Assembly (NCBI RefSeq): GCF_040807025.1
Contig: NC_090982.1
Coordinates: 76,983,931-77,047,930, forward strand
Source of the DNA: Struthio camelus
Taxonomy: Eukaryota; Chordata; Aves; Struthioniformes; Struthionidae
Length of the DNA stretch: 64,000 bases
Direction of reading: 5' to 3'
Part shown: positions 1-64,000 of the stretch, one piece after another
Position numbering within the stretch: position 1 is the first letter of the stretch
Layout: each line of letters starts with the position of its first letter
Position numbers and translations under genes: made by a program
The notes under the pieces: model-generated
What the model saw: only the letters and a program-made list of their open reading frames with translations
The model's database searches: none
Told to the model about the DNA's origin: nothing

Positions 1-3000
1 ACAAATATTTGCAAGCATATGGAAAAAAAAAAGTATTTTCCAAGCACTATTAAGATTTGAAGCTCTAGAGGGAGAAAGTTAAGGTCACTCTGGACCAAGA
101 TCCTGGTTCAGTTAAAAGGTGAAATAGAAATTAAGCCAATGAATATAGCCAGTCCCCGAGAGGATTTGAGTCAACATCGAAAACACATGGTTTGGCCCCA
201 GTATATGTGGCAGCCATTTGCTGGCGAGGAAATATAAAGGAGCAGTGAGCTAGACCAAAGTCTGGGTATTTTGGCACTTCTAGTGTATGTCTCAAGTCCA
301 GCTGACTCAGTGGGGAAGCATGTGTAGATGCTTTCACAGCAGCTATTTGATTTTTTTTTACCTTATGAAGTTATTTGTTAAAACAGCCTTGCTGGCAGGA
401 ACAAGTCAATATCTTATTTAAGCAGCAGAACAGAATACACTTTTAAATCCTCTTCATGCTGAATCTTCTGCCATTAAACGCACCTTTCTACTCCAGCCTG
501 GCCATTTGCAACATAATCTGAAGAATTATTCACGGCAGAGACTATATAGTAAGTGACATTTATTTATCAGCAGGGATACTCATAAATTCCCAAATCAGGA
601 CCCCACTCCAGACAGTCTGGATGCGGCCCAGGGAGATGCACCTTTGCAGCGCACTGACTGGAGCTGGCTGGCTGGCTGACCTCCTTGGGCCGGTCCCCAG
701 CCAATGTGGCTGTGAGAGCCCCCAGTTACCGAATTTTCCTCTTCAGCCTAGGGTGTAAAGTATTGTGAGCCTTGGGGTAGCCCTTTAGCCTCAACAGTCC
801 CACACTTTGATCTGTGGTGCAGTGGCTGGGATGTTATCTCTGAAAGCTGCAGAGTCATTGGTAAATCAGGCAATTGTTTTTCTTTGGAAAATCAAAGATG
901 ACAACGCCAAAGGCACAACCCAGAGCAGTGGGTGTGCAGAATCACCATTTTCTGTGTGGGAAGGCTCATAGGAGTAGCTACCTTGACCTAAGAAACACCC
1001 TGTGGGGTTTCTGTGAAGTACTGATCCAACTACTAATTTCCAGCAGGGTTGTAGTGAATCTACCAAACTCCTATAAGACTTACAACATGTCATTTAACTT
1101 GTCTACAGCTCAGGAATCTTGTCTTTGGAACACCAATGTTCTCCAAAGCCTGAGTCACAAATGGCTGATAAATCTTTGTATTCCTGTCATTGCATTTTGA
1201 ATTCTAGCCTGAAAGTCAAACTGTATGTTTCAGAATTGCCATCAGGAACTGATTCAGCATTTCCATCATTTTTTCTCACTTTGGTTCCATCACAACTCTT
1301 CTCTGCATCCAACCCCAAACTGCAAACAGCACTGGCTGCTCTAGAAAGTCCATTTCCTAACTAATAGCTTGTTTGCTGACAGAAGTTTGCCCTATGTATT
1401 GCAAGTGCATAGCATTATTATTTTGACTCTGCTTTACAAACACTAGATTTGCACTAGAGGCAGAGAGGTTGAACTAACCTCCAAAGGTCCCTTCCAACCT
1501 CAACCATTCTGTGGGTGTATACCAAATAATTAGAGAAACAAATAGGAGTTTTGAGAACAGTCCAGTACAGAGAATTCTAAATAGCTGATGAAAAGCACTA
1601 GCAGAGAGCAGGGGGTCAGCATGTATTTTAATGCAGCTCTCCCAGGAAAATGTTGCAGAGTCTATCATCAAATTATCCAGTGAGCTAATTTCATTCAGGG
1701 CAGCAACGAAGCTGCCCCAGGGATAGATTTGCCCTTGTATTGCCGAAATATCTCTTCAATTCTATTTGGCAGGGCAAAATTCCCAACTCTACATGTGGCC
1801 ATTCACCACTAATAACCTTCTTTTCTGACTGTAGAACAGCCTCCTGGCTTGTCATCTCCCCTCCACTGACTCTGGGGAGACTAAAGGTTTGCAGAATGTC
1901 TCTAAATACGTTCAATTATTAAATGCATTCCATCTGGGTAAGTAGACCTGATATTTAGTGGATTACGGCATTTCAAATCATATTATGTAGTTCTCCTTAT
2001 ATTCTCACTGGCTTTTGCCTTGGATCTTTATGCAGAGCAGGTCCAGACACCTGTTTGGTTAAACAGTATAGTCTGCAAAACTAGACTTGTCTGTGTGGGT
2101 CACTTAAAACTCCCTGTGGAAAGGAGCTGTAGCTTGTCACTCTCCATGACAATGTTTTCTCATCAAATTTCTGCATAGAGGTTGGTCAGAAAGACATACA
2201 GGTGAGAGTTAAGGTTCCCACGCATCTTCCCAGCTGGTAGTGATTACCCGCGAGCAGGTCCCATCAATGCTGGTAGAAGATGTGTGGTGAGGGGCAGTTT
2301 TCTTTTGGACAACAAAGTAAGGCAAGAGCTTAAAAGAAATCTTGTACATGAAAACTTGAGTCTGCTAGCTTAGGCGTTATTGCTGTCACAGGCTTTAACA
2401 CAGTCATATGTTTTCTGATAGACTGCAGTGAAGCATTATGGCTGATCAGAGTTCACTGGATCAAAATTAATTAATGGAATTAAGAGCAGGAAGTGCTCTT
2501 TTTTATTTTTGTAGATGCCACAACATTTATCCTGTGAGAGTTAGATGGAACACTGGGCCAGAACATGTCTATGATATAGCAATATATAACAATATGTGGT
2601 CCTTGTTTACATAAGTAAATGGCCTCCACTGTCCACTGGTTTCAAAGATGTCAAGTGAGCCTGGGGAAGCTATGAAATGCTAACTCAAGCAGAAACCTAC
2701 TGTATTGAATGTCTATGCTATCTTCCAGCCAACCCCACTGGAGATGAGGGTCCAACCTCTTCCCCAAAGACTTTGCAATCTAAGAGGAAAACAGTTTAAA
2801 AGAGAAAGATTTTTAACTAAATCAATCATTTGAAATAACTGCTGATTAAATCCAGTTCTGTATCCTTGTGGTCTTCTAAAATCCATTTCAATCAAGCAGA
2901 AGTTTCTGAATGAGATTGATGTGCCTAAAATGACATAGCCTTAGCAAAAGGGAGGCATTAAAGACTTTTTCCTCTGACCCTTGTAGTCCTCATCAACCAA

Positions 3001-4453
3001 AGGGATGAGAATCCCTCCTGAGACTAATTAGCGCTGGCTTAGGTGAGACTGACCACTAGAGAATCAAATGGAGAAAAACCAGAGTGGCTAGAACCGGTGC
3101 TTTTGTCGCAGCAGGAGATAACTTGCAGGAGACTAACAGACAAGGAACTAGAGTCAATCAATCAGAGCTAAATCACAGTGGATGAGGTGAATAGGGAAGG
3201 TGACCGCAGGGCAGCCAGAGAACCCTGGAGCGCTGACACCACAGGAGTACGCCTCCGAGGCTCTGGGGCTGCTTGGCTACCGCAACAGGATTTTCAAAAA
3301 TGCTATTGTTTCCTTTCCTCTGCCCTGGCTGTTTTTTAGGATAGAAACACTGATAGAGCTGCTGCAGATAACCAGCCTTTGTATATTTATTCATCCTTCC
3401 CTAGGCTGCAAGCTCCTCAGGACAGGGATATGCCTTCTTTGCTATCTGGAAAGTACTTAGTACCTCGTGGGTGCAGCTGTAAGCATGCAAAACCAATTAA
3501 TACATGACAGGTACTTCTCCCAGACTTCAGCTGGTCTCCAGCATAGCTGAACAAGGTTTGGCACAAAGCTTCTCTAGCAGCCATTCCAGGCACACGCACA
3601 GAGCCAGACTGTCAGGACAGCAGTGATGAAAATTTGGGCTGAAAGCCAGGGTTGAGCAAGAACCTGTTGTGTGTGAACCTGAAGCCTTTGCTTTTGAGTT
3701 CACACTCTAGCTAGTCCAGATGACACCTGGAGACCTGGCCCTGTCCAGGTGACACAGAAAGGACTGAGGAGCTGGTGGAGATGGCCAGCAGAGTTCCCCT
3801 CTCCTGCACCCCAGTCTCATTTCTCCCCCCACCCCCACGCACACACCATGGAGACACTGTAGCATTTGGCAGGTCTCTATCCAACCCTGTAGCACCATGG
3901 AGTACCCAGAAGAGAAGGACATATCTCACCGGAAAGGCTTTGGTACCCTACAGAAAACATACCTTGACCAGTAGCACTAGCGTGCACCAGCCGTTTACTC
4001 ATTTTGTACCAGTGTTTATCAATCATTAGCAGTGCTCAGGAGAAGGTAAGTGGCAGGAAGCTCTCGGTGCAGCAAATCTTTCCCCATCCTCCTCCAGCTG
4101 CTCACTTTCTGGTTATTCTTTTCTGCAAAGCTCTAATGCCTTTGTAGGACAATTCAGATGCAAAAAGCTGTTCTCCAGTAGCGTGCCCATGGGTACCAGC
4201 TGCAGAACTTTGGTCTTTTACCGGCATCAGAGAAAATGTGGGTTTTCTTCTCCCTGTGTTACATAGCTTGATGTAATATGAACTGCAGTCCTTACTGGGC
4301 CTTTAAGAGCTGTGTTGGTATAACCATGGATACCAATAAGGATTTTATATATTTCTAAAGTATTTAAATATGTGTCCACATGAAAGCTAAATCAAGATTG
4401 CAATATATCCAGCTGAATGACAGAGGGCTTACAGTGCTTTTTGTTTTCTGCAG
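1..4453 (+). other. CCBE1: CCBE1 intron (window starts inside it)
   Basis: I searched this stretch for the preceding CCBE1 exon (the cysteine-containing segment that ends just before ALLPNN) and did not find it. The stretch is therefore probably one intron. The only recognisable content is a short CR1 tail near 1455-1512. Confidence 0.6.
1455..1512 (+). repeat. CR1 LINE 3'-end remnant
   Basis: The segment carries the typical avian CR1 tail wording, with CCAAAGGTCCCTTCCAACCT followed by an ATTCTGTG-like end. Only some 60 bases of the extreme 3' end survive, in sense orientation. The surrounding sequence shows no further LINE coding remnant. Confidence 0.7.
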
Positions 4454-7400
4454 GTTGCTTTACTACCAAACAATGCTGCTGATCTTAGCAAGCAAATCAC
4501 TGGTGAAAAAGTGCTTGCATCGAATGCATATATCCCTGGTCCTCCAGGGCAGCCTGGCCAACGAGGTCCTCCAGGTAAGGTACAAGACCAAAGAGATCCG
4601 AGTGTAAAACAGCGCCGTGAATAAAAATAAGCTTCAATCTTCCAGTGTGATAGGATTTCATGTGTTTCATACTTTGATTATTATTATTATATTTGTATCT
4701 GTACTTAATTTAAAAAAGAAAAATTGTCTGGTCATTATGGTCAGCCTCTGCCAACCGTCCACGTATTTTTTTGTATCTAGATTATGTTTGTCCTGTATGT
4801 ATTACATTTCCCCTTCTCTCTGGGAAATCTCACCTGCCTCAGCTGTCATTTCCTCTTTTTTTAGCTCTGTCCTAAACATTCTCCATTTCCTTTCAGGAAT
4901 GCCTATGACTTTAGTTCACTGTCATTAGTAGTACAGAAAAGGTGCTGTTAGTTTGCAGGGGTTTGTGCCAACCATTTTATTTTTCCTCATCTGATTTTGG
5001 AAGTATTCATCTTTTGGTTTTATATTATGTCCCGGATTCAAAGGAATCTGAAAAGAAAAGTAAAACTCCACTCACACCTGCACTTTGCTTAGCTGTAGGT
5101 TGAAGCAATGAGAAAAGCACAGAGCTCCTAAAGGATTAACTTAAGCCAGACACTCTGCAACCTGAGGCCAGAGACGTGAAAAGATTCAACTCTGCTGAAT
5201 GCAGATCTGATTTCAGGTTAGCAGTAAATCCAAGGAAAATGCTCTGGGTTTCAGGAACATTCTTAGGGAGAACTAGCTGATATTCCTTACCTTGTTTGAT
5301 TTACTGTCTACTGAACTGATCCCCATTTATCCCCACTTTTGCAGTCTTGCTTTGTTTTTTGAGTCTTTATCTCATTTTCTTGGAGGATGAGTATCTTCAG
5401 TCTACAGTAGATCATAAGTGCAAGGACAATGTGGTTAGAGATTCTGCGTCAGGCTCTGAAGTGCGCAGTGCATCACCTTGCAGTCTGTCTAACGTAGGCC
5501 TGCTTCTGCATGTCTCCCATCTGGTTTCCCCATGACCTGAGCTGTCCAAGGTACTGTAGAATTATCTTTTCTGCTTGAAAATCATCTGTGCTGATCTCTT
5601 CCATGCAATTAACAAGAGTATTGCCGGGTCTTCAAGAGGAGTCGGAGAGGTTCATCATTGAACTTGCTTATACTCCTTCTGAAAATCCTTATCATAAATA
5701 TTCCGTCCTGCTGAACCATCTTCACTCTCTGCCTTTCCTTTCTGGGGTCCTCCACAGGTCTTCCATATGAAGAAAAATGCTTTCTCCTCTTTACAAAGCA
5801 ACTCAGCTAATGGCACCTTAATGGATTTTGTTTTGTGCAAATATTGTTTCAGGTGCCTGATTTTCTGTTTTGCTTTTCAGAGAGTTTCTCTTGATTTAAA
5901 TGTATACTTTGCTGGCTGAGTGCTTCCTAAAAATAGCATTCTCTGATGACCCAACAGAAGCTGAAAATGGTATGACGTAAAATGGAAGAACGGAGCCCTT
6001 CTTGTCTGACACACTGGCTGCTGTACGGGGCAAAAGAGAGCCGTAGGCCATGACCAAAAAACACTGCTTCTGTGCCAGTCATGTGTAAATGTCTTTGACC
6101 CAACTTTTCCACAAATTGTCTGAGACTTTCTCTTTACAAGAGGTGTTTCTCACATGAGATGTGTACTTTTGCTCCCTTCTTCTTTGTGTGAAAATAAGGC
6201 ATTTCTGCTTTTCTTTTCATTCCCAGTCTGCGTCCCTAACCACTACTGCAGTGGCAGATTTGGCTTCTTCATTACACCAGGTTTAATTGTCTTGTGCAGA
6301 TCTCATGTAGCCACTGTGGCAGGGAGTAATGTTGTCTCAAATGACTACTGTGTTGGTTGTGTTGTTATGGATTTGTGGTTTGGGAATGTTAAGGCGACCA
6401 GTCCATCAGGTGGTTCAAAAAAGCTGTTAGTCCCCTCTGCTTGTACTGATGAAGTGCCCTGAATGCTTTATCTGACAGGTAACCTTTGCTGTTGATTTCA
6501 GGGGCTCCAGGACCAAAAGGGAGTCAAGGAGTTCCTGGGCCTCCTGGGCCTCCTGGACAGCCAGGCCCTCGGGGATCAATGGGACCTATGGGACCATCTC
6601 CAGACATATCGCATATTAAGCAGGGCAGACGGGGCCCTGTGGTCAGTATTCACCCTTCCTGTTACGCATTGCACATTTGGGCTTAGCTCCATAGTCTGTT
6701 ACATTCCTGTGAACACGTCTTTCTCTTGCAGGGCCCACCGGGAGCCCCAGGGAGAGATGGTAGCAAGGTGAGGAGAGGTACTGTTTTCCACAATGTGGGC
6801 ACATGTGAACGCGAAACGCAGGCTCACTAGAGAGACCCTCTACATATTTGCCATCATCCCCTTTTACCCTCTTTCATTTCCTTTGCTATGCTGAAAACGT
6901 CGTGTTGCCCCCATCCCTTCATATCTTCCTTCTGCTATTTCATGCTTCCCATCCCTCAAGTCTTGCAAATAGCCCTGCCAGAATATCTGTCCATCAGCCT
7001 CCTTTGCTTTCTCCACAGCTCTTTTGGCTTTTCCATGAAGAATCTGATGTCTTAGCCTATTTCATTAGACTGCTCTCTTGCAAATTTCTGCTACTACCTG
7101 TGGCTTGTTACTGTCTATGTGAAAATCAGAAGTGCCCAGCTCTGCTCCCACTAGAGCCAGTGGCACTTTCTTATGTTCCTCCCAGTATATTTGTTCCCAC
7201 TTCACTTTTTCTTCTTTTTGGATGCTCACCCATTACCCTCACAATGGCCCACCAGAGCAGGGCTGCAAAATCTCAACATTGCACGTTTATTTAGCGTTTT
7301 CCCAGCAGGTGTAATGCAGCATGTAATTGTAGCAGGGTTATTTATTATAATAACTTTATTGCTGCAGACACTACTGATGATGTTGGGACAAGTCTTAAAT

Positions 7401-9412
7401 CCTGCTAGCAAAGAAAATACATGCAGGAAGCCAGATGTACGTTACCAGAAAAACACCAAACAAACTTATTTTGTCCATGAAGATACTTCTTTATCTCCCC
7501 AGGGCTGTGAAGTACAGAGAGCAGAAGTTCTGATTCTCTCTCTCTCTGTTTCTGTTCAAAGAAGCATCTGTTATCTATTTAGGGCAGATGAACATGAGCA
7601 AGTCTCACAGGACATGGATGAGGGCAGTCAGAGCTTGGCCAAGGCATAAGCTTTGCAGTGCCCATAAACCTGGGCACTGAAAATTGGCAGGACAGGGGTT
7701 TCAGGTGTGAAGGGTACTTGAAAATGCCTCGGAACTGCAGCTGGGAAGAAAAGAAAAGGGAGTCGAGACACCGCTTACAAAGAGAAGTGGCCATGCAAAT
7801 CCTCACTCTCATAACCACCTGCTCATTCCCCTAAATGCACTTCAGACCAGTGGCGCTCAGTGTGAGGTCTGTCAACCTCTGAGAGCCTAGGGGCTACTTT
7901 GAAGGTCTTCTTTTTCTTAGCAAGTAAATTTAGTGTAAACTGATGACTCTTGGCGTGGGGACAGTAAGAGTGTCTGCTGAGGCAAACCGTGCTTTTTCTG
8001 TTTCCTTTAGTCACAGCAAACTAACTGAGGTGATATTGATTACAGGGGGAGCGAGGAGCACCAGGACCAAAAGGGATACCTGTAAGTATTGCTCTTAGCA
8101 AGCATTTTCACAGCAAAGTGATGTTGGCTACTAACCACAGACCAGCCAAAAGGGAAAAAAAACCTCCTGTTTTGAGAGCCCAGCGAATGACATTTTACAT
8201 GAACAGAAAAAGTTATTTCAAAGAAAATAACGTCCTGTTTTCCTCAAAGCTTTTTGCCTACACGCCTCCTCCCTTGCAGGGTGTTACATCAAAGGCATTA
8301 AGTGTGTCTCTGCCCTACAACAGTGGGTGGGACACAGTCAGAAGGCAGTGGCATGAGATCCTGTGCACAGCGCTAGTTCGTACTGCTCACCCAACGCTGC
8401 TGCTGGTAGTCTGATCCCTGAAACCTTTCAAAAACCTATCCCTAGTCTCTCTCTGGGACTTTGGCAAGATATTGGCTTTGAGCAAGTCAGCTGGAAAAGG
8501 ATGGAAATTTACAATCTATTTTCAAGTGAAATTGTTTAAAATTTTCCTTCTTACAGTCTTTTCTCATTGATGGGATGGATCTTTAGCAGGATGTGCAACA
8601 TGAGGTTCTCGGTATTAAACAGTGTGCTTCACTGTGAAGTCAGCTAAAAAGAAATAATTTTCTAAAATCAGATAAAAACAGATGCATACTCTCTACATTG
8701 TAATTGCCAACATATTTAGTATGTGATGGACAGCATTGGGTCACTGTATTTAAAAGACAGCTTCCAAGTATCAGCTTTCCCTAGAGATTTTAAAAAAAAA
8801 TAAATACTAGTAATTATTAATAATAAGAATGTAAATTCTCTCAGTTTAATAAGAAAGAACAGGAGGGAAACAAGATTTATCTCCTCTGTTCCTGTGGGGT
8901 GCTGAAATGCTGCTAGGGAAAAGATACAGTGAAAGAATTGTTTAGTAACAAAAGAGTTAAGCATCTTCTAGATGTAGGTTCTGTCTGCTAAAACCTTTGC
9001 CTTTTCACGAAGAATGCTTCGTGAGCAGGTTGATTCAAGGACAGACCTTTTATTTCAGGCAACTAATACGAAGCAGTTTTTTACTGAATTACCCCTGCAA
9101 GGGTATTTATATCAACATTTTTGAAAACTATGAGTTAAGTACAATATTACTAATGACCCTGCTTTGTGACTGCAGGGCCCACCAGGTTCATTTGACTTCC
9201 TGCTGCTGATGATGGCAGACATCAGAAATGACATTGCTGAGCTGCAAGAGAGAGTGTTTGGACACAGGACTCACTCATCAACAGAGGAGTTTCCATTACC
9301 TCAGGAATTTACAAACTATCACGACACGGTAGATTTTGGATCCGGAGAAGACTACAAACCACGGGCAGCACCCAGAGACTCCAGAATACATAAGGCAGCA
9401 GCCCATCCTTAG
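4454..9412 (+). CDS. CCBE1: CCBE1 3' portion (collagen and calcium-binding EGF domain protein 1), last five coding exons
   Basis: Coding exons with consensus splice sites are 4454-4574, 6502-6641, 6732-6767, 8046-8081 and 9176-9412 (stop TAA or TAG-type at the 3' end, 9410-9412). They join in phase to 189 residues. The product starts with [12 protein letters not shown], runs through two Gly-X-Y stretches split by [15 protein letters not shown], and ends in the segment around [20 protein letters not shown] and VFGHRTHSS. This matches remembered human CCBE1 almost position by position. CCBE1 is a secreted matrix protein; with ADAMTS3 it promotes VEGF-C maturation in lymphatic development, and the collagen part is important for that activity. 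The N-terminal signal peptide and EGF exons lie upstream of base 1. Two 36-nt phase-0 exons each encode four collagen triplets. No frameshift or stop is seen. The identity is secure; only the 5' part is missing because the window begins inside the gene. Confidence 0.95.
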
Positions 9413-12400
9413 CTAGGCCTACTGAAAAAGAGCCCCTTAGAGTTGTTCAATATAAAAATGCACTGACAATGTAAAAATATATATATATTATTTCCCCAGT
9501 TTTCTCTTTGATTTTCCCCAACCATGCTGCCCATGCTGCAGCTTTCCCAATTCACGGTGGCCTCCTTGCAGGAATTCCATATCATCAAACCTACAATCTG
9601 CACTGTATCTAGAATATGAGGAAAACCTTTCTGGCATATAGGGCTAGCATGATTAAAGCATGCTGTAGCTAATGGCGCAGACGCCACCATCTTATATGCT
9701 TACTTTTGATTCTGTGTCCAAACGACGCGCTACCCAGATTCTTGCCAGGGACAGAGAGGCAGCTGTTCATCATCCCTGAAAGACAGCAGAAACGAAAGCC
9801 TAGGTCCAGAGTTATTTTATACATGTAAATGAATTATATCACTGACCTCAAGTTCCCACTTGATGTACCCAAGCTTAAGAAAGTGTGAAAGGTGGATCCC
9901 TGTCTTACAGCAGAGGCCAGCTGTAACTGAAACGTCTCCTTCTAATATGCCATCATGGCAGAGAAAGGCCAAAAAAATGGAGAAGCAGTGATACAAAGGC
10001 ACTGCTTTTTGACTTGGAAATTGTTTTTTTTGTTGTTACAGAGTATCACGCAAAGAGAGTCAAGAAGATGTATCTGTCATAAACTACCCCCCTTCTCCCT
10101 TACCCTTCTCCCGCTGCTTAGTGTGGGGGCCAGGTCCCTTCCTCAGTAGATTCCTACTGGATACATTACACAGGGATAAGAAATAGAACAGGAAACTTAT
10201 GAAGCAGGAAAAACTGTGTAAGTAAGTGAATCAAGTAGTCTTACAGGCAAGCACCAAACTAATCCCAGCCTTGCAGAATGAGCCAGATTCTGACCTCCTG
10301 TGGGTGCTTGCCTTCTTTGGTGAAACGCTGAGGTCCAAGTAAAACTGAGATCGGAGAAAGGCCTCGTGTTTGCAAAGAGCTGCCGTCTGTTTTGTTCCTC
10401 TGTCATATGAGAGCAATCTAAATGGCATTCACAGAACTGGAACACAGAGTTGCAGTGTATTTGGCTTGATATTTAAGGAGGATGAGTAGGTGCAAGTCTG
10501 CCTGAAGTGCATACACTTCAGCTGGTACTTGGATGGCTAAGGTGAGGTACTGCACACAGGGGGTCCCATATTTGTAAAAGGGATGAAAGGGAATGCTTTT
10601 TTTTTTTTTTTTTTTTTTTAACACTGGAAAATTGGATGCATGAGTTAGACCATACCTCATGGATGATTTATGTTACCATTTCTTTTGGATTACCAGAGCT
10701 GCTGAGGACTTTGCCACGCTTAGAAGATAAAGATGTAAGGAGTATATTAAGCACAAAATGTTTAACTTTCATGTTGTATCTGTGTAGCTGCTACTTCTAC
10801 AGCATGTATAGTGCTGGGACTTGTCCATGTTACAAATGCAAAGACAAATTTCTCATTTTGCCATGTTTTTCAGGACTTGCATGTTCTAATAGCATACAAA
10901 TAGGGAAAAATATAAGCAGGCTCTTTCCAGATCCTTTGTACAGGTTTGGATTCCCTTCCATGTTCTCTGGGCCAGAAGATAGTTGGTGTGATCCCTGTAC
11001 CACCAGTACAGGTCATATTGTATACACAGCTGGCTCTCTAGACCCTTATTATCTTTTGCATAATATCTTAAGAGGATGTGTTCATTCCTGCAATTGTTTC
11101 CCAACTCCTCACTATCAGTATGCCACAAGCAAGGGCATCAGCTTTAAGAATATTAATGTTCTTTGTTCCTCTTCTCTTCACCTTATACGTACATCAATAC
11201 TAAAAAAGCAATGACTAAATCACTGGTAGCTGGCAGCTTAGGAAAAAATGATAGTGTTCTCCCCTTGTGGTCTTTGGGCTTCTCTTCTGGGTGGAGCTCT
11301 GCCAGCAGCTGCAGATCCAAGTAATCTTGTGAACCAGGCAATGAGAAGATCAGTGAGATTTAAGGAGAAACTTGTGACCGAAAGAGGGATGGTCTCATAG
11401 TAGCAGACTGAAAGAAGCTCTAGGACAGTACGTCTTATTTTCTTAACTTCAAGCAGGCAATTGGGTATGAATGACACAGTTCATCAATATACAATTTTAA
11501 GTACGTTTGTCAAATATCAAATTATGTATATGTTTACTCCCTTTCACATGTTACTGCCCCTCATCACCTGCTGGATCAGGTTGATTTCTACTACAGAACT
11601 AATCACTGCAGTTTTCTGGACTATCAGACACTGTCTAATAAGTTAAAAGAGTCACTTCCTACATATCAACTAAATTTTATCCCCCCTACCCACAAGGAAC
11701 ACGTTTCCTAAAAAAAGGCACTTACTTTAGTTCTAAGCTCTGTTTTTCCAAATATAAATACTGAATTAGAAGTTTCTACAGTTTGCTCACCAAACTCGAG
11801 GGGTGGGGGGAGAGGCCCTGCTGTGCAGAAATATCCGCAGAAAGGATATTCGACACTGAACCAGAAGGGTAAAAAATATACATGCCTCTAAGTACAGAAA
11901 GTTGTCCTACAGACTTGCACACATCAACTTGGGCACATATTTAAGTGCCTTCTAAACGGGGACCTCAGTAACTTCCCTTTCTAGAGTCTGCATCATGATT
12001 TTTTACAGCCTGGAGCTGGGTTTCCAACAGGCATGCTTCCTCCGTAAAAGACATGAATGGTTTTGTCCCTGTGCTTTGCCTTCCCCTGTCCATAGACGCC
12101 CAGCAGCTGGCTGAGTCCCAGCAGCGGGGACACTACAGCAAAGACAAGTCCACTTCAGAGGACACAGGAATTCCTCCAGCAGGGAGAGCCCCTCTGAACA
12201 CAGGTGGCTGGGAAGGTTTAGCCTTCTGTCTGCGTCAAGATCTTTGTATAGACCTTTCTCATTTTAGTTCTGATTAACCATATGATAACTTTCATAATAC
12301 AGACATTGTATCAGAAACTGTTTTATTATGATATCTAGAGAAAAACACACAGACACTCAGAGAGAAAGATAAAACCTTCTTCATATCTGAAGTTTTATAA

Positions 12401-13260
12401 ATCCAGACCAGATTAATCATTTCCAATTTTAAGCTTGGTTACTAGGGAGAGAGGGAAGCCATTAGCTTGTAAATTATTTATTACTCTATGGCTCCAAAAA
12501 TATCAAAAAAACCCCACTAGGAACCCAAAATAAGAATGTAGAAACATCTACACTCATGTCTAGTTTTGTTACTAGGCTCATGCACATGACAACTTTGTTT
12601 CATATAGTTAAATACTATGTATAATTTTATTAGAAAGAAAGATTATTTTGATGTTAAGACATCAAGTTATAAGCAGAAGGATAATAAAGAGTTTGTTATT
12701 TTATTAATATTGGAAATATATTTAATGGAAACATTTGCAAGAGCGTGTAGTGATGGGAAAATGCTGATTGTTCATGGGTTTAACAAAATCCTAAAGCTGG
12801 GAAAATGTTATTTCAACACTGTGCCCAGTGCATACAGGATTAGTCTTTCTTGCAAAACTGAAATACTGGCACAAAAGAATTTCTATATGGTCAGGCTAAA
12901 ACAGGAAAAGGAAAGGAAAATTGATTATAAATGGAAGTAAGGTAATCCCTGGAGTTATTGTTGGTATCACAGCTAGAATAACCTTTTTTCTAGCAGTATT
13001 TCAGAGTTAGAATGTTAAATCCCAGTGAAGCAACAAAAGATGGGGATGGGGCCCAAGAATTTGTTCTTAATTTCAGAAAAAATCTGTATGTTTGTTGCTA
13101 TTACACATTCCAATAACTATACTGTTCACTTTATTTATATATGAAATACTAAAATGTGTATAAAATGATTGTGATTTTATGATGTATTCATAATAACAAA
13201 GATATTTTTCTTATGCTGTTAGTAGTTGCTTTTGTTACATAACCGATTTCCTGAAAAATG
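9413..13260 (+). other. CCBE1: Probable CCBE1 3' UTR and downstream spacer
   Basis: No coding exon was recognised between the CCBE1 stop and the MRPL17 CpG island. The stretch is AT-rich, with a run of 23 T at 10597-10619 and an AATAAA near 12685. Human CCBE1 has a several-kilobase 3' UTR, so most of this may be transcribed, but the poly(A) site cannot be fixed by eye. A 192-codon open frame at 10636-11214 resembles nothing I know and is probably chance. Confidence 0.45.
10597..10619. repeat. Poly(T) tract
   Basis: Uninterrupted run of 23 T. No retroposon body was recognised next to it on either strand. Confidence 0.9.
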
Positions 13261-13798
13261 GAAACGATGGTCAGAAGCAACAGGAAACCTCCTCCTGCTG
13301 CCTCTTAGCATCGCTCTTGGAGCCGAATGACACGCACTGCCAAGGGCAGGACTACAAGGACATGAGCCATTGCGGCATACGCTGTGTCTCTGTGCTTGCG
13401 GAAATCAGGCATTTACCCACCTGGACTGCTGCGACAGCGGCTCCACCACCTGCTGAGTGCTACAGGACTCCCGTCCCAGTGCCTTCCCCGCACAGCCTGG
13501 GGATAAGATACCGAGCGTTAGGGTCCCCTGGCATCCCACCGCGGTACTGGGGAGAAAGAGGGCACCAGACAAAGGCTCCGGCAGCCATCGCCCGCCCCTC
13601 ACCCCAGCTCAGAGAAACGGCCTGCGAGGGCGGTGTCCCGCCGCCCGGACCCGGCTGCAGCGAGGGGCAGCGGGGAGCCCCCCCCGCCCCGGCTTCCCTC
13701 AGCGCCCACCCTGCGCGCCCGCCCCGGCCTAGCCCCGAGCACGCCGCAAACGCCGTCGGACCGGCTGCGGCGACAAATGGCGACCCGCCGAGGCACGC

Positions 13799-13860
13799 AA
13801 CTGCAGCTCCCGGCATGCCTCGCGCCGCGTCCCGTCGTGAAACTACATTTCCCGGCATGC
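13799..13860 (+). promoter_or_regulatory. Two ZNF143/Staf-like sites
   Basis: ACTACATTTCCCGGCATGC (13842-13860) is very close to the ZNF143 core ACTACAATTCCCAGCATGC. A second copy, ending CTCCCGGCATGC, lies at 13799-13818, about 40 bases upstream. ZNF143 sites of this kind mark TATA-less promoters of housekeeping genes. The motif match is direct; occupancy is inferred. Confidence 0.7.
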
Positions 13861-13917
13861 TGCGCGGCACCCGGTCACCCAGCAAGCCTCACTCGGCGCC
13901 TGCGAGCTGCCGATTGC

Positions 13918-13925
13918 GACGTCAT
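13918..13925. promoter_or_regulatory. CRE-like element GACGTCAT
   Basis: An 8-base near-consensus CREB/ATF site lies inside the CpG island, downstream of the ZNF143-like pair and about 410 bases before the MRPL17 start codon. It is a motif match only. Confidence 0.45.
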
Positions 13926-14232
13926 AAGCCCGCGCCGCAACTGACTTCCCCTCATCCCGGCCGGGCCCGTCCGCCCCGCCCCGCCCTCCCGGTACGCGGG
14001 TCCGGGTCCCGCTGGCCGCTGCGGCCTCCCCTCCTCCCCAGCGATCCGAAGTGGTGCCCGGGCTGGCCGCCTGCCGCCAGCGTCTGGCGGCCCAGGAGCC
14101 CTGGGCTCGGCGTGGTGCCCGAGCAACGTGCTCCCGGCTCGCCGCTGCCCCTGGTTCGGGTAGAAAGGCCGGACCGGAGAGCGCCGGTCCTGCGAGCCGA
14201 AAGGCCTTGCTGAACCCGCCACCGCGGGGCGG

Positions 14233-14251
14233 ACTCCAACTCCCGGCGTGC
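14233..14251 (+). promoter_or_regulatory. Third ZNF143-like motif
   Basis: ACTCCAACTCCCGGCGTGC has the same spacing and CTCCCGGC core as the two upstream sites, about 90 bases before the MRPL17 start codon. It is a weaker match to the consensus. Confidence 0.45.
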
Positions 14252-14290
14252 CGCGCGGCGCGCGGGGGCTGCCGGGAGGCGGCTCCCGTG

Positions 14291-14437
14291 ATGCCGCGCG
14301 GCGGCGGCGGCGGCGGCGGCTGGGGAAGGGCGGCGGGATGCGGCTGTCGGCGGTGGCCGCCATCTCGCACGGCCGCGTGCAGCGGCGGCTGGGGCTGGGC
14401 CCGCGCTCGCGCCTCGACCTGCTGCGCAACTTGGTGA
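14291..14437 (+). other. Upstream ORF overlapping the MRPL17 start, with a GGC repeat encoding poly-Gly
   Basis: ATG at 14291 opens a 48-codon frame (MPR, then seven Gly, then W) read from a GGC repeat at about 14299-14319. It is offset from the MRPL17 frame and terminates about 100 bases inside the MRPL17 coding region. If the transcript starts upstream, this ORF would be scanned first and could lower MRPL17 translation. If the transcript starts downstream of 14291, it is irrelevant. Confidence 0.5.
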
Positions 14438-15006
14438 CGGCGCTGGTGCGGCACGAGCGCATCGAGACGCCGTGGGCGCGCGCCGACGAGATGCGGGGCT
14501 ACGCCGAGCGGGTGAGCGGCGGGGGGCGGCGGGCCGGGCCGGGCCGGGCCGGGCGGCGCCACGTCCCGTCACGGCTCCCCTCTGCCCGCAGCTCATCGAG
14601 TACGCCAAGCTGGGGGACACCGACGAGCGGGCCATGCGCATGGCGGACTTCTGGCTGACGGTAAGTACCGGCCCGGCCCGGCCCCTGCCCCGGCCCCGCT
14701 GGCGGCGGTGCCGGAGCTGCACTTGCCACCCCGCAGGAGAAGGATCTCATCCACAAGCTGTTCAAGGTGCTGGCGCCGCGGTTCCAGCCCCACCCTGGCA
14801 ACTACACCCGCCTGCTGCAGATCCCCAACCGGGACAGCGACCGCGCCAAGATGGCCGTCATCGAGCTCAAGGGGAACCCCTTCCCGCCACTCATCCAGCC
14901 ACGCCGCGACACTGAGAAGACGCTGCTCAACCAGCTCCTGAAGGGCTACCGGGAGGACGTCCGGCAGGCCGCGGCCCCACGGGCCCCCGAGGGCACCGCT
15001 GTGTAG
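14338..15006 (+). CDS. MRPL17: MRPL17, mitochondrial large ribosomal subunit protein bL17m
   Basis: Three exons join in phase 0: 14338-14511, 14592-14660 and 14737-15006 (stop TAG). Both introns are GT-AG and about 80 bases long. The 170-residue product begins [17 protein letters not shown] and contains [37 protein letters not shown] and [18 protein letters not shown]. These match remembered human MRPL17 closely over the bL17 core. bL17m sits near the exit-tunnel side of the mitochondrial 39S subunit. The C-terminal tail after VRQAAAP differs in sequence from human and ends slightly sooner. Because it is spliced and intact, it is a parental gene, not a retrocopy. The start is the first ATG in this frame that gives the family N-terminus. 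The gene converges with ARHGEF39 about 1.9 kb downstream. Confidence 0.97.
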
Positions 15007-15279
15007 GCACCCCTCTCTTCCCCAAGGGAGGCCCCATGCGTGTGTAGGGATGGGGCTTGGCATGAGCCACTCATGCGCAAGGCTGGCAGGCTCACCTTGG
15101 GGGGCAGCTCACTGCTGTCCCAGAGCACAGGAATGGAAGATGTCCTAGGAGGTCCCAGCATGGATTTCTAGACTTGAATTATCATAAGAGGGGGCACAAG
15201 CTTGAGGTTTATATCCTTCTTCCTGTAGTTTAAATAGCAACTCAGCAAGAGAAGGAAATCAAGCTGGGGGCCTTGTGTA

Positions 15280-15285
15280 AATAAA
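15280..15285 (+). terminator. MRPL17: MRPL17 poly(A) signal AATAAA
   Basis: A canonical hexamer lies 274 bases after the MRPL17 stop codon, giving a short 3' UTR typical for this kind of gene. A GT-containing stretch follows. Confidence 0.75.
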
Positions 15286-16593
15286 CATTATTCAGAAAGT
15301 GAGTTGGATGCTGTTTTGATTATATTCCTGTATACATGATTTAGTGGTTTATCATGGCAAAAGTCTTGATGTGTTTCACTTTCTGGTCCTACAGCCCTGT
15401 GTTTCCGCTCCCCTGTGACTGAACTGAAGTCTTTACTAGAAGCCAGTGTGCAGCCTTTCAGGGGTGGGCATTCAGTGAATCATTAGGCTAGTTTTGCTCT
15501 TCCAAAGAAGTGCTGAATGGAAGTTAAAATAGCAGCACTGAGGTAGGCTTTAAAAGCAGCAACACCAAAGGGGTTTGTATTTTAATAAGGAACCCATGCA
15601 GGCAAGGATAATAGTCATCACTCTTGACTTGAGACGGGCAGGCATCTCAGCCTCAGTTGTAAGATTTAAAGAAACCTCCAAATTGTGCTCTCAGAGTGAA
15701 AAGGGAGAGCAGCTGTATTTGCACAGACAGTGCTGACACATTGTAATGTTTCACAGGAGATGTGAAACTTCAAGTGCTAGTTTAACCTTGGATTGTACTT
15801 GAAAGCTCTCCCCATGTTTCCAGACTATGGCAACAGAGTAGGCATTGTCTTTCCATACAGTTCCCACCTTGTTACAAGATCTAATGATGTTGAAGAACTT
15901 GGAATTTGGTAATTCTCTATTCAGGATTCTATGTTTCTTCCTGAAATTGTTTCTTCACCTTAGTAAACTGATATCCAGTGTATTACTGGCAATCTGATGA
16001 CCCCATATGCTGAGCTTAGCCCTCTGGAGATTTCTGCTGTGCTTTAGGAGCAGAGATGCTGCCCAAGCTTTCATTGTAGAGGTGCAGTGTGATCTGGTTA
16101 CTGCAAACCTTGAAGGCAGAGGACAGTGCTCTTTCATGTGCATAATCTCTTAGGATTCATATTAGAAACCTGAACCTGATTTGATATGCATGAGTGTGTT
16201 AGCTGTCAACTTATTTAAGACAGTTCAGCAAATCCCCTTTTCTGTGGGATTAAGATGATCTTACCTGTCACTTCCTCAAGCACTGAACTGGTTTCCCTTC
16301 ATCTGTTGACTGCCACTTTCTTAGAGGAAGACGGACCATGAGTGACAAAGTGTTTTGATATAAAACTGAAGGCTATGAATGATTAAAAAGAAAAAACAAA
16401 CAGTCAAGGGAGTAAGTAGCATGGCCCTGTAGCACTAGCTGAAAATGCTGTGTTATGCCTATGTTGCTGTTATCCAAGACATCCATTTTGATCTAAGGAT
16501 GAAGAGCCAGAGAGGGTAGTGCGTCTACGCTACAAGTGCGTGTAGACATGGAAGTGTGAAAACCCCCATTTAGAAAGACAATTGGATAAAAAG
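15286..16593. other. Intergenic spacer between convergent MRPL17 and ARHGEF39
   Basis: No coding exon, RNA gene or recognisable repeat was found in this 1.3 kb. It separates the two 3' ends. Confidence 0.6.
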
Positions 16594-16599
16594 TTTAAT
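16594..16599 (-). terminator. ARHGEF39: Candidate ARHGEF39 poly(A) signal ATTAAA
   Basis: Read on the minus strand, the common variant ATTAAA occurs about 275 bases after the ARHGEF39 stop. It is the nearest plausible signal I found, but the cleavage site is not proven. Confidence 0.35.
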
Positions 16600-16873
16600 G
16601 AGAGAAAGCAAACTAGGGCCTCTTCTGGTTGTCCTTAAGAACTTGAGAAAAAGTATAAAAAAAGCTAGAAGCAGAAGCTATGGGAGAAGTCCTGATACAA
16701 ATTCTTTATATACATATTCTTAACGTGCATATGCTTTTTTGCAATACCTCCTGTACTGAGATTAGGACAGCTGTGTCCTAATCTCACTGTGTGTAGTCCT
16801 TGTGAATGCAATTGTCCTACACTTCTACCAAGAGGGGAGGTTGTCCTGCCGGATTGTCTTGTACTCAGATGAG

Positions 16874-19800
16874 TCAGGCTTTCAGCTGCCTGTAGAGGAA
16901 AAACAAAGGGAAAGTTCACAGTTAATACATGAAGCTTATTCCCTTGCATCCTAGCTGTCAGCCAGGTCTCCCCTATCAGCCTTCTAGCCATAGCATAGAT
17001 GCAGTTGTATAGGTCCATACAGTCATACAGTCACTTTTGTGTTGGGCCCCATTCCCTCATAAGAGAGGAGGATGGCTCACCTGATTGCAGCTGTGAGACT
17101 CTGATACCAGTCGTTAATATCTTGTTGGTCACTGGACATCAACAACAGCGTCTTGTGTGGAAAGGAAAGCTGAAAGAGAAGCAGAATCTGGTGCCCTTCT
17201 GTAGCGTGCCTTGTCAGGGCAGCAACTCTGATACAGGGAGAGACATCACCACTGCACTACTGACTCAGCCCTGCATGCAGAGTTCCACTATTTCCTTCCC
17301 CCCTAGAAAAAAAAATGAGCGTGGGTACTAGGGGAAGCTGGAGGCTGGACAGTACAGAGCCAATGGCAAACTTGTCTCACTCCAGTCCTTCCAGCTACAG
17401 ATGACAGCTCCCTTAGACTTGCATATTTAATAGGATGCTTGGAAGTGGGCAATGCCAGTCCTTAGTGCCATTTGTCCAGTTTTCTCCCTTATTGCAAGCT
17501 GCTCCTGAGAGTTCTTTGCAAACACTACCCACAAATTCACAGTTTGTCCAAAGATTCTTCCTTTCCACGGCTTACAAAGAGTGAGCCAACACGCAGCTTT
17601 CCAGGTGCTGCGAACTGGGAAAAACTGAACTTGAATCCCGCAGCTATGGCATTAGTCCCAGTTAAAGATTCTGCAATGCGTACAGAGTTGGATGCATGAG
17701 CAATATCCATTGTGATATGGCCAACATCTTTCCGCATCCTGTGTTTTCCAGGATAGCCTGCAAGCTCAATCCACCGTCACTATAATGCTGCTTCTTACTT
17801 GTCAGGCAACTGCGGGGGCAATTCCCAAAACGTGCTCTGATGAGGCCACTGTCAAGAGTCTCTGCAGACCCCCTTTGGCTGAGCTAAGTGAAACAAGCAG
17901 CAGCCTGTACTCCAGAGTGCTTAGAAGGGCCTACACTGAGGGGAAAAAAGGGCAACCTACATCACCCAAAAAGATAAGAATCGCCTCAACTCATACTAGT
18001 TCTTTGTATTTAGCAGACACCCCTTTTGTCATCTCAGTCCTGCCACTGCTGAGACAGCTGGAGACTTGGTTTGCAAGTCTGACCCTCGCTGATGCTTCTG
18101 CAAGGCAGAAGAAGGAAGACTTACACTGAGAAGCCCTCCCTGGCTCTGCGTGTGGCCAAACACTTTATCCACGGTGCACTGCTGAAGTGGGTAGACAGCC
18201 CGGCACCTGAATTTGTTTGAGTTCAGAAGGTGCAATGGATGGCACAGCTTTGTTGCAATAAAGATATCAGAAAAAAGGAAGAACATCCTGCGCTTCAGTT
18301 CTTCTCCCTTGGAAGGCACCACCAAAAGCCAGCCTTCCCGGATATACCAGCGCCCTGAACATGCAAGGGAAATAAAGACAGTTGTCAGATAATCATTGGC
18401 CAAAAAAGGGCATAATGCTGTCACAGGAACCTTTTTTCTACCTTCACCCAATAATCCACATGTATGAAGCAATAACCACACCACATTCACAGATAAGTGG
18501 AGATGTGTCTTGGAGACCCTTACACACAGCGACTTCAACGCTCTTCTCCAAACACAGCACTGTTTCTAGATGACTTCTGCAATAGCAATGTTTTGTGAAG
18601 CCATGGGCGAAACCCCAAGTGACCGTTTCACAAGTATCCAGACTGGAGGCATTTCTCACAACGTCACCTGTGTAGCTTGGAGGGTGCTCTTGGCATGGAC
18701 AGCACACAGTTACACAAGAGAAACCTGTTATCCAGGTAGATGAACTTGCATGCCAGTGACTGACCTTATACATCTCAGCTGTCAAGGCAAATACTCTGAC
18801 TTCTGGCACTGTTTAACCATGCAGATAAAAGATTCTTATCATGTATAGGGTGTGGCCAGAACTCCATGCAGCTTGTAGCTTACAATAACACAACAGTCAC
18901 CAAGCCCTTGACACTCCAAGTCAATGGTTTCTGCATGGAGAAGGGAGAACACTGCTACTCGCATTCTTCAAAAATTATTTCAAGCCTTCCTTTCTCTCAT
19001 TCTCACCCAACGCTCTTTCTTCTGACCTCCTTGGACTCTCTGTGACTAACTTTTTGACTACCTATCATCAGCTCCTCCCACCTGAATGTCAGGCAATTAA
19101 GCTGCTGCTTATCCTTACCAAAAGACTTTTTTTTTTTTTTTTAAATGAAAAAGTAATAAAGTGCCCAAATTACTTACTAGGTACATTCCTTCACCACCTA
19201 TCTGTGGAATTTGGGCTGAGAGGGGAACACTGGTTAATAGGAAGCAAGCCTTCTTCCAGTTTTCTCAGTTTGGCAGAGGAAAAGCAGAGCTGTCATTAAG
19301 ACCCACCTGGAGCCAACACCTTGGTCTTCTGTCCTTTGAGCAGTTTCTGAACCCGAAGTAGCTGTAGTGAGTTCTCTCTATTACGAATGATGTCTTGGAC
19401 CCATCGAGATACCTCAGAAACATATTTCACAGTCTCTGAAATTATAGCAGCATATTCTGAGGTTACACAAGTGAGTATGTGCTACTCCTGATCTATCTCG
19501 CCGTGAAAAGACAAGGTGAAATTAAGAAACAAACATTTTAAGCTGAGTGTCAGTAAGGAAGTTGCTCATTAATTTCAGCGGGAGTTTGGACCTCCAGAGG
19601 CCCCTTTCAACCAACACTTCCGTGGTTCTGGGAGACATACATTTGCCAATGAAATACTAGACAGAGGAATAATCTCCTGAATTTGAAGGCAAAAATAAAG
19701 GAAAAATGCCCCATTACATGTGGCGTTGACCTCTGGTAGGTGATAAAGGACCTCAATTTTCCTAGAAAATTGAAGTATGTGACCAACAGCTTTCGCTTCT

Positions 19801-22800
19801 CTGACATAACCTCTAGGCCCTTCCCCGAGTCCATTGCTCTCTATTGCTATTCCCTGTACCTGCCGCACAGGATATCTTGGGATCAAGATGGTGATGGGAA
19901 ACAGTAATGCCCTAGAACCTCAGACAGAAGAGGATATTTTTTCCTGTAGGAAGTAGATGGAAGATGAGGATTAGCAAGGAGGTTAACACTGACCTAAGTG
20001 TCAGCATTTATAAGGGGGAATCGTACTTGCAAGTTTCTGGTACTCCGCGTTGTCTGGGCTGGTGTTCTCCAGCAAGTCTCTGAGGAAGTGTTTGTACCTA
20101 AGATAGAAGGAGTAGTTTCATTTCATAAAGAGATACCAGGAGCAGCAGCCTCTCCTATTAGTGAGGGATGATAACCCGTGCTTTCTTCTCCACTGGGAGA
20201 AAAAATCCGAACTACACAATCTGAAGCTGAAGGGCCAACCCACCCCCTACTTCAGCCCTGTTATCCCCAAGGTATCTAGTAAGCTGCCCCCGCTTTGCCA
20301 TAAATCTATAGCATTGTTTTCTCCCCTCTGTGACATCCAGCATCACAGCCTAAAAAGCAGTTCTTTTTCATGGGAGAACTCTGCCATCTAAAGGCTGTCT
20401 CCAGCCTACCACCTCTGATCAAAAGCCTGTCCTCCCACATTCCTCCATCTTGGGCCACCTGGATAGCTGACCGCTTCTGTCATTCTCTAGACATGTAGTA
20501 CACTTAATATATAATCCTTATAGATCATTTTTGAGGCCCTTTGCTGCATCCCCATTGCCAGATACAAGCCAGAACCAAGGGAACACCAACATGCATCTAG
20601 AAATAAAAACCAAGAAGTTTCCAGACAGATTATCACCAAGTCCAAGAATCATAGTCAGTGTCCAGCAATCGTCCTGGCACCCATCGACAATAGTGAGGGT
20701 CACACAGTTTTATTCACATTATCAAGTCTGACTGGTCCCCTCGTTCCCACAGAGCATCTTACTGTCCTCCCAAAGGAGGGGAATCAGGAGCTTAGGAAAA
20801 ACTTATTTTGAGACTCAGACTGAAGAAAGACTCCACGAGGACACGTACACACTCCATGCATGCATGTGTGCACACACACACACACTCCTCCAAGTCTAAC
20901 CAAGCAGCTCTACATCACAATTCTTTGAACATATTCCTTTTATCTTCATATTTAACAATGAAATTTACCCACTTGGAAGCCTGGGGCGCTGATAAAAAAC
21001 ACCCATATGTTGCTTAAGTTCACAAGACTCTGACTTCAACATTCACATAAAAAAGCCTTCAATAACAGACAAAACTCTGAACTATTGGGTTTTATTTCTC
21101 AGTGGAAGCATTCATACCATATGTTCCCTGCCCACACAAGAAAATAAAGACATTGCTATAAGTAGGACCTGCCTTTCCCCCCCCCCCCCCATTATTTACT
21201 AGAAAGGGTCTCCACAAATTCTTTCTCACAATAAAATCAAACTATTTTCACAGCCTGAAATGACAGAAGAAATATCACATTGAACAGATTCACGAAAAGG
21301 CAAAAGTCATGCAACATGCAGAATACATAGCCAAGATTTTGAAGAAACATAAACATGAAAGAGAGAATTAATAGAAAGATAGACCTCGTATTAAAAAGCA
21401 GCCATTGCTCCAGAGAATAGGACAGCAGCAAATATCTTGCTGTTTTATGAAGTTAAATGAATGTGCCAAGAAATTACAGGAGGGGAAAAAAAAAAGACAA
21501 AAACCCAGACATCTTACACCTGTATCGGACAAGCAGGTTACGACATTAAATAGAGCTGACTGAAAGACTGTGGTATACTCACCCCCAATTATCTTCAAGG
21601 AAAATAGACTGTCCTTATGCTCTCAAATTTGCTTTAGCACTGATAAGACTATGGTTAAAGAGCAGCTCCTTGACCTACAACAGCAGCAATTGCAGTTCCA
21701 GCAACCTAACTGTGCCCTGTATTACCAAGGTACCTCTCCCAAGAAAGGACAGCTATTGAGTGCGTGCAGCACCCTTTTGTCCTGCTCGTCAAAGGATGCC
21801 TCAAAGGGGGAATGCAACAATCCAGACTGGATGTGTCCAGACTCAGAAAACTAACAGGCACCAAATAAGAGGAAAGCATATGGTCCTGATAACCAGAGAT
21901 AGAAGAAAAGCTCCCCCGACTTCATTAATCTCACTTCTTTCCAAGAGCAGTTATCTACCAGAAGGGAGAGCCACAATATTCTAGGTCAGCAACCTGCACA
22001 AAAGCAGAGAGACCATCTCCATCAGACAGCCCCATTTCTACAGCACTTCGGACAGCTTGCTCTTGTCCAGGGCCCAGCTTCAGTCACTTACTAAGATGAC
22101 AGAAAGCTTCCACTCCAATTCTACCTCAGAGCTAAATGAAGGACTTAGGAGCCAGGGCTAAGCATAGCCACCTCTCTGCATCATCTCCCATACCGATTCC
22201 ACTTTATAGGCACATCTACAGGCCTGTTTCACTGCAGTCTGTGCGCTCCAATGTGCAGACATACTAAGGAACTCTACCTCCAATAGCAATGGAGACACTA
22301 CTGCTATGCTATGTTCCTTTTGCCTTCTCTGACTCCCCACGGTGCTAGTCTGAACTGCATACTTACTGATTCAATCTCTGTAGGGGCAAAGGAAGCAGGT
22401 CTTCTAGCTTCCTCCCTTGAAACTGAGGTCGAGACTCCTGGAGTTTTTTAAAACGTCGAAATGACTTATTCTTCTTCAACTGCTCCTGTATGCGACAGAA
22501 CACATACCCTTGAGACTGCAGAAAAAACATGCACTCTAATGGTCTGTGCCAGAGCTTAGAAAATAGAATTCCTGTTCTAAACACAAGCATCAGAAACTTC
22601 TTTTTTGGCCATGGACAAACTCATCCCTTTCTCCTAACCACCATTTTCCAGCAAGTAATGGTAGTGACATCCCCTGTTCATGCTCAGCAGTTTACATGGC
22701 ACATAGAAGCAAAGAAAAAAGGAAGGGTAGCTCAAACAAATAAAAAACAAGGAGTCTAGCAGCGGCTTTTATCACTCATCTCAACACAAAGCAATGCCAC

Positions 22801-24757
22801 CCTGTGTTTTCATTGCTTCAAGGCAGGTATCCAAATCATCTTATTTTTCCCTTGGGGCATCAAAAGGGCATGCATATGCATACAAGCAGAGCAGAAACAT
22901 CTTAGAATACCTCCTACAGCTGAGAACAAGCTCTGACGAGAACTGGTAGTCAGGTGGTATGAATTCCAGGTAAAGCTTTCAGGATTTCAGGATAAAAATA
23001 TCGTTCTGAAATCTCTTGGAAGGCTGACTATATCCAAGGAGGGAGATGGGAAGGAAAAATAAAAAAGCTGGGCAGGGGGGTGGGGAGGAAAATCTTTTCT
23101 TCTACAATAGAAAAGAAAAAAAATGGGGAAGGACAAAGGAAATTCCACTGGAACTGTTTGGAAAAGCTCTGCTCCGCACAAAAAGAAGATCGCGCCTGAA
23201 ACAACAAAAGTTTGAAGCTTTAAATAAGTAGAGATGCTTTCATCGTGCTGTCACGACGGAGACTGGGAAAATAGCAGCAGCACAGAAAGAAGAAAAGTGA
23301 TCACTCTAGAAGCAGAAGTAAGAGAAAGGGAAGAATGTGGCTGTTTTGAAAAATGGAGAAAGAAAAGGAGGAGAGAATAGGAAGGGCACAGGAAATAATT
23401 ACCTTCAAGGTTTTATTTGCCTGCTCCAAATTCTCAGAATAGTGGCCATAAAGCTCCAATTTCTGACATAAGTTTTCCAGTCCTAGTCCCAAATTCCCCC
23501 TCTCCAGGTGAAATGACAGAACCCTGCGCGCAAGGAGGAAAGATAAGTATGGAGCGATACATCACTTGTAGCATTTTGTCAGCTCCCTCTACTTTGCTCC
23601 TATCTTGACTTTCGCTTGTCAGTCACCACCTCACTTCCAGTTTCCATCCAGAGCACGTACGTAATGGTCACAGTGCAAGCTACAGAAAGCACCCCTTTGT
23701 AAAGATTACTGCAGAACAGGCTTACTGAGTTTAAAGACCACTATCCAGACAGCAACTGGGCATCCCGATGTGTGGATACATATCGGCAGTTTCCTGGGTA
23801 CATCTCCAAGCGCCACCAAAGCTAGTAATGCTAGAAGTGAAGGCCTGTTTCACAAGATGTTAGGTTTTACTTCCTGAAATCCTGTTTCATCGTCAGTAGA
23901 GAATCCTCCCCATATAACTGAAGGGACTATATCGGACTGTTCACTTACTGGCTGGCCAAATATATGGATTCTAGGGGTCCAAATATGGTTTCCAGTACAG
24001 CAGGTTTTAGTGTCCCTTTAGCCTTTAAAATTGTCACGAAGTACTAAGTAGGAAAGAGAGAGCGTGTCAAATGGTTAAAAAAACACACACACACACACAC
24101 ACACGTCACTCTGAGGTTATTCTTAGCATGCAGCAGCAGAAGTTGCAGCCTGCATGCTCTTGAGCTCAAAAGGATATCAAGCATTAGGAAAGCCTACCCA
24201 AAAAAATCATCAGATGCAAGCCTTCTTGGTAATGTTACCGTAACTTTATAGACACACATGCACTACAGCATTGACTGAGTCTATTTCCGTATTCCTCGAC
24301 GCATCTGTTTTTAACCACATTGTTCATTATCTATCTTTGTCTCTTCTGTGCCCCTCTGTTTCATAGATCTCAAACATCTTGAGCCACGCTCCCCATACAA
24401 GCACAGCTTTAAGACTTACAACTGGGTGTGGATGAAAGCCAAGGGGCGAAAACCACAAGCCATCAGATGTAATCAGAGGAGGCGAAAACTACCTTTCGGC
24501 ACCAACAATATGAACAGTTGGGATTTGTCCCATGCTGTAGAGATGTACGAGAGTCCTGAAAACATGCTGCCTGAAGGCACCCACATATCAGACGGGGACA
24601 GAATACTCACTGTGACCACCAGATCCAGCTGCCCAAGATATGTGTGTTCAGTTTCCAGTAGCTCCTTAGCTGTCCGGCTGCGCTTTCTCTCCCAGCGAGC
24701 CCTCTGCTCTTCAATAGTATTTACTCCAGCCGTAAACGGCAGGGGCAAGTCACTCAT
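16874..24757 (-). CDS. ARHGEF39: ARHGEF39, Rho guanine nucleotide exchange factor (DH-PH)
   Basis: Nine minus-strand coding exons join in phase to 338 residues (human about 335): 24757-24611, 24043-23949, 23523-23403, 22485-22367, 20097-20027, 19435-19307, 18354-18125, 17169-17081 and 16889-16874 (stop TGA). The DH domain runs from about residue 16 (EEQRARWERKR, TAKELLETEHTYLGQL) to about 210, including QLKKNKSFRRFKKLQ and KLEDLLPLPLQRLNQ. The PH domain runs from about 229 (RWYIREGWLLVVPS, RRMFFLFSDIF) to the end (SFPHKTLLLMSSDQQ). These match remembered human ARHGEF39 along the whole length. The protein catalyses GDP/GTP exchange on Rho-family GTPases and is linked to proliferation and migration. 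The ATG lies 13 bases after a good acceptor (TCTGTATCCCAG), so a non-coding 5' exon should exist upstream. The last coding exon contributes only RQLKA. No defect is seen. Confidence 0.95.
19129..19142. repeat. Poly(T) tract in an ARHGEF39 intron
   Basis: Run of about 14 T on the + strand. It is simple sequence only. Confidence 0.7.
21177..21190. repeat. Poly(C) tract in an ARHGEF39 intron
   Basis: Run of about 14 C on the + strand. It is simple sequence only. Confidence 0.7.
24083..24104. repeat. (CA)n microsatellite
   Basis: Eleven consecutive CA dinucleotides following an A run, just upstream of ARHGEF39 coding exon 2 in its intron 1. Its length is likely to be polymorphic. Confidence 0.9.
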
Positions 24758-27626
24758 GGTAGACTTGGGGCTGGGATACAGAGAAGGATCTTATCCTGAA
24801 GAGCCAAGAGAGACAGACTCTTGACAAATGCACAACCAAGGCTGTAGGGTAGGATTCTGAGCTACAAACCATACGCTACAGAAGAAAGGAAGTCAGTTAC
24901 CAGTAACTCTTATTAACAGCTTCCTTGTGCATTCCTGTCTGTAGACACAGGAGCCCTGCATCAACCAGAGGAACAGCATTAGAAAGATCAGACTGTGAGA
25001 GCAAGAGAAATAGTACATTATGATAGGTCTGTGAGCAAATCTCAGGCATTCAATTTTTCTAGCCCACAAGCTACTGCTTCCCGTGCTGTGTCAGATTCTT
25101 CATGTAACATTCTCAGTAAAGTCAAGGAAGTTAGTCGGTGGAAGAGGTGCTGCTGGTAGGCCTTTCAGAAGTAGAAACCAGTCATAGGATTTGCCTTGGG
25201 GGAGGGAGAGAGGGTGAGAGAGAGAGCGAGCGAGCACGAGAGAGAAAGAGCGAGCTCTTGCTCACTTTCCCCAGAGGTTCTCTGAGAAGTCAGTGATTTG
25301 CATGATTATTTTCTAACGGTAGTCTGTGGTCTCAGATGAGAAAGACTGAGCAACTGCTATGAGTCACGCTACCCTTATTAACTGGCTTCTCTGCTGGTAT
25401 AACAAGGTGGTCATGGTGTTGTTATATGCAGAAAAAACAGTAACTACTTTGTTACTGGAAGCGGCATGTGTTACCAGAGCATTAAATACTGCTCTGTCTT
25501 TTAATCAAAAGGTGGAACAGCCTGCTGCACGCTTGGCACAGCATGAGGTAAGACACAATCTGCCTACAATTTCTGTGAAAGTTTGCCTCACTGTCTTGAA
25601 ATACCACACACAAAGGTTTTGGCTCCCGTAGGGATGGGCTATACTAATATAGGAAGATGTGTTTTCTTAGAGAAGGGAATTTCTCAAATACAGTCTTCAT
25701 TCTAGAGACGTTTCAGATACATGGCTTATATTCATGTAGCACCTCAAAGATAAAGGCCAATATTTGAAACCAAAATTTCCCAGAAAATATATGCAGAGAG
25801 TCATCTGATGTGCTAGTAAAAGTCCGGATAGCTGAAGGGACACAGGCAGTACTTTACAGCAGCAATAGTTTCTCCAGAGGTTTATTCCCGTAGCCATTCA
25901 AGAAATGGCCACAATCTAGCTGAGGCCAGGTGTTTGCCATTGTAATAGGGCAGACCTGACATCTCCCTTAGCCAGAGAGGCAGAAACACAGGCAATACTG
26001 AGCAAGAGCTCAGCAACAGCGTGAGGTTGCAGAGTACTCACAAATAACAGACTGAAATGATCATTCATAGAGCATCTTTAACCGGGAGAAGCTGATGTCA
26101 TGATTGTGAACCATGTACCTTTTGCAGCCCATTTTGCTAAAAACAAACAAAAACCCCAAGCAAACAAACAAACAAGCCACACCCACCAGGCCAGACCATA
26201 TCTCTTTTGTATAAAGCAGTGCAAATGTTCCCAGTATGCCAAGATATAACTCTTTGGGCTTCTTCCCAGGTACAGAATAGAAATTGTGATTATACTTTCT
26301 GTACTGCTAACTACCTTGTGATCTCTTAGAAATACTCCTTGCGACATTTCCAGGATTTCTCCTTAATATTTTTAATAGTCTCCAAAAATCTCCCTTTATA
26401 ACCTTTGATATAAGGTTAACCCAGACACCTTTGATATTTCTCTGAAGTCTTAACAGCCTAGTGAGCCAGATCTAAGGGTCATATCCTTAGCACCGTATCC
26501 TGTCTCCAAGGACAGTGACATTTCCACATGCTTGCAGTCCACATGCTCCGTTTCCTTACTGTTCCATCCCAACCAGACAGAAACCAGTGGATGTTTTACC
26601 ACCAGGTTGAAGAGTCCTGGAAGACCAGCTTGCAATTAGGACTAATGCTGTGGTCCGCTGGGCACACAGGTTGGTGACTTCTCTGCAGAGCAGAGGGCAC
26701 GTTCCTGATTTGGCTCACAGTGTCCTTTGATTTGGGCCCCTGCAGCGAGCGGGAGATCATAGTGCACACATGCACTAAGTGTGCCAGGCTGCAGCTGCTC
26801 TTCAGAACCTCTTACAGCGGTCCTCTTATTGGGACTGTCCCCAGCTGAGGTTCTATTAAGTCACAGGACCTCATTGTCAATGTCAACCTCTTCCCGGTCC
26901 TGCCAAGCCAGGCCTTCACAGCACCAGGATGAGAAGCTTGAGCCCATTTGACCCTGTCACACACCTACACCAGACACCCTCCAGGGAAAGCACGTGTTCC
27001 TGAGGGTGCCTTGCTCCGTGCCCTCCTCCAGTTCCCTGTTTTCACAAGTTTTGACTGTTTAGCAGTCACCTTCTCCCTTCTGTCATTTATCATCCCCCAT
27101 GAGAACAATTTTAAAAAATATCAGCCAACCGTGGAAGAGCTGTAAGAAAGCAAGCGCATAGCCTCGTGCTTCTCCAGCCCTGGCAGCTTGCATCATCGTG
27201 ACTTTCTGCTCCAACCGCCATTTAAGGATCAGCAACCCAAGACAGATCTGACCTCTGCAGTGCAGCGTTACTGTTATCTACCACCTCCTTCTGCTTATTA
27301 AAAACTGACGCCTTCCTTTCACCGTCCGGACGTGGCAATCTTTTAGTCAACGGATTGCCGCTAGCTGTTGCGGGCTAACTAACAGTTGCTCCGCAGACCC
27401 TGCTCAAAGTCCTCCGAGCGGCTTGGCGCTGGGCTGGGGTGCCCAGGGCGGGCAGCACACCTGGGGCTGGGCCCGCAGGAGGCCAGGGCACAGCCAGGCG
27501 CCCCAGACCCCGAGGTCTCAGCAACACCACCCAGTTCCCTCCAGCTCCGGGGCACCCTCTGGGGAGGGCCTGAGGGGCTCACACCCCACTGCAGCTGTCT
27601 CTCCTCCCAGGGGTGAGGAGCGGCCT
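24758..27626. other. Upstream region of ARHGEF39: probable 5' UTR exon and intron, no coding exon recognised
   Basis: The acceptor just before the ARHGEF39 start codon implies at least one leader exon in or beyond this stretch, but I cannot place it with confidence. The region contains a purine-rich microsatellite at 25201-25256. Around 27300-27420 the sequence becomes more CpG-rich. On the minus strand it carries CAACTG and CCGTTG, which fit MYB-type YAACNG sites. That is a weak hint of a promoter. Confidence 0.4.
25201..25256. repeat. Purine-rich (GA/CGAG)n microsatellite
   Basis: Degenerate GA dinucleotides mixed with GAGC and GAGCGAGC units form an almost pure purine strand over some 55 bases. 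Confidence 0.85.
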
Positions 27627-28612
27627 GCTGCCCCACAGCACCCACCAGACTCAAAGCCCACCCTACCAGAGCCACAGCAACCACTGCCCCATAGCACCCA
27701 CCAGAGCCAGGGCCCAGCCTATCAGACCCAGAATGCCCACCAGACCCACAGCCCAGCCTACCAGACCTACAGCAACCGCTGTCCCACAGTGCCCACCAGA
27801 CCCATGGCTGAGCCTACCAGACCCACAGCTACCTGTGGACCCACAGCACCCACCAGCCCACCCTACCAGACCCACAACAACCACTGCCCCACAGCACCCA
27901 CCAGCTCCACAGCCCACCCACCAGACCCACAGCTACCTGCTGACCCACAGCACCCACCAGACCCACAGCCCACCCTACCAGACCCACAGCCACCACTGCC
28001 CCACAGTGCCCACTAGACCCACAGCCACCACTGACCCACAGTGCCCACTAGACCCACAGCACCCACCAGACCCACAGCCACCACTGCCCCACAGCACCCA
28101 CCAGACCCACAGCCCACCCTACCAGACCCACAGCCCCCACCAGACCCACACACAGCCCACCCTACCAGACCCACAGCAACCGCTGCCCCACAGCACCCAC
28201 CAGACCCACAGCCACCACTGACCCACAGTGCCCACTAGACCCACAGCACCCACCAGACCCACAGCCACCACTGCCCCACAGCACCCACCAGACCCACAGC
28301 CCACCCTACCACTGCCCCACAGCACCCACCAGACCCACACACAGCCCACCCTACCAGACCCACAGCAACCACCAGACCCACAGCCACCACTGCCCCACAG
28401 CACCCACCAGACCCACAGCACCCACCAGACCCACACACAGCCCACCCTACCAGACCCACAGCACCCACCAGACCCACACACAGCCCACCCTACCAGACCC
28501 ACAGCCCCCACCAGACCCACACACAGCCCCCCCTACCAGACCCACACACAGCCCACCCTACCAGACCCACACACAGCCCACCCTACCAGACCCACAGCAC
28601 CCGCCGGCCCCA
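27627..28612. repeat. C/A-rich minisatellite between ARHGEF39 and the myosin gene
   Basis: About 980 bases are built from variants of CCCACCAGACCCACAG combined with CCACCCTACCAG and CACTGCCCCACAGCA blocks. The + strand is very poor in G and T, so the two strands are strongly skewed. The array has a higher-order pattern, since longer composite units recur. It is free of stop codons over long runs in several + frames, which creates spurious long open frames rich in Pro and Thr. It lies about 0.3 kb upstream of the myosin start codon. Confidence 0.95.
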
Positions 28613-28639
28613 CGCCCCACCTACTCAACAGCGCCCACC

Positions 28640-29560
28640 ATCCCACAGCCTGGCCTGCCGCCCCACAACAACTGCCGCCCCACAGCGGCCCTCGGCCGGC
28701 GCCCCGGCCCCAAGGCCCCGCGCGGGGCGGGGGGGAGGAGGCGGCGGCCGCCGCCGTCCGTTACCTGCGCCAGCGCCGCGGCCCGAGCCGGCTGCCGCCG
28801 CCCCGCGTTCAAACGGCGGCTCCGCCCCGGCGGTTGGGCGGGCCCGGGGCGGGGCTGCCGCGAGGCGAGGCGGGGCGGGGGCGGCGGGCCGGGGCCGGGG
28901 CCGGGGCCGGGGCCGGCATCGGCATGGTGTCGCCGGGGGAGCGGCGCCCGCGGGCCGGGGCCGCCGGGGACCTGGCGGCGCTGGCGGAGCTGGACGAGGC
29001 GGCGCTGCTGGGGAGCCTGCGGGAGCGGTTCCTGCGGCAGCAGGTCTACGTGAGTGCGGGGGGCGGCGGCGGCGGGCGGCGGGGGCCGGGGCGGCGGGCG
29101 GCCGGGGCGCTCACGGCTCTCCCTTCGCCGCCAGACCGACGTCGGGGACATCCTCATCGCCATGAACCCCTTCCAGCGCCTGCCGCTCTACGGCAGAGAG
29201 GTCAGTGCCGGCCCTGGGGCGGCCTCGCCGGGCGCCTCGTCCTGCCTCGGCAGCGGGGTGTTTGGGGCCGGCGGGCCGGGCTTGGCCCCGCCGGCTCTTT
29301 GGCCTCTTCTCCCAGGCCCCGCTTTCCCCCTCGCTGTGTCGCCGCAGGTCTCCGAGCAGTACCGGCGCCACGAGAAGGGCACGCTGCCCCCGCACATCTT
29401 CGCCGTGGCCGACCGGGCCTACCACGCCATGCTGGGCTGCCGGGCCACCGGGCCCCAGAGCCAGTGCGTCGTCATCAGGTGAGCGGCCCGCCGGCACCGC
29501 CGACGTCCCCCGGGGCCACCGGCACGTGGTTGGTGCCACCGGCGGCACCGAGGGACCGGG
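28640..29560. promoter_or_regulatory. CpG island at the 5' end of the myosin gene
   Basis: Extremely GC-rich, CpG-dense sequence begins right after the minisatellite. It covers the presumed promoter and the first three coding exons of the myosin. Because ARHGEF39 is transcribed the other way from this side, the island may serve both genes. No TATA box was seen. Confidence 0.75.
28891..28914 (+). repeat. (GGGGCC)4 hexanucleotide repeat in the myosin 5' leader
   Basis: Four perfect GGGGCC units, flanked by partial units, end 9 bases before the predicted start codon. The motif is the one expanded at human C9orf72, although here it is short. It could fold as a G-quadruplex in DNA or in the leader RNA. 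Confidence 0.85.
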
Positions 29561-32500
29561 CAGAGGTGGGAGCCGTGAGCGAGGAGCGGTTTCCGGCCCT
29601 CGCGGAGGGCTGGGCTGCTGCCAGCAAGCTCTAGCTGTGGTCTCCCATTCAAAGGGCTCCCATGATTCAGGCAAACCTCAGCTTCAAAGGTTTTGGTGAG
29701 TCAAAACCCGACTTCGTTTGCAAACATGTCTCTGCTCACGGTTTGTCCGGAAAACAGACAGATACGGCTTTTGTGGAGCAAAAAAAAAAAACCCTATGTT
29801 GGGTTGAAAGGGGTTAGTTATGGAGGGCAGAGCCTTGGAAAGATTGACCTACTCTGGGGAAAGCCGTAAAGTGCTCTTCTCTTGTGAAACAACTCCCACT
29901 ACAACTGGTATAATGAAGATTGTAAAGAACAGAATAGAGCTGTTTTCCCAAAGTTGAGCTTCCCACGTACAACCAAAGAGCAGAGTAAAGAAGAACTTCC
30001 TCTTCTTTACTGTAAGACCTTTGGGAATCTGATCAAGGAAAATATTATTCTACTGGGAAGTTCTCGGGACTAGAGGGAAAACCGAGTTTCTTGCAACCAC
30101 AAGCACAGTCACAAACACTTTGCTCCATGATGTTACTGTTGTTGTGTTGGAAATGCCAGGGCCACAGATGGTATCAGCTAGCAGGGAAAGCCTCAAAATA
30201 CCAGCTAATTATCTACTCTGATTACCTTAGAGTAGACTTTAAATGTCATCTCAGTTGAAATGTTAATTGTCAGCTGTTTAATTTAGCATTTTCTTCTTTA
30301 GATTGGTATTCTGATTATGTTATCAATATTTGCCTTCAACATGGTAGGGAAATGACTTGTTGAATAATAACTTGTAAAACTACTGAGCATCATGGTGGGA
30401 CTGGGAGCAGACCTTAAGGGTCCAGACCCTCTTGTTTCTCTAGCCTGCAAGTCATCAATGGCTGTGCTCTACATGAGATGTTCTCACTAAACACGTGTGA
30501 AGTCGTGGCCATGGAGTCAGCATGTGGAAAAGGCTCCTAGAAATGCAGAATAGTCATAGAAATTGCTGTGGGAGATGGAAAGCCATCTGTGGGCATTCTC
30601 TGAGAAATCAGTATTCTAATCAATCTTTTGACAGCAGTTTGTAGCGTCAGAGATAAGAATCTGAGCTGCATCCTGCAATCCGATTAACAGGTTTATTTGT
30701 TCCTATAACAGGAACTTTGTGGTTCTGCTATATGCAAGCAGTAAAGTGATCACTAATAAAATTACCTGGTATGGGTGAAGTTTAGGTCACGGGAAGTATG
30801 AGACGGGAGGAAGTCCCTCCTTTTAGACCACAGTTCATCAAAGCAGCATGAGGAGGTATTAGCTTTCAATGTTCCTGAGACGTCTCCAGGTTTAAGATGA
30901 CCATCTCCAGCCTAGCACAAACCTATATGCTTTCCTCTGGGATATAAACACAACCTCCCTGCCCTTCCTGTTCTCTGTTTAGTCACTCTGCTTTGTGAGG
31001 TCTGGATGGCACGTTTCAGAGTCCGAAAGTGATGTTGGACACAGCAAATGCTTCCAAAGGGCCAAAGGCTCATTTCGATTAAGTCATCTTCTACTGCAAA
31101 TTCTACTGTCTCCTATTGCTTTCCAGACTGACTTTAGTCACAGCCCCAGTATCCTGTGGTAGAGCACTCAGGTCTCCTGGAGATGGCTTTTCCTTTCTTC
31201 ACAGTCTGGTGTAGTTACACATCTGCAGCTGGAGAGCGTGCTTGCAGGACCTAGTGATTCTGTTTCACTTGTTGGAGGGTATGAGGGTGGGCTCAAGCAT
31301 GGGAATATTGGTTGATAGCACCCTTACTGAGGAAGCAAATCACTGCAAACAAATCATCTTATGTATTGGATGGGGACTTTGGATGGCATGTTCTCAGCTG
31401 GCAAAAGGTCTTGTTTTGGTTGTACGTACTCAGATGATGGCAGCCTGATATGTGTTTGGGATCAGGTATCTGTCATGGGGGGCTAAATGCTCAAAGGCTT
31501 TGCAGCTGTGCTGTGCCCAGGACTGCAGCTGGTGTGAGCTTGGGAAATGTTACGGAGTAAAACTAGCTTCCGTGAAGGAGTCTGGCAGTGAGTCCTGGCA
31601 TCCTCCCAGGAACTGATGTCTCACTATGGCTCAGTGACCGCAGTAAACTGGGACCCTGGCTCCCAGCTGTGCATAATGCTGAAGCACTGTTCTCTTCCTT
31701 CATTCCTTTCTAACCAGAACAATTCCCAAAGTCCAGTATAGTCGTTATAACATGATGCTGTCCCTCTGAAAACTGTTTGGTCTCTTGTTTGGGGAGAAGA
31801 GCCCAGGAGAGCAACCCACACGGCCTCAGTGCCAAGAGCTTTCTATCTGGAAACTCGAGTGGAATTTACACTGTTCCACTGGGCTACTGGGAGCTATAGA
31901 GCAGTAAAGCCACACCGGAAGCTCAAAGGTCAGGTATGTAAACAGAGACCTGCCCTTGCGTATACCTTCAGCATTTCCTGCATTGGGTGTTTTTTTATTA
32001 TGCTTATGCTAAAGATCTTTCCCACGAGCACGGTGTCTTGACTGTACTTCCCCAGTCCTGGGAGGACTGGGGAAACTGCTCTCCAAGTGCTACTTATTTG
32101 ACTTAGAGGCAGAAGTGCTGGGAATATGTGACACCAGAATGACATGCGGTGCCTCAGCTGTTGGCCTGAGGGCAGCTTTGCAACTGTATTCCAGTGTTCG
32201 GAAACAGCTGAAGCACGTGGCTATGTGAAGGGCCTGAGGTTTGAGACTGCTATATTGTCATGAGGTCAGTACTCACTTGTGGATATGAGAGGGATGCAGC
32301 AAATGGCTTTGTAAAAAGGGGAAGTTGTCAACCCCAGTGCATGTGAGGGAATCTGCGAACCAGAACGCTTTCGAAGGGTGTTGTTCTCCAAGAACTAGAT
32401 ATATTTTTTCTTAAGAAGCAAAGCAAATGGACTGCCTGGTGCACCTCGTCCAGAAGTGATAGTGTGGAGCATATGGGGAAAAATTCCTCTGGGCAGGGAT

Positions 32501-35500
32501 CAGTATCTTGTGGAGCCTGCTGTATAAAACGGTGGTGCAAATTGGTATTCATGTGTGTGGTGTAGCTGAGAAAGTTGTGATGCACTTGAATATAGGAGAG
32601 TGCTTTCAAGCGATGGGGTGCTAAGACATAAGAGGCAGGACAACTACACTTTATGGCTGGTGAAACTTAACTTTGCTTTTTCTTGGCAGTGGAGAGAGTG
32701 GCGCAGGGAAAACGGAGAGTACAAAGCTTCTGTTACAGCACATAATGAACCTGTGTAAAGGCAACTCACAGCTGGAGCAGCAGATCTTACAGGTAGGTCA
32801 TTACAGGGTGACGCTTGTAGATGGAGAAGTAACGCTGCTGCAAGACGGCTTGTACTTGGCTCAAGGATCCTTCTGATGCGTTATCGCACTGGAAATGAGA
32901 AAACAAAACTTTGGCCGTGTTATAAGGAAATAGTGGGTAAGAATGGTGAAATAGCTGACTAGAAATTAGAAGAGGTGGAAGGATCAGTAATTCTGCTTGC
33001 TTGGAATGTAGTGTGTTGGTTCTTAAATGATATAACCATTGGGATCATTCAGCACGATGTCTGTGAAAAGGGATTAGGGGCTTTTTTGGAATCACTTGCT
33101 GTTTGATATAGAACAAGGACTTTCTTGTATTAGAGACAAAGTCTTGATTTAATGACACACACAGGGATGGAGAACCCATGCAGCCTTTGGTAACCTTTCA
33201 TTGACTAGTAAAATACTTACTCTCAGAAGCATACCTGCTGTTCCTGGCTAGCTTCATCTTTGCTCTTTTGATACACCTTTACCATCTGATCTTGATATAC
33301 TCTTGCCTCTTGATATAAAGTATTTCCATTTGAATTGTTGTCCAAGGAGTTTTTATTTTGAATAAATCATACCTTAACCTTCTATGTGATAAATTAAGCA
33401 GGATGAGCCCTTGGACTACTTCATTATAAAGTCTGTGTTTTCAGGTTCCCTGTGGCGCCACAGAGGTGTTTCTGTGCTGTGCTTTGGGCTCTGGAACAGC
33501 TTATTATTTCAGTGTAGTGTCATCTGTGGTAGATCTGAGAGGAATGCCTGGGCTGTGTGAACATGGTGTTGATATACCTGCTGGCTCTGCATAGAGGTGG
33601 CTTGGGCCACACTAGCAAGCTGTTTTTGACCTGAGCAGGTTCTGGGAGCAGAATAGCTGTGTTTGCTCGGTGCTGTGCCTAGCCTAATGAACCCTGGCAG
33701 ACTTGACCTGCAATGCTTGTAGCCAATGCGCTATTCCTCCATTTGCAACAAAGTTCACCTCAGTTCAGGTGAGCTGCTTGTGGAAAACTTAGAGGTGACA
33801 GTGAAGAAATAATACAGTCTTCTTATTTTCTTCCTGTAGATATATTGAAGGACTGAGCCCATCTGGGATTACAGTGCAGTGCTGTAAAGTTATGTTCGGC
33901 AGGTTACCCAGCATGTACCCCAACTCCCTTTTCCTCCAACCAGCAAGCATTCTTTGCTCATGTATGAATATATTACGAATATTTCGGAATATATTAGGCT
34001 TTGTCAATTCTTTTATACAGGATATGATAAAACAGACGCTCTTGAGTACTGATGAAGTGCTTCCTATCCCATCAGTAACTAGGAAGAATGCTGAACATCA
34101 AGTGCTCAAGTTAAACTTTTCCAAATGAGTTAATTAGATCACTTAATTTCAGGAGTGCCTGTGCTATTTAAATGCCTGTTTTAGGTAAATCCATTGCTTG
34201 AAGCTTTTGGCAATGCCCAGACTGTGATGAATGACAACAGTAGCCGCTTTGGAAAATACATACAGCTGCGTTTCCAGAAGAATACAGGTAAGGTCAAGGG
34301 CAACATTTGAAATGACTAATTTGGGGGATGGGTGGGCATTGGAGGGACTGGCCTGAGTAGCCAGAACTTGTGGTGGGTAAAGTTTGGACGCTTGATACTC
34401 TGTGGGGAGGGTGTGCAATTAAGAAAAATCCTACAGCAACTAAGGCTTTAGGATAAGGCCTGGGTTTGGACAGTGTGGGAGTAAGGGAAGGTTACTGAGG
34501 TCATGGTGGAGGGGAGCTGTTAGTTGTACGCCTTGATGGTTTCTAACAAAGGTCATCCCCTTTAAGATGATGGGAAGCATGGAGAAGACCACTTCCAGGG
34601 AGCTGGGCAGCCTTAAGGGTGTCGTGCACAAGATACCTATTTTAGACAACTCTATGCTCCTATCACCAAATAAGTGATGGGGGACAGGTCAGCCAGCTTT
34701 ATGTTTCCAGATGCAAAGTTTACCTTGTCACTTTCTTGTGTGCAGTGAGAGGTGCAAAGCTGAGCGAGTATCTGTTAGAGAAGTCACGGGTGGTACAACA
34801 AGATACTGGAGAGAGGAATTTCCATATCTTCTACTACATGTTTGCTGGGCTCTCTTCAGAGGAAAAGGAGATGTATGGGCTATTGGATCCCTCACTGTAC
34901 AGGTACTTCAAAGGCAGACTGCGGTTTAGTGTTCATGTTGTGCGGTAGAGGGGGAAGCAGCATAGCAGAGCCTATGGCTCTGCCAGGGTGGACCCTGGCG
35001 GGGGTGAACAAATGAATGGAAGCGGCAACAGGCTCTGAACAGGGACACATGCAGAGGTCTTCTGGATCAATTTGGAAGCTGGGAGGTCTAGAATCTCATT
35101 TCTCATTTGTATGACCTTGGAAAAGTTTTTCCCTTTCCTCTCTCCACTGCCACAGATCTGCTTTGTTCCCTCGGGGTAGGGCTGATGGCTGTGCTGATTA
35201 TGTGATGATTTTGTATGGGATATACACTTTCTCAGGTACATAAGTGGACGATTTGGTACAGAAGATGTAGCTCAGCACTGGAAGCACAAATATCAAGAGG
35301 TGTGCAATGCCCTTGACATGGTGGGCTTCCAAGAACAGGTGAGTTCTGAGCACCACTCCTGTCTATCTGGGCATCCTGCAGATGTAGGGTTTTTTTCTGG
35401 CTGCTGTTTTGTTTCCCATTTCTCCATCCTCCGAACTTTCCATGCTGCTTCCAAACCACCTGAATCTTGCAGACTGTGTAGAGCCTCTTCCTGCAGGCTG

Positions 35501-35767
35501 CCTGTGCCTTTCCCTCACCTCTCCACCTTCAATGATCTCAGAAATATGGAAGCTCTTTGGGTTGTGGCTCACTGTGGATGTTATATGCTGCACGCTGGCT
35601 GATGATAGCTTTTTGGTCACCCCTGTTGTGTGTTTTAGGAGCAAGTCGACATGCAGGCAATCTTGGCTGGTGTCTTGTCTCTGGGCAATGTAACCTTTGA
35701 GCCTCAGGAGAACAATGGGTCTGTAAAAGTGAGCGGAGCTTCCCAGGGGTGGCTGAAAGCTGCAGCG
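28924..35767 (+). other. Myosin exons 1-8: N-terminus, P-loop, switch I and upper 50K region
   Basis: Exons: 28924-29049, 29135-29200, 29348-29478, 32690-32792, 34185-34287, 34746-34902, 35236-35338 and 35639-35767. All boundaries are GT-AG. The third intron (3.2 kb) splits the codon for the Ser just before the P-loop GESGAGKT. Exon 5 carries switch I. Exon 6 carries [20 protein letters not shown] and [10 protein letters not shown], a canonical upper-50K segment. Loop 1 is short (LCKGNSQLE), as in classes III and VII. I saw nothing else coding in the 3.2-kb intron. Confidence 0.92.
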
Positions 35768-38700
35768 GTGAGTCACAAGAATTGCTGACAGAAACATTAT
35801 GGATGTGATACTGGTCCCCACTAGCAGCATGACTGCATCATCCTTAGAGAATATTTATGTTAAGAAGTGCTCTTAAATTCTTGTATAAGGTGCCAGAATT
35901 TTCCTGTGGGGATTTGAGGAGCTGCTCCTGCCAGATGTTGCAGGGAAGGTTTCTATCTCTTGAAGACTCCTGAAGAACAAGGAGATTTTTCCGGAAATGC
36001 ACAGTATGACCCCATGACTGCCGCTGTGTCCACTGCTGGTGATACCCAAAAAGGCAATTCCCAGCTTCTATTTCCTGTATATCTAGGGACAATATTAGCT
36101 GTACCACTGAACCGAGTCTTGCAGCACATAAGCTGTACCGTGATCCTGAGGCTCTTTATTTCTTTTCCTCAGAAATATTGTCTTGCGTATGGCAATATGA
36201 CACATATCTTGTTGACTTCATGTAATGCAAACGTTTTAAAATCAAGAGTCAGGTGGTGCTAAGTGTGATGCCTTGGAGAAATTCAGGTGCACAGTGTCTG
36301 CACATTAGTTTTGTCTGTTAGACTTGTAATCTTGTCTAAAGATACCAGCTTAACTACTACCAATTTTTGTTTATCCTGAATTAAACGTTCTGCTATTTTG
36401 CCCCAAGTTAACATCAGATTAAGAAGTACATATTTCATTAGACCGTCTCATTTTTGTTATGTGGGACGGATATATTACCTGCTTTTTTAACAACACAGAA
36501 CAGAAAGATTGAACAAATATTTCTGCCTTCGCTCTGTCTTTTTATTTTGACCTGTTTGAAGCCATAGCACCCTTGTCTTTTTGTTTCACTCCCATCTCCT
36601 TGCCTGTTTCCCTCCTACACCACACCTGAAACAAACACCTACGTCTGTTTAGCAGCCAGCTTTTTTGTCTTGCTCTTCACTTATTGCCCACAGGGAGGGA
36701 ATTCCTGTTAAAGCAATTATTAAGGAGTTCAGTTGCATCTGAGTTCCCTTTGTTTCCTCTCTCCTGTGGGTTTGTGACTCTAAAGTCTGCTGACGTTCCC
36801 CTTAGCATCTGCACAGCCTCCTCATCGTGGTGCTGTACCATAGTAAGTCCTTAAACCGTTCAGCAGGGACTGGTGTGTAGCTCCCGCAGAAGGTGAAAGG
36901 TGGCAGCACTGGGAAATTAAAATACAAAGTATTTCAGAGAGCAGCAAGAGTGAGTTTGATCACTTCACAGGATGGTGAAGATCTCAGAGCATACATCTGA
37001 CTCCAGTGCTGCCAGATGTTAACAGTAATATTTATATTACAGCAGAACTCAAAAGGTCTCAATGTGAATCCTGGCTCCATTACACTGGGTGTCACACACG
37101 TACGAGGAGATACAGTCTCCACGTAAGGGTTCGGTATTGGCTATCCCCATCTGTTTCCTCTCTCCCAGGGTCAGTTTGGAGTCCAAGAAGATGAGCTGTT
37201 GAAATGTCTCATTTGCACAATGTCCTTGACCCGGGGAGAGCAGATCCAGCGTTTTCACACCAAGCAGCAGGCGGAAGGTAAGAAACGTATGAATCACAGA
37301 AGTGCGGAATAGAAAGACTGACCTGCTTTTGATGAAAGGGTGTCCCTACTCATGTGCAATTTCTTGGTAACAAAGATATCTGTCTGTGCAGCTTTCTTGT
37401 TTCTTTTGCGTAAAGGCAAGTATATCTATGCTTGTCCCCTGGGACTCTTACCGACACACAGGACCACGAATACTGCTTTTGTTTGATCTCCAAGAGATTG
37501 CAGAGCTTAACTGAGAAACCAGGAAATTATCCTTGCTTTATCCCTCAAATCCAGACTTTAAAGACAATTGTAGATATTTGTGCAAAAGTGGGGAAGGCTG
37601 CTGCTGCAGAGTGCTGGCAATGTGGAGAACTCTAGGTAGTAGCTGGAGAATTAAATAAGAGGATCAGTGCAACAGCACAGTGTCAGTGAAGGAGTGAGAT
37701 GCATGGGAAGTATGTTAAAATAGTGTGAAGTGTTATTTTTTCTTTCAGTAAGAAAATAAATTAATCCAAGATAATCTTCACAAAAGATTGAGTTAGAATA
37801 AGAGACATTTTTAAAAAATAAACATATGAAATCCCAGAAATTTCTAGATTATTGCTTAAAAAATAGAACAAAAAAGTGAAAACTGAGAATTATTTACCTC
37901 TGTTTCCTCTTGTATCCTCTTGTATCTCAAATGTCTCCTCTTGCACCTCTCTGGACAATAAAATAAACATCTCCAGTCAGTAGTGCATCAATGGGTCATG
38001 TTAATTTGATCTCCCTCTTCTTAGAATGCCAGCACATTTTTCAGCAGTTGCATTCTCCTTATTTAAGCTCTTTGGGCAGCAACTGTAGGCTAGCAGGAAG
38101 TTCAAGTGTTTGCAGTGGAGCCATTCAATTTTCCAAATACTACTTGGAGGCTTTAGTTTGAATTTAACTGTAATAGGGCTCATACGCAGTAGACAGGCAA
38201 AGGAGGAAACAAGTCTCTGGGTAGTCTAAAAAGCAGCTAGACTCGTTTTTTTTTTTTTTTAATGAACTTTTCCATTTTATGTGATTTTACAAGTGCTCTA
38301 GTACCGCATATCTGGTCTTGTAGGAAGGAAGACTTCAGAATGGAAGTGTTATGTTTGAGCTTGCAGAGGGTAGGGAAGATCAGCAGACATCTGATGACTT
38401 GTCTCCAAAACAGCTTCATAAACCATTAGACACTATTGCTAGAGGTGGATGTGCTGAGCCAACTTGTATGCTGTGTTCCCTACTCTCCCGGGAGCCCTTC
38501 CGTGAGCCACTGTCATTCTCTGTTGCCCTGTGCAGATGCTCGAGACTCCATTGCAAAGGTGGCATATGGCCGAGTATTTGGCTGGATTGTTTCCAAGATC
38601 AATGAGCTTCTGGCTGAGAATGTGGATCCTGAGGTAGAGCTGAGGGAGATAGGTGAGTTCTGCTTGTCTTACTCCTGTTCTGCCCCCATACGTGCATCCC

Positions 38701-41700
38701 TCAGCCGTGATGGAGGAACAGCGCAATATGAGGTATCATGAAGATTACATTAAGGATTTCAAAGAGATGATCATACTGGAGATACTAGTCAACAGCGTGA
38801 AATCTGTAGGGCAGGAGCCAGCCCAGGGCAGCTAGGTGGTCTGAAGTAAGGTGGTCTGTGAGGCTGTAGTTCTGGGACGCTCTGGCTTTGCCGAGGAGGT
38901 GGGGCTTGGTGTGGGGGTCTCCTAGCTAGTTCTTCAAAAGGAACTTTGAGAGAGCTGCAGCTGACAACTTGGCTCCATGTGCCCCAAGGGCCAGATGACA
39001 CTTGTAGTGTGATGGGGTATTTAGCTACCTGTAGGGATGGTCTGCAGGCTCCATGGCATGTTCGTCTTCCCTCTTCTAGGAATCTTGGATATTTTTGGGT
39101 TTGAAAACTTTGCAGTGAATCGCTTTGAACAGCTTTGCATAAACCTGGCCAATGAGCAGCTGCAGCACTTCTTCAACCATGTAAGTCTGCAGCAGGTGAT
39201 CTCACCTGGCGTGGGGGGGGGGAAAGCAGAGCACTGATCTACCTGGGATGTGAAGGAGAATGGGAGGAAACCAGGACCGTTGCCTGGAAAGATAGAAATG
39301 GTGCTTAGTACAGCAGGGTAGGGAGCAGCAACCTTATCTGCCATGGCAGAGGAACCACTGGTGCAGGGAAAGTAGGAGTAGATAGGTCAAGCAATGACCG
39401 AAATAGTAGAGTAGGGACATGTGAACACTGTGGTGGCTCAAGAAGTGTTCCTGCTTTATGTGCCAGCAGCAGTGAGCAACAAGGTTACAGATAGGCGTGC
39501 GGAACAGCAGTTTCATCTTGGGCCTCTGATCCATGAATAAGAGAGTCATGCCTCCATCCTCTGCTCAGGGTGGGAAGGAAGATGTTTAGGGTTGTCTAAC
39601 CCGGTTTGGAGACTCTAGCCTCTGCTTTCTCTGTCTCAGCACATCTTCCAGCTGGAGCAGGCTGCCTACAGGGAGGAAGAGCTGCCTTGGGAAACTATTA
39701 AGTTCAGCAATAATGAACCCATTCTGGTGAGTGATATAAGACTGACAGAAGAGAGGTGCCCCATCCAGCCAAGAGAAGAGATTTCCTCATTCCACCATGG
39801 GGAGGAGATGTATCTGGGAAGAAGCTCCGCAAAGAGTGATGTAGGTGAGAGGGGATGCCCTGTACTGCTTTAGTTATGTCTAACGACTCTCCTTTCCTTG
39901 CAGGATCTGCTCCTGGCCAAGCCACTTGGGCTGCTGTCTCTTCTGGATGAGCAGAGTGCATTTCCTCAGGTATGGGTGAGATAGGAGACAGAGCAAATGG
40001 TGTGGAGAATGAATATCTGTGCTGCAGAGAGAGCTCTAATGTTGGAGTGTGACTGTAAACAGGAGGACGAGCAGAGGTGTTCTCATGTGTGGATAATGGG
40101 ACAGGACAGCCAGATCAGGGACAGTCCAGTCCCTGCAGAGAGTCAAATAAGCTCAAGTACAGTACGAAATTGTTGCATGGTCAAGGCCACTTCCAAAACT
40201 TTGTTTTACTTCCATGTGCCCTGATCAGGACTATGTTGCAACTTTATAGTTTGATTATGAAAACTGTTTTCTTGCAGGCAACTGATAAAACATTTGTGGA
40301 TAAACTAAACAGCAGCTTTAAGGGGAATTTGCATTTCCAGCCAGGTCGGAGCCGTGTTTTGGGCTTCAGCATCATTCACTATGCCGGGAACGTAAGTCCA
40401 GTTTTCAGGAAGCATGCTTTGGAATGTATGTAGGGGAGAGGAAGGGGTTTGACAAATAAAGCTTTGAAGTTAAGCAGTACATGGTCCCACAGGAGTGAAG
40501 CGTTCCCTGAGAGCTGTCTTCTAGGGTAAGTGGAGCTCTTTAGAAAGTATAGGAGGAGAGATGACTCCTGAAGAAAATGAGGCTTGTCTGGGAAGCATAA
40601 GGTTTCAGAGGTATTTATGTTGTACCTGTCATCACTATATTGGAGCTCTGGTCTTAAAATAGTCCTTCATAAAGTGAAAGCCCTGCATGCATTGTAAAGC
40701 CCTGAAGGCAAAGCCTAATGGCTTATGTTTAGCTGTCAGGGGTCCAGAGCATAAAAGTCACGAATTTATTGCAAACACTGAGGAACCCGGTGAAAGCAGC
40801 TAGATAATCAACATTTTGAGGATGGGGGTGCTTATTTACATATTTAAAGGTGAAAGCACCTGGATTTAGGACTATTGTATATAACTTTACTGCCACCAGT
40901 TCTGAATGCTCTGGCCCAAATATATTGAATTGATTGGAATTAATTTTGTAGCAGGAGCAGATGAAGACGGAGGTCGTTGTAGTATGTTTTCAGTAGTCTA
41001 ATTCCACAGCCGTCGACTACGTTATTCCTTGTGACGTTCATTATTAAAAAGATTAACACTTCTCATGAAATGAGAATGGCAGGCTAGAGATGAGAACGGA
41101 AGGGAGCAAGAGAAACAAGGGGATGCATAGCATCAAGCAGAATGGAAGCCTTTTCAAAGGGAAGAGGGAGAGCGAGGAGAAAAGAGAGTGAATCATAAAC
41201 CAAAAGTAAATGAAACGTCATCGTCGTCAAGGAAGGCAGAACAAGAAAAGGTGAATGTCTCAGTGTTATGCTGCAGACCTGTAGTTCTAATGCCTCAGCA
41301 CCATCCCCTTGGTTTTGTTGTTCAGGATGTGCATCTAAAGGGGGTGTATATGTGTTTACAGAGTTGTTGTGCAAGCCATTGTACATTCAGATTAACAGTT
41401 GCCCCGGCCAGCTGTTGAGGTGGCTTTTGGGGCTAACCTGTAAGCACTGCTGGCCTTACTGACTTGCTGCACTTTCCCCTAGGTACAATATACTGCTGGT
41501 GGCTTTCTAGAGAAGAACAGAGACACCTTGCCAGCCAATGTTCGTGGACTCTTCATCAACAGTGTCACTCCTTTGCTCAGCGTGCTCTTCACAGGCAAGT
41601 CCCTCTATTGTGATGGGGCAACCCACGTTAATCAGGGCCCTCCTTAGCAAGAGCTAAGTGTGGGAATGAGGCTTGTGTGCCAGGAATGTGTTCCAGAACT

Positions 41701-44700
41701 GGCAGCCTCAGAGAGGTTCTGGGAAACCTGCTGCCTGGAGTGAGGCTTCTGACATATACAGAGCTGTCTGAGCTACTCCATTCCCCTTGGTACTGATGCA
41801 TGGTAGCAGAAATACCCCCCAATACCCCCTCCTTGGTACCTAGCACCAAAGAGTTCACAATGTAGACTGCAGTAGAGACACAAGCAATGAGTGAAGAGGT
41901 GATCCTTTTTGAACATATTTCATTTTCCAGCGACAGCTCTGGATAAAAAAAAAAAACTCTGAGGTCAGGTGCATTATTTCTCCGTCTTCCTTACACTCCC
42001 TTCTTCCAGTTACTAATAAGCCCTCAGAGTGTCCAAAGCTTCTGTGAAAGTAAAGATTAAAAAAAATCAGGTGGGTTCCTTGGAATTATCTAGCTGAACA
42101 CAGTGCTCCTTGTGCAGATTTTTTTTTTGTCTTGTCCAGTCCAAGCAGCTATCTAGGATCTACAGGCAACTGATAAATTTCATTTTCAGTCTCCATTGTG
42201 TTTTGCAGTTCTTCTGCTCGTGTTCCACAAATGTCTGTTTTTGTTGCTTCTTCCGCACTGCTGCTGAAGATATTTAGTCTAGTCCCAAATCTTTGTAAGT
42301 TCATAAACAGCAGGTATAACCTGTTCTCCGTGCAGATGACACTGTTGCATCAGGGTGTACAAGACTCTCATTAAATCATCCAGTAAACTCAGCTTCCCTG
42401 AATTTTGGATCTTGTTGCTGAATTATTTTCAAGTTATTTAACTTTATATCATCTCCCATGTTGACTGTTGTGGGTGAGCTTTCTGTTTGCTATCTATACT
42501 TTTTTCCTGCATTGTTAGACCTTCCCTGTTTGTGATATTTCTTTTGAAGGTCATTTAGGGTTGTTAAGTAACCTGATTGCCTTGTCTTCTCAGTGGCAGA
42601 AAACAGTATTGCCTGGATTGTCTGCTTTATGTAGTTGAGTGTTCTTCTCTTCTTTAGCTCTTTCCTTGTATTTTCCTCTTTGTGATTCAGTATTTATGGG
42701 GAGATTTGCATATTTGCAAAGTTTGAATATTTAGGCATGGTTGACTGTGGGTAAGGGTACAAAATTAATTATTGTCTTTGTTTTTCCAGCCACTATCTCC
42801 AGGACAGGGACACTGATGCCTCATGTTAAAGCCAAGGTATCGTACTTCTGGTCCACATGGCAACTGATAATTGGTGGCCCAGTTCCTGATATGCATGACT
42901 GAAGAAGCAGATTGAAATTGAGAGCAGACACTCTCCCTCATTTTTTACTGGGTTTTCTGCTTACTTCTGTTGCTATGTTTAAATTGCCTTCCCTCCCTGA
43001 AATCCATTCTCTCTCCTTTTAGCTGTCTGGTTTCTGGCAGAGTAATCAGGCTCCCCTTCCGTGGGTAATCCTTTCGTTTGCTCTGGTTTCAGGTCATACC
43101 AGGAGCAGATGACAAGTTCAACAGCACACGAAAGCAGTCAGTGGGAGCTCAGTTCCGGGTAAAGTACTGCTGCCTGCAGTGCCCCTTGAGATATGTGCAG
43201 CGATATTCTTGAGAGCTTCCAGGATGCTACATGTAGTAAAGCGTCCAACATATGGACTGGGGCTTTTTTGGATGCCAAGCACAGCTGATCATGATAGGAG
43301 TGACCTGGCTGTCATCAGACCTGGGCAGCTGATGTTACGAGAGCCTGAACTGGTGGGGTGGGAAGGCAATTCTCATCTACAGGATAGCGCACTCAGAGGG
43401 GTCTGGTAATGCTTTGGCTAGCTGGGCTGTTGATCTTTGATCTTTCTCTGCCCTCACCAGCATTCCCTGATGGTACTCATGGAGCGGATGTATTCTGCCA
43501 ACCCGCACTTTGTGCGCTGCATAAAGCCCAACAGCCAGAAGGAGCCAGGTGTGGTGGACAGCCAAGTGGTGCTGCAACAGGTAAGGAAAAAGCAATTTTC
43601 TTTTCAGGTGCTTCATCTGAGTCTCGGTCTTTGGATATTGTGTCAAGTCTTAGGTCAAGATCCTTTAAAGAGTACTGAAAATGTTCAGAAGAGTTCAGAA
43701 AGCTCTGTGGTCTGTTTGATGTATATAAGGATAGGATTAAGAGGGAAGTTGAGCTGGTGCCTTAGAGTACCTCTGTGTACAGATTTAGAAGTAGAAGGCT
43801 ATTCTCTAAGAGACAGAAGTAAAGCAATACCCATAGCTAGAAGGTGAAAGTCATTCTGGTAGTTGTTTTGTGTTCTAACTTTTAACTGAGAGTAGTTAAT
43901 CACAGGAGTTGCAGGATTTGGTAAATTCAGTCTTTAACCAAGGAAACATTTTTAAAAAGAAACTGTCGTTTGAACCAGAGCGATTTGGGATTGAATGAAC
44001 GAGTTTCTGCCTGCAGAGGGACAAACTGATATCCTAATGACCTGTTCTGGCCTGTGTCTGTTTGTTTCTCTGATCCTCTTTATGCTGCTGCTTCAGCTCC
44101 GGTACAATGGACTCCTGGAGACCGTCCGGATCCGACGAGATGGTTTCTCCTGGAGACCCTCATTTGAGGAATTTGCCGAAAGGTTTGTTAAACCTTTAGA
44201 AAGTTCCATGTTAAATATTGTCAGGGAAGTGACGTTGGTAACTGGATACGGGCAGAGAGTGAAATTATCTTTAAAGTTCACGTGCCTGAGACCATGGAGT
44301 TATTTGCTATGGAAGATTGAGTAGAAAGGCACTGATTTATTGTCATTTGCTGTGAGAGTGACGTGGATCAGCACATCAAGGCTATGACTCTTACCTTACT
44401 GAACTGGTTTGTTTTTGACAGATATGGAATTCTTCTAGGTAAACCAGATGTGTCTCTCACAAAAGAAAGGTAGGAACCCTGCTTCTATCGTGTGCAATCC
44501 AGTTTTAGTCCGTTTTGTTCTTCAGAAACTTTTATTCTCAGGATAGCATAGCAAACTGAGTAAAAGGAACAAAGTGAGGATGCTTTTTGGTGGTGATGGA
44601 GACCACAGATTCCTAGACAAAGATAGTTAGGGTTTTATAAATCATTTAGTAAAACGATGAATGAGATCTTTTGTGGATTGCTTTATATGTAGCCTTTCTT

Positions 44701-45157
44701 TCCTATGGAATGAGAACTGGCAAATGAACTCAGTTGCTGGGGTTAAGATAAGGTCAGGGTGTCCACTGCACTCAGTGGGACATGGACTCAGTGCAGCCTT
44801 CTGCTGCCTCTCCAGGTTCTTCCCTGATGATCTGAGAAGAATAAGTTGAAGACAGGGTTGACTAAGCAGCCAGCACTGAATGTCTCCCAAGCTAGAGAGC
44901 ATATGTCTCTGGTCCAATAACTTTCTATGTGTACAGGCACAACATACCTGCAGCACCTGATTGTTTGTTCCTTCCACAACTTTTGAAATATAAATGTCTC
45001 TCCAGCTCTACAGTCTGATCCTATCAGCTTTCCCCTTCCATTGTCCAGGGCAGCAACTCCCTACCTCCTCTCCTTCACTGTTCCAGTCCCTCCTTCCTGC
45101 CACAGTCAGTTGTGACTGGTTGTGAGAATGAAGCATGTAAGGCAGCCAGATGACAAA

Positions 45158-45188
<31 letters not shown>

Positions 45189-48100
45189 CTTCTAAGAAAA
45201 GAAATTGAATGTCCTTCTGGAAAAGCTCTCTCCTGGGAGCAGTTCCTCCAGCCCTCACAGAGCTTCCTTGAAATTTCTGATGGTACTGAATTAATAAGAA
45301 TTGCAAACCCAAGTGAGGTCAAAAGAAGGTCTTTTAGGTGAGAGAGACGGTGGTAGACAGGCAGCACTATGTATTTCCAGACATGAAACTCCTAGGATGC
45401 ATTTGGGAAAAAAGTAACCTGGCTTATAGGTTCTGGCACAGCAGAATTTGGCTGAGAGAGAAGTAAAACCAGTTCTATTTTGCTCTGCAGGATGATGGTA
45501 GAAAGTGCCATTATGGCTTTATGGTCTGGATTTGCAGGCAGAGGGAGGAGGTTGTCTTTGTGATGCACCTGGAGTATTGCCTTCAAGTCTAAGTATTATG
45601 AAAGATACAAACGTTGGGGAAATAGGGAATCTTTTCAGGTGACCCAGGTTTTATCACCAAAGCCTGCAAAATGAAATCAGAATTGGAAAACTAGCTCTTT
45701 CCAGGGAATATCATCATACAGGTCCTGCAACTTGTGTGCTCCCAAGAGTTCAGAAACTAAATGGTGAAAACCACCTCTGAGCATAGGATATGCCCTGCAG
45801 AACTGCCTTCCCAGGAGCTGAAGGGAGTCTGTCTCTAGGAACCCCTTTGCTGACATTCCCCAGTGTAATTCTCTCCTAGCTGTTCCTCAAGGAGCTCTAC
45901 GGATTGCAAACTAGTTACTGAATGTGATCAGGTGATGGTGGGCAAAGAAAGTAACCCAGAATTGTTGAGGCACTTTCTTCTCCTTTATACACCTAAAACC
46001 ACTGGCTGCATAGCCTCTACTTTGGGTGGAAAATGACTTTTGCACTTCTTTCCTCTCTTTCAGCTGTTTGGAGATACTGCAAAGTACAGAGTTGACAGGC
46101 TGGATATGTGGGTAGGTGTGGATTGCTGGTGCAGGGAGTGGGGGGCCTGAACTGCAGAGACTTTATCCACCTACGCTGCTATCTGGCTCCCTTCAGGGAG
46201 AATACTATGGCTGTATCAAGGGCCTGTTCAAAGGATGATGGGATGCAAGTTCAGACAAACAGTGTTTCTCATTGGTTCTTTCCTCAACCTCACAGAAAGT
46301 CACGACTTTTCTTTAAATACTGGCACCAGGAGCAGCTGGCAAAGTGTGTGGAGCGACTGGAAAGAGCAGCAGTTGTCATACAGAAAGGTGAGCACTGGTG
46401 CAGGAGAGCCCCTCAACTCTGATCTCATACTAGGGAGTGAGGGCTGGCTTGTGAGTGGTGTTAAGCTGAGGAGGCTCTCTCAAGTAGATGAGAGTGGCAC
46501 AGATCTCATTCCTACTTTCAGAGACAGGCAGAAGGGTGTGATGACGCAGATATAAGATACATATTTTTTCCCCGACCAAGCAGTCTATGCCCTGGCAGCC
46601 TGTTTCTACAGAGCAAGGCGCTGCGGGCAGTCTGGTACTTCTGTCGGCACAGGCACCGTGAGGACTAAGGCAGGAGGAGTCTCTTTCTGCTGTACTTCTC
46701 ATCTGTATGGGTTGTTGCACTGTGCCCACTGCTGAAGCATCTGAGAAGCTTCCAGCTGGGCAACACACAGTACGACGAACATCAGGCTGTCACATGCTGT
46801 TCCTTGTTCTGATCTGTGGGAAAGATGTGTGGGTAGTGTCCTTACGGGAAGGAGAGGGTGCTGCTTTCAATTCATGGGCTTTCATACCTGCTGAAGTGAG
46901 AAGGATAATGTAATGTCTCTAATGCTGCTGGTGAACCCTGTATTGGCTGCTTATGGGAAAGGTCATCTCACAGACTAGTATCAAGGAAATCCTGACTCCT
47001 GCACAGCTGAGCTCTGCTTTTACTCATTAGTGACCCAGAGGAGATAAATGGTTAACAGTGACCTTTGTGTGATCTTTTCTTTAGGTATCTTGTGCCTTGT
47101 CATTAGAGATAAGAGCTCAAATCTCTGATTTGATTTTTAAAATCTGTGGTCAGACAGGTTAGAGAGTAAAAAACAGTTCTGACATGGTTTTGGCTGCATG
47201 TTAGCAGCAGAGAGCCTGCACTGCTCTGCATTAATGGGGTTCAAGCGCTGAAGGCTTTGTGCAGGGCAAAGGAATATCGCTTCCACCAGGGACTGACAAG
47301 GCATGATTAGCATTTTTTTCTAACCACAGCTTTTCCCTGAACAGCTTTCAGGGGATTCAGCTGCAGGAAGAGATACCTGAAACTGGTGGCTGAGCTGAGA
47401 GCTCAGGCCCTACGGCTACAAGAGGAGGCAGAAAGAGAGAGAAGCCGGCAGCGGGAGGTGGAAGCAGAGGCCCAGAGTGAGTTGCTTCCACTTCCACTAC
47501 CCTAGTGTGTGGCTACTCATGTGATGATCGCTTCAAAGTGCTTTAAGTTCCTGAGGATGATGGCATGTCCTCGGTTCTCGTGGGACTGAGGGCTCCACTG
47601 ATGCAGTCCATCTGAAAGTGAGGTTTTCTCTGTGAGGAACAGAAAGAGTGATGGAGGTTATTTGCCTGGCTGTGTTGAAGGGAATGCCAGGCTGTGCCTT
47701 TCCCATCCGCTCAGTGGGGGAGAGCTTTGAATCATTGCTCTGTGATTTTATGTAGCTTCTCCTTGAGACATCTGGAGTGGGAGTTGACAGTGGGTTTGAG
47801 GCCATGTTCTTTGTCTCTTTTGCCCCTTCTCAGACTTAGTAGCCTGGCTGAAGAGAGGTAGGGAAGGACTGAGCTCCAGACTTATTTTCTTGATGGTCCC
47901 TCTTCCAGCTGTTGCTATAGTGTGTGCTGGAGAGGCAGAATATTTCCTGTCCTCCATGGGTGGCAGTATGCCTGTGCCTGTCCTGGGCGTATGGAGGATG
48001 GATCCCATGGATCTTGGATCTCAAATTTCGTCTACCTGTTCCTCTTGTTGCAGAAAGAGTCTCCCTGCCAGTCCCCGTGCCACGAAAGAGACGCCCTCAG

Positions 48101-51100
48101 CCTTGTCCCCGCCCTGCACCTGATATGCCACGACAGCCACCGGTCCCACGGCCACGCAGCAAACTCACAGAGGTAGTGATATTAGCTCTGTCTGGGGTCA
48201 CTTAGGCACATTTGCTGTTTCCGTGCTCCTTCCACCTTCTGCATATGCATATTCTCTTGCATGTGGTCACAGGAGAACACTGTCTTTCTCTTTATCAGAC
48301 ATGAGAGAGTCCTTTCCTAGTGTGGTTAGTGAAAAAACTTGGTCAGTGCTTTTGAGGAACTGAAAGCGGAGTCTGATGGTTGGTGATCTTGTCCTAACTG
48401 CAGGGACTCAGGAGTGGGAACTACCAAAGTGATCTCTTCAGGGAGCCCTGCCTCTGACCTTGCTTTCATGCCCACTTTCCCCTGTCCCCATTTTCAGTCC
48501 ACTCCTTTTGATAATTTCCTGCACCCTTCTGGGCCTCGCCCCATTCTGGGGACAGAGGAACAGACTGGAGAAGAGGCAAAAATGCGGAAACTCAAGAGAG
48601 GAGCAACTCTCCGTTGGTTCAGAGAGACGCAGGCCCAGAAGGTCATGCAGGACGATGGGGCCTTTCCAAGCTGGCTGCATGGGATGATCAGCCGGAGGTG
48701 AGTATACTAGGGGGTGGACACACTGGCTGCAGCTGGGGCTGGGGCAAAGAGGCAGAAGCTGCTGCGTCCTTAGGATGAGAGGTTGGAGTCCCATGGATTT
48801 GCCTCCATAAAGAAACAGGATATGCAGGACTTTTCGCTTCTAGGTTGTGAGCTTCAAACCATTAGAGGGAGCTTTGGAGCTCCTTGCCACAGGATGTGAA
48901 TGCTGAAACTTTACATGGGCCCGAGGAAAGGCTGTGCAAGCTCATGGAAAATAAATCTGCTGTGGGTTCTTAAATACAGAACCTGTGCAGGGAAGGGAGG
49001 CTGGGAAAGTACTTGAAGGAGAAATACCCATAAATGTTTATCCTGTTATGGACCATTTGCAGAGATGTGATATGGGATGAAGGTGGACTTTTGGACTGAC
49101 TCATTATGGCTGTTCTCACATTTCTCAGTTGCCGTTCTTACAGCAGAGGAATGCAGAATTCAATATACATTTATTAAAAAGACTATTAAGAGGGGCTTTT
49201 GTGAGTATCCAATGGCAAGATCCCCAAAGCCCCCAGGCATGGGAGGAGGCCAGGTTTTGTGGATACCTCTTCCTATCTAAGGAGAGGACAGTGTAGCTGG
49301 AATTTACCTCCCCTAGCCTGGGAGAGGCATCCACAAAACCCTGCCTTCCTGTGGAGGCATTTAAGGGTTTGTGAATTCCCAAGTTTTTTTTTTTTTTTGG
49401 CCAAACCCTTTATTTAAATGCCTGAAATTATGCTACTGTGTATGCCTCTCACATTACTCTCTTGGCTGAGCCAAACACTTTTTCTTTCCAAGCAGTGTGA
49501 CAAGCAGTGAAGTGCTGATTATGCCAGCGATCAGATAGCAGCAAGATAGTGAGGTTAGCAGGTAGATGCCAAAGTTTCTAGCTACAGTTTCCCCTGCGTA
49601 CAAATTAATTTATGGTGTTGCATGCCTGCTAGCTGCCAGTGCCCCCTTATTTACAGGGACTTGTGTGTAGGCATTGCTACCAAATGTGCCTGTCATTCAA
49701 ACATCCTCATCATCTTATTCCAGTTTGCAACATTTTTCTGTTAAAGCTGCAAGTCTCCTTTGGTCTTAGATCACAAGTTGCTGGGTTTTATTAGCTTGTC
49801 AGCGTGAGCATTACTCAGAGACATTACGCAGCGTGCTAGCTTAGTATAGGGCCCTATAGAGGCTGACAGCTACTTTTTTTTTTTTTTTAGGTAATTAACA
49901 AGGCCCCAAACTGCATCAGTGCTTTTGTCCATGGATGCAAAAATGCTTGAGAAGAGCTAGTGCCTGTGGGACAAAACTGAGTTCAAATATAGGCACACAC
50001 TGAGGTTTTAAGTACTTTTGAAGTGGTGCTTCATGCCCTGGATTTAAGTCCCGGTGCAGTAGAGTCAGTTTAGCCTCATGTAATAGAGTAGGAAGAGCAA
50101 TCCCAACTTGCACTGGTGATGTGCAGTTGCCTTTAGTCCGAAGCAAGGCACATGGCAAGCACAAAGCAGTGCTTTGTCTGTTGAGCTGAAGGGGGGAAGA
50201 CCTTTTTCCAGTAGGGAGGTTTAGGGAACCGGAGTGGTGTAGCCAAAGTTGGCTTTTCTCCAAGGCTTGCATCGTGCTGAGCGCCACTAATCCATAGCCT
50301 TCTGACTTCTTTCAGCAGCCCCAGAGCCTAGGAAATGCGCATGTGCACAGTCTTCTCATCTGAGCCAAGCTTTGTCATGTGCTCTGTGCTGGAAGGTGGC
50401 TGTTGCTATTGCACTAGACTGCCGGAGCAGCTTTGGAGGAGCCCTGCTTGGAAAGGCTTTGGCTGAGAGTATTGCACCACATCAGCATGTTAATGCCTCC
50501 CTGCGCTAGCAAGCCTGAGCTTGGAAACCTCTAGTTGGGAACACAGAGGGCAGATACTGCCCTGCCGGTGGACTGGGACCACTACCATGGTAGCAAGGTT
50601 GGGAATCCTTGCACAGACACAGCTGCTCACTGTCTTCTGAAAAACTCTTTCCTTCTTCCAGGGAAGCTGAAAACTTGCTGATTGACAAGCCTTTGGGCTG
50701 CTTCCTTGTTCGCATCAGCCAGAGCCGACCAGGCTACACCCTGACATACAGGTAATAAGCACTGTAGAGAAGGAAGAAGAAAATCCTAAAATGAGCTATG
50801 TATGGCTAGAATAGTTAACTTCCTCCATGGAGTAGTCCATTGAGTCTGATGCTTAGTCTCTCCCGTTGTGGGGTGCCTCAAACACAGCTTGGAATAGCCA
50901 ACAGGACACTGTAAAGTCTGTCTCTTTCCAAAGACTAGATCAGTGTGTGGGTGGGGTGATGCTACTCTGGGGCTTACAGGGTGCAGGTACTGCTTGACAT
51001 GTGTTAAATGGCTGTGTGGGCAAGCCAGGCTGGAAGAAGCATCCACTGGGGCCTGAGGAGTGATATAGCACAGGAGACTTTTCTAGGGAAGAGTCTGAGG

Positions 51101-52623
51101 AGAGGTAATCAGTGTGTGCTGGAAGCATATGGCATCATGCAAGATAGAGTAGTAATGTGGACAACAGACCTAGGAGATGGTACAGGCTGCTGGGGTTTGG
51201 ATCCAGATGCCTGGGCTCTCTTTGTGCCCCTGTGCTGACTCTGGGGAAACTGCTGCTCCTCCAGCACCTGTTAGCACAGTGTGCAACACTCCAGCATGGA
51301 GGATCTCCTGCGCTTTTGCAATATTTGGCACTGTGGCTCTTGATTGCATCTGGGCCTCTTGAGACAACAAGTACAGAAAGCAATGACTGGGTCCTGGAGA
51401 GATGCCGTGGCCCTGTGTCATGACTATTTGTCTGTTCCTCTCCCCAGGGGTGAAGGACGCTGCAGACACTACATGATCGAGATGCAGCCCAATGCACGCT
51501 ACGTAATTCTGGGTGAAGATCGGGCTCATGCCTCACTCACTGAACTGGTTCGGTATCACCAGACGGTGGGCATCCAGCCCTTCATGGAGACACTTACTGT
51601 TCCCTGCGGACAGGTGAATGCTGAAAATCTGCAGCAGGAAAAGGGGCTGGGGCCTGGGACTGTGCCCTGAGCAGAAATAGCCACTGTGGCAATATCTCTG
51701 CTTTGTGTTCCCGTTGTGGGAGTCCTGTACTGGTCAAGCAGTCTGGCCTCTTCCGCACGTAGCGGGGAAGGCTAGTAGCTGGCCACTGGGGTTTCCTGGG
51801 ATGGATGATAGCCCCTGCCCTATGCTTGTCAGTAATCACAGCTGGATATTGCTCTTAGCCGTGCTGTTTGGGGTACATAGAGGGTCTGTAGTGACCGCTG
51901 CTGAATCTGCTCTTCTCACCCTTAGAAAAGCAGTGGGAGTTTGGATTATGAAGACCTGGAGTGTCTCACAGTAACTCCAACTGCAGCTGAGGAGGAGACC
52001 CCTCCAGGGGAGCAGGCTTGCCTCTCTGGGCCTCCTGTTGGAAGGCCCGCTCTACAGACAGGAGCAGCCTCAGTTCTCAGACGCGTGTGGTTCAGGAGGG
52101 CCAAGAAGTGCCAAGAGCAACAGAGCCTGGATGAGAGCAGGACAAAGCCAAGCCCAGGAGAGGAGGGAGGCGGCCAGCGGGCATTCCCTCGCCTTCACTC
52201 CTCCATACGCTTGGCGATGCAGGAAATCCAGCAGGTGAGCAGGGGGCAGCTCCAGCCTTCTAGTGCATTCATCTGCCACAGCCATGTCCCCACAGCCACT
52301 GTAGGATGTGTGGAGCTGCCCTATCCATGTATAGGAGGTAGGAGGCTTCCAGAAGCGGTGCTTGGTTTCCTGTCTCCTGGATGACAGGTTTTATTTGGTG
52401 ATCTTGGCATCAAGGATCTGTTCATTGAATGTGCCAGGTTGGGGGAGACCCTGGAGGGGATCTCTGAGATTCGTAAAGAGAAGTCCACAACACAAGGGGC
52501 TGTGACATGGCCAGTGACCCAGCCAGTACTTCCCTAATGCTGTATCTCTGCTTCCCATTGCAGTTCTCTTCCATTCCCTTGAACAGCTCCTGTACTGAGC
52601 TGCAGTCGAACCCTCAGGATTGA
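28924..52623 (+). CDS. Unconventional myosin with C-terminal SH2 domain, 29 coding exons
   Basis: All 29 exons join without a frame break into 1068 residues. Order: short N-terminus (1-42); motor (about 43-680); one IQ motif (about 707-720); charged helix (about 722-755); Pro/Arg-rich linker (756-860); SH2 (about 853-946); acidic and basic tail (947-1068). Motor hallmarks are intact: P-loop GESGAGKT (109-116), switch I NDNSSRFG (158-165), switch II DIFGFE (385-390) and actin-interface HFVRCIKPN. The motor most resembles class III ([19 protein letters not shown]) but shares features with classes VII, X and XV; I do not assign a class. There is no kinase domain before the motor. The start at 28924 is the first ATG in this frame, has G at -3 and +4, and leads straight into motor sequence. 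The predicted role is an actin-based ATPase motor with phosphotyrosine-binding cargo or targeting capacity. The gene is head to head with ARHGEF39. Confidence 0.92.
37169..44182 (+). other. Myosin exons 9-19: cardiomyopathy loop, switch II, relay, loop 2 and SH1 helix region
   Basis: Exons: 37169-37277, 38536-38652, 39080-39180, 39640-39726, 39904-39969, 40278-40391, 41483-41594, 42790-42836, 43093-43158, 43461-43580 and 44097-44182. The TEDS-rule position, 16 residues before DSIAK, is Glu330 in LTRGEQIQ. Switch [10 protein letters not shown] and the relay segment [14 protein letters not shown] follow. [10 protein letters not shown] and HFVRCIKPN are intact. Loop 2 is short and mildly basic. 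Exon 19 encodes [12 protein letters not shown], the SH1-helix and converter entry. The intron after exon 15 starts with GC instead of GT. Confidence 0.92.
44422..47476 (+). other. Myosin exons 20-23: converter, IQ motif and charged helix
   Basis: Exons: 44422-44469, 46064-46111, 46296-46387 and 47345-47476. The converter ends with [15 protein letters not shown]. The neck carries one IQ motif, [16 protein letters not shown], split between exons 22 and 23. This suggests one calmodulin or light chain and a short lever arm. Exon 23 continues as a strongly charged helix ([20 protein letters not shown]) of about 30 residues. That is enough for a single alpha-helix extension or a short coiled coil, but I cannot say it dimerises. 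Confidence 0.88.
45157..45188. repeat. (AT)n and poly(T) simple repeat in a myosin intron
   Basis: About nine AT dinucleotides are followed by about 15 T. The same layout recurs nowhere else in the gene. Confidence 0.85.
48054..48697 (+). other. Myosin exons 24-25: proline/arginine-rich linker leading into SH2
   Basis: Exons: 48054-48172 and 48498-48697. Exon 24 encodes a 39-residue segment with [18 protein letters not shown] followed by [11 protein letters not shown]. It contains several PxxP cores flanked by Arg or Lys, the arrangement bound by SH3 domains; the RKRR cluster could also be a nuclear signal or lipid contact. Exon 25 holds [13 protein letters not shown] just before SH2. The same WF-ETQA lead-in occurs in adaptors of the SH2D2A/HSH2D/SH2D7 group, as I remember them. 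Confidence 0.85.
48650..51613 (+). other. SH2 domain exons of the myosin (exon 25 end, exons 26 and 27)
   Basis: SH2 starts with [16 protein letters not shown] at the end of exon 25, continues in exon 26 (50662-50751) with [19 protein letters not shown], and ends in exon 27 (51448-51613) with [19 protein letters not shown] and [16 protein letters not shown]. The invariant phosphotyrosine-binding Arg is present in FLVR (about residue 878), as is His in CRHYMI (beta D). The domain is about 94 residues and looks complete. Its closest known relatives by eye are SH2D7, HSH2D and SH2D2A. Function as a phosphotyrosine reader is inferred from the intact pocket. Confidence 0.93.
51926..52623 (+). other. 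Myosin exons 28-29: C-terminal tail
   Basis: Exons 51926-52234 and 52564-52623 (stop TGA at 52621-52623). The tail begins [14 protein letters not shown], an acidic tyrosine motif (Tyr about 954) that could be a phosphorylation site. It continues through a low-complexity acidic part, a basic stretch [13 protein letters not shown], and an end with [18 protein letters not shown]. No recognised domain was found. The tail is moderately conserved at best and is specific to this gene as far as I can tell. Confidence 0.85.
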
Positions 52624-55084
52624 GGACATACAGCCCAAGTGACACGGTAAGCAGAGGAGATGCACAGGAAGCCAGATGGCAACTTCAGCATCCCCAGGAA
52701 ACGGAGGAGAAAAGGGGCTCTTTCCCCTCATGTGTGCCATCTTGGAGTCTCTTGGCCATCAACTACTTGGAAATAGAGCAGGGCAAATGGAAAGCAGCTG
52801 CCAGTTTCTATTCCTGGCCTGCAAAGAGATCAGCGGCAGAGAGAGGCTGGGAAAAGTAGGAACAATCAGCACAGGGCTGGGTTCCTGGCACCCATGGTAA
52901 GCGTTGTGCTTGCAGTACTGCAACAAGGCTGACGGAGGGAGCTCGAGTTTGTTGGAGACCACAGTTTGGAGGTCTGAGGCTGGAAGGAAGAGGATCATCA
53001 GAAAGTAAATCTGTGCACTGCATGGTCAGCTGCAGTAACTTAAGGTTGTGGAGAGAGGCATGCATCAGAAGGGATGCTGGGCAGAGAGCTCCGGGGTCTA
53101 GCGCAGACAGTGAGCTGAAGGCAAGGCTGGGAGCATAAGGCAGCAGTCTGAGGACTTTAAACGAGGTCACAGCAGCTGGATACTGAGGCTGTAGTACGCT
53201 AGGTGGATTATGGAGGGTATATGGAGCGTCAGGAGGAGCCTTCTGGACACAGCTGGCTAAGCCCAATATTTTAGTTGACTGATGTGGATGTATACTTCCC
53301 CCTGTGCAGTCAGTGGGCTAAATCAATGTCCTATTCAGTTGCTAAAGCCGGGGAGAAGCAGTAGTGATGCTGTTGTACATTTCTGGAAAAATCTAGATTT
53401 GTTGGTTTGGTAGCAGCTGGGAGTGGAGAGGGATCAGAACATGCTGTTGGCTACAGATTTACTGCAGGGTTTGCAGCTCTGCACAGACATCACTGAGTGC
53501 CCTGCATCATTCAGTTCCCGGAAGTTCATGTTAGACCACAGCTTATTAGCTGCGGCCTATCTTGTCTTCCTCTGAGTGGCTGAGAAAGGCTTCTCCCAGA
53601 AGCGTTTGGCAATTGCTTCGTTCCTGTGTTTGGTTATTAAGGTACCTAGGAACTCTTTTCTTGTGCCTGAGGTCAGGCAGAAGACAAACAAATTCTGCGG
53701 GATCTGTGTAGATCATAGCAAGCATGTCATATTGGGATTGTTGAATGAAGCCCTCCTTTTATGTTCTCCATTGCATTGTGTTTCCTGACTTTCTTGCAGA
53801 TGAAAATGATTCAGCCTTGTCATCTGCTGGTGCTGCTGAGCCTTGCATAATCGCGTGAACAAATCCAGATACGTGGCAGCCTTTTTTTTTTTCCCTGCAC
53901 ACAGTTGGCCCTGTGCCTTTAGGCAGGACTCTTGCAGGGATTCACCTTCTTCAGCATTCAGCCGATCTCAGTGGCTGGGACTGCAGTACCTAGACCAGTC
54001 TCATCCTGGCAGAAGGGAGAGGATGGGAACAGTCACGCTTTATGCATAGATCCACAGTGCCTGAGAATACTTCATTGTACCTGGAGACCCTTCACCCCAC
54101 ACTCTTAATTGTCACAGACTGGATATCTCCCAACAACGTGTTCACTTACAACTATGTGCTGATTTCCTATGTATTTTTCATCGAGTCTTCTGTTTCTGCT
54201 CTGGTCCTGTGTATCTACTTCTCCGGGTGCTGGGGAAAGCTGGACTTGGGAGGCATGGAATGAACCTGGTGTGTCCTTTTTGTGTTGAGTGCAGAAGCAC
54301 TTGAAAGGGAGCTGAGACCATTAAGGGACAAAAAAATATCTCTGCAGAGGGAGTTGTCTGCCCTTGTATCAGTCCCCCAGCTGCACTGCCCCCATCCCTT
54401 AGCCAGTGCTCAAGTCAGGGAGACACAGGGACCGTGGTCTCTTCTCGTTCTCACAGTATGCCTGAGGGTAGAGTACTTGGGAATATACAGGACCAGGTTA
54501 CATGTTATGTGTTTTCTGCCCTTTAAAAAGATTGCTTTTCAGTCAAGTTTTCCCCTAAGGAGGACCCCAGGGTTTTCTTTGTTCCTGTTAACCTGCAGTC
54601 AGTTCAGGCGTGGATTGTAAGTGGAGAACAGCTAACAGCTGTGAGAGTAGACAGAAGATTGTCTCAGTAATCCAGTAACTGCAGGCAGGACTGGACCTGT
54701 GAGGAGCTCAAAGCCAAGCTGTCCATGCCTGCATGAGGACCAGTGCCTGCCCATGTATGGAGGCAGCCTCGTGTCTCAGGTACCATCCAGATGCTGGCAA
54801 AGGCCTGCCCCTCATGTGTGCTTGTTGCAGACAGGCCTCCCTTTCCAGGCCTCCTGGCAAAGCTTCCCTGCCTGCCTTTCCTGGAGCATTAGGATGGGTG
54901 ACAGCTGAGGCCCTGCCACTCATGATTGTGCCAGGTGACGCATATGCAGCCCTTCCAACTCCCACATTGCTTCAGCTTGCCTGCCACAGCCCAGGCATTT
55001 CCAGCCAAGGGCTGTCCTGCGCTGATGCACTTTTCAGTGACGCAGCTGCTACCTGCCACTGTGGCTGGCTCACCAGGGAATAAA
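52624..55084 (+). other. Probable 3' UTR of the SH2-tailed myosin
   Basis: No further coding exon was recognised after the TGA. The first canonical AATAAA seen lies at 55079-55084, which would give a 3' UTR of about 2.46 kb. I cannot exclude an earlier variant signal. Confidence 0.5.
55079..55084 (+). terminator. Candidate myosin poly(A) signal AATAAA
   Basis: A canonical hexamer is followed within 30 bases by a GT-rich stretch (GCTGTGTGCTGTTGAGTTTT), the expected downstream element. Confidence 0.65.
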
Positions 55085-58000
55085 GCTGTGTGCTGTTGAG
55101 TTTTATCTTGGAAGAAGCAGTGTTATTTAGCAAGCAGGTTGCTGCGTAGGTTTGCTGAAGGAAGCTAGGCAAAAGGTACAGACCCATAGAGCTGAGCTAG
55201 GGAAAGTTAACAGTGGTCCTTTGGTTTCTCCCTTGCGCAGTGCTGAGGCTGTTTAAAGAAGGGGCAGCATGGCTGAGAGGCTCAGCCACGCCACCGCTGC
55301 AGAATTACTTCTGAACTTGTGAGATGTCTGAGAGCAGAATCTGAAGGCTCATGGTCTAATAATCCTGCTGTGCAACTGCTGCCTGTAATGGTGCTTTCCT
55401 CTCACACCATCCTCGTCTCCCAGTGTATACCCTGGGTGAGATTTCCCCCTCATACCCTGAGCTGAGCTCCCTGTGCCTGTGGGCACTGCCTGGCAGGTCC
55501 CTGTGCGCCTGAACACAGCTGGTCCGTGTGCACACTGCTTTGCCCGTCCCTGTTGCACACATTGGAGCTGCAGCTGGAGAAGTGAAGTAATATGATATGG
55601 GATATTTGTGGCAGAGCATCTTAGCCCTGCCTTCAAGCATTAGACTATTTCACTTCCCTTTTCCCTTATATGTGCTCGAGGTAGATATGGAGTATTAATA
55701 CTGAGCAGCCCTGGGTTGTAGGGAGAGCACTGCTGGGGTCCAGGTGGGGAAGCGGTGATTGTCTCAACATGATGTCCTGGCTCTCCCCTTTCACAGCACT
55801 GACCTATAGCATTAACACACCTTTTCTCCTCCTGATGGTGGGGTTTTGGCAGCTGCTTTGGACCAGTCCAAGCAATCAAGGGCTGCTGTTTGCAGAGCCT
55901 TCTCAGCTGAGCCCAGGTGCCTTTGCTGGGCAGCCTTGGACCCTGCACCAGTGTTTTCCTTGGCTTCCTCAGCCTGTGGGCGTCTGGAAAACCTCCTTTC
56001 TAGGTACCTCGTAAACCAGCCTGACTGCCAAGACAGTTCTCAAACCTTGCTGAAGCACAGAACTAAGGCACATACAAGCAATGCATCTCAGGAACTGAGC
56101 TGCTGCGTAATTCTTTCCTAGCTTCTGTGCCACAGAGAGCAGTGTAAACCCAGAGCTAAAATCCAGCTGCAAGGCACTGCTCTCTCCTACAGCCTCATGG
56201 GGAAAACGCTGAACCGAGGACTGTGAAGTGCTTTACCGCAGCAGTAGTGAGAGCTGGGCAGGCTGGGTGCGCGTGCAGGGCGCCTGCCCCGTATCTGCCT
56301 GCTGCCTCCAGTGCTTCTTGGGTGCTGTTGCAGACACAGTGCTCTTTGAGCTGAGCTTGCACGTGACTCCAGGGAAGTGATGTTAGGGGAGAGTCAGAGT
56401 GCTTCTTTGCTGGCTGCGTGTGACAGGTCTCCTGGCAAGCTCCCCGGAACCAGAGCAGATCAATTACAAATTTCTTTTGCCCCTGGTTTGATGGGTAGAA
56501 AGTAGAATCGCAACGTGGGCAGCCAGGAGGGCATGCCTGGTGCAAACCTCGGCTGGCAGGTCAGGTTTCTTCTGAGTCTGCTACTTCTGCTCTTTCTGTG
56601 GCATGGTGGGAGGAAATCAAGGGACGAGAAGAATGAAAAGCTGCTAGGCTGAGAAGGTTATGTGGCACTGGAGGTATTGGCGTGATTTCTACAAGGGTCC
56701 AGTGAGCAGGAGCACTAATATACCAGTTGATGGATGATATTGCTGCTGTATTCAAGGTCTAGCCATGCTTCTGAGGAGCAGTCAGGTAAGTGCTGAACTG
56801 TTGTGGGGAGAAACGCATACCAGAAATGGGGAAAAGCTGGGAGAATTGCAGGGAGCACATTAGGCAGCTAAAGTATAAAATGCAGATTTGGCATCTCTAG
56901 AGTGGTCTTTGCCTGCCTGCTTCCAGCTCAGAGCCAAAGTCAGGCACCAGAGCTCCAGGTCTGTGTAAGAAGAGGATGAGTTATACTGTGGATTTCTTTC
57001 ATCTTCTCTAGCTCTCATGCTGGATACCCAGCTGAAGACAAGCTGCACTAGCAGCCTATCTTGTTTCCTGTGGCAGCAGCTTGCTTTGTGGCCCTTCAGA
57101 GATTGCAGCTCAGAGAAAGCAAAGACTAAATCGTGCAACCCAGTGGAGTGACAGGTCATGTTGTGTCATGTTATAGCTCAGCTTGCTAGCTATCACATGC
57201 TTGTGATGAACTGAATGGGATGTACTCACGTAAATGGCAAATGTTGGGCTATATTGGGCTACACAAATGGGGTAGGGCAGCACCCGGGACAGGGCCTGGC
57301 AGCCTGCAGATGCCCTGAGCAGCATTTCCTGCCTGGTGGGCCTTCAGCTGAGCACAGGGAGGAAGGTCGGTGGGAGATGCCCAGGCACCAGGAGCTGGGC
57401 AGAGCCTGGACTGGGGAAGGCAGAAAAAGCAACAAGAAGGACCTGCGATCCACTTGAATGCGTGATAGCAGCATCGGGTAAATCTTAGGTCTTATTTGCT
57501 TCAAAAGGGAAGACAGAGTGCCTACTACATTATATATTTTTTCTGCTAAATTACAGTTCTGTTAACCTGTTACCAGGTATCTCCTCATGCATTGCAGTGA
57601 ATTCACCATTCAGCCCTCTCTGTGATAAGCTATGCATGAAATTTTGTTGTCTTTCAGTTCAAAGTCTGCTCCTTCCAACCCTTACATCCTTCTTGCTCTT
57701 CTCCAACCTGCCCACCTCCTCTGTGACCTATTGCTCCCACATCTGGAGGCAGATTTCCAGCAGCAGTTTCTCAGCATCATGCCTTGATGAGATACAGCAC
57801 AGAGAGCTCCCAGCAGCCAGAGGAGGTGGGGTCCGCTCCCTGCTGGGCCCTCTCTAATAGCCTGTGTCCTGCTGCTGTGACTGGCTCCTGCTGCAGCTTC
57901 TGACACATCCATACACCCAGAGCTGAGGATCGAGGCATTATCTTTGCCTTGACTTGATGGCTGTTTTCAGTGTGGTGGCCCCCACTCCTCTTCTGGAAAG

Positions 58001-59261
58001 CACGCTCTCTCAGCTTCCTGACTCTGGCTTCCTAGCTCCACCCCCCCCCACCCCCCAAACTCTGTAAGTCGTGCTTTAGGGCATCCATCAGAGAACTTCC
58101 CAATCCACCTCTTTGATCTTGCAAAAGGGTTTTCTGTCCCACTCTTATCTCCTCCCTCTGCGCTTTACGTCTGAATGATCTCAGCTGCAAACAACATTTC
58201 AGCTAACCATCTCTAGACTAAGATTTCTCTCTGCTCTAGATCAGTCCTGTTTTGTCCATACTAAAACTCTGGCTTTTCTTCGGCCTTCAGGGTGTCTGGC
58301 CAGGAACCCACGATCAGGCTGGCAAAAAAAAGTTTTGCATTCTTCTTTCCTTCCATTCTCAACCCTTCTCCCTTTTTCCAGTCATGTTTCTCCTCACCTC
58401 TCCTCAGTCTGGCTATCATCTTTGATATAGACCTGAAATCTTTGATACAGACTTGAGGTTTAGGAACATGGACCTGTGACCCAAGGACCAGTGTGGCTCT
58501 TAACTTCTTTTCACGCAACTTGAAGCTCTCATGTTGTTTGTTTTCTTCCTGGGCAATGCTACAGTGTATGTTGACATGTTTCCTTCCTCAGATGCATTTA
58601 AAGACCTGTTTTGGCCCTCAGCCCAGAAAAGGCTCTCCACGCTGCCCTTAGCTTCATGCTGGGCTGTGTCAAACTGCGGTGGAGTGTTGTAAAAGTGGCT
58701 CTCAGATACAGTCTTCCCTATTGTTTAGCTAGTAGGCATTTTTGTGCAGACTGAGTATTCACATGGTGTGTGCATTGCTTTGCAGCAACACCTAGAGCAG
58801 GCTGTTCTTTTGCAGGCGGCTTGACCATGGCTTTGCTTCTTAGCTAGCTCCTCCTGGGGCATCGTGAGAGCATAAGGATGCTGCCTGGAATATAGGACCA
58901 AACCACCACAGGGTCCTGGCATGACGATGGCCAGCGAGGTGTGCTTGGAGCAGACTGAGGAGCAATATAGGCATAAAGTGGTGCTTCCTCTGATAACTAT
59001 TTCCAGCACTATTCAGTTTAGTCCTACTGTGAAACAAAGTATCCTCATGTCTAACAGTCCTTGCTGGGTTGCTCTTCCATAAAACTCTCTGATTGCTTTT
59101 GATCAATATTTGCCTCCATAACAGCTTTAGGCAATTAGTTCTTCAGAATTTATGATGCGGAGTGAAAAAGAAATACTTATATTTGTTTTTTTAATCTACT
59201 GTGTCATCGTTTAGTCAATATGCCCTTGTTTCTATACTGTAAAACACCACAAATAATCAGA
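55085..59261. other. Intergenic, no gene recognised
   Basis: Read on both strands; no exon with family resemblance, RNA gene or clear repeat was found. Only simple runs are visible, such as the C-rich stretch near 58040-58057. Confidence 0.55.
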
Positions 59262-59740
59262 ATTGCATAGAATCACAGACTGGCCAAGGTTGGAAGGGAC
59301 CTCTGGAGATGTAGTCCAACCTCCTGCTCAAGCAGGGTCACCTAGAGCACTTTGCCCCGGATTGTGTCCAGATGGCTTTTGAATATCTCCAGCGAAGGAG
59401 ACTCCACAACCATCCTGGGCAACCTGTTTCAGTGCTCAGTCACCCTCACAGTGCAAAAGTTTTTCCTCCTGTTCAGACAGAACTTCCTGTATTTCCGTTT
59501 GTGCCCGTTGCCTCTTGCCCTGTCGCTGGGCACCACGGAGAAGAGTCTGGCCCCATCCTCTCAACATCCTCCCTTCAGATACTTGTACACATTGATCAGA
59601 TCCCTCCTGAGCCTTCTCTTCTCCAGGCTGAACAGGCCCAACTCTCTCAGCCTTTCCTCGTATGAGAGATGCTCCAGTCCCTTCATCATCTGGGTAGCCA
59701 TTCACTGGACTCGCTCCAGGAATCATTTCCAAAACACCTC
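59262..59740 (-). mobile_element. CR1 LINE, 5'-truncated 3' end
   Basis: On the minus strand this reads as the end of CR1 ORF2 followed by the 3' UTR. Recognisable words are [45 protein letters not shown] and NRLPREVVESPSLEIFKSHL, allowing for frame changes. It ends at TGATTCTATG near 59262, the usual CR1 terminal octamer. Preservation is good, so it is one of the younger CR1 copies. It is cut off upstream near 59740 and cannot be active. Confidence 0.93.
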
Positions 59741-59989
59741 CCTCACCACACGTAATTTTATATACATCTGCTTCCCTCCATTTGTTGTCTTCTCTATGCT
59801 ACGCTTTTGATTTTCCTTCTTTCTCTTTATGCCCCTTCTTGATTCCACAGTCTTCTCTGAGAGGGAAGCGAGAAAACACAGCAGCAGCACACAACTCAGG
59901 GACACCCTGCAGGTGAACAGCCAGGGAAGACCCTCTGCCTGTGCCCTCTGTCCCATTCCTTTCTACCATGACCCCCAGGCTGCCTTTCT

Positions 59990-61380
59990 GAGTGAGGATA
60001 ACTGGTCTGAACTCTCTCCTTGTGCAGCCAGAACTTCTTGTAAATCACCTTACATTTACCAATACTGACTTTAATTTGCCATTTTATTGTCCAACCGTTC
60101 CTTGTGAGATCTTTCTTGAACTCTTCATTCTTTTGTAGTATTCATTTCCCCTAGGCTGAATACCTTACTCTTCTCAGCAAACTTTGTCCCATTGCTGCTC
60201 ACACCCTTTCCCAGACCATTTATGAGTATCCTGAAAAGCAGAGACCCTAGCACAGATCCCAGTGGAACATTCCTGATACTTCCCTCCATCTTGAACACTG
60301 ACCACAAATCTTCCATTCTCTGCCTGCTACCCTGTCATTGACCATGAGTAACAAACATGTTGCAGGAGTAGACAAGTAAGGACCACTTAGGTCCTTGGTG
60401 TAGGACCTTGCAGAGAGCTTTTTGGGAATCCAGTTACACTTTCTCCATCTACCCAGCTACATCCATGAAACAGGATTTCTGACTCCTTCAGAGAGTGAGG
60501 CATGACTTCCTTCCACTAGAGTGGGGTTATCCCTTTCCCCTTAATCCTGTTTCTCTATATGCTCAGTAGTGCTATTCCTAATTCCCAATGTGGAAGTCAG
60601 GTTTACAAGCTATAAGTCCCCAGGGTTTCCCTGAAGCCCTTAAAAAAAAAAAAAACCCAAAACACCAAGCCCAACCCTGGCATCTCATTTACCTCCTGCC
60701 ATTTCTCTGGTGTCAGCTGAATTAAGCAATAGGTTACTTGCCCTATAGTAGCTGAGATGCGTGTTTTGGTTCCTTCAGAGCTCTTGGATAAATGCCATCT
60801 GGCCTACGCCACTTACTGTTCATCTTATTAATTTGATCCGAAACATATCCCACTGACACCTTCATTTGAAGCAGGTCCTCCCATTTTTCCTAGTAAAAAG
60901 AAAGTTTCACTGTGGGAATTTCCCTTAGTTCCTTGATAGTGTGGATAGCTCAGCATGTTTTTCTGCTATGCCTTTATCTTATTTAAATGATTCTTTTACA
61001 CCTCTATTATCTGTTGACTCTCTGGCAAGCTTCCAGTGTGAAAATGTGTTAGTTTTGTTTTCAGTTTTACAGCTTTAATAACTTATCACTCTAATGGACT
61101 CTGTTATGGTTTTGCATTTAATTTGTTGTGGTTAGTTTCCTTCAGAGACTTGCAGGAGGTTTTGAGGTATGACAAAGGGCACACTGTCTCTTTCGATTAT
61201 GCCTCATTTATCCTCTTGCATGTTAATTCTGTTCTTCAGTATGGACACCAGGCTTACTGATCTGGAGTTCTTCAGGAACCCATTACAAAACCATGTCATA
61301 TTTGCCACCTTCCTATTTCTTGCCATCAGTCTTACACAGCAGGTCATGCACTACTTGAGTTCAGCGGTTTCATCCTGACG
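59990..61380 (-). mobile_element. Old degraded CR1-like LINE, reverse-transcriptase region
   Basis: The minus strand at 60125-60316 encodes VPLGSVLGSLLFRILINGLG, then SSNGTKFAEKSKVF. This is a decayed match to the RT block VPQGSVLGPLLFNIFINDL...TKFADDTKLF found in CR1/L3-type LINEs; the catalytic YADD/FADD is degraded to FAEK. The flanks, up to about 61380, read as further pieces of the same kind in minus order, such as sequence around 60790-60870 resembling turtle and crocodile CR1 copies. It is far more diverged than the neighbouring CR1 3' end. The outer limits are approximate. Confidence 0.75.
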
Positions 61381-63825
61381 TTCTTCAGAAACACTTCTGC
61401 CAAAGCCAGCCCAGACCCAGCATGGTCACCACTGATCCTGAGCTACTAAGCGTAGCCCTAGCTGTTTCTGGCAGAGCTGCTTTTATATCTGCACCAGACT
61501 CCCTGATACTGAAGTGCGAGTTGGGGCACGTTAGCCCTGGTGTTGCGCTGGCTCTGAGCCAGCCCTGCGCCCGTGCGCTGTTCCAATGGGATGGGAGCAT
61601 AGGGTGCAGGATCGAGTTCAGGAATGCTGTGTCTGGTCCTGACTCCACACGTAACTGCACAGATGCCATCGTGCACAGCCTCAGATGTCTTGGGAAAGGA
61701 ATTGCACAGAGACTTGCTTTGGGATCCAGGCTTCAGTAGATTACCAACTCGAGCTCTTGTGAAAAAGCAGCAGAACTTCTTCTGCCTGGGAAAACACTCT
61801 AAAATGATGCTTAGTGTGTTCTGGTTGCAGATGGAGCCACTTCTGTGTGTTTGCATCCCCAGCATGGTTAATTTACAAACCCTCCTCAAACAACAGAGAG
61901 TTGGAGGTTCGGAAGGGACTTTGAGATAGCGCTGCAAACCACGACCCTGTGTCACAGCCAAAAACATTCAGCATTATTTTCTTTTAGCTTTCAATTGCAG
62001 TTCTGTTCTGTTTTACTCAAATTAGGGTGTTTCTGTTCTGGTTCCTAGTAGGTAAATGCAGGACTTCCAGCCCTGGTTCCACTTCTCAATAATTACATTT
62101 TTCATTCCTATGTAACTTATCTCAGAGAAAGAAGAAAGGAAGCTTCTGTGAAAGCACATCATTTCTCTGAAATAGCCTCAGAGGATGTGAGGAGTGCCAC
62201 ATTTGTGCCATCTGGCGCCTCTTCTTGGAGGTGCTGTTTTTATTTAGGAATGGTGTGATCTGTCTAGCGTGTGCGTCCTCTAGCTCTGTAGCTCCTGAGA
62301 CCTACTCCAAGGGCAGTTCAGCGTGGCCAGTTTTCAGCCCCATGGCTAATGGCTGGGACAGGGGAAGGCAGTGTTAAGACTGCATCAAAGGCTTAATGAA
62401 TTCCAAAATCATGTGCTCCACGTGATAGCACTAATGCTGCCTTTCAGCAGCCAGCTTGGGATTCTGCTAAAAACACATTTGTCTGATGAGTTCCCAGAGC
62501 TTGTTACTGCTCTTTTGGTTCTGTTATCTCCTAGTGCTTCTGCTGCAGCAAGAGTGAGAGGCCGAGGCCAAGGGTCCGCAGGGCTGTGCACCGCCTGGGC
62601 ACAACAGCTGTCCGATGTCATTAGCCTGACATCCGGCAGCAGAGTAGAGTACAATGCCGCGGAGGATGCCGTGCTAACAGGCGCCTTGCGCAGGTCGCAG
62701 GAGTGCCTGCTCCGTTATTTTTTTACTCACTGTTTTGCTGGTGTTTGCTGAATTCTGTTTTTCTCTGAGAGATTTTTCTCCTCTGTGGAAGCTACAGCTT
62801 CAAAAAGATGCTGGTCTGTAGTTTAGCAATATATGCCCAAGGTTTCTCTGCTGTCCTGCAGCAGCACGTGTCCCTGATTCTGTGGTTGTCCATGGTTTGT
62901 GTTTAATGGCCTGGGACATTCTGCTCCTGAATGGCTGAGCTCAGTGTGGTATATTTTCCAGGTCTATTCTACTTCCAATTCTTTTATGTGTATATGTTAT
63001 AGTAATGTAGTTCTATGTTCTTTCTAAGCTTTAGTGATTAAAGACCTGAATTTTTAATCCGTGATTAAAAATCAATTTTATGTTCTTGCTGAGTTCACAC
63101 TAATTTGTTAAGCTGTGCACAAGAGCAATTAGCACTTGAAGGAGTCCCTCCGCTGCCTGTCCCCAAGCCAGCATAGCCTGGTTGCTCTTCCTTTGGGTCC
63201 TACTGAAAATGTATCCCTTTTTGTCGGGACTGCTGCCAAAGGAGGTGGTTGATCTTGTTGGATCCGTGTAGGGGTGGAGAGTCTGCTGGTTGAAAAGGGC
63301 TGCCGGGGAGCTGTCTTTATATTTGAATTTGTACCATGATTCCCTAGAGCTTTGGATTGGTAAAGAGAGTCCTCTCTCTCTGCCCTCCCGGTGGGAGCTG
63401 AAAGGTCTGGAGTTTCTTGCTAGGGCAATAACATCAGGCCTGATAAAATGCTGAGGGTCTCCATTGCACTTTAGTGTTGGATGCCTATAATGTCTGTGAA
63501 GGGCAACAGTTGTACATAGCGCCAAGGAGCTCTACTGCTGGAAGAGCTGGATAAATAAGGGCATTAGGTCTTGGCTCTCTAATTGCCTGACTTGATGTCA
63601 CTTAATTTGTTGTTGCTTAGTGTTTTGCAAACTCTTTTCCCCTCTATGCAAATGGGATCTGATGTGTCAGTCAAATAAAATGTTGGAAGACCAATTGTGG
63701 GAGGAAGAAACTACCAGAGTCTGATGTAACCGAAACCACCCTTTCTGTACAGCTGCTATAATAATACCTGCTAGGAAAGATCTTTGCCTAGCAAGTAGGT
63801 CTGTTTAGATGGCCGCCAGAAAAAT
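61381..63825. other. Intergenic, no gene recognised
   Basis: The open frame at 62371-62751 (126 codons) and shorter frames show no family resemblance and no splice-supported extension. I see no RNA gene or intact repeat here. Confidence 0.5.
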
Positions 63826-63905
63826 TGCTCTTGTCAATTCATGGAGTCTTAAGCCCAGAAGAGACCACAAGATTGCTCCTGTGTGCACAGCACAGAGCAT
63901 CTGCC
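63826..63905 (-). repeat. Possible CR1-like 3' tail remnant
   Basis: TTCATGGAGTCTTAAGCCCAG followed by AAGAGACCACAAGAT resembles the antisense view of old sauropsid CR1 tails (ATAGATTCTAAGGCCAGAAGGGACCA...). The match is short and diverged, so this call is tentative. Confidence 0.4.
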
Positions 63906-64000
63906 CTACTTCTGCTGCTGTAGCCAGCTGTGTTCCCCACTAGACCCCCACAGATGCCTACTGCGATCACCCAGGCAGTCTCTCTCCACTGTGAGCCCAT

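Follow-up and report, generated by a model that had tools for sequence, protein, structure and literature searches.

The stretch of ostrich DNA studied here raises two questions: whether a myosin motor and an SH2 domain that lie one after the other belong to one intact gene, and, if so, what kind of myosin this gene encodes. We examined a window of 64,000 nucleotides of Struthio camelus (contig NC_090982.1, positions 76,983,931 to 77,047,930 of the forward strand), in which a sequence-only reading had described such a protein and had taken its architecture to be new. We found that the gene is real, in a single piece and ancient, and that this type of myosin had already been named in 2007.

The ostrich locus encodes a complete motor and a complete SH2 domain in one frame

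We built the gene model without the earlier exon list by running tblastn with bird homologues against the window and scoring the junctions by their match to the homologues and by splice signals; two junctions were fixed by reading the raw sequence (exons 19, 20 and 29 are among those involved). The spliced alignment to homologous proteins gave 29 exons on the + strand, from 28924 to 52623, with a coding sequence of 3207 nt and a protein of 1068 aa, and reproduced exactly the in-phase exons, span and coding length of the earlier description (Table 1). The gene spans 23.7 kb of genomic DNA with 28 introns, 27 of them GT-AG and one GC-AG; there are no internal stops and all junctions are in phase. 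Within the window, Rfam at gathering scores gave no match.

The predicted protein shares 89.8% identity with a goose protein (1069 aligned columns) and 90.1% with a penguin protein (1058 aligned columns), and because of these identities chance is excluded. It is 85% identical to the galliform protein P0066, a head-plus-SH2 protein that is similar over its full length, and over the aligned parts it is 96% identical to the kiwi and 94% identical to the rhea sequence. Residues 1–794 are identical to P0085, which is listed as 'myosin-IIIb isoform X4' of Struthio camelus.

Table 1. Exons of the ostrich gene and the alternative acceptor of the predicted isoform (positions in the window)
Feature	Position	Strand	Content
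Exon 1	28924..29049	+	aa 1-42, start codon; the same Met begins the goose and penguin proteins
Exon 2	29135..29200	+	motor
Exon 3	29348..29478	+	motor
Exon 4	32690..32792	+	motor; P-loop GESGAGKT (aa 109-116)
Exon 5	34185..34287	+	motor; switch I (aa 158-165)
Exon 6	34746..34902	+	motor
Exon 7	35236..35338	+	motor
Exon 8	35639..35767	+	motor
Exon 9	37169..37277	+	motor; acidic residue E330
Exon 10	38536..38652	+	motor
Exon 11	39080..39180	+	motor; switch II DIFGFE (aa 385-390)
Exon 12	39640..39726	+	motor
Exon 13	39904..39969	+	motor
Exon 14	40278..40391	+	motor
Exon 15	41483..41594	+	motor; sole GC donor directly 3'
Exon 16	42790..42836	+	motor
Exon 17	43093..43158	+	motor
Exon 18	43461..43580	+	motor
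Exon 19	44097..44182	+	motor; junction from raw sequence and final model
Exon 20	44422..44469	+	motor; junction from raw sequence and final model
Exon 21	46064..46111	+	motor
Exon 22	46296..46387	+	motor end and first part of IQ motif
Exon 23	47345..47476	+	remainder of IQ motif and charged helix
Exon 24	48054..48172	+	Pro/Arg-rich linker
Alternative acceptor	48404..48457	+	94 bases upstream of exon 25; 17 residues, then stop; ostrich isoform X4
Exon 25	48498..48697	+	linker, WFRETQ pre-SH2 segment, SH2 start
Exon 26	50662..50751	+	SH2, FLVR arginine R878
Exon 27	51448..51613	+	remainder of SH2, aa 891-946
Exon 28	51926..52234	+	variable tail and most of conserved C-terminal motif PRLxxSIRLAMxEIQQ
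Exon 29	52564..52623	+	final residues and stop codon

Pfam and the landmark residues agree with the earlier description of a complete motor, one IQ motif, a proline/arginine linker and a complete SH2 domain with its FLVR arginine. The Pfam myosin head covers residues 16–687 (E 5.7e-211; profile positions 3–679 of 679) and carries the P-loop, switch I and switch II of the motor. It is followed by a single IQ motif at residues 702–721 (E 2.4e-5, above the curated cut-off), by a linker with 14 Pro and 8 Arg in residues 755–800, and by an SH2 domain in the tail at residues 853–928 (E 1.6e-16; profile positions 1–77 of 77) with its FLVR motif at 875–878. The Pfam scan found no protein kinase domain in the predicted protein, and an NCBIfam scan of two orthologues gave no match. 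We take E330 to be the TEDS position. The closest solved motors to the ostrich motor are those of myosin-VIIa, X and XV, which are motors of filopodia and stereocilia.

The gene is very probably an orthologue of the class-XXVIII myosins

To place the protein among its relatives, we considered the best 120 of 5309 proteins above threshold, with their domain content read from precomputed Pfam assignments. The same domain order is found elsewhere, as the sequence-only reading had proposed to look for: PF00063 and PF00017 occur together in 117 of these 120 relatives, the exceptions being P0083, P0085 and P0104. By name, the best 120 of 5309 include birds, turtles, an alligator, salamanders, a caecilian, a coelacanth, non-teleost and teleost fishes and cartilaginous fishes; frogs occur among the matches listed in a separate tail-alignment search. 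No mammal, squamate or acanthopterygian is named among the best 120 of 5309, which is not proof of absence, and this is consistent with the earlier remark that no human myosin with an SH2 tail is known.

The architecture is not new. Statements on the cited papers refer here to extracts of their text. Class XXVIII (Myo28) was introduced by Odronitz and Kollmar in 2007 on the basis of sequences of Nematostella, Xenopus, Gallus and some fishes, so that the chicken is among its founding species; its tail was described as an IQ motif, a short coiled coil and an SH2 domain (PMC2375034). The sequence-only reading had allowed that the architecture might turn out to be a named class found in mammals; the named class exists, and the extract of PMC2375034 names it from non-mammals. 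There, chicken, frog and fishes other than acanthopterygians have the class, acanthopterygian fishes are described as having lost it, and the mammals listed have none. Kollmar later reported class-28 in Capsaspora as well and dated the class to the holozoan ancestor (2017; PMC5583752). Among the matches listed for Myo28 or class-28 names in the open-licence literature, only these two papers concern the class, and we found no functional study of class XXVIII in that literature. In a trout association study, a gene named 'myosin-IIIb-like' lies at a distance of 60 kb from one marker (PMC6723134); this gene may not be Myo28. PMC8285899 concerns SH2D4A and myosin-Ib, a different matter.

The ostrich protein shares with the class-XXVIII myosins of PMC2375034 the motor, the IQ motif and the SH2 domain at the end of the tail, and we found no substantial difference from the class as the extract describes it; the short coiled coil does not stand out clearly in the ostrich protein, where a simple heptad count over aa 711–757, made without a coiled-coil predictor, gave a hydrophobic share of at most 57% in the best registers. 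To the description in PMC2375034 the ostrich gene adds the Pro/Arg linker, the WFxxTQ segment, the C-terminal motif and a predicted isoform that lacks the SH2 domain. We conclude that the ostrich gene is very probably an orthologue of the class-XXVIII (Myo28) unconventional myosins.

Databases name the relatives 'myosin-IIIb-like' or 'myosin-IIIa-like' (among the best 120 of 5309), and this suggests a different origin, namely a class-III myosin (MYO3B-like) in which the kinase was lost and an SH2 domain acquired. According to a 2014 classification, class III (MYO3A, MYO3B, NINAC) has a related motor, and SH2-tailed myosins are placed near it, in a 'myosin III-like' group with SH2 members (PMC3942036), so the naming of SH2-tailed myosins is not uniform. 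In the same paper, however, class III is recognised by a kinase at the N-terminus and multiple IQ motifs, whereas the ostrich protein has no kinase, one IQ motif and an SH2 tail; by Pfam, class III in that sense is rejected. PF00069 is likewise absent from the precomputed domains of all of the best 120 of 5309 relatives, and classes XXVIII and III are apart in the 2007 tree, in which class XXVIII has a bootstrap of only 750 of 1000 (PMC2375034). We therefore consider descent from a class-III myosin unlikely. The choanoflagellate and filasterean SH2-tailed 'myosin III-like' proteins of PMC3942036 resemble the ostrich protein in having a motor and a C-terminal SH2 domain, and that paper treats them as an expansion within a lineage in which domains are mixed in many ways; the SH2-tailed myosin of Capsaspora is counted as class-28 in PMC5583752.

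The motor and the SH2 domain belong to one gene

We then considered whether two adjoining genes, one for a myosin and one for an SH2D7/HSH2D-like adaptor, had been joined in error. Separate short bird entries named 'SH2D7' and 'HSH2D' do match the SH2 domain, longer entries (P0171, P0184) are named SH2D4A-like or phosphatase, and an ostrich isoform stops before the SH2 domain. However, among 50 proteins listed, all 19 of the 56-aa bird entries with these names match exactly aa 891–946, which is exon 27 alone, so they are pieces of this gene; we read them as probable single-exon annotation fragments of the Myo28 gene. Exon 25 holds both linker and SH2 start, the introns on either side of exon 26 are of phase 2 (at aa 860/861 and 890/891), and the head and the SH2 domain lie in one protein in nearly all of the relatives counted above.

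The sequence-only reading had proposed a search for single transcripts over exons 23 to 27 in birds and reptiles. Among the best 120 of 5309 relatives, all seven rows of the source 'lgn' are contigs of 3329–3937 bases that encode 1074–1136 aa without interruption, with head and SH2 domain. We infer that they are spliced transcripts, because they are so short compared to the 23.7 kb and 28 introns of the genomic copy. Their proteins align to the ostrich protein from about residue 16 (one from residue 4) to at least residue 1045, and all seven cover aa 711–946, which correspond to exons 23–27. Such spanning transcripts therefore probably exist; their proteins are closest to those of salamanders, fishes and rays and not to those of birds. 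Since each of these seven contigs, of the size of a transcript, carries the full protein in one open frame, there is one gene and not two, and an erroneous fusion, rejected by the exon-27 fragments and by the contigs across the junction, is highly unlikely. Membership among the stand-alone SH2 adaptors (SH2D2A/HSH2D/SH2D7) is rejected by the motor in the same protein.

That the gene is decaying or silent, as the reported loss of the class in some fishes (PMC2375034) and the lack of a named mammal among the best 120 of 5309 relatives might suggest, is barely credible given a frame open over 29 exons, intact splice sites and landmark residues without any change across 42 of 42 proteins, and we agree with the earlier view that this is neither a pseudogene nor an assembly artefact.

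Bird databases carry misleading names for this protein and its pieces ('myosin-IIIb-like', 'SH2D7' and 'HSH2D'), which the Myo28 assignment corrects.

The SH2 domain is conserved as strictly as the motor

When we compared the ostrich protein to the shark protein P0135, we found 71% identity in the motor, 74% in the SH2 domain and 71% in the C-terminal motif. The linker that precedes the SH2 segment, by comparison, is 15% identical, and the stretch after the SH2 domain 27%. The P-loop lysine K115, E330 and the FLVR arginine R878 are invariant in 42 of 42 aligned proteins. At the level of sequence, the SH2 domain is thus no less conserved than the motor, and this argues for the reading of phosphotyrosine as part of what the protein would do. 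A motor joined directly to a phosphotyrosine reader would then be an old and strongly constrained vertebrate design that mammalian laboratory models apparently do not have. The conservation of the SH2 domain to the level of the motor is a new detail, as are the exon-27 identity of the bird 'SH2D7/HSH2D' fragments and the shared WFxxTQ-SH2 module described below.

The protein carries the FLVR arginine of phosphotyrosine-binding SH2 domains, and it is a reasonable inference that the motor would be coupled directly to phosphotyrosine. In the mechanism that we propose, the motor would walk or tether on actin and a calmodulin-type light chain would occupy the single IQ motif; a lever with a single IQ motif would be short and carry one light chain. 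A tyrosine kinase acting at the membrane or at a site in the cortex would generate a docking site, and the SH2 domain would bind the tyrosine-phosphorylated partner through R878. The kinase signal would in this way recruit or anchor the motor, or the phosphorylated protein would become its held or carried cargo, either at the cortex or in protrusions rich in actin. SH3 proteins are possible partners of the Pro/Arg linker.

The alternative acceptor at 48404 shifts the frame and leads to a stop after 17 residues, giving the 811-aa product of the predicted isoform P0085 without SH2 domain. This product would keep the motor but lack the link to phosphotyrosine and, if isoform X4 is real, splicing would switch that link off.

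A WFxxTQ-SH2 module is shared with SH2D2A and HSH2D adaptors

To identify the closest relatives of the SH2 domain, we compared it to all Protein Data Bank sequences and found human HSH2D as the best match (100.6 bits), followed by SYK (68.5 bits). In the tail-alignment search, the closest separate genes, besides fragments of Myo28, were SH2D2A of birds, crocodile and amphibians and a shark HSH2D. A WFxxTQ segment that lies 15–20 residues before the SH2 domain is common to the vertebrate Myo28, SH2D2A and shark HSH2D sequences examined, and it is also found in the motor-bearing proteins P0203 and P0204 and in the partial sea-slug protein P0200. It is present in 15 of 20 proteins checked; P0199 and P0184 have the SH2 start without WFxxTQ, and P0194, P0195 and P0196 have neither pattern. 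The human HSH2D fragment in the Protein Data Bank stops short of this region. For the sequences examined, this shows a WFxxTQ-SH2 module that is common to Myo28 and the adaptors. SH2D2A (TSAd) and HSH2D are the closest stand-alone SH2 relatives and share the segment where examined; unlike Myo28, they have no motor, no IQ motif and different C-terminal tails.

In a tree of the SH2 module (24 rows), the SH2D2A clade (100/99) and the vertebrate Myo28 clade (87/93) are separate, while support for the 22-row ingroup is weak (62/81) and neither HSH2D nor the probable invertebrate rows find a firm place at its base. P0203 and P0204 are probably invertebrate, judged by their 36–39% identity to the vertebrate proteins and not by name. 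One possible, though doubtful, history is that SH2D2A, HSH2D and perhaps SH2D7 are orphaned class-28 tails: the module would have arisen in an ancient myosin, and copies in the vertebrate line would have lost the motor. In P0203, P0204 and vertebrate Myo28 the module would still be attached to its motor. With the base of the tree unplaced and the ingroup weak, this direction, from myosin tail to adaptor, is put forward as a hypothesis. If it is true, mammals lost the motor protein while its tail survived in T-cell and haematopoietic adaptors, and the link between the Myo28 tail and the adaptors of mammalian T cells is testable. We found no title in the open-licence literature that states a link of SH2D2A, HSH2D or SH2D7 to a myosin.

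The conserved C-terminal motif, which was absent from the sequence-only reading, was not found in the SH2D2A/HSH2D adaptors examined. Among 41 aligned proteins, the strict pattern around PRLxxSIRLAMxEIQQ is present in 29 and the loose pattern PRLxSI in 40.

The Myo28 last exon ends in different frames between bird lines

Comparing the ostrich class-XXVIII myosin (Myo28) with its bird relatives, we found that the last exon ends in one frame in ostrich, kiwi, rhea and goose, where the protein ends ...ELQSxPQx, and in the other frame in penguin, pigeon and an owl, where it ends ...IEDxEPK. In ostrich DNA, LRIEDIQPK can still be read across this region in the frame of the penguin, pigeon and owl type. 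The final residues of Myo28 are slightly shifted among bird lines.

Possible chromosomal place and neighbours of the myosin gene

Many of the Myo28-bearing bird contigs among the matches listed are ~82–90 million bases long (for example 85.2, 89.7 and 82.2 Mb), a size that would fit the Z chromosome, and Myo28 may therefore be sex-linked in birds.

Features in and around the Myo28 gene (window coordinates)
Feature	Position	Strand	Basis
Collagen-like Gly-X-Y run	4538–4582	+	Protein reading
Collagen-like Gly-X-Y run	6501–6599	+	Protein reading
Further collagen-like run	near 8040		Protein reading
Two exon-like Ribosomal_L17 frames	14338–15006 (ends approximate)	+	Pfam
Frames weakly resembling RhoGEF + PH	~18032–24790	–	Pfam, below cut-offs
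Minisatellite, CCACCAGACCCACAG-type units	27640–28613
Myo28 last-exon region, two reading frames	52564–52639

Immediately 5' of the first Myo28 exon sits a minisatellite whose periods include 35, 95 and 187. The RhoGEF and PH matches are weak, each falling below its Pfam cut-off; by resemblance we take this gene, which is oriented away from the myosin gene, to be ARHGEF39. Both Ribosomal_L17 frames (35.6 and 46.9 bits) exceed the Pfam cut-off of 27 bits and probably belong to the mitochondrial ribosomal protein gene MRPL17. The three Gly-X-Y runs, judged from their translation, are candidate exons of a collagen gene.
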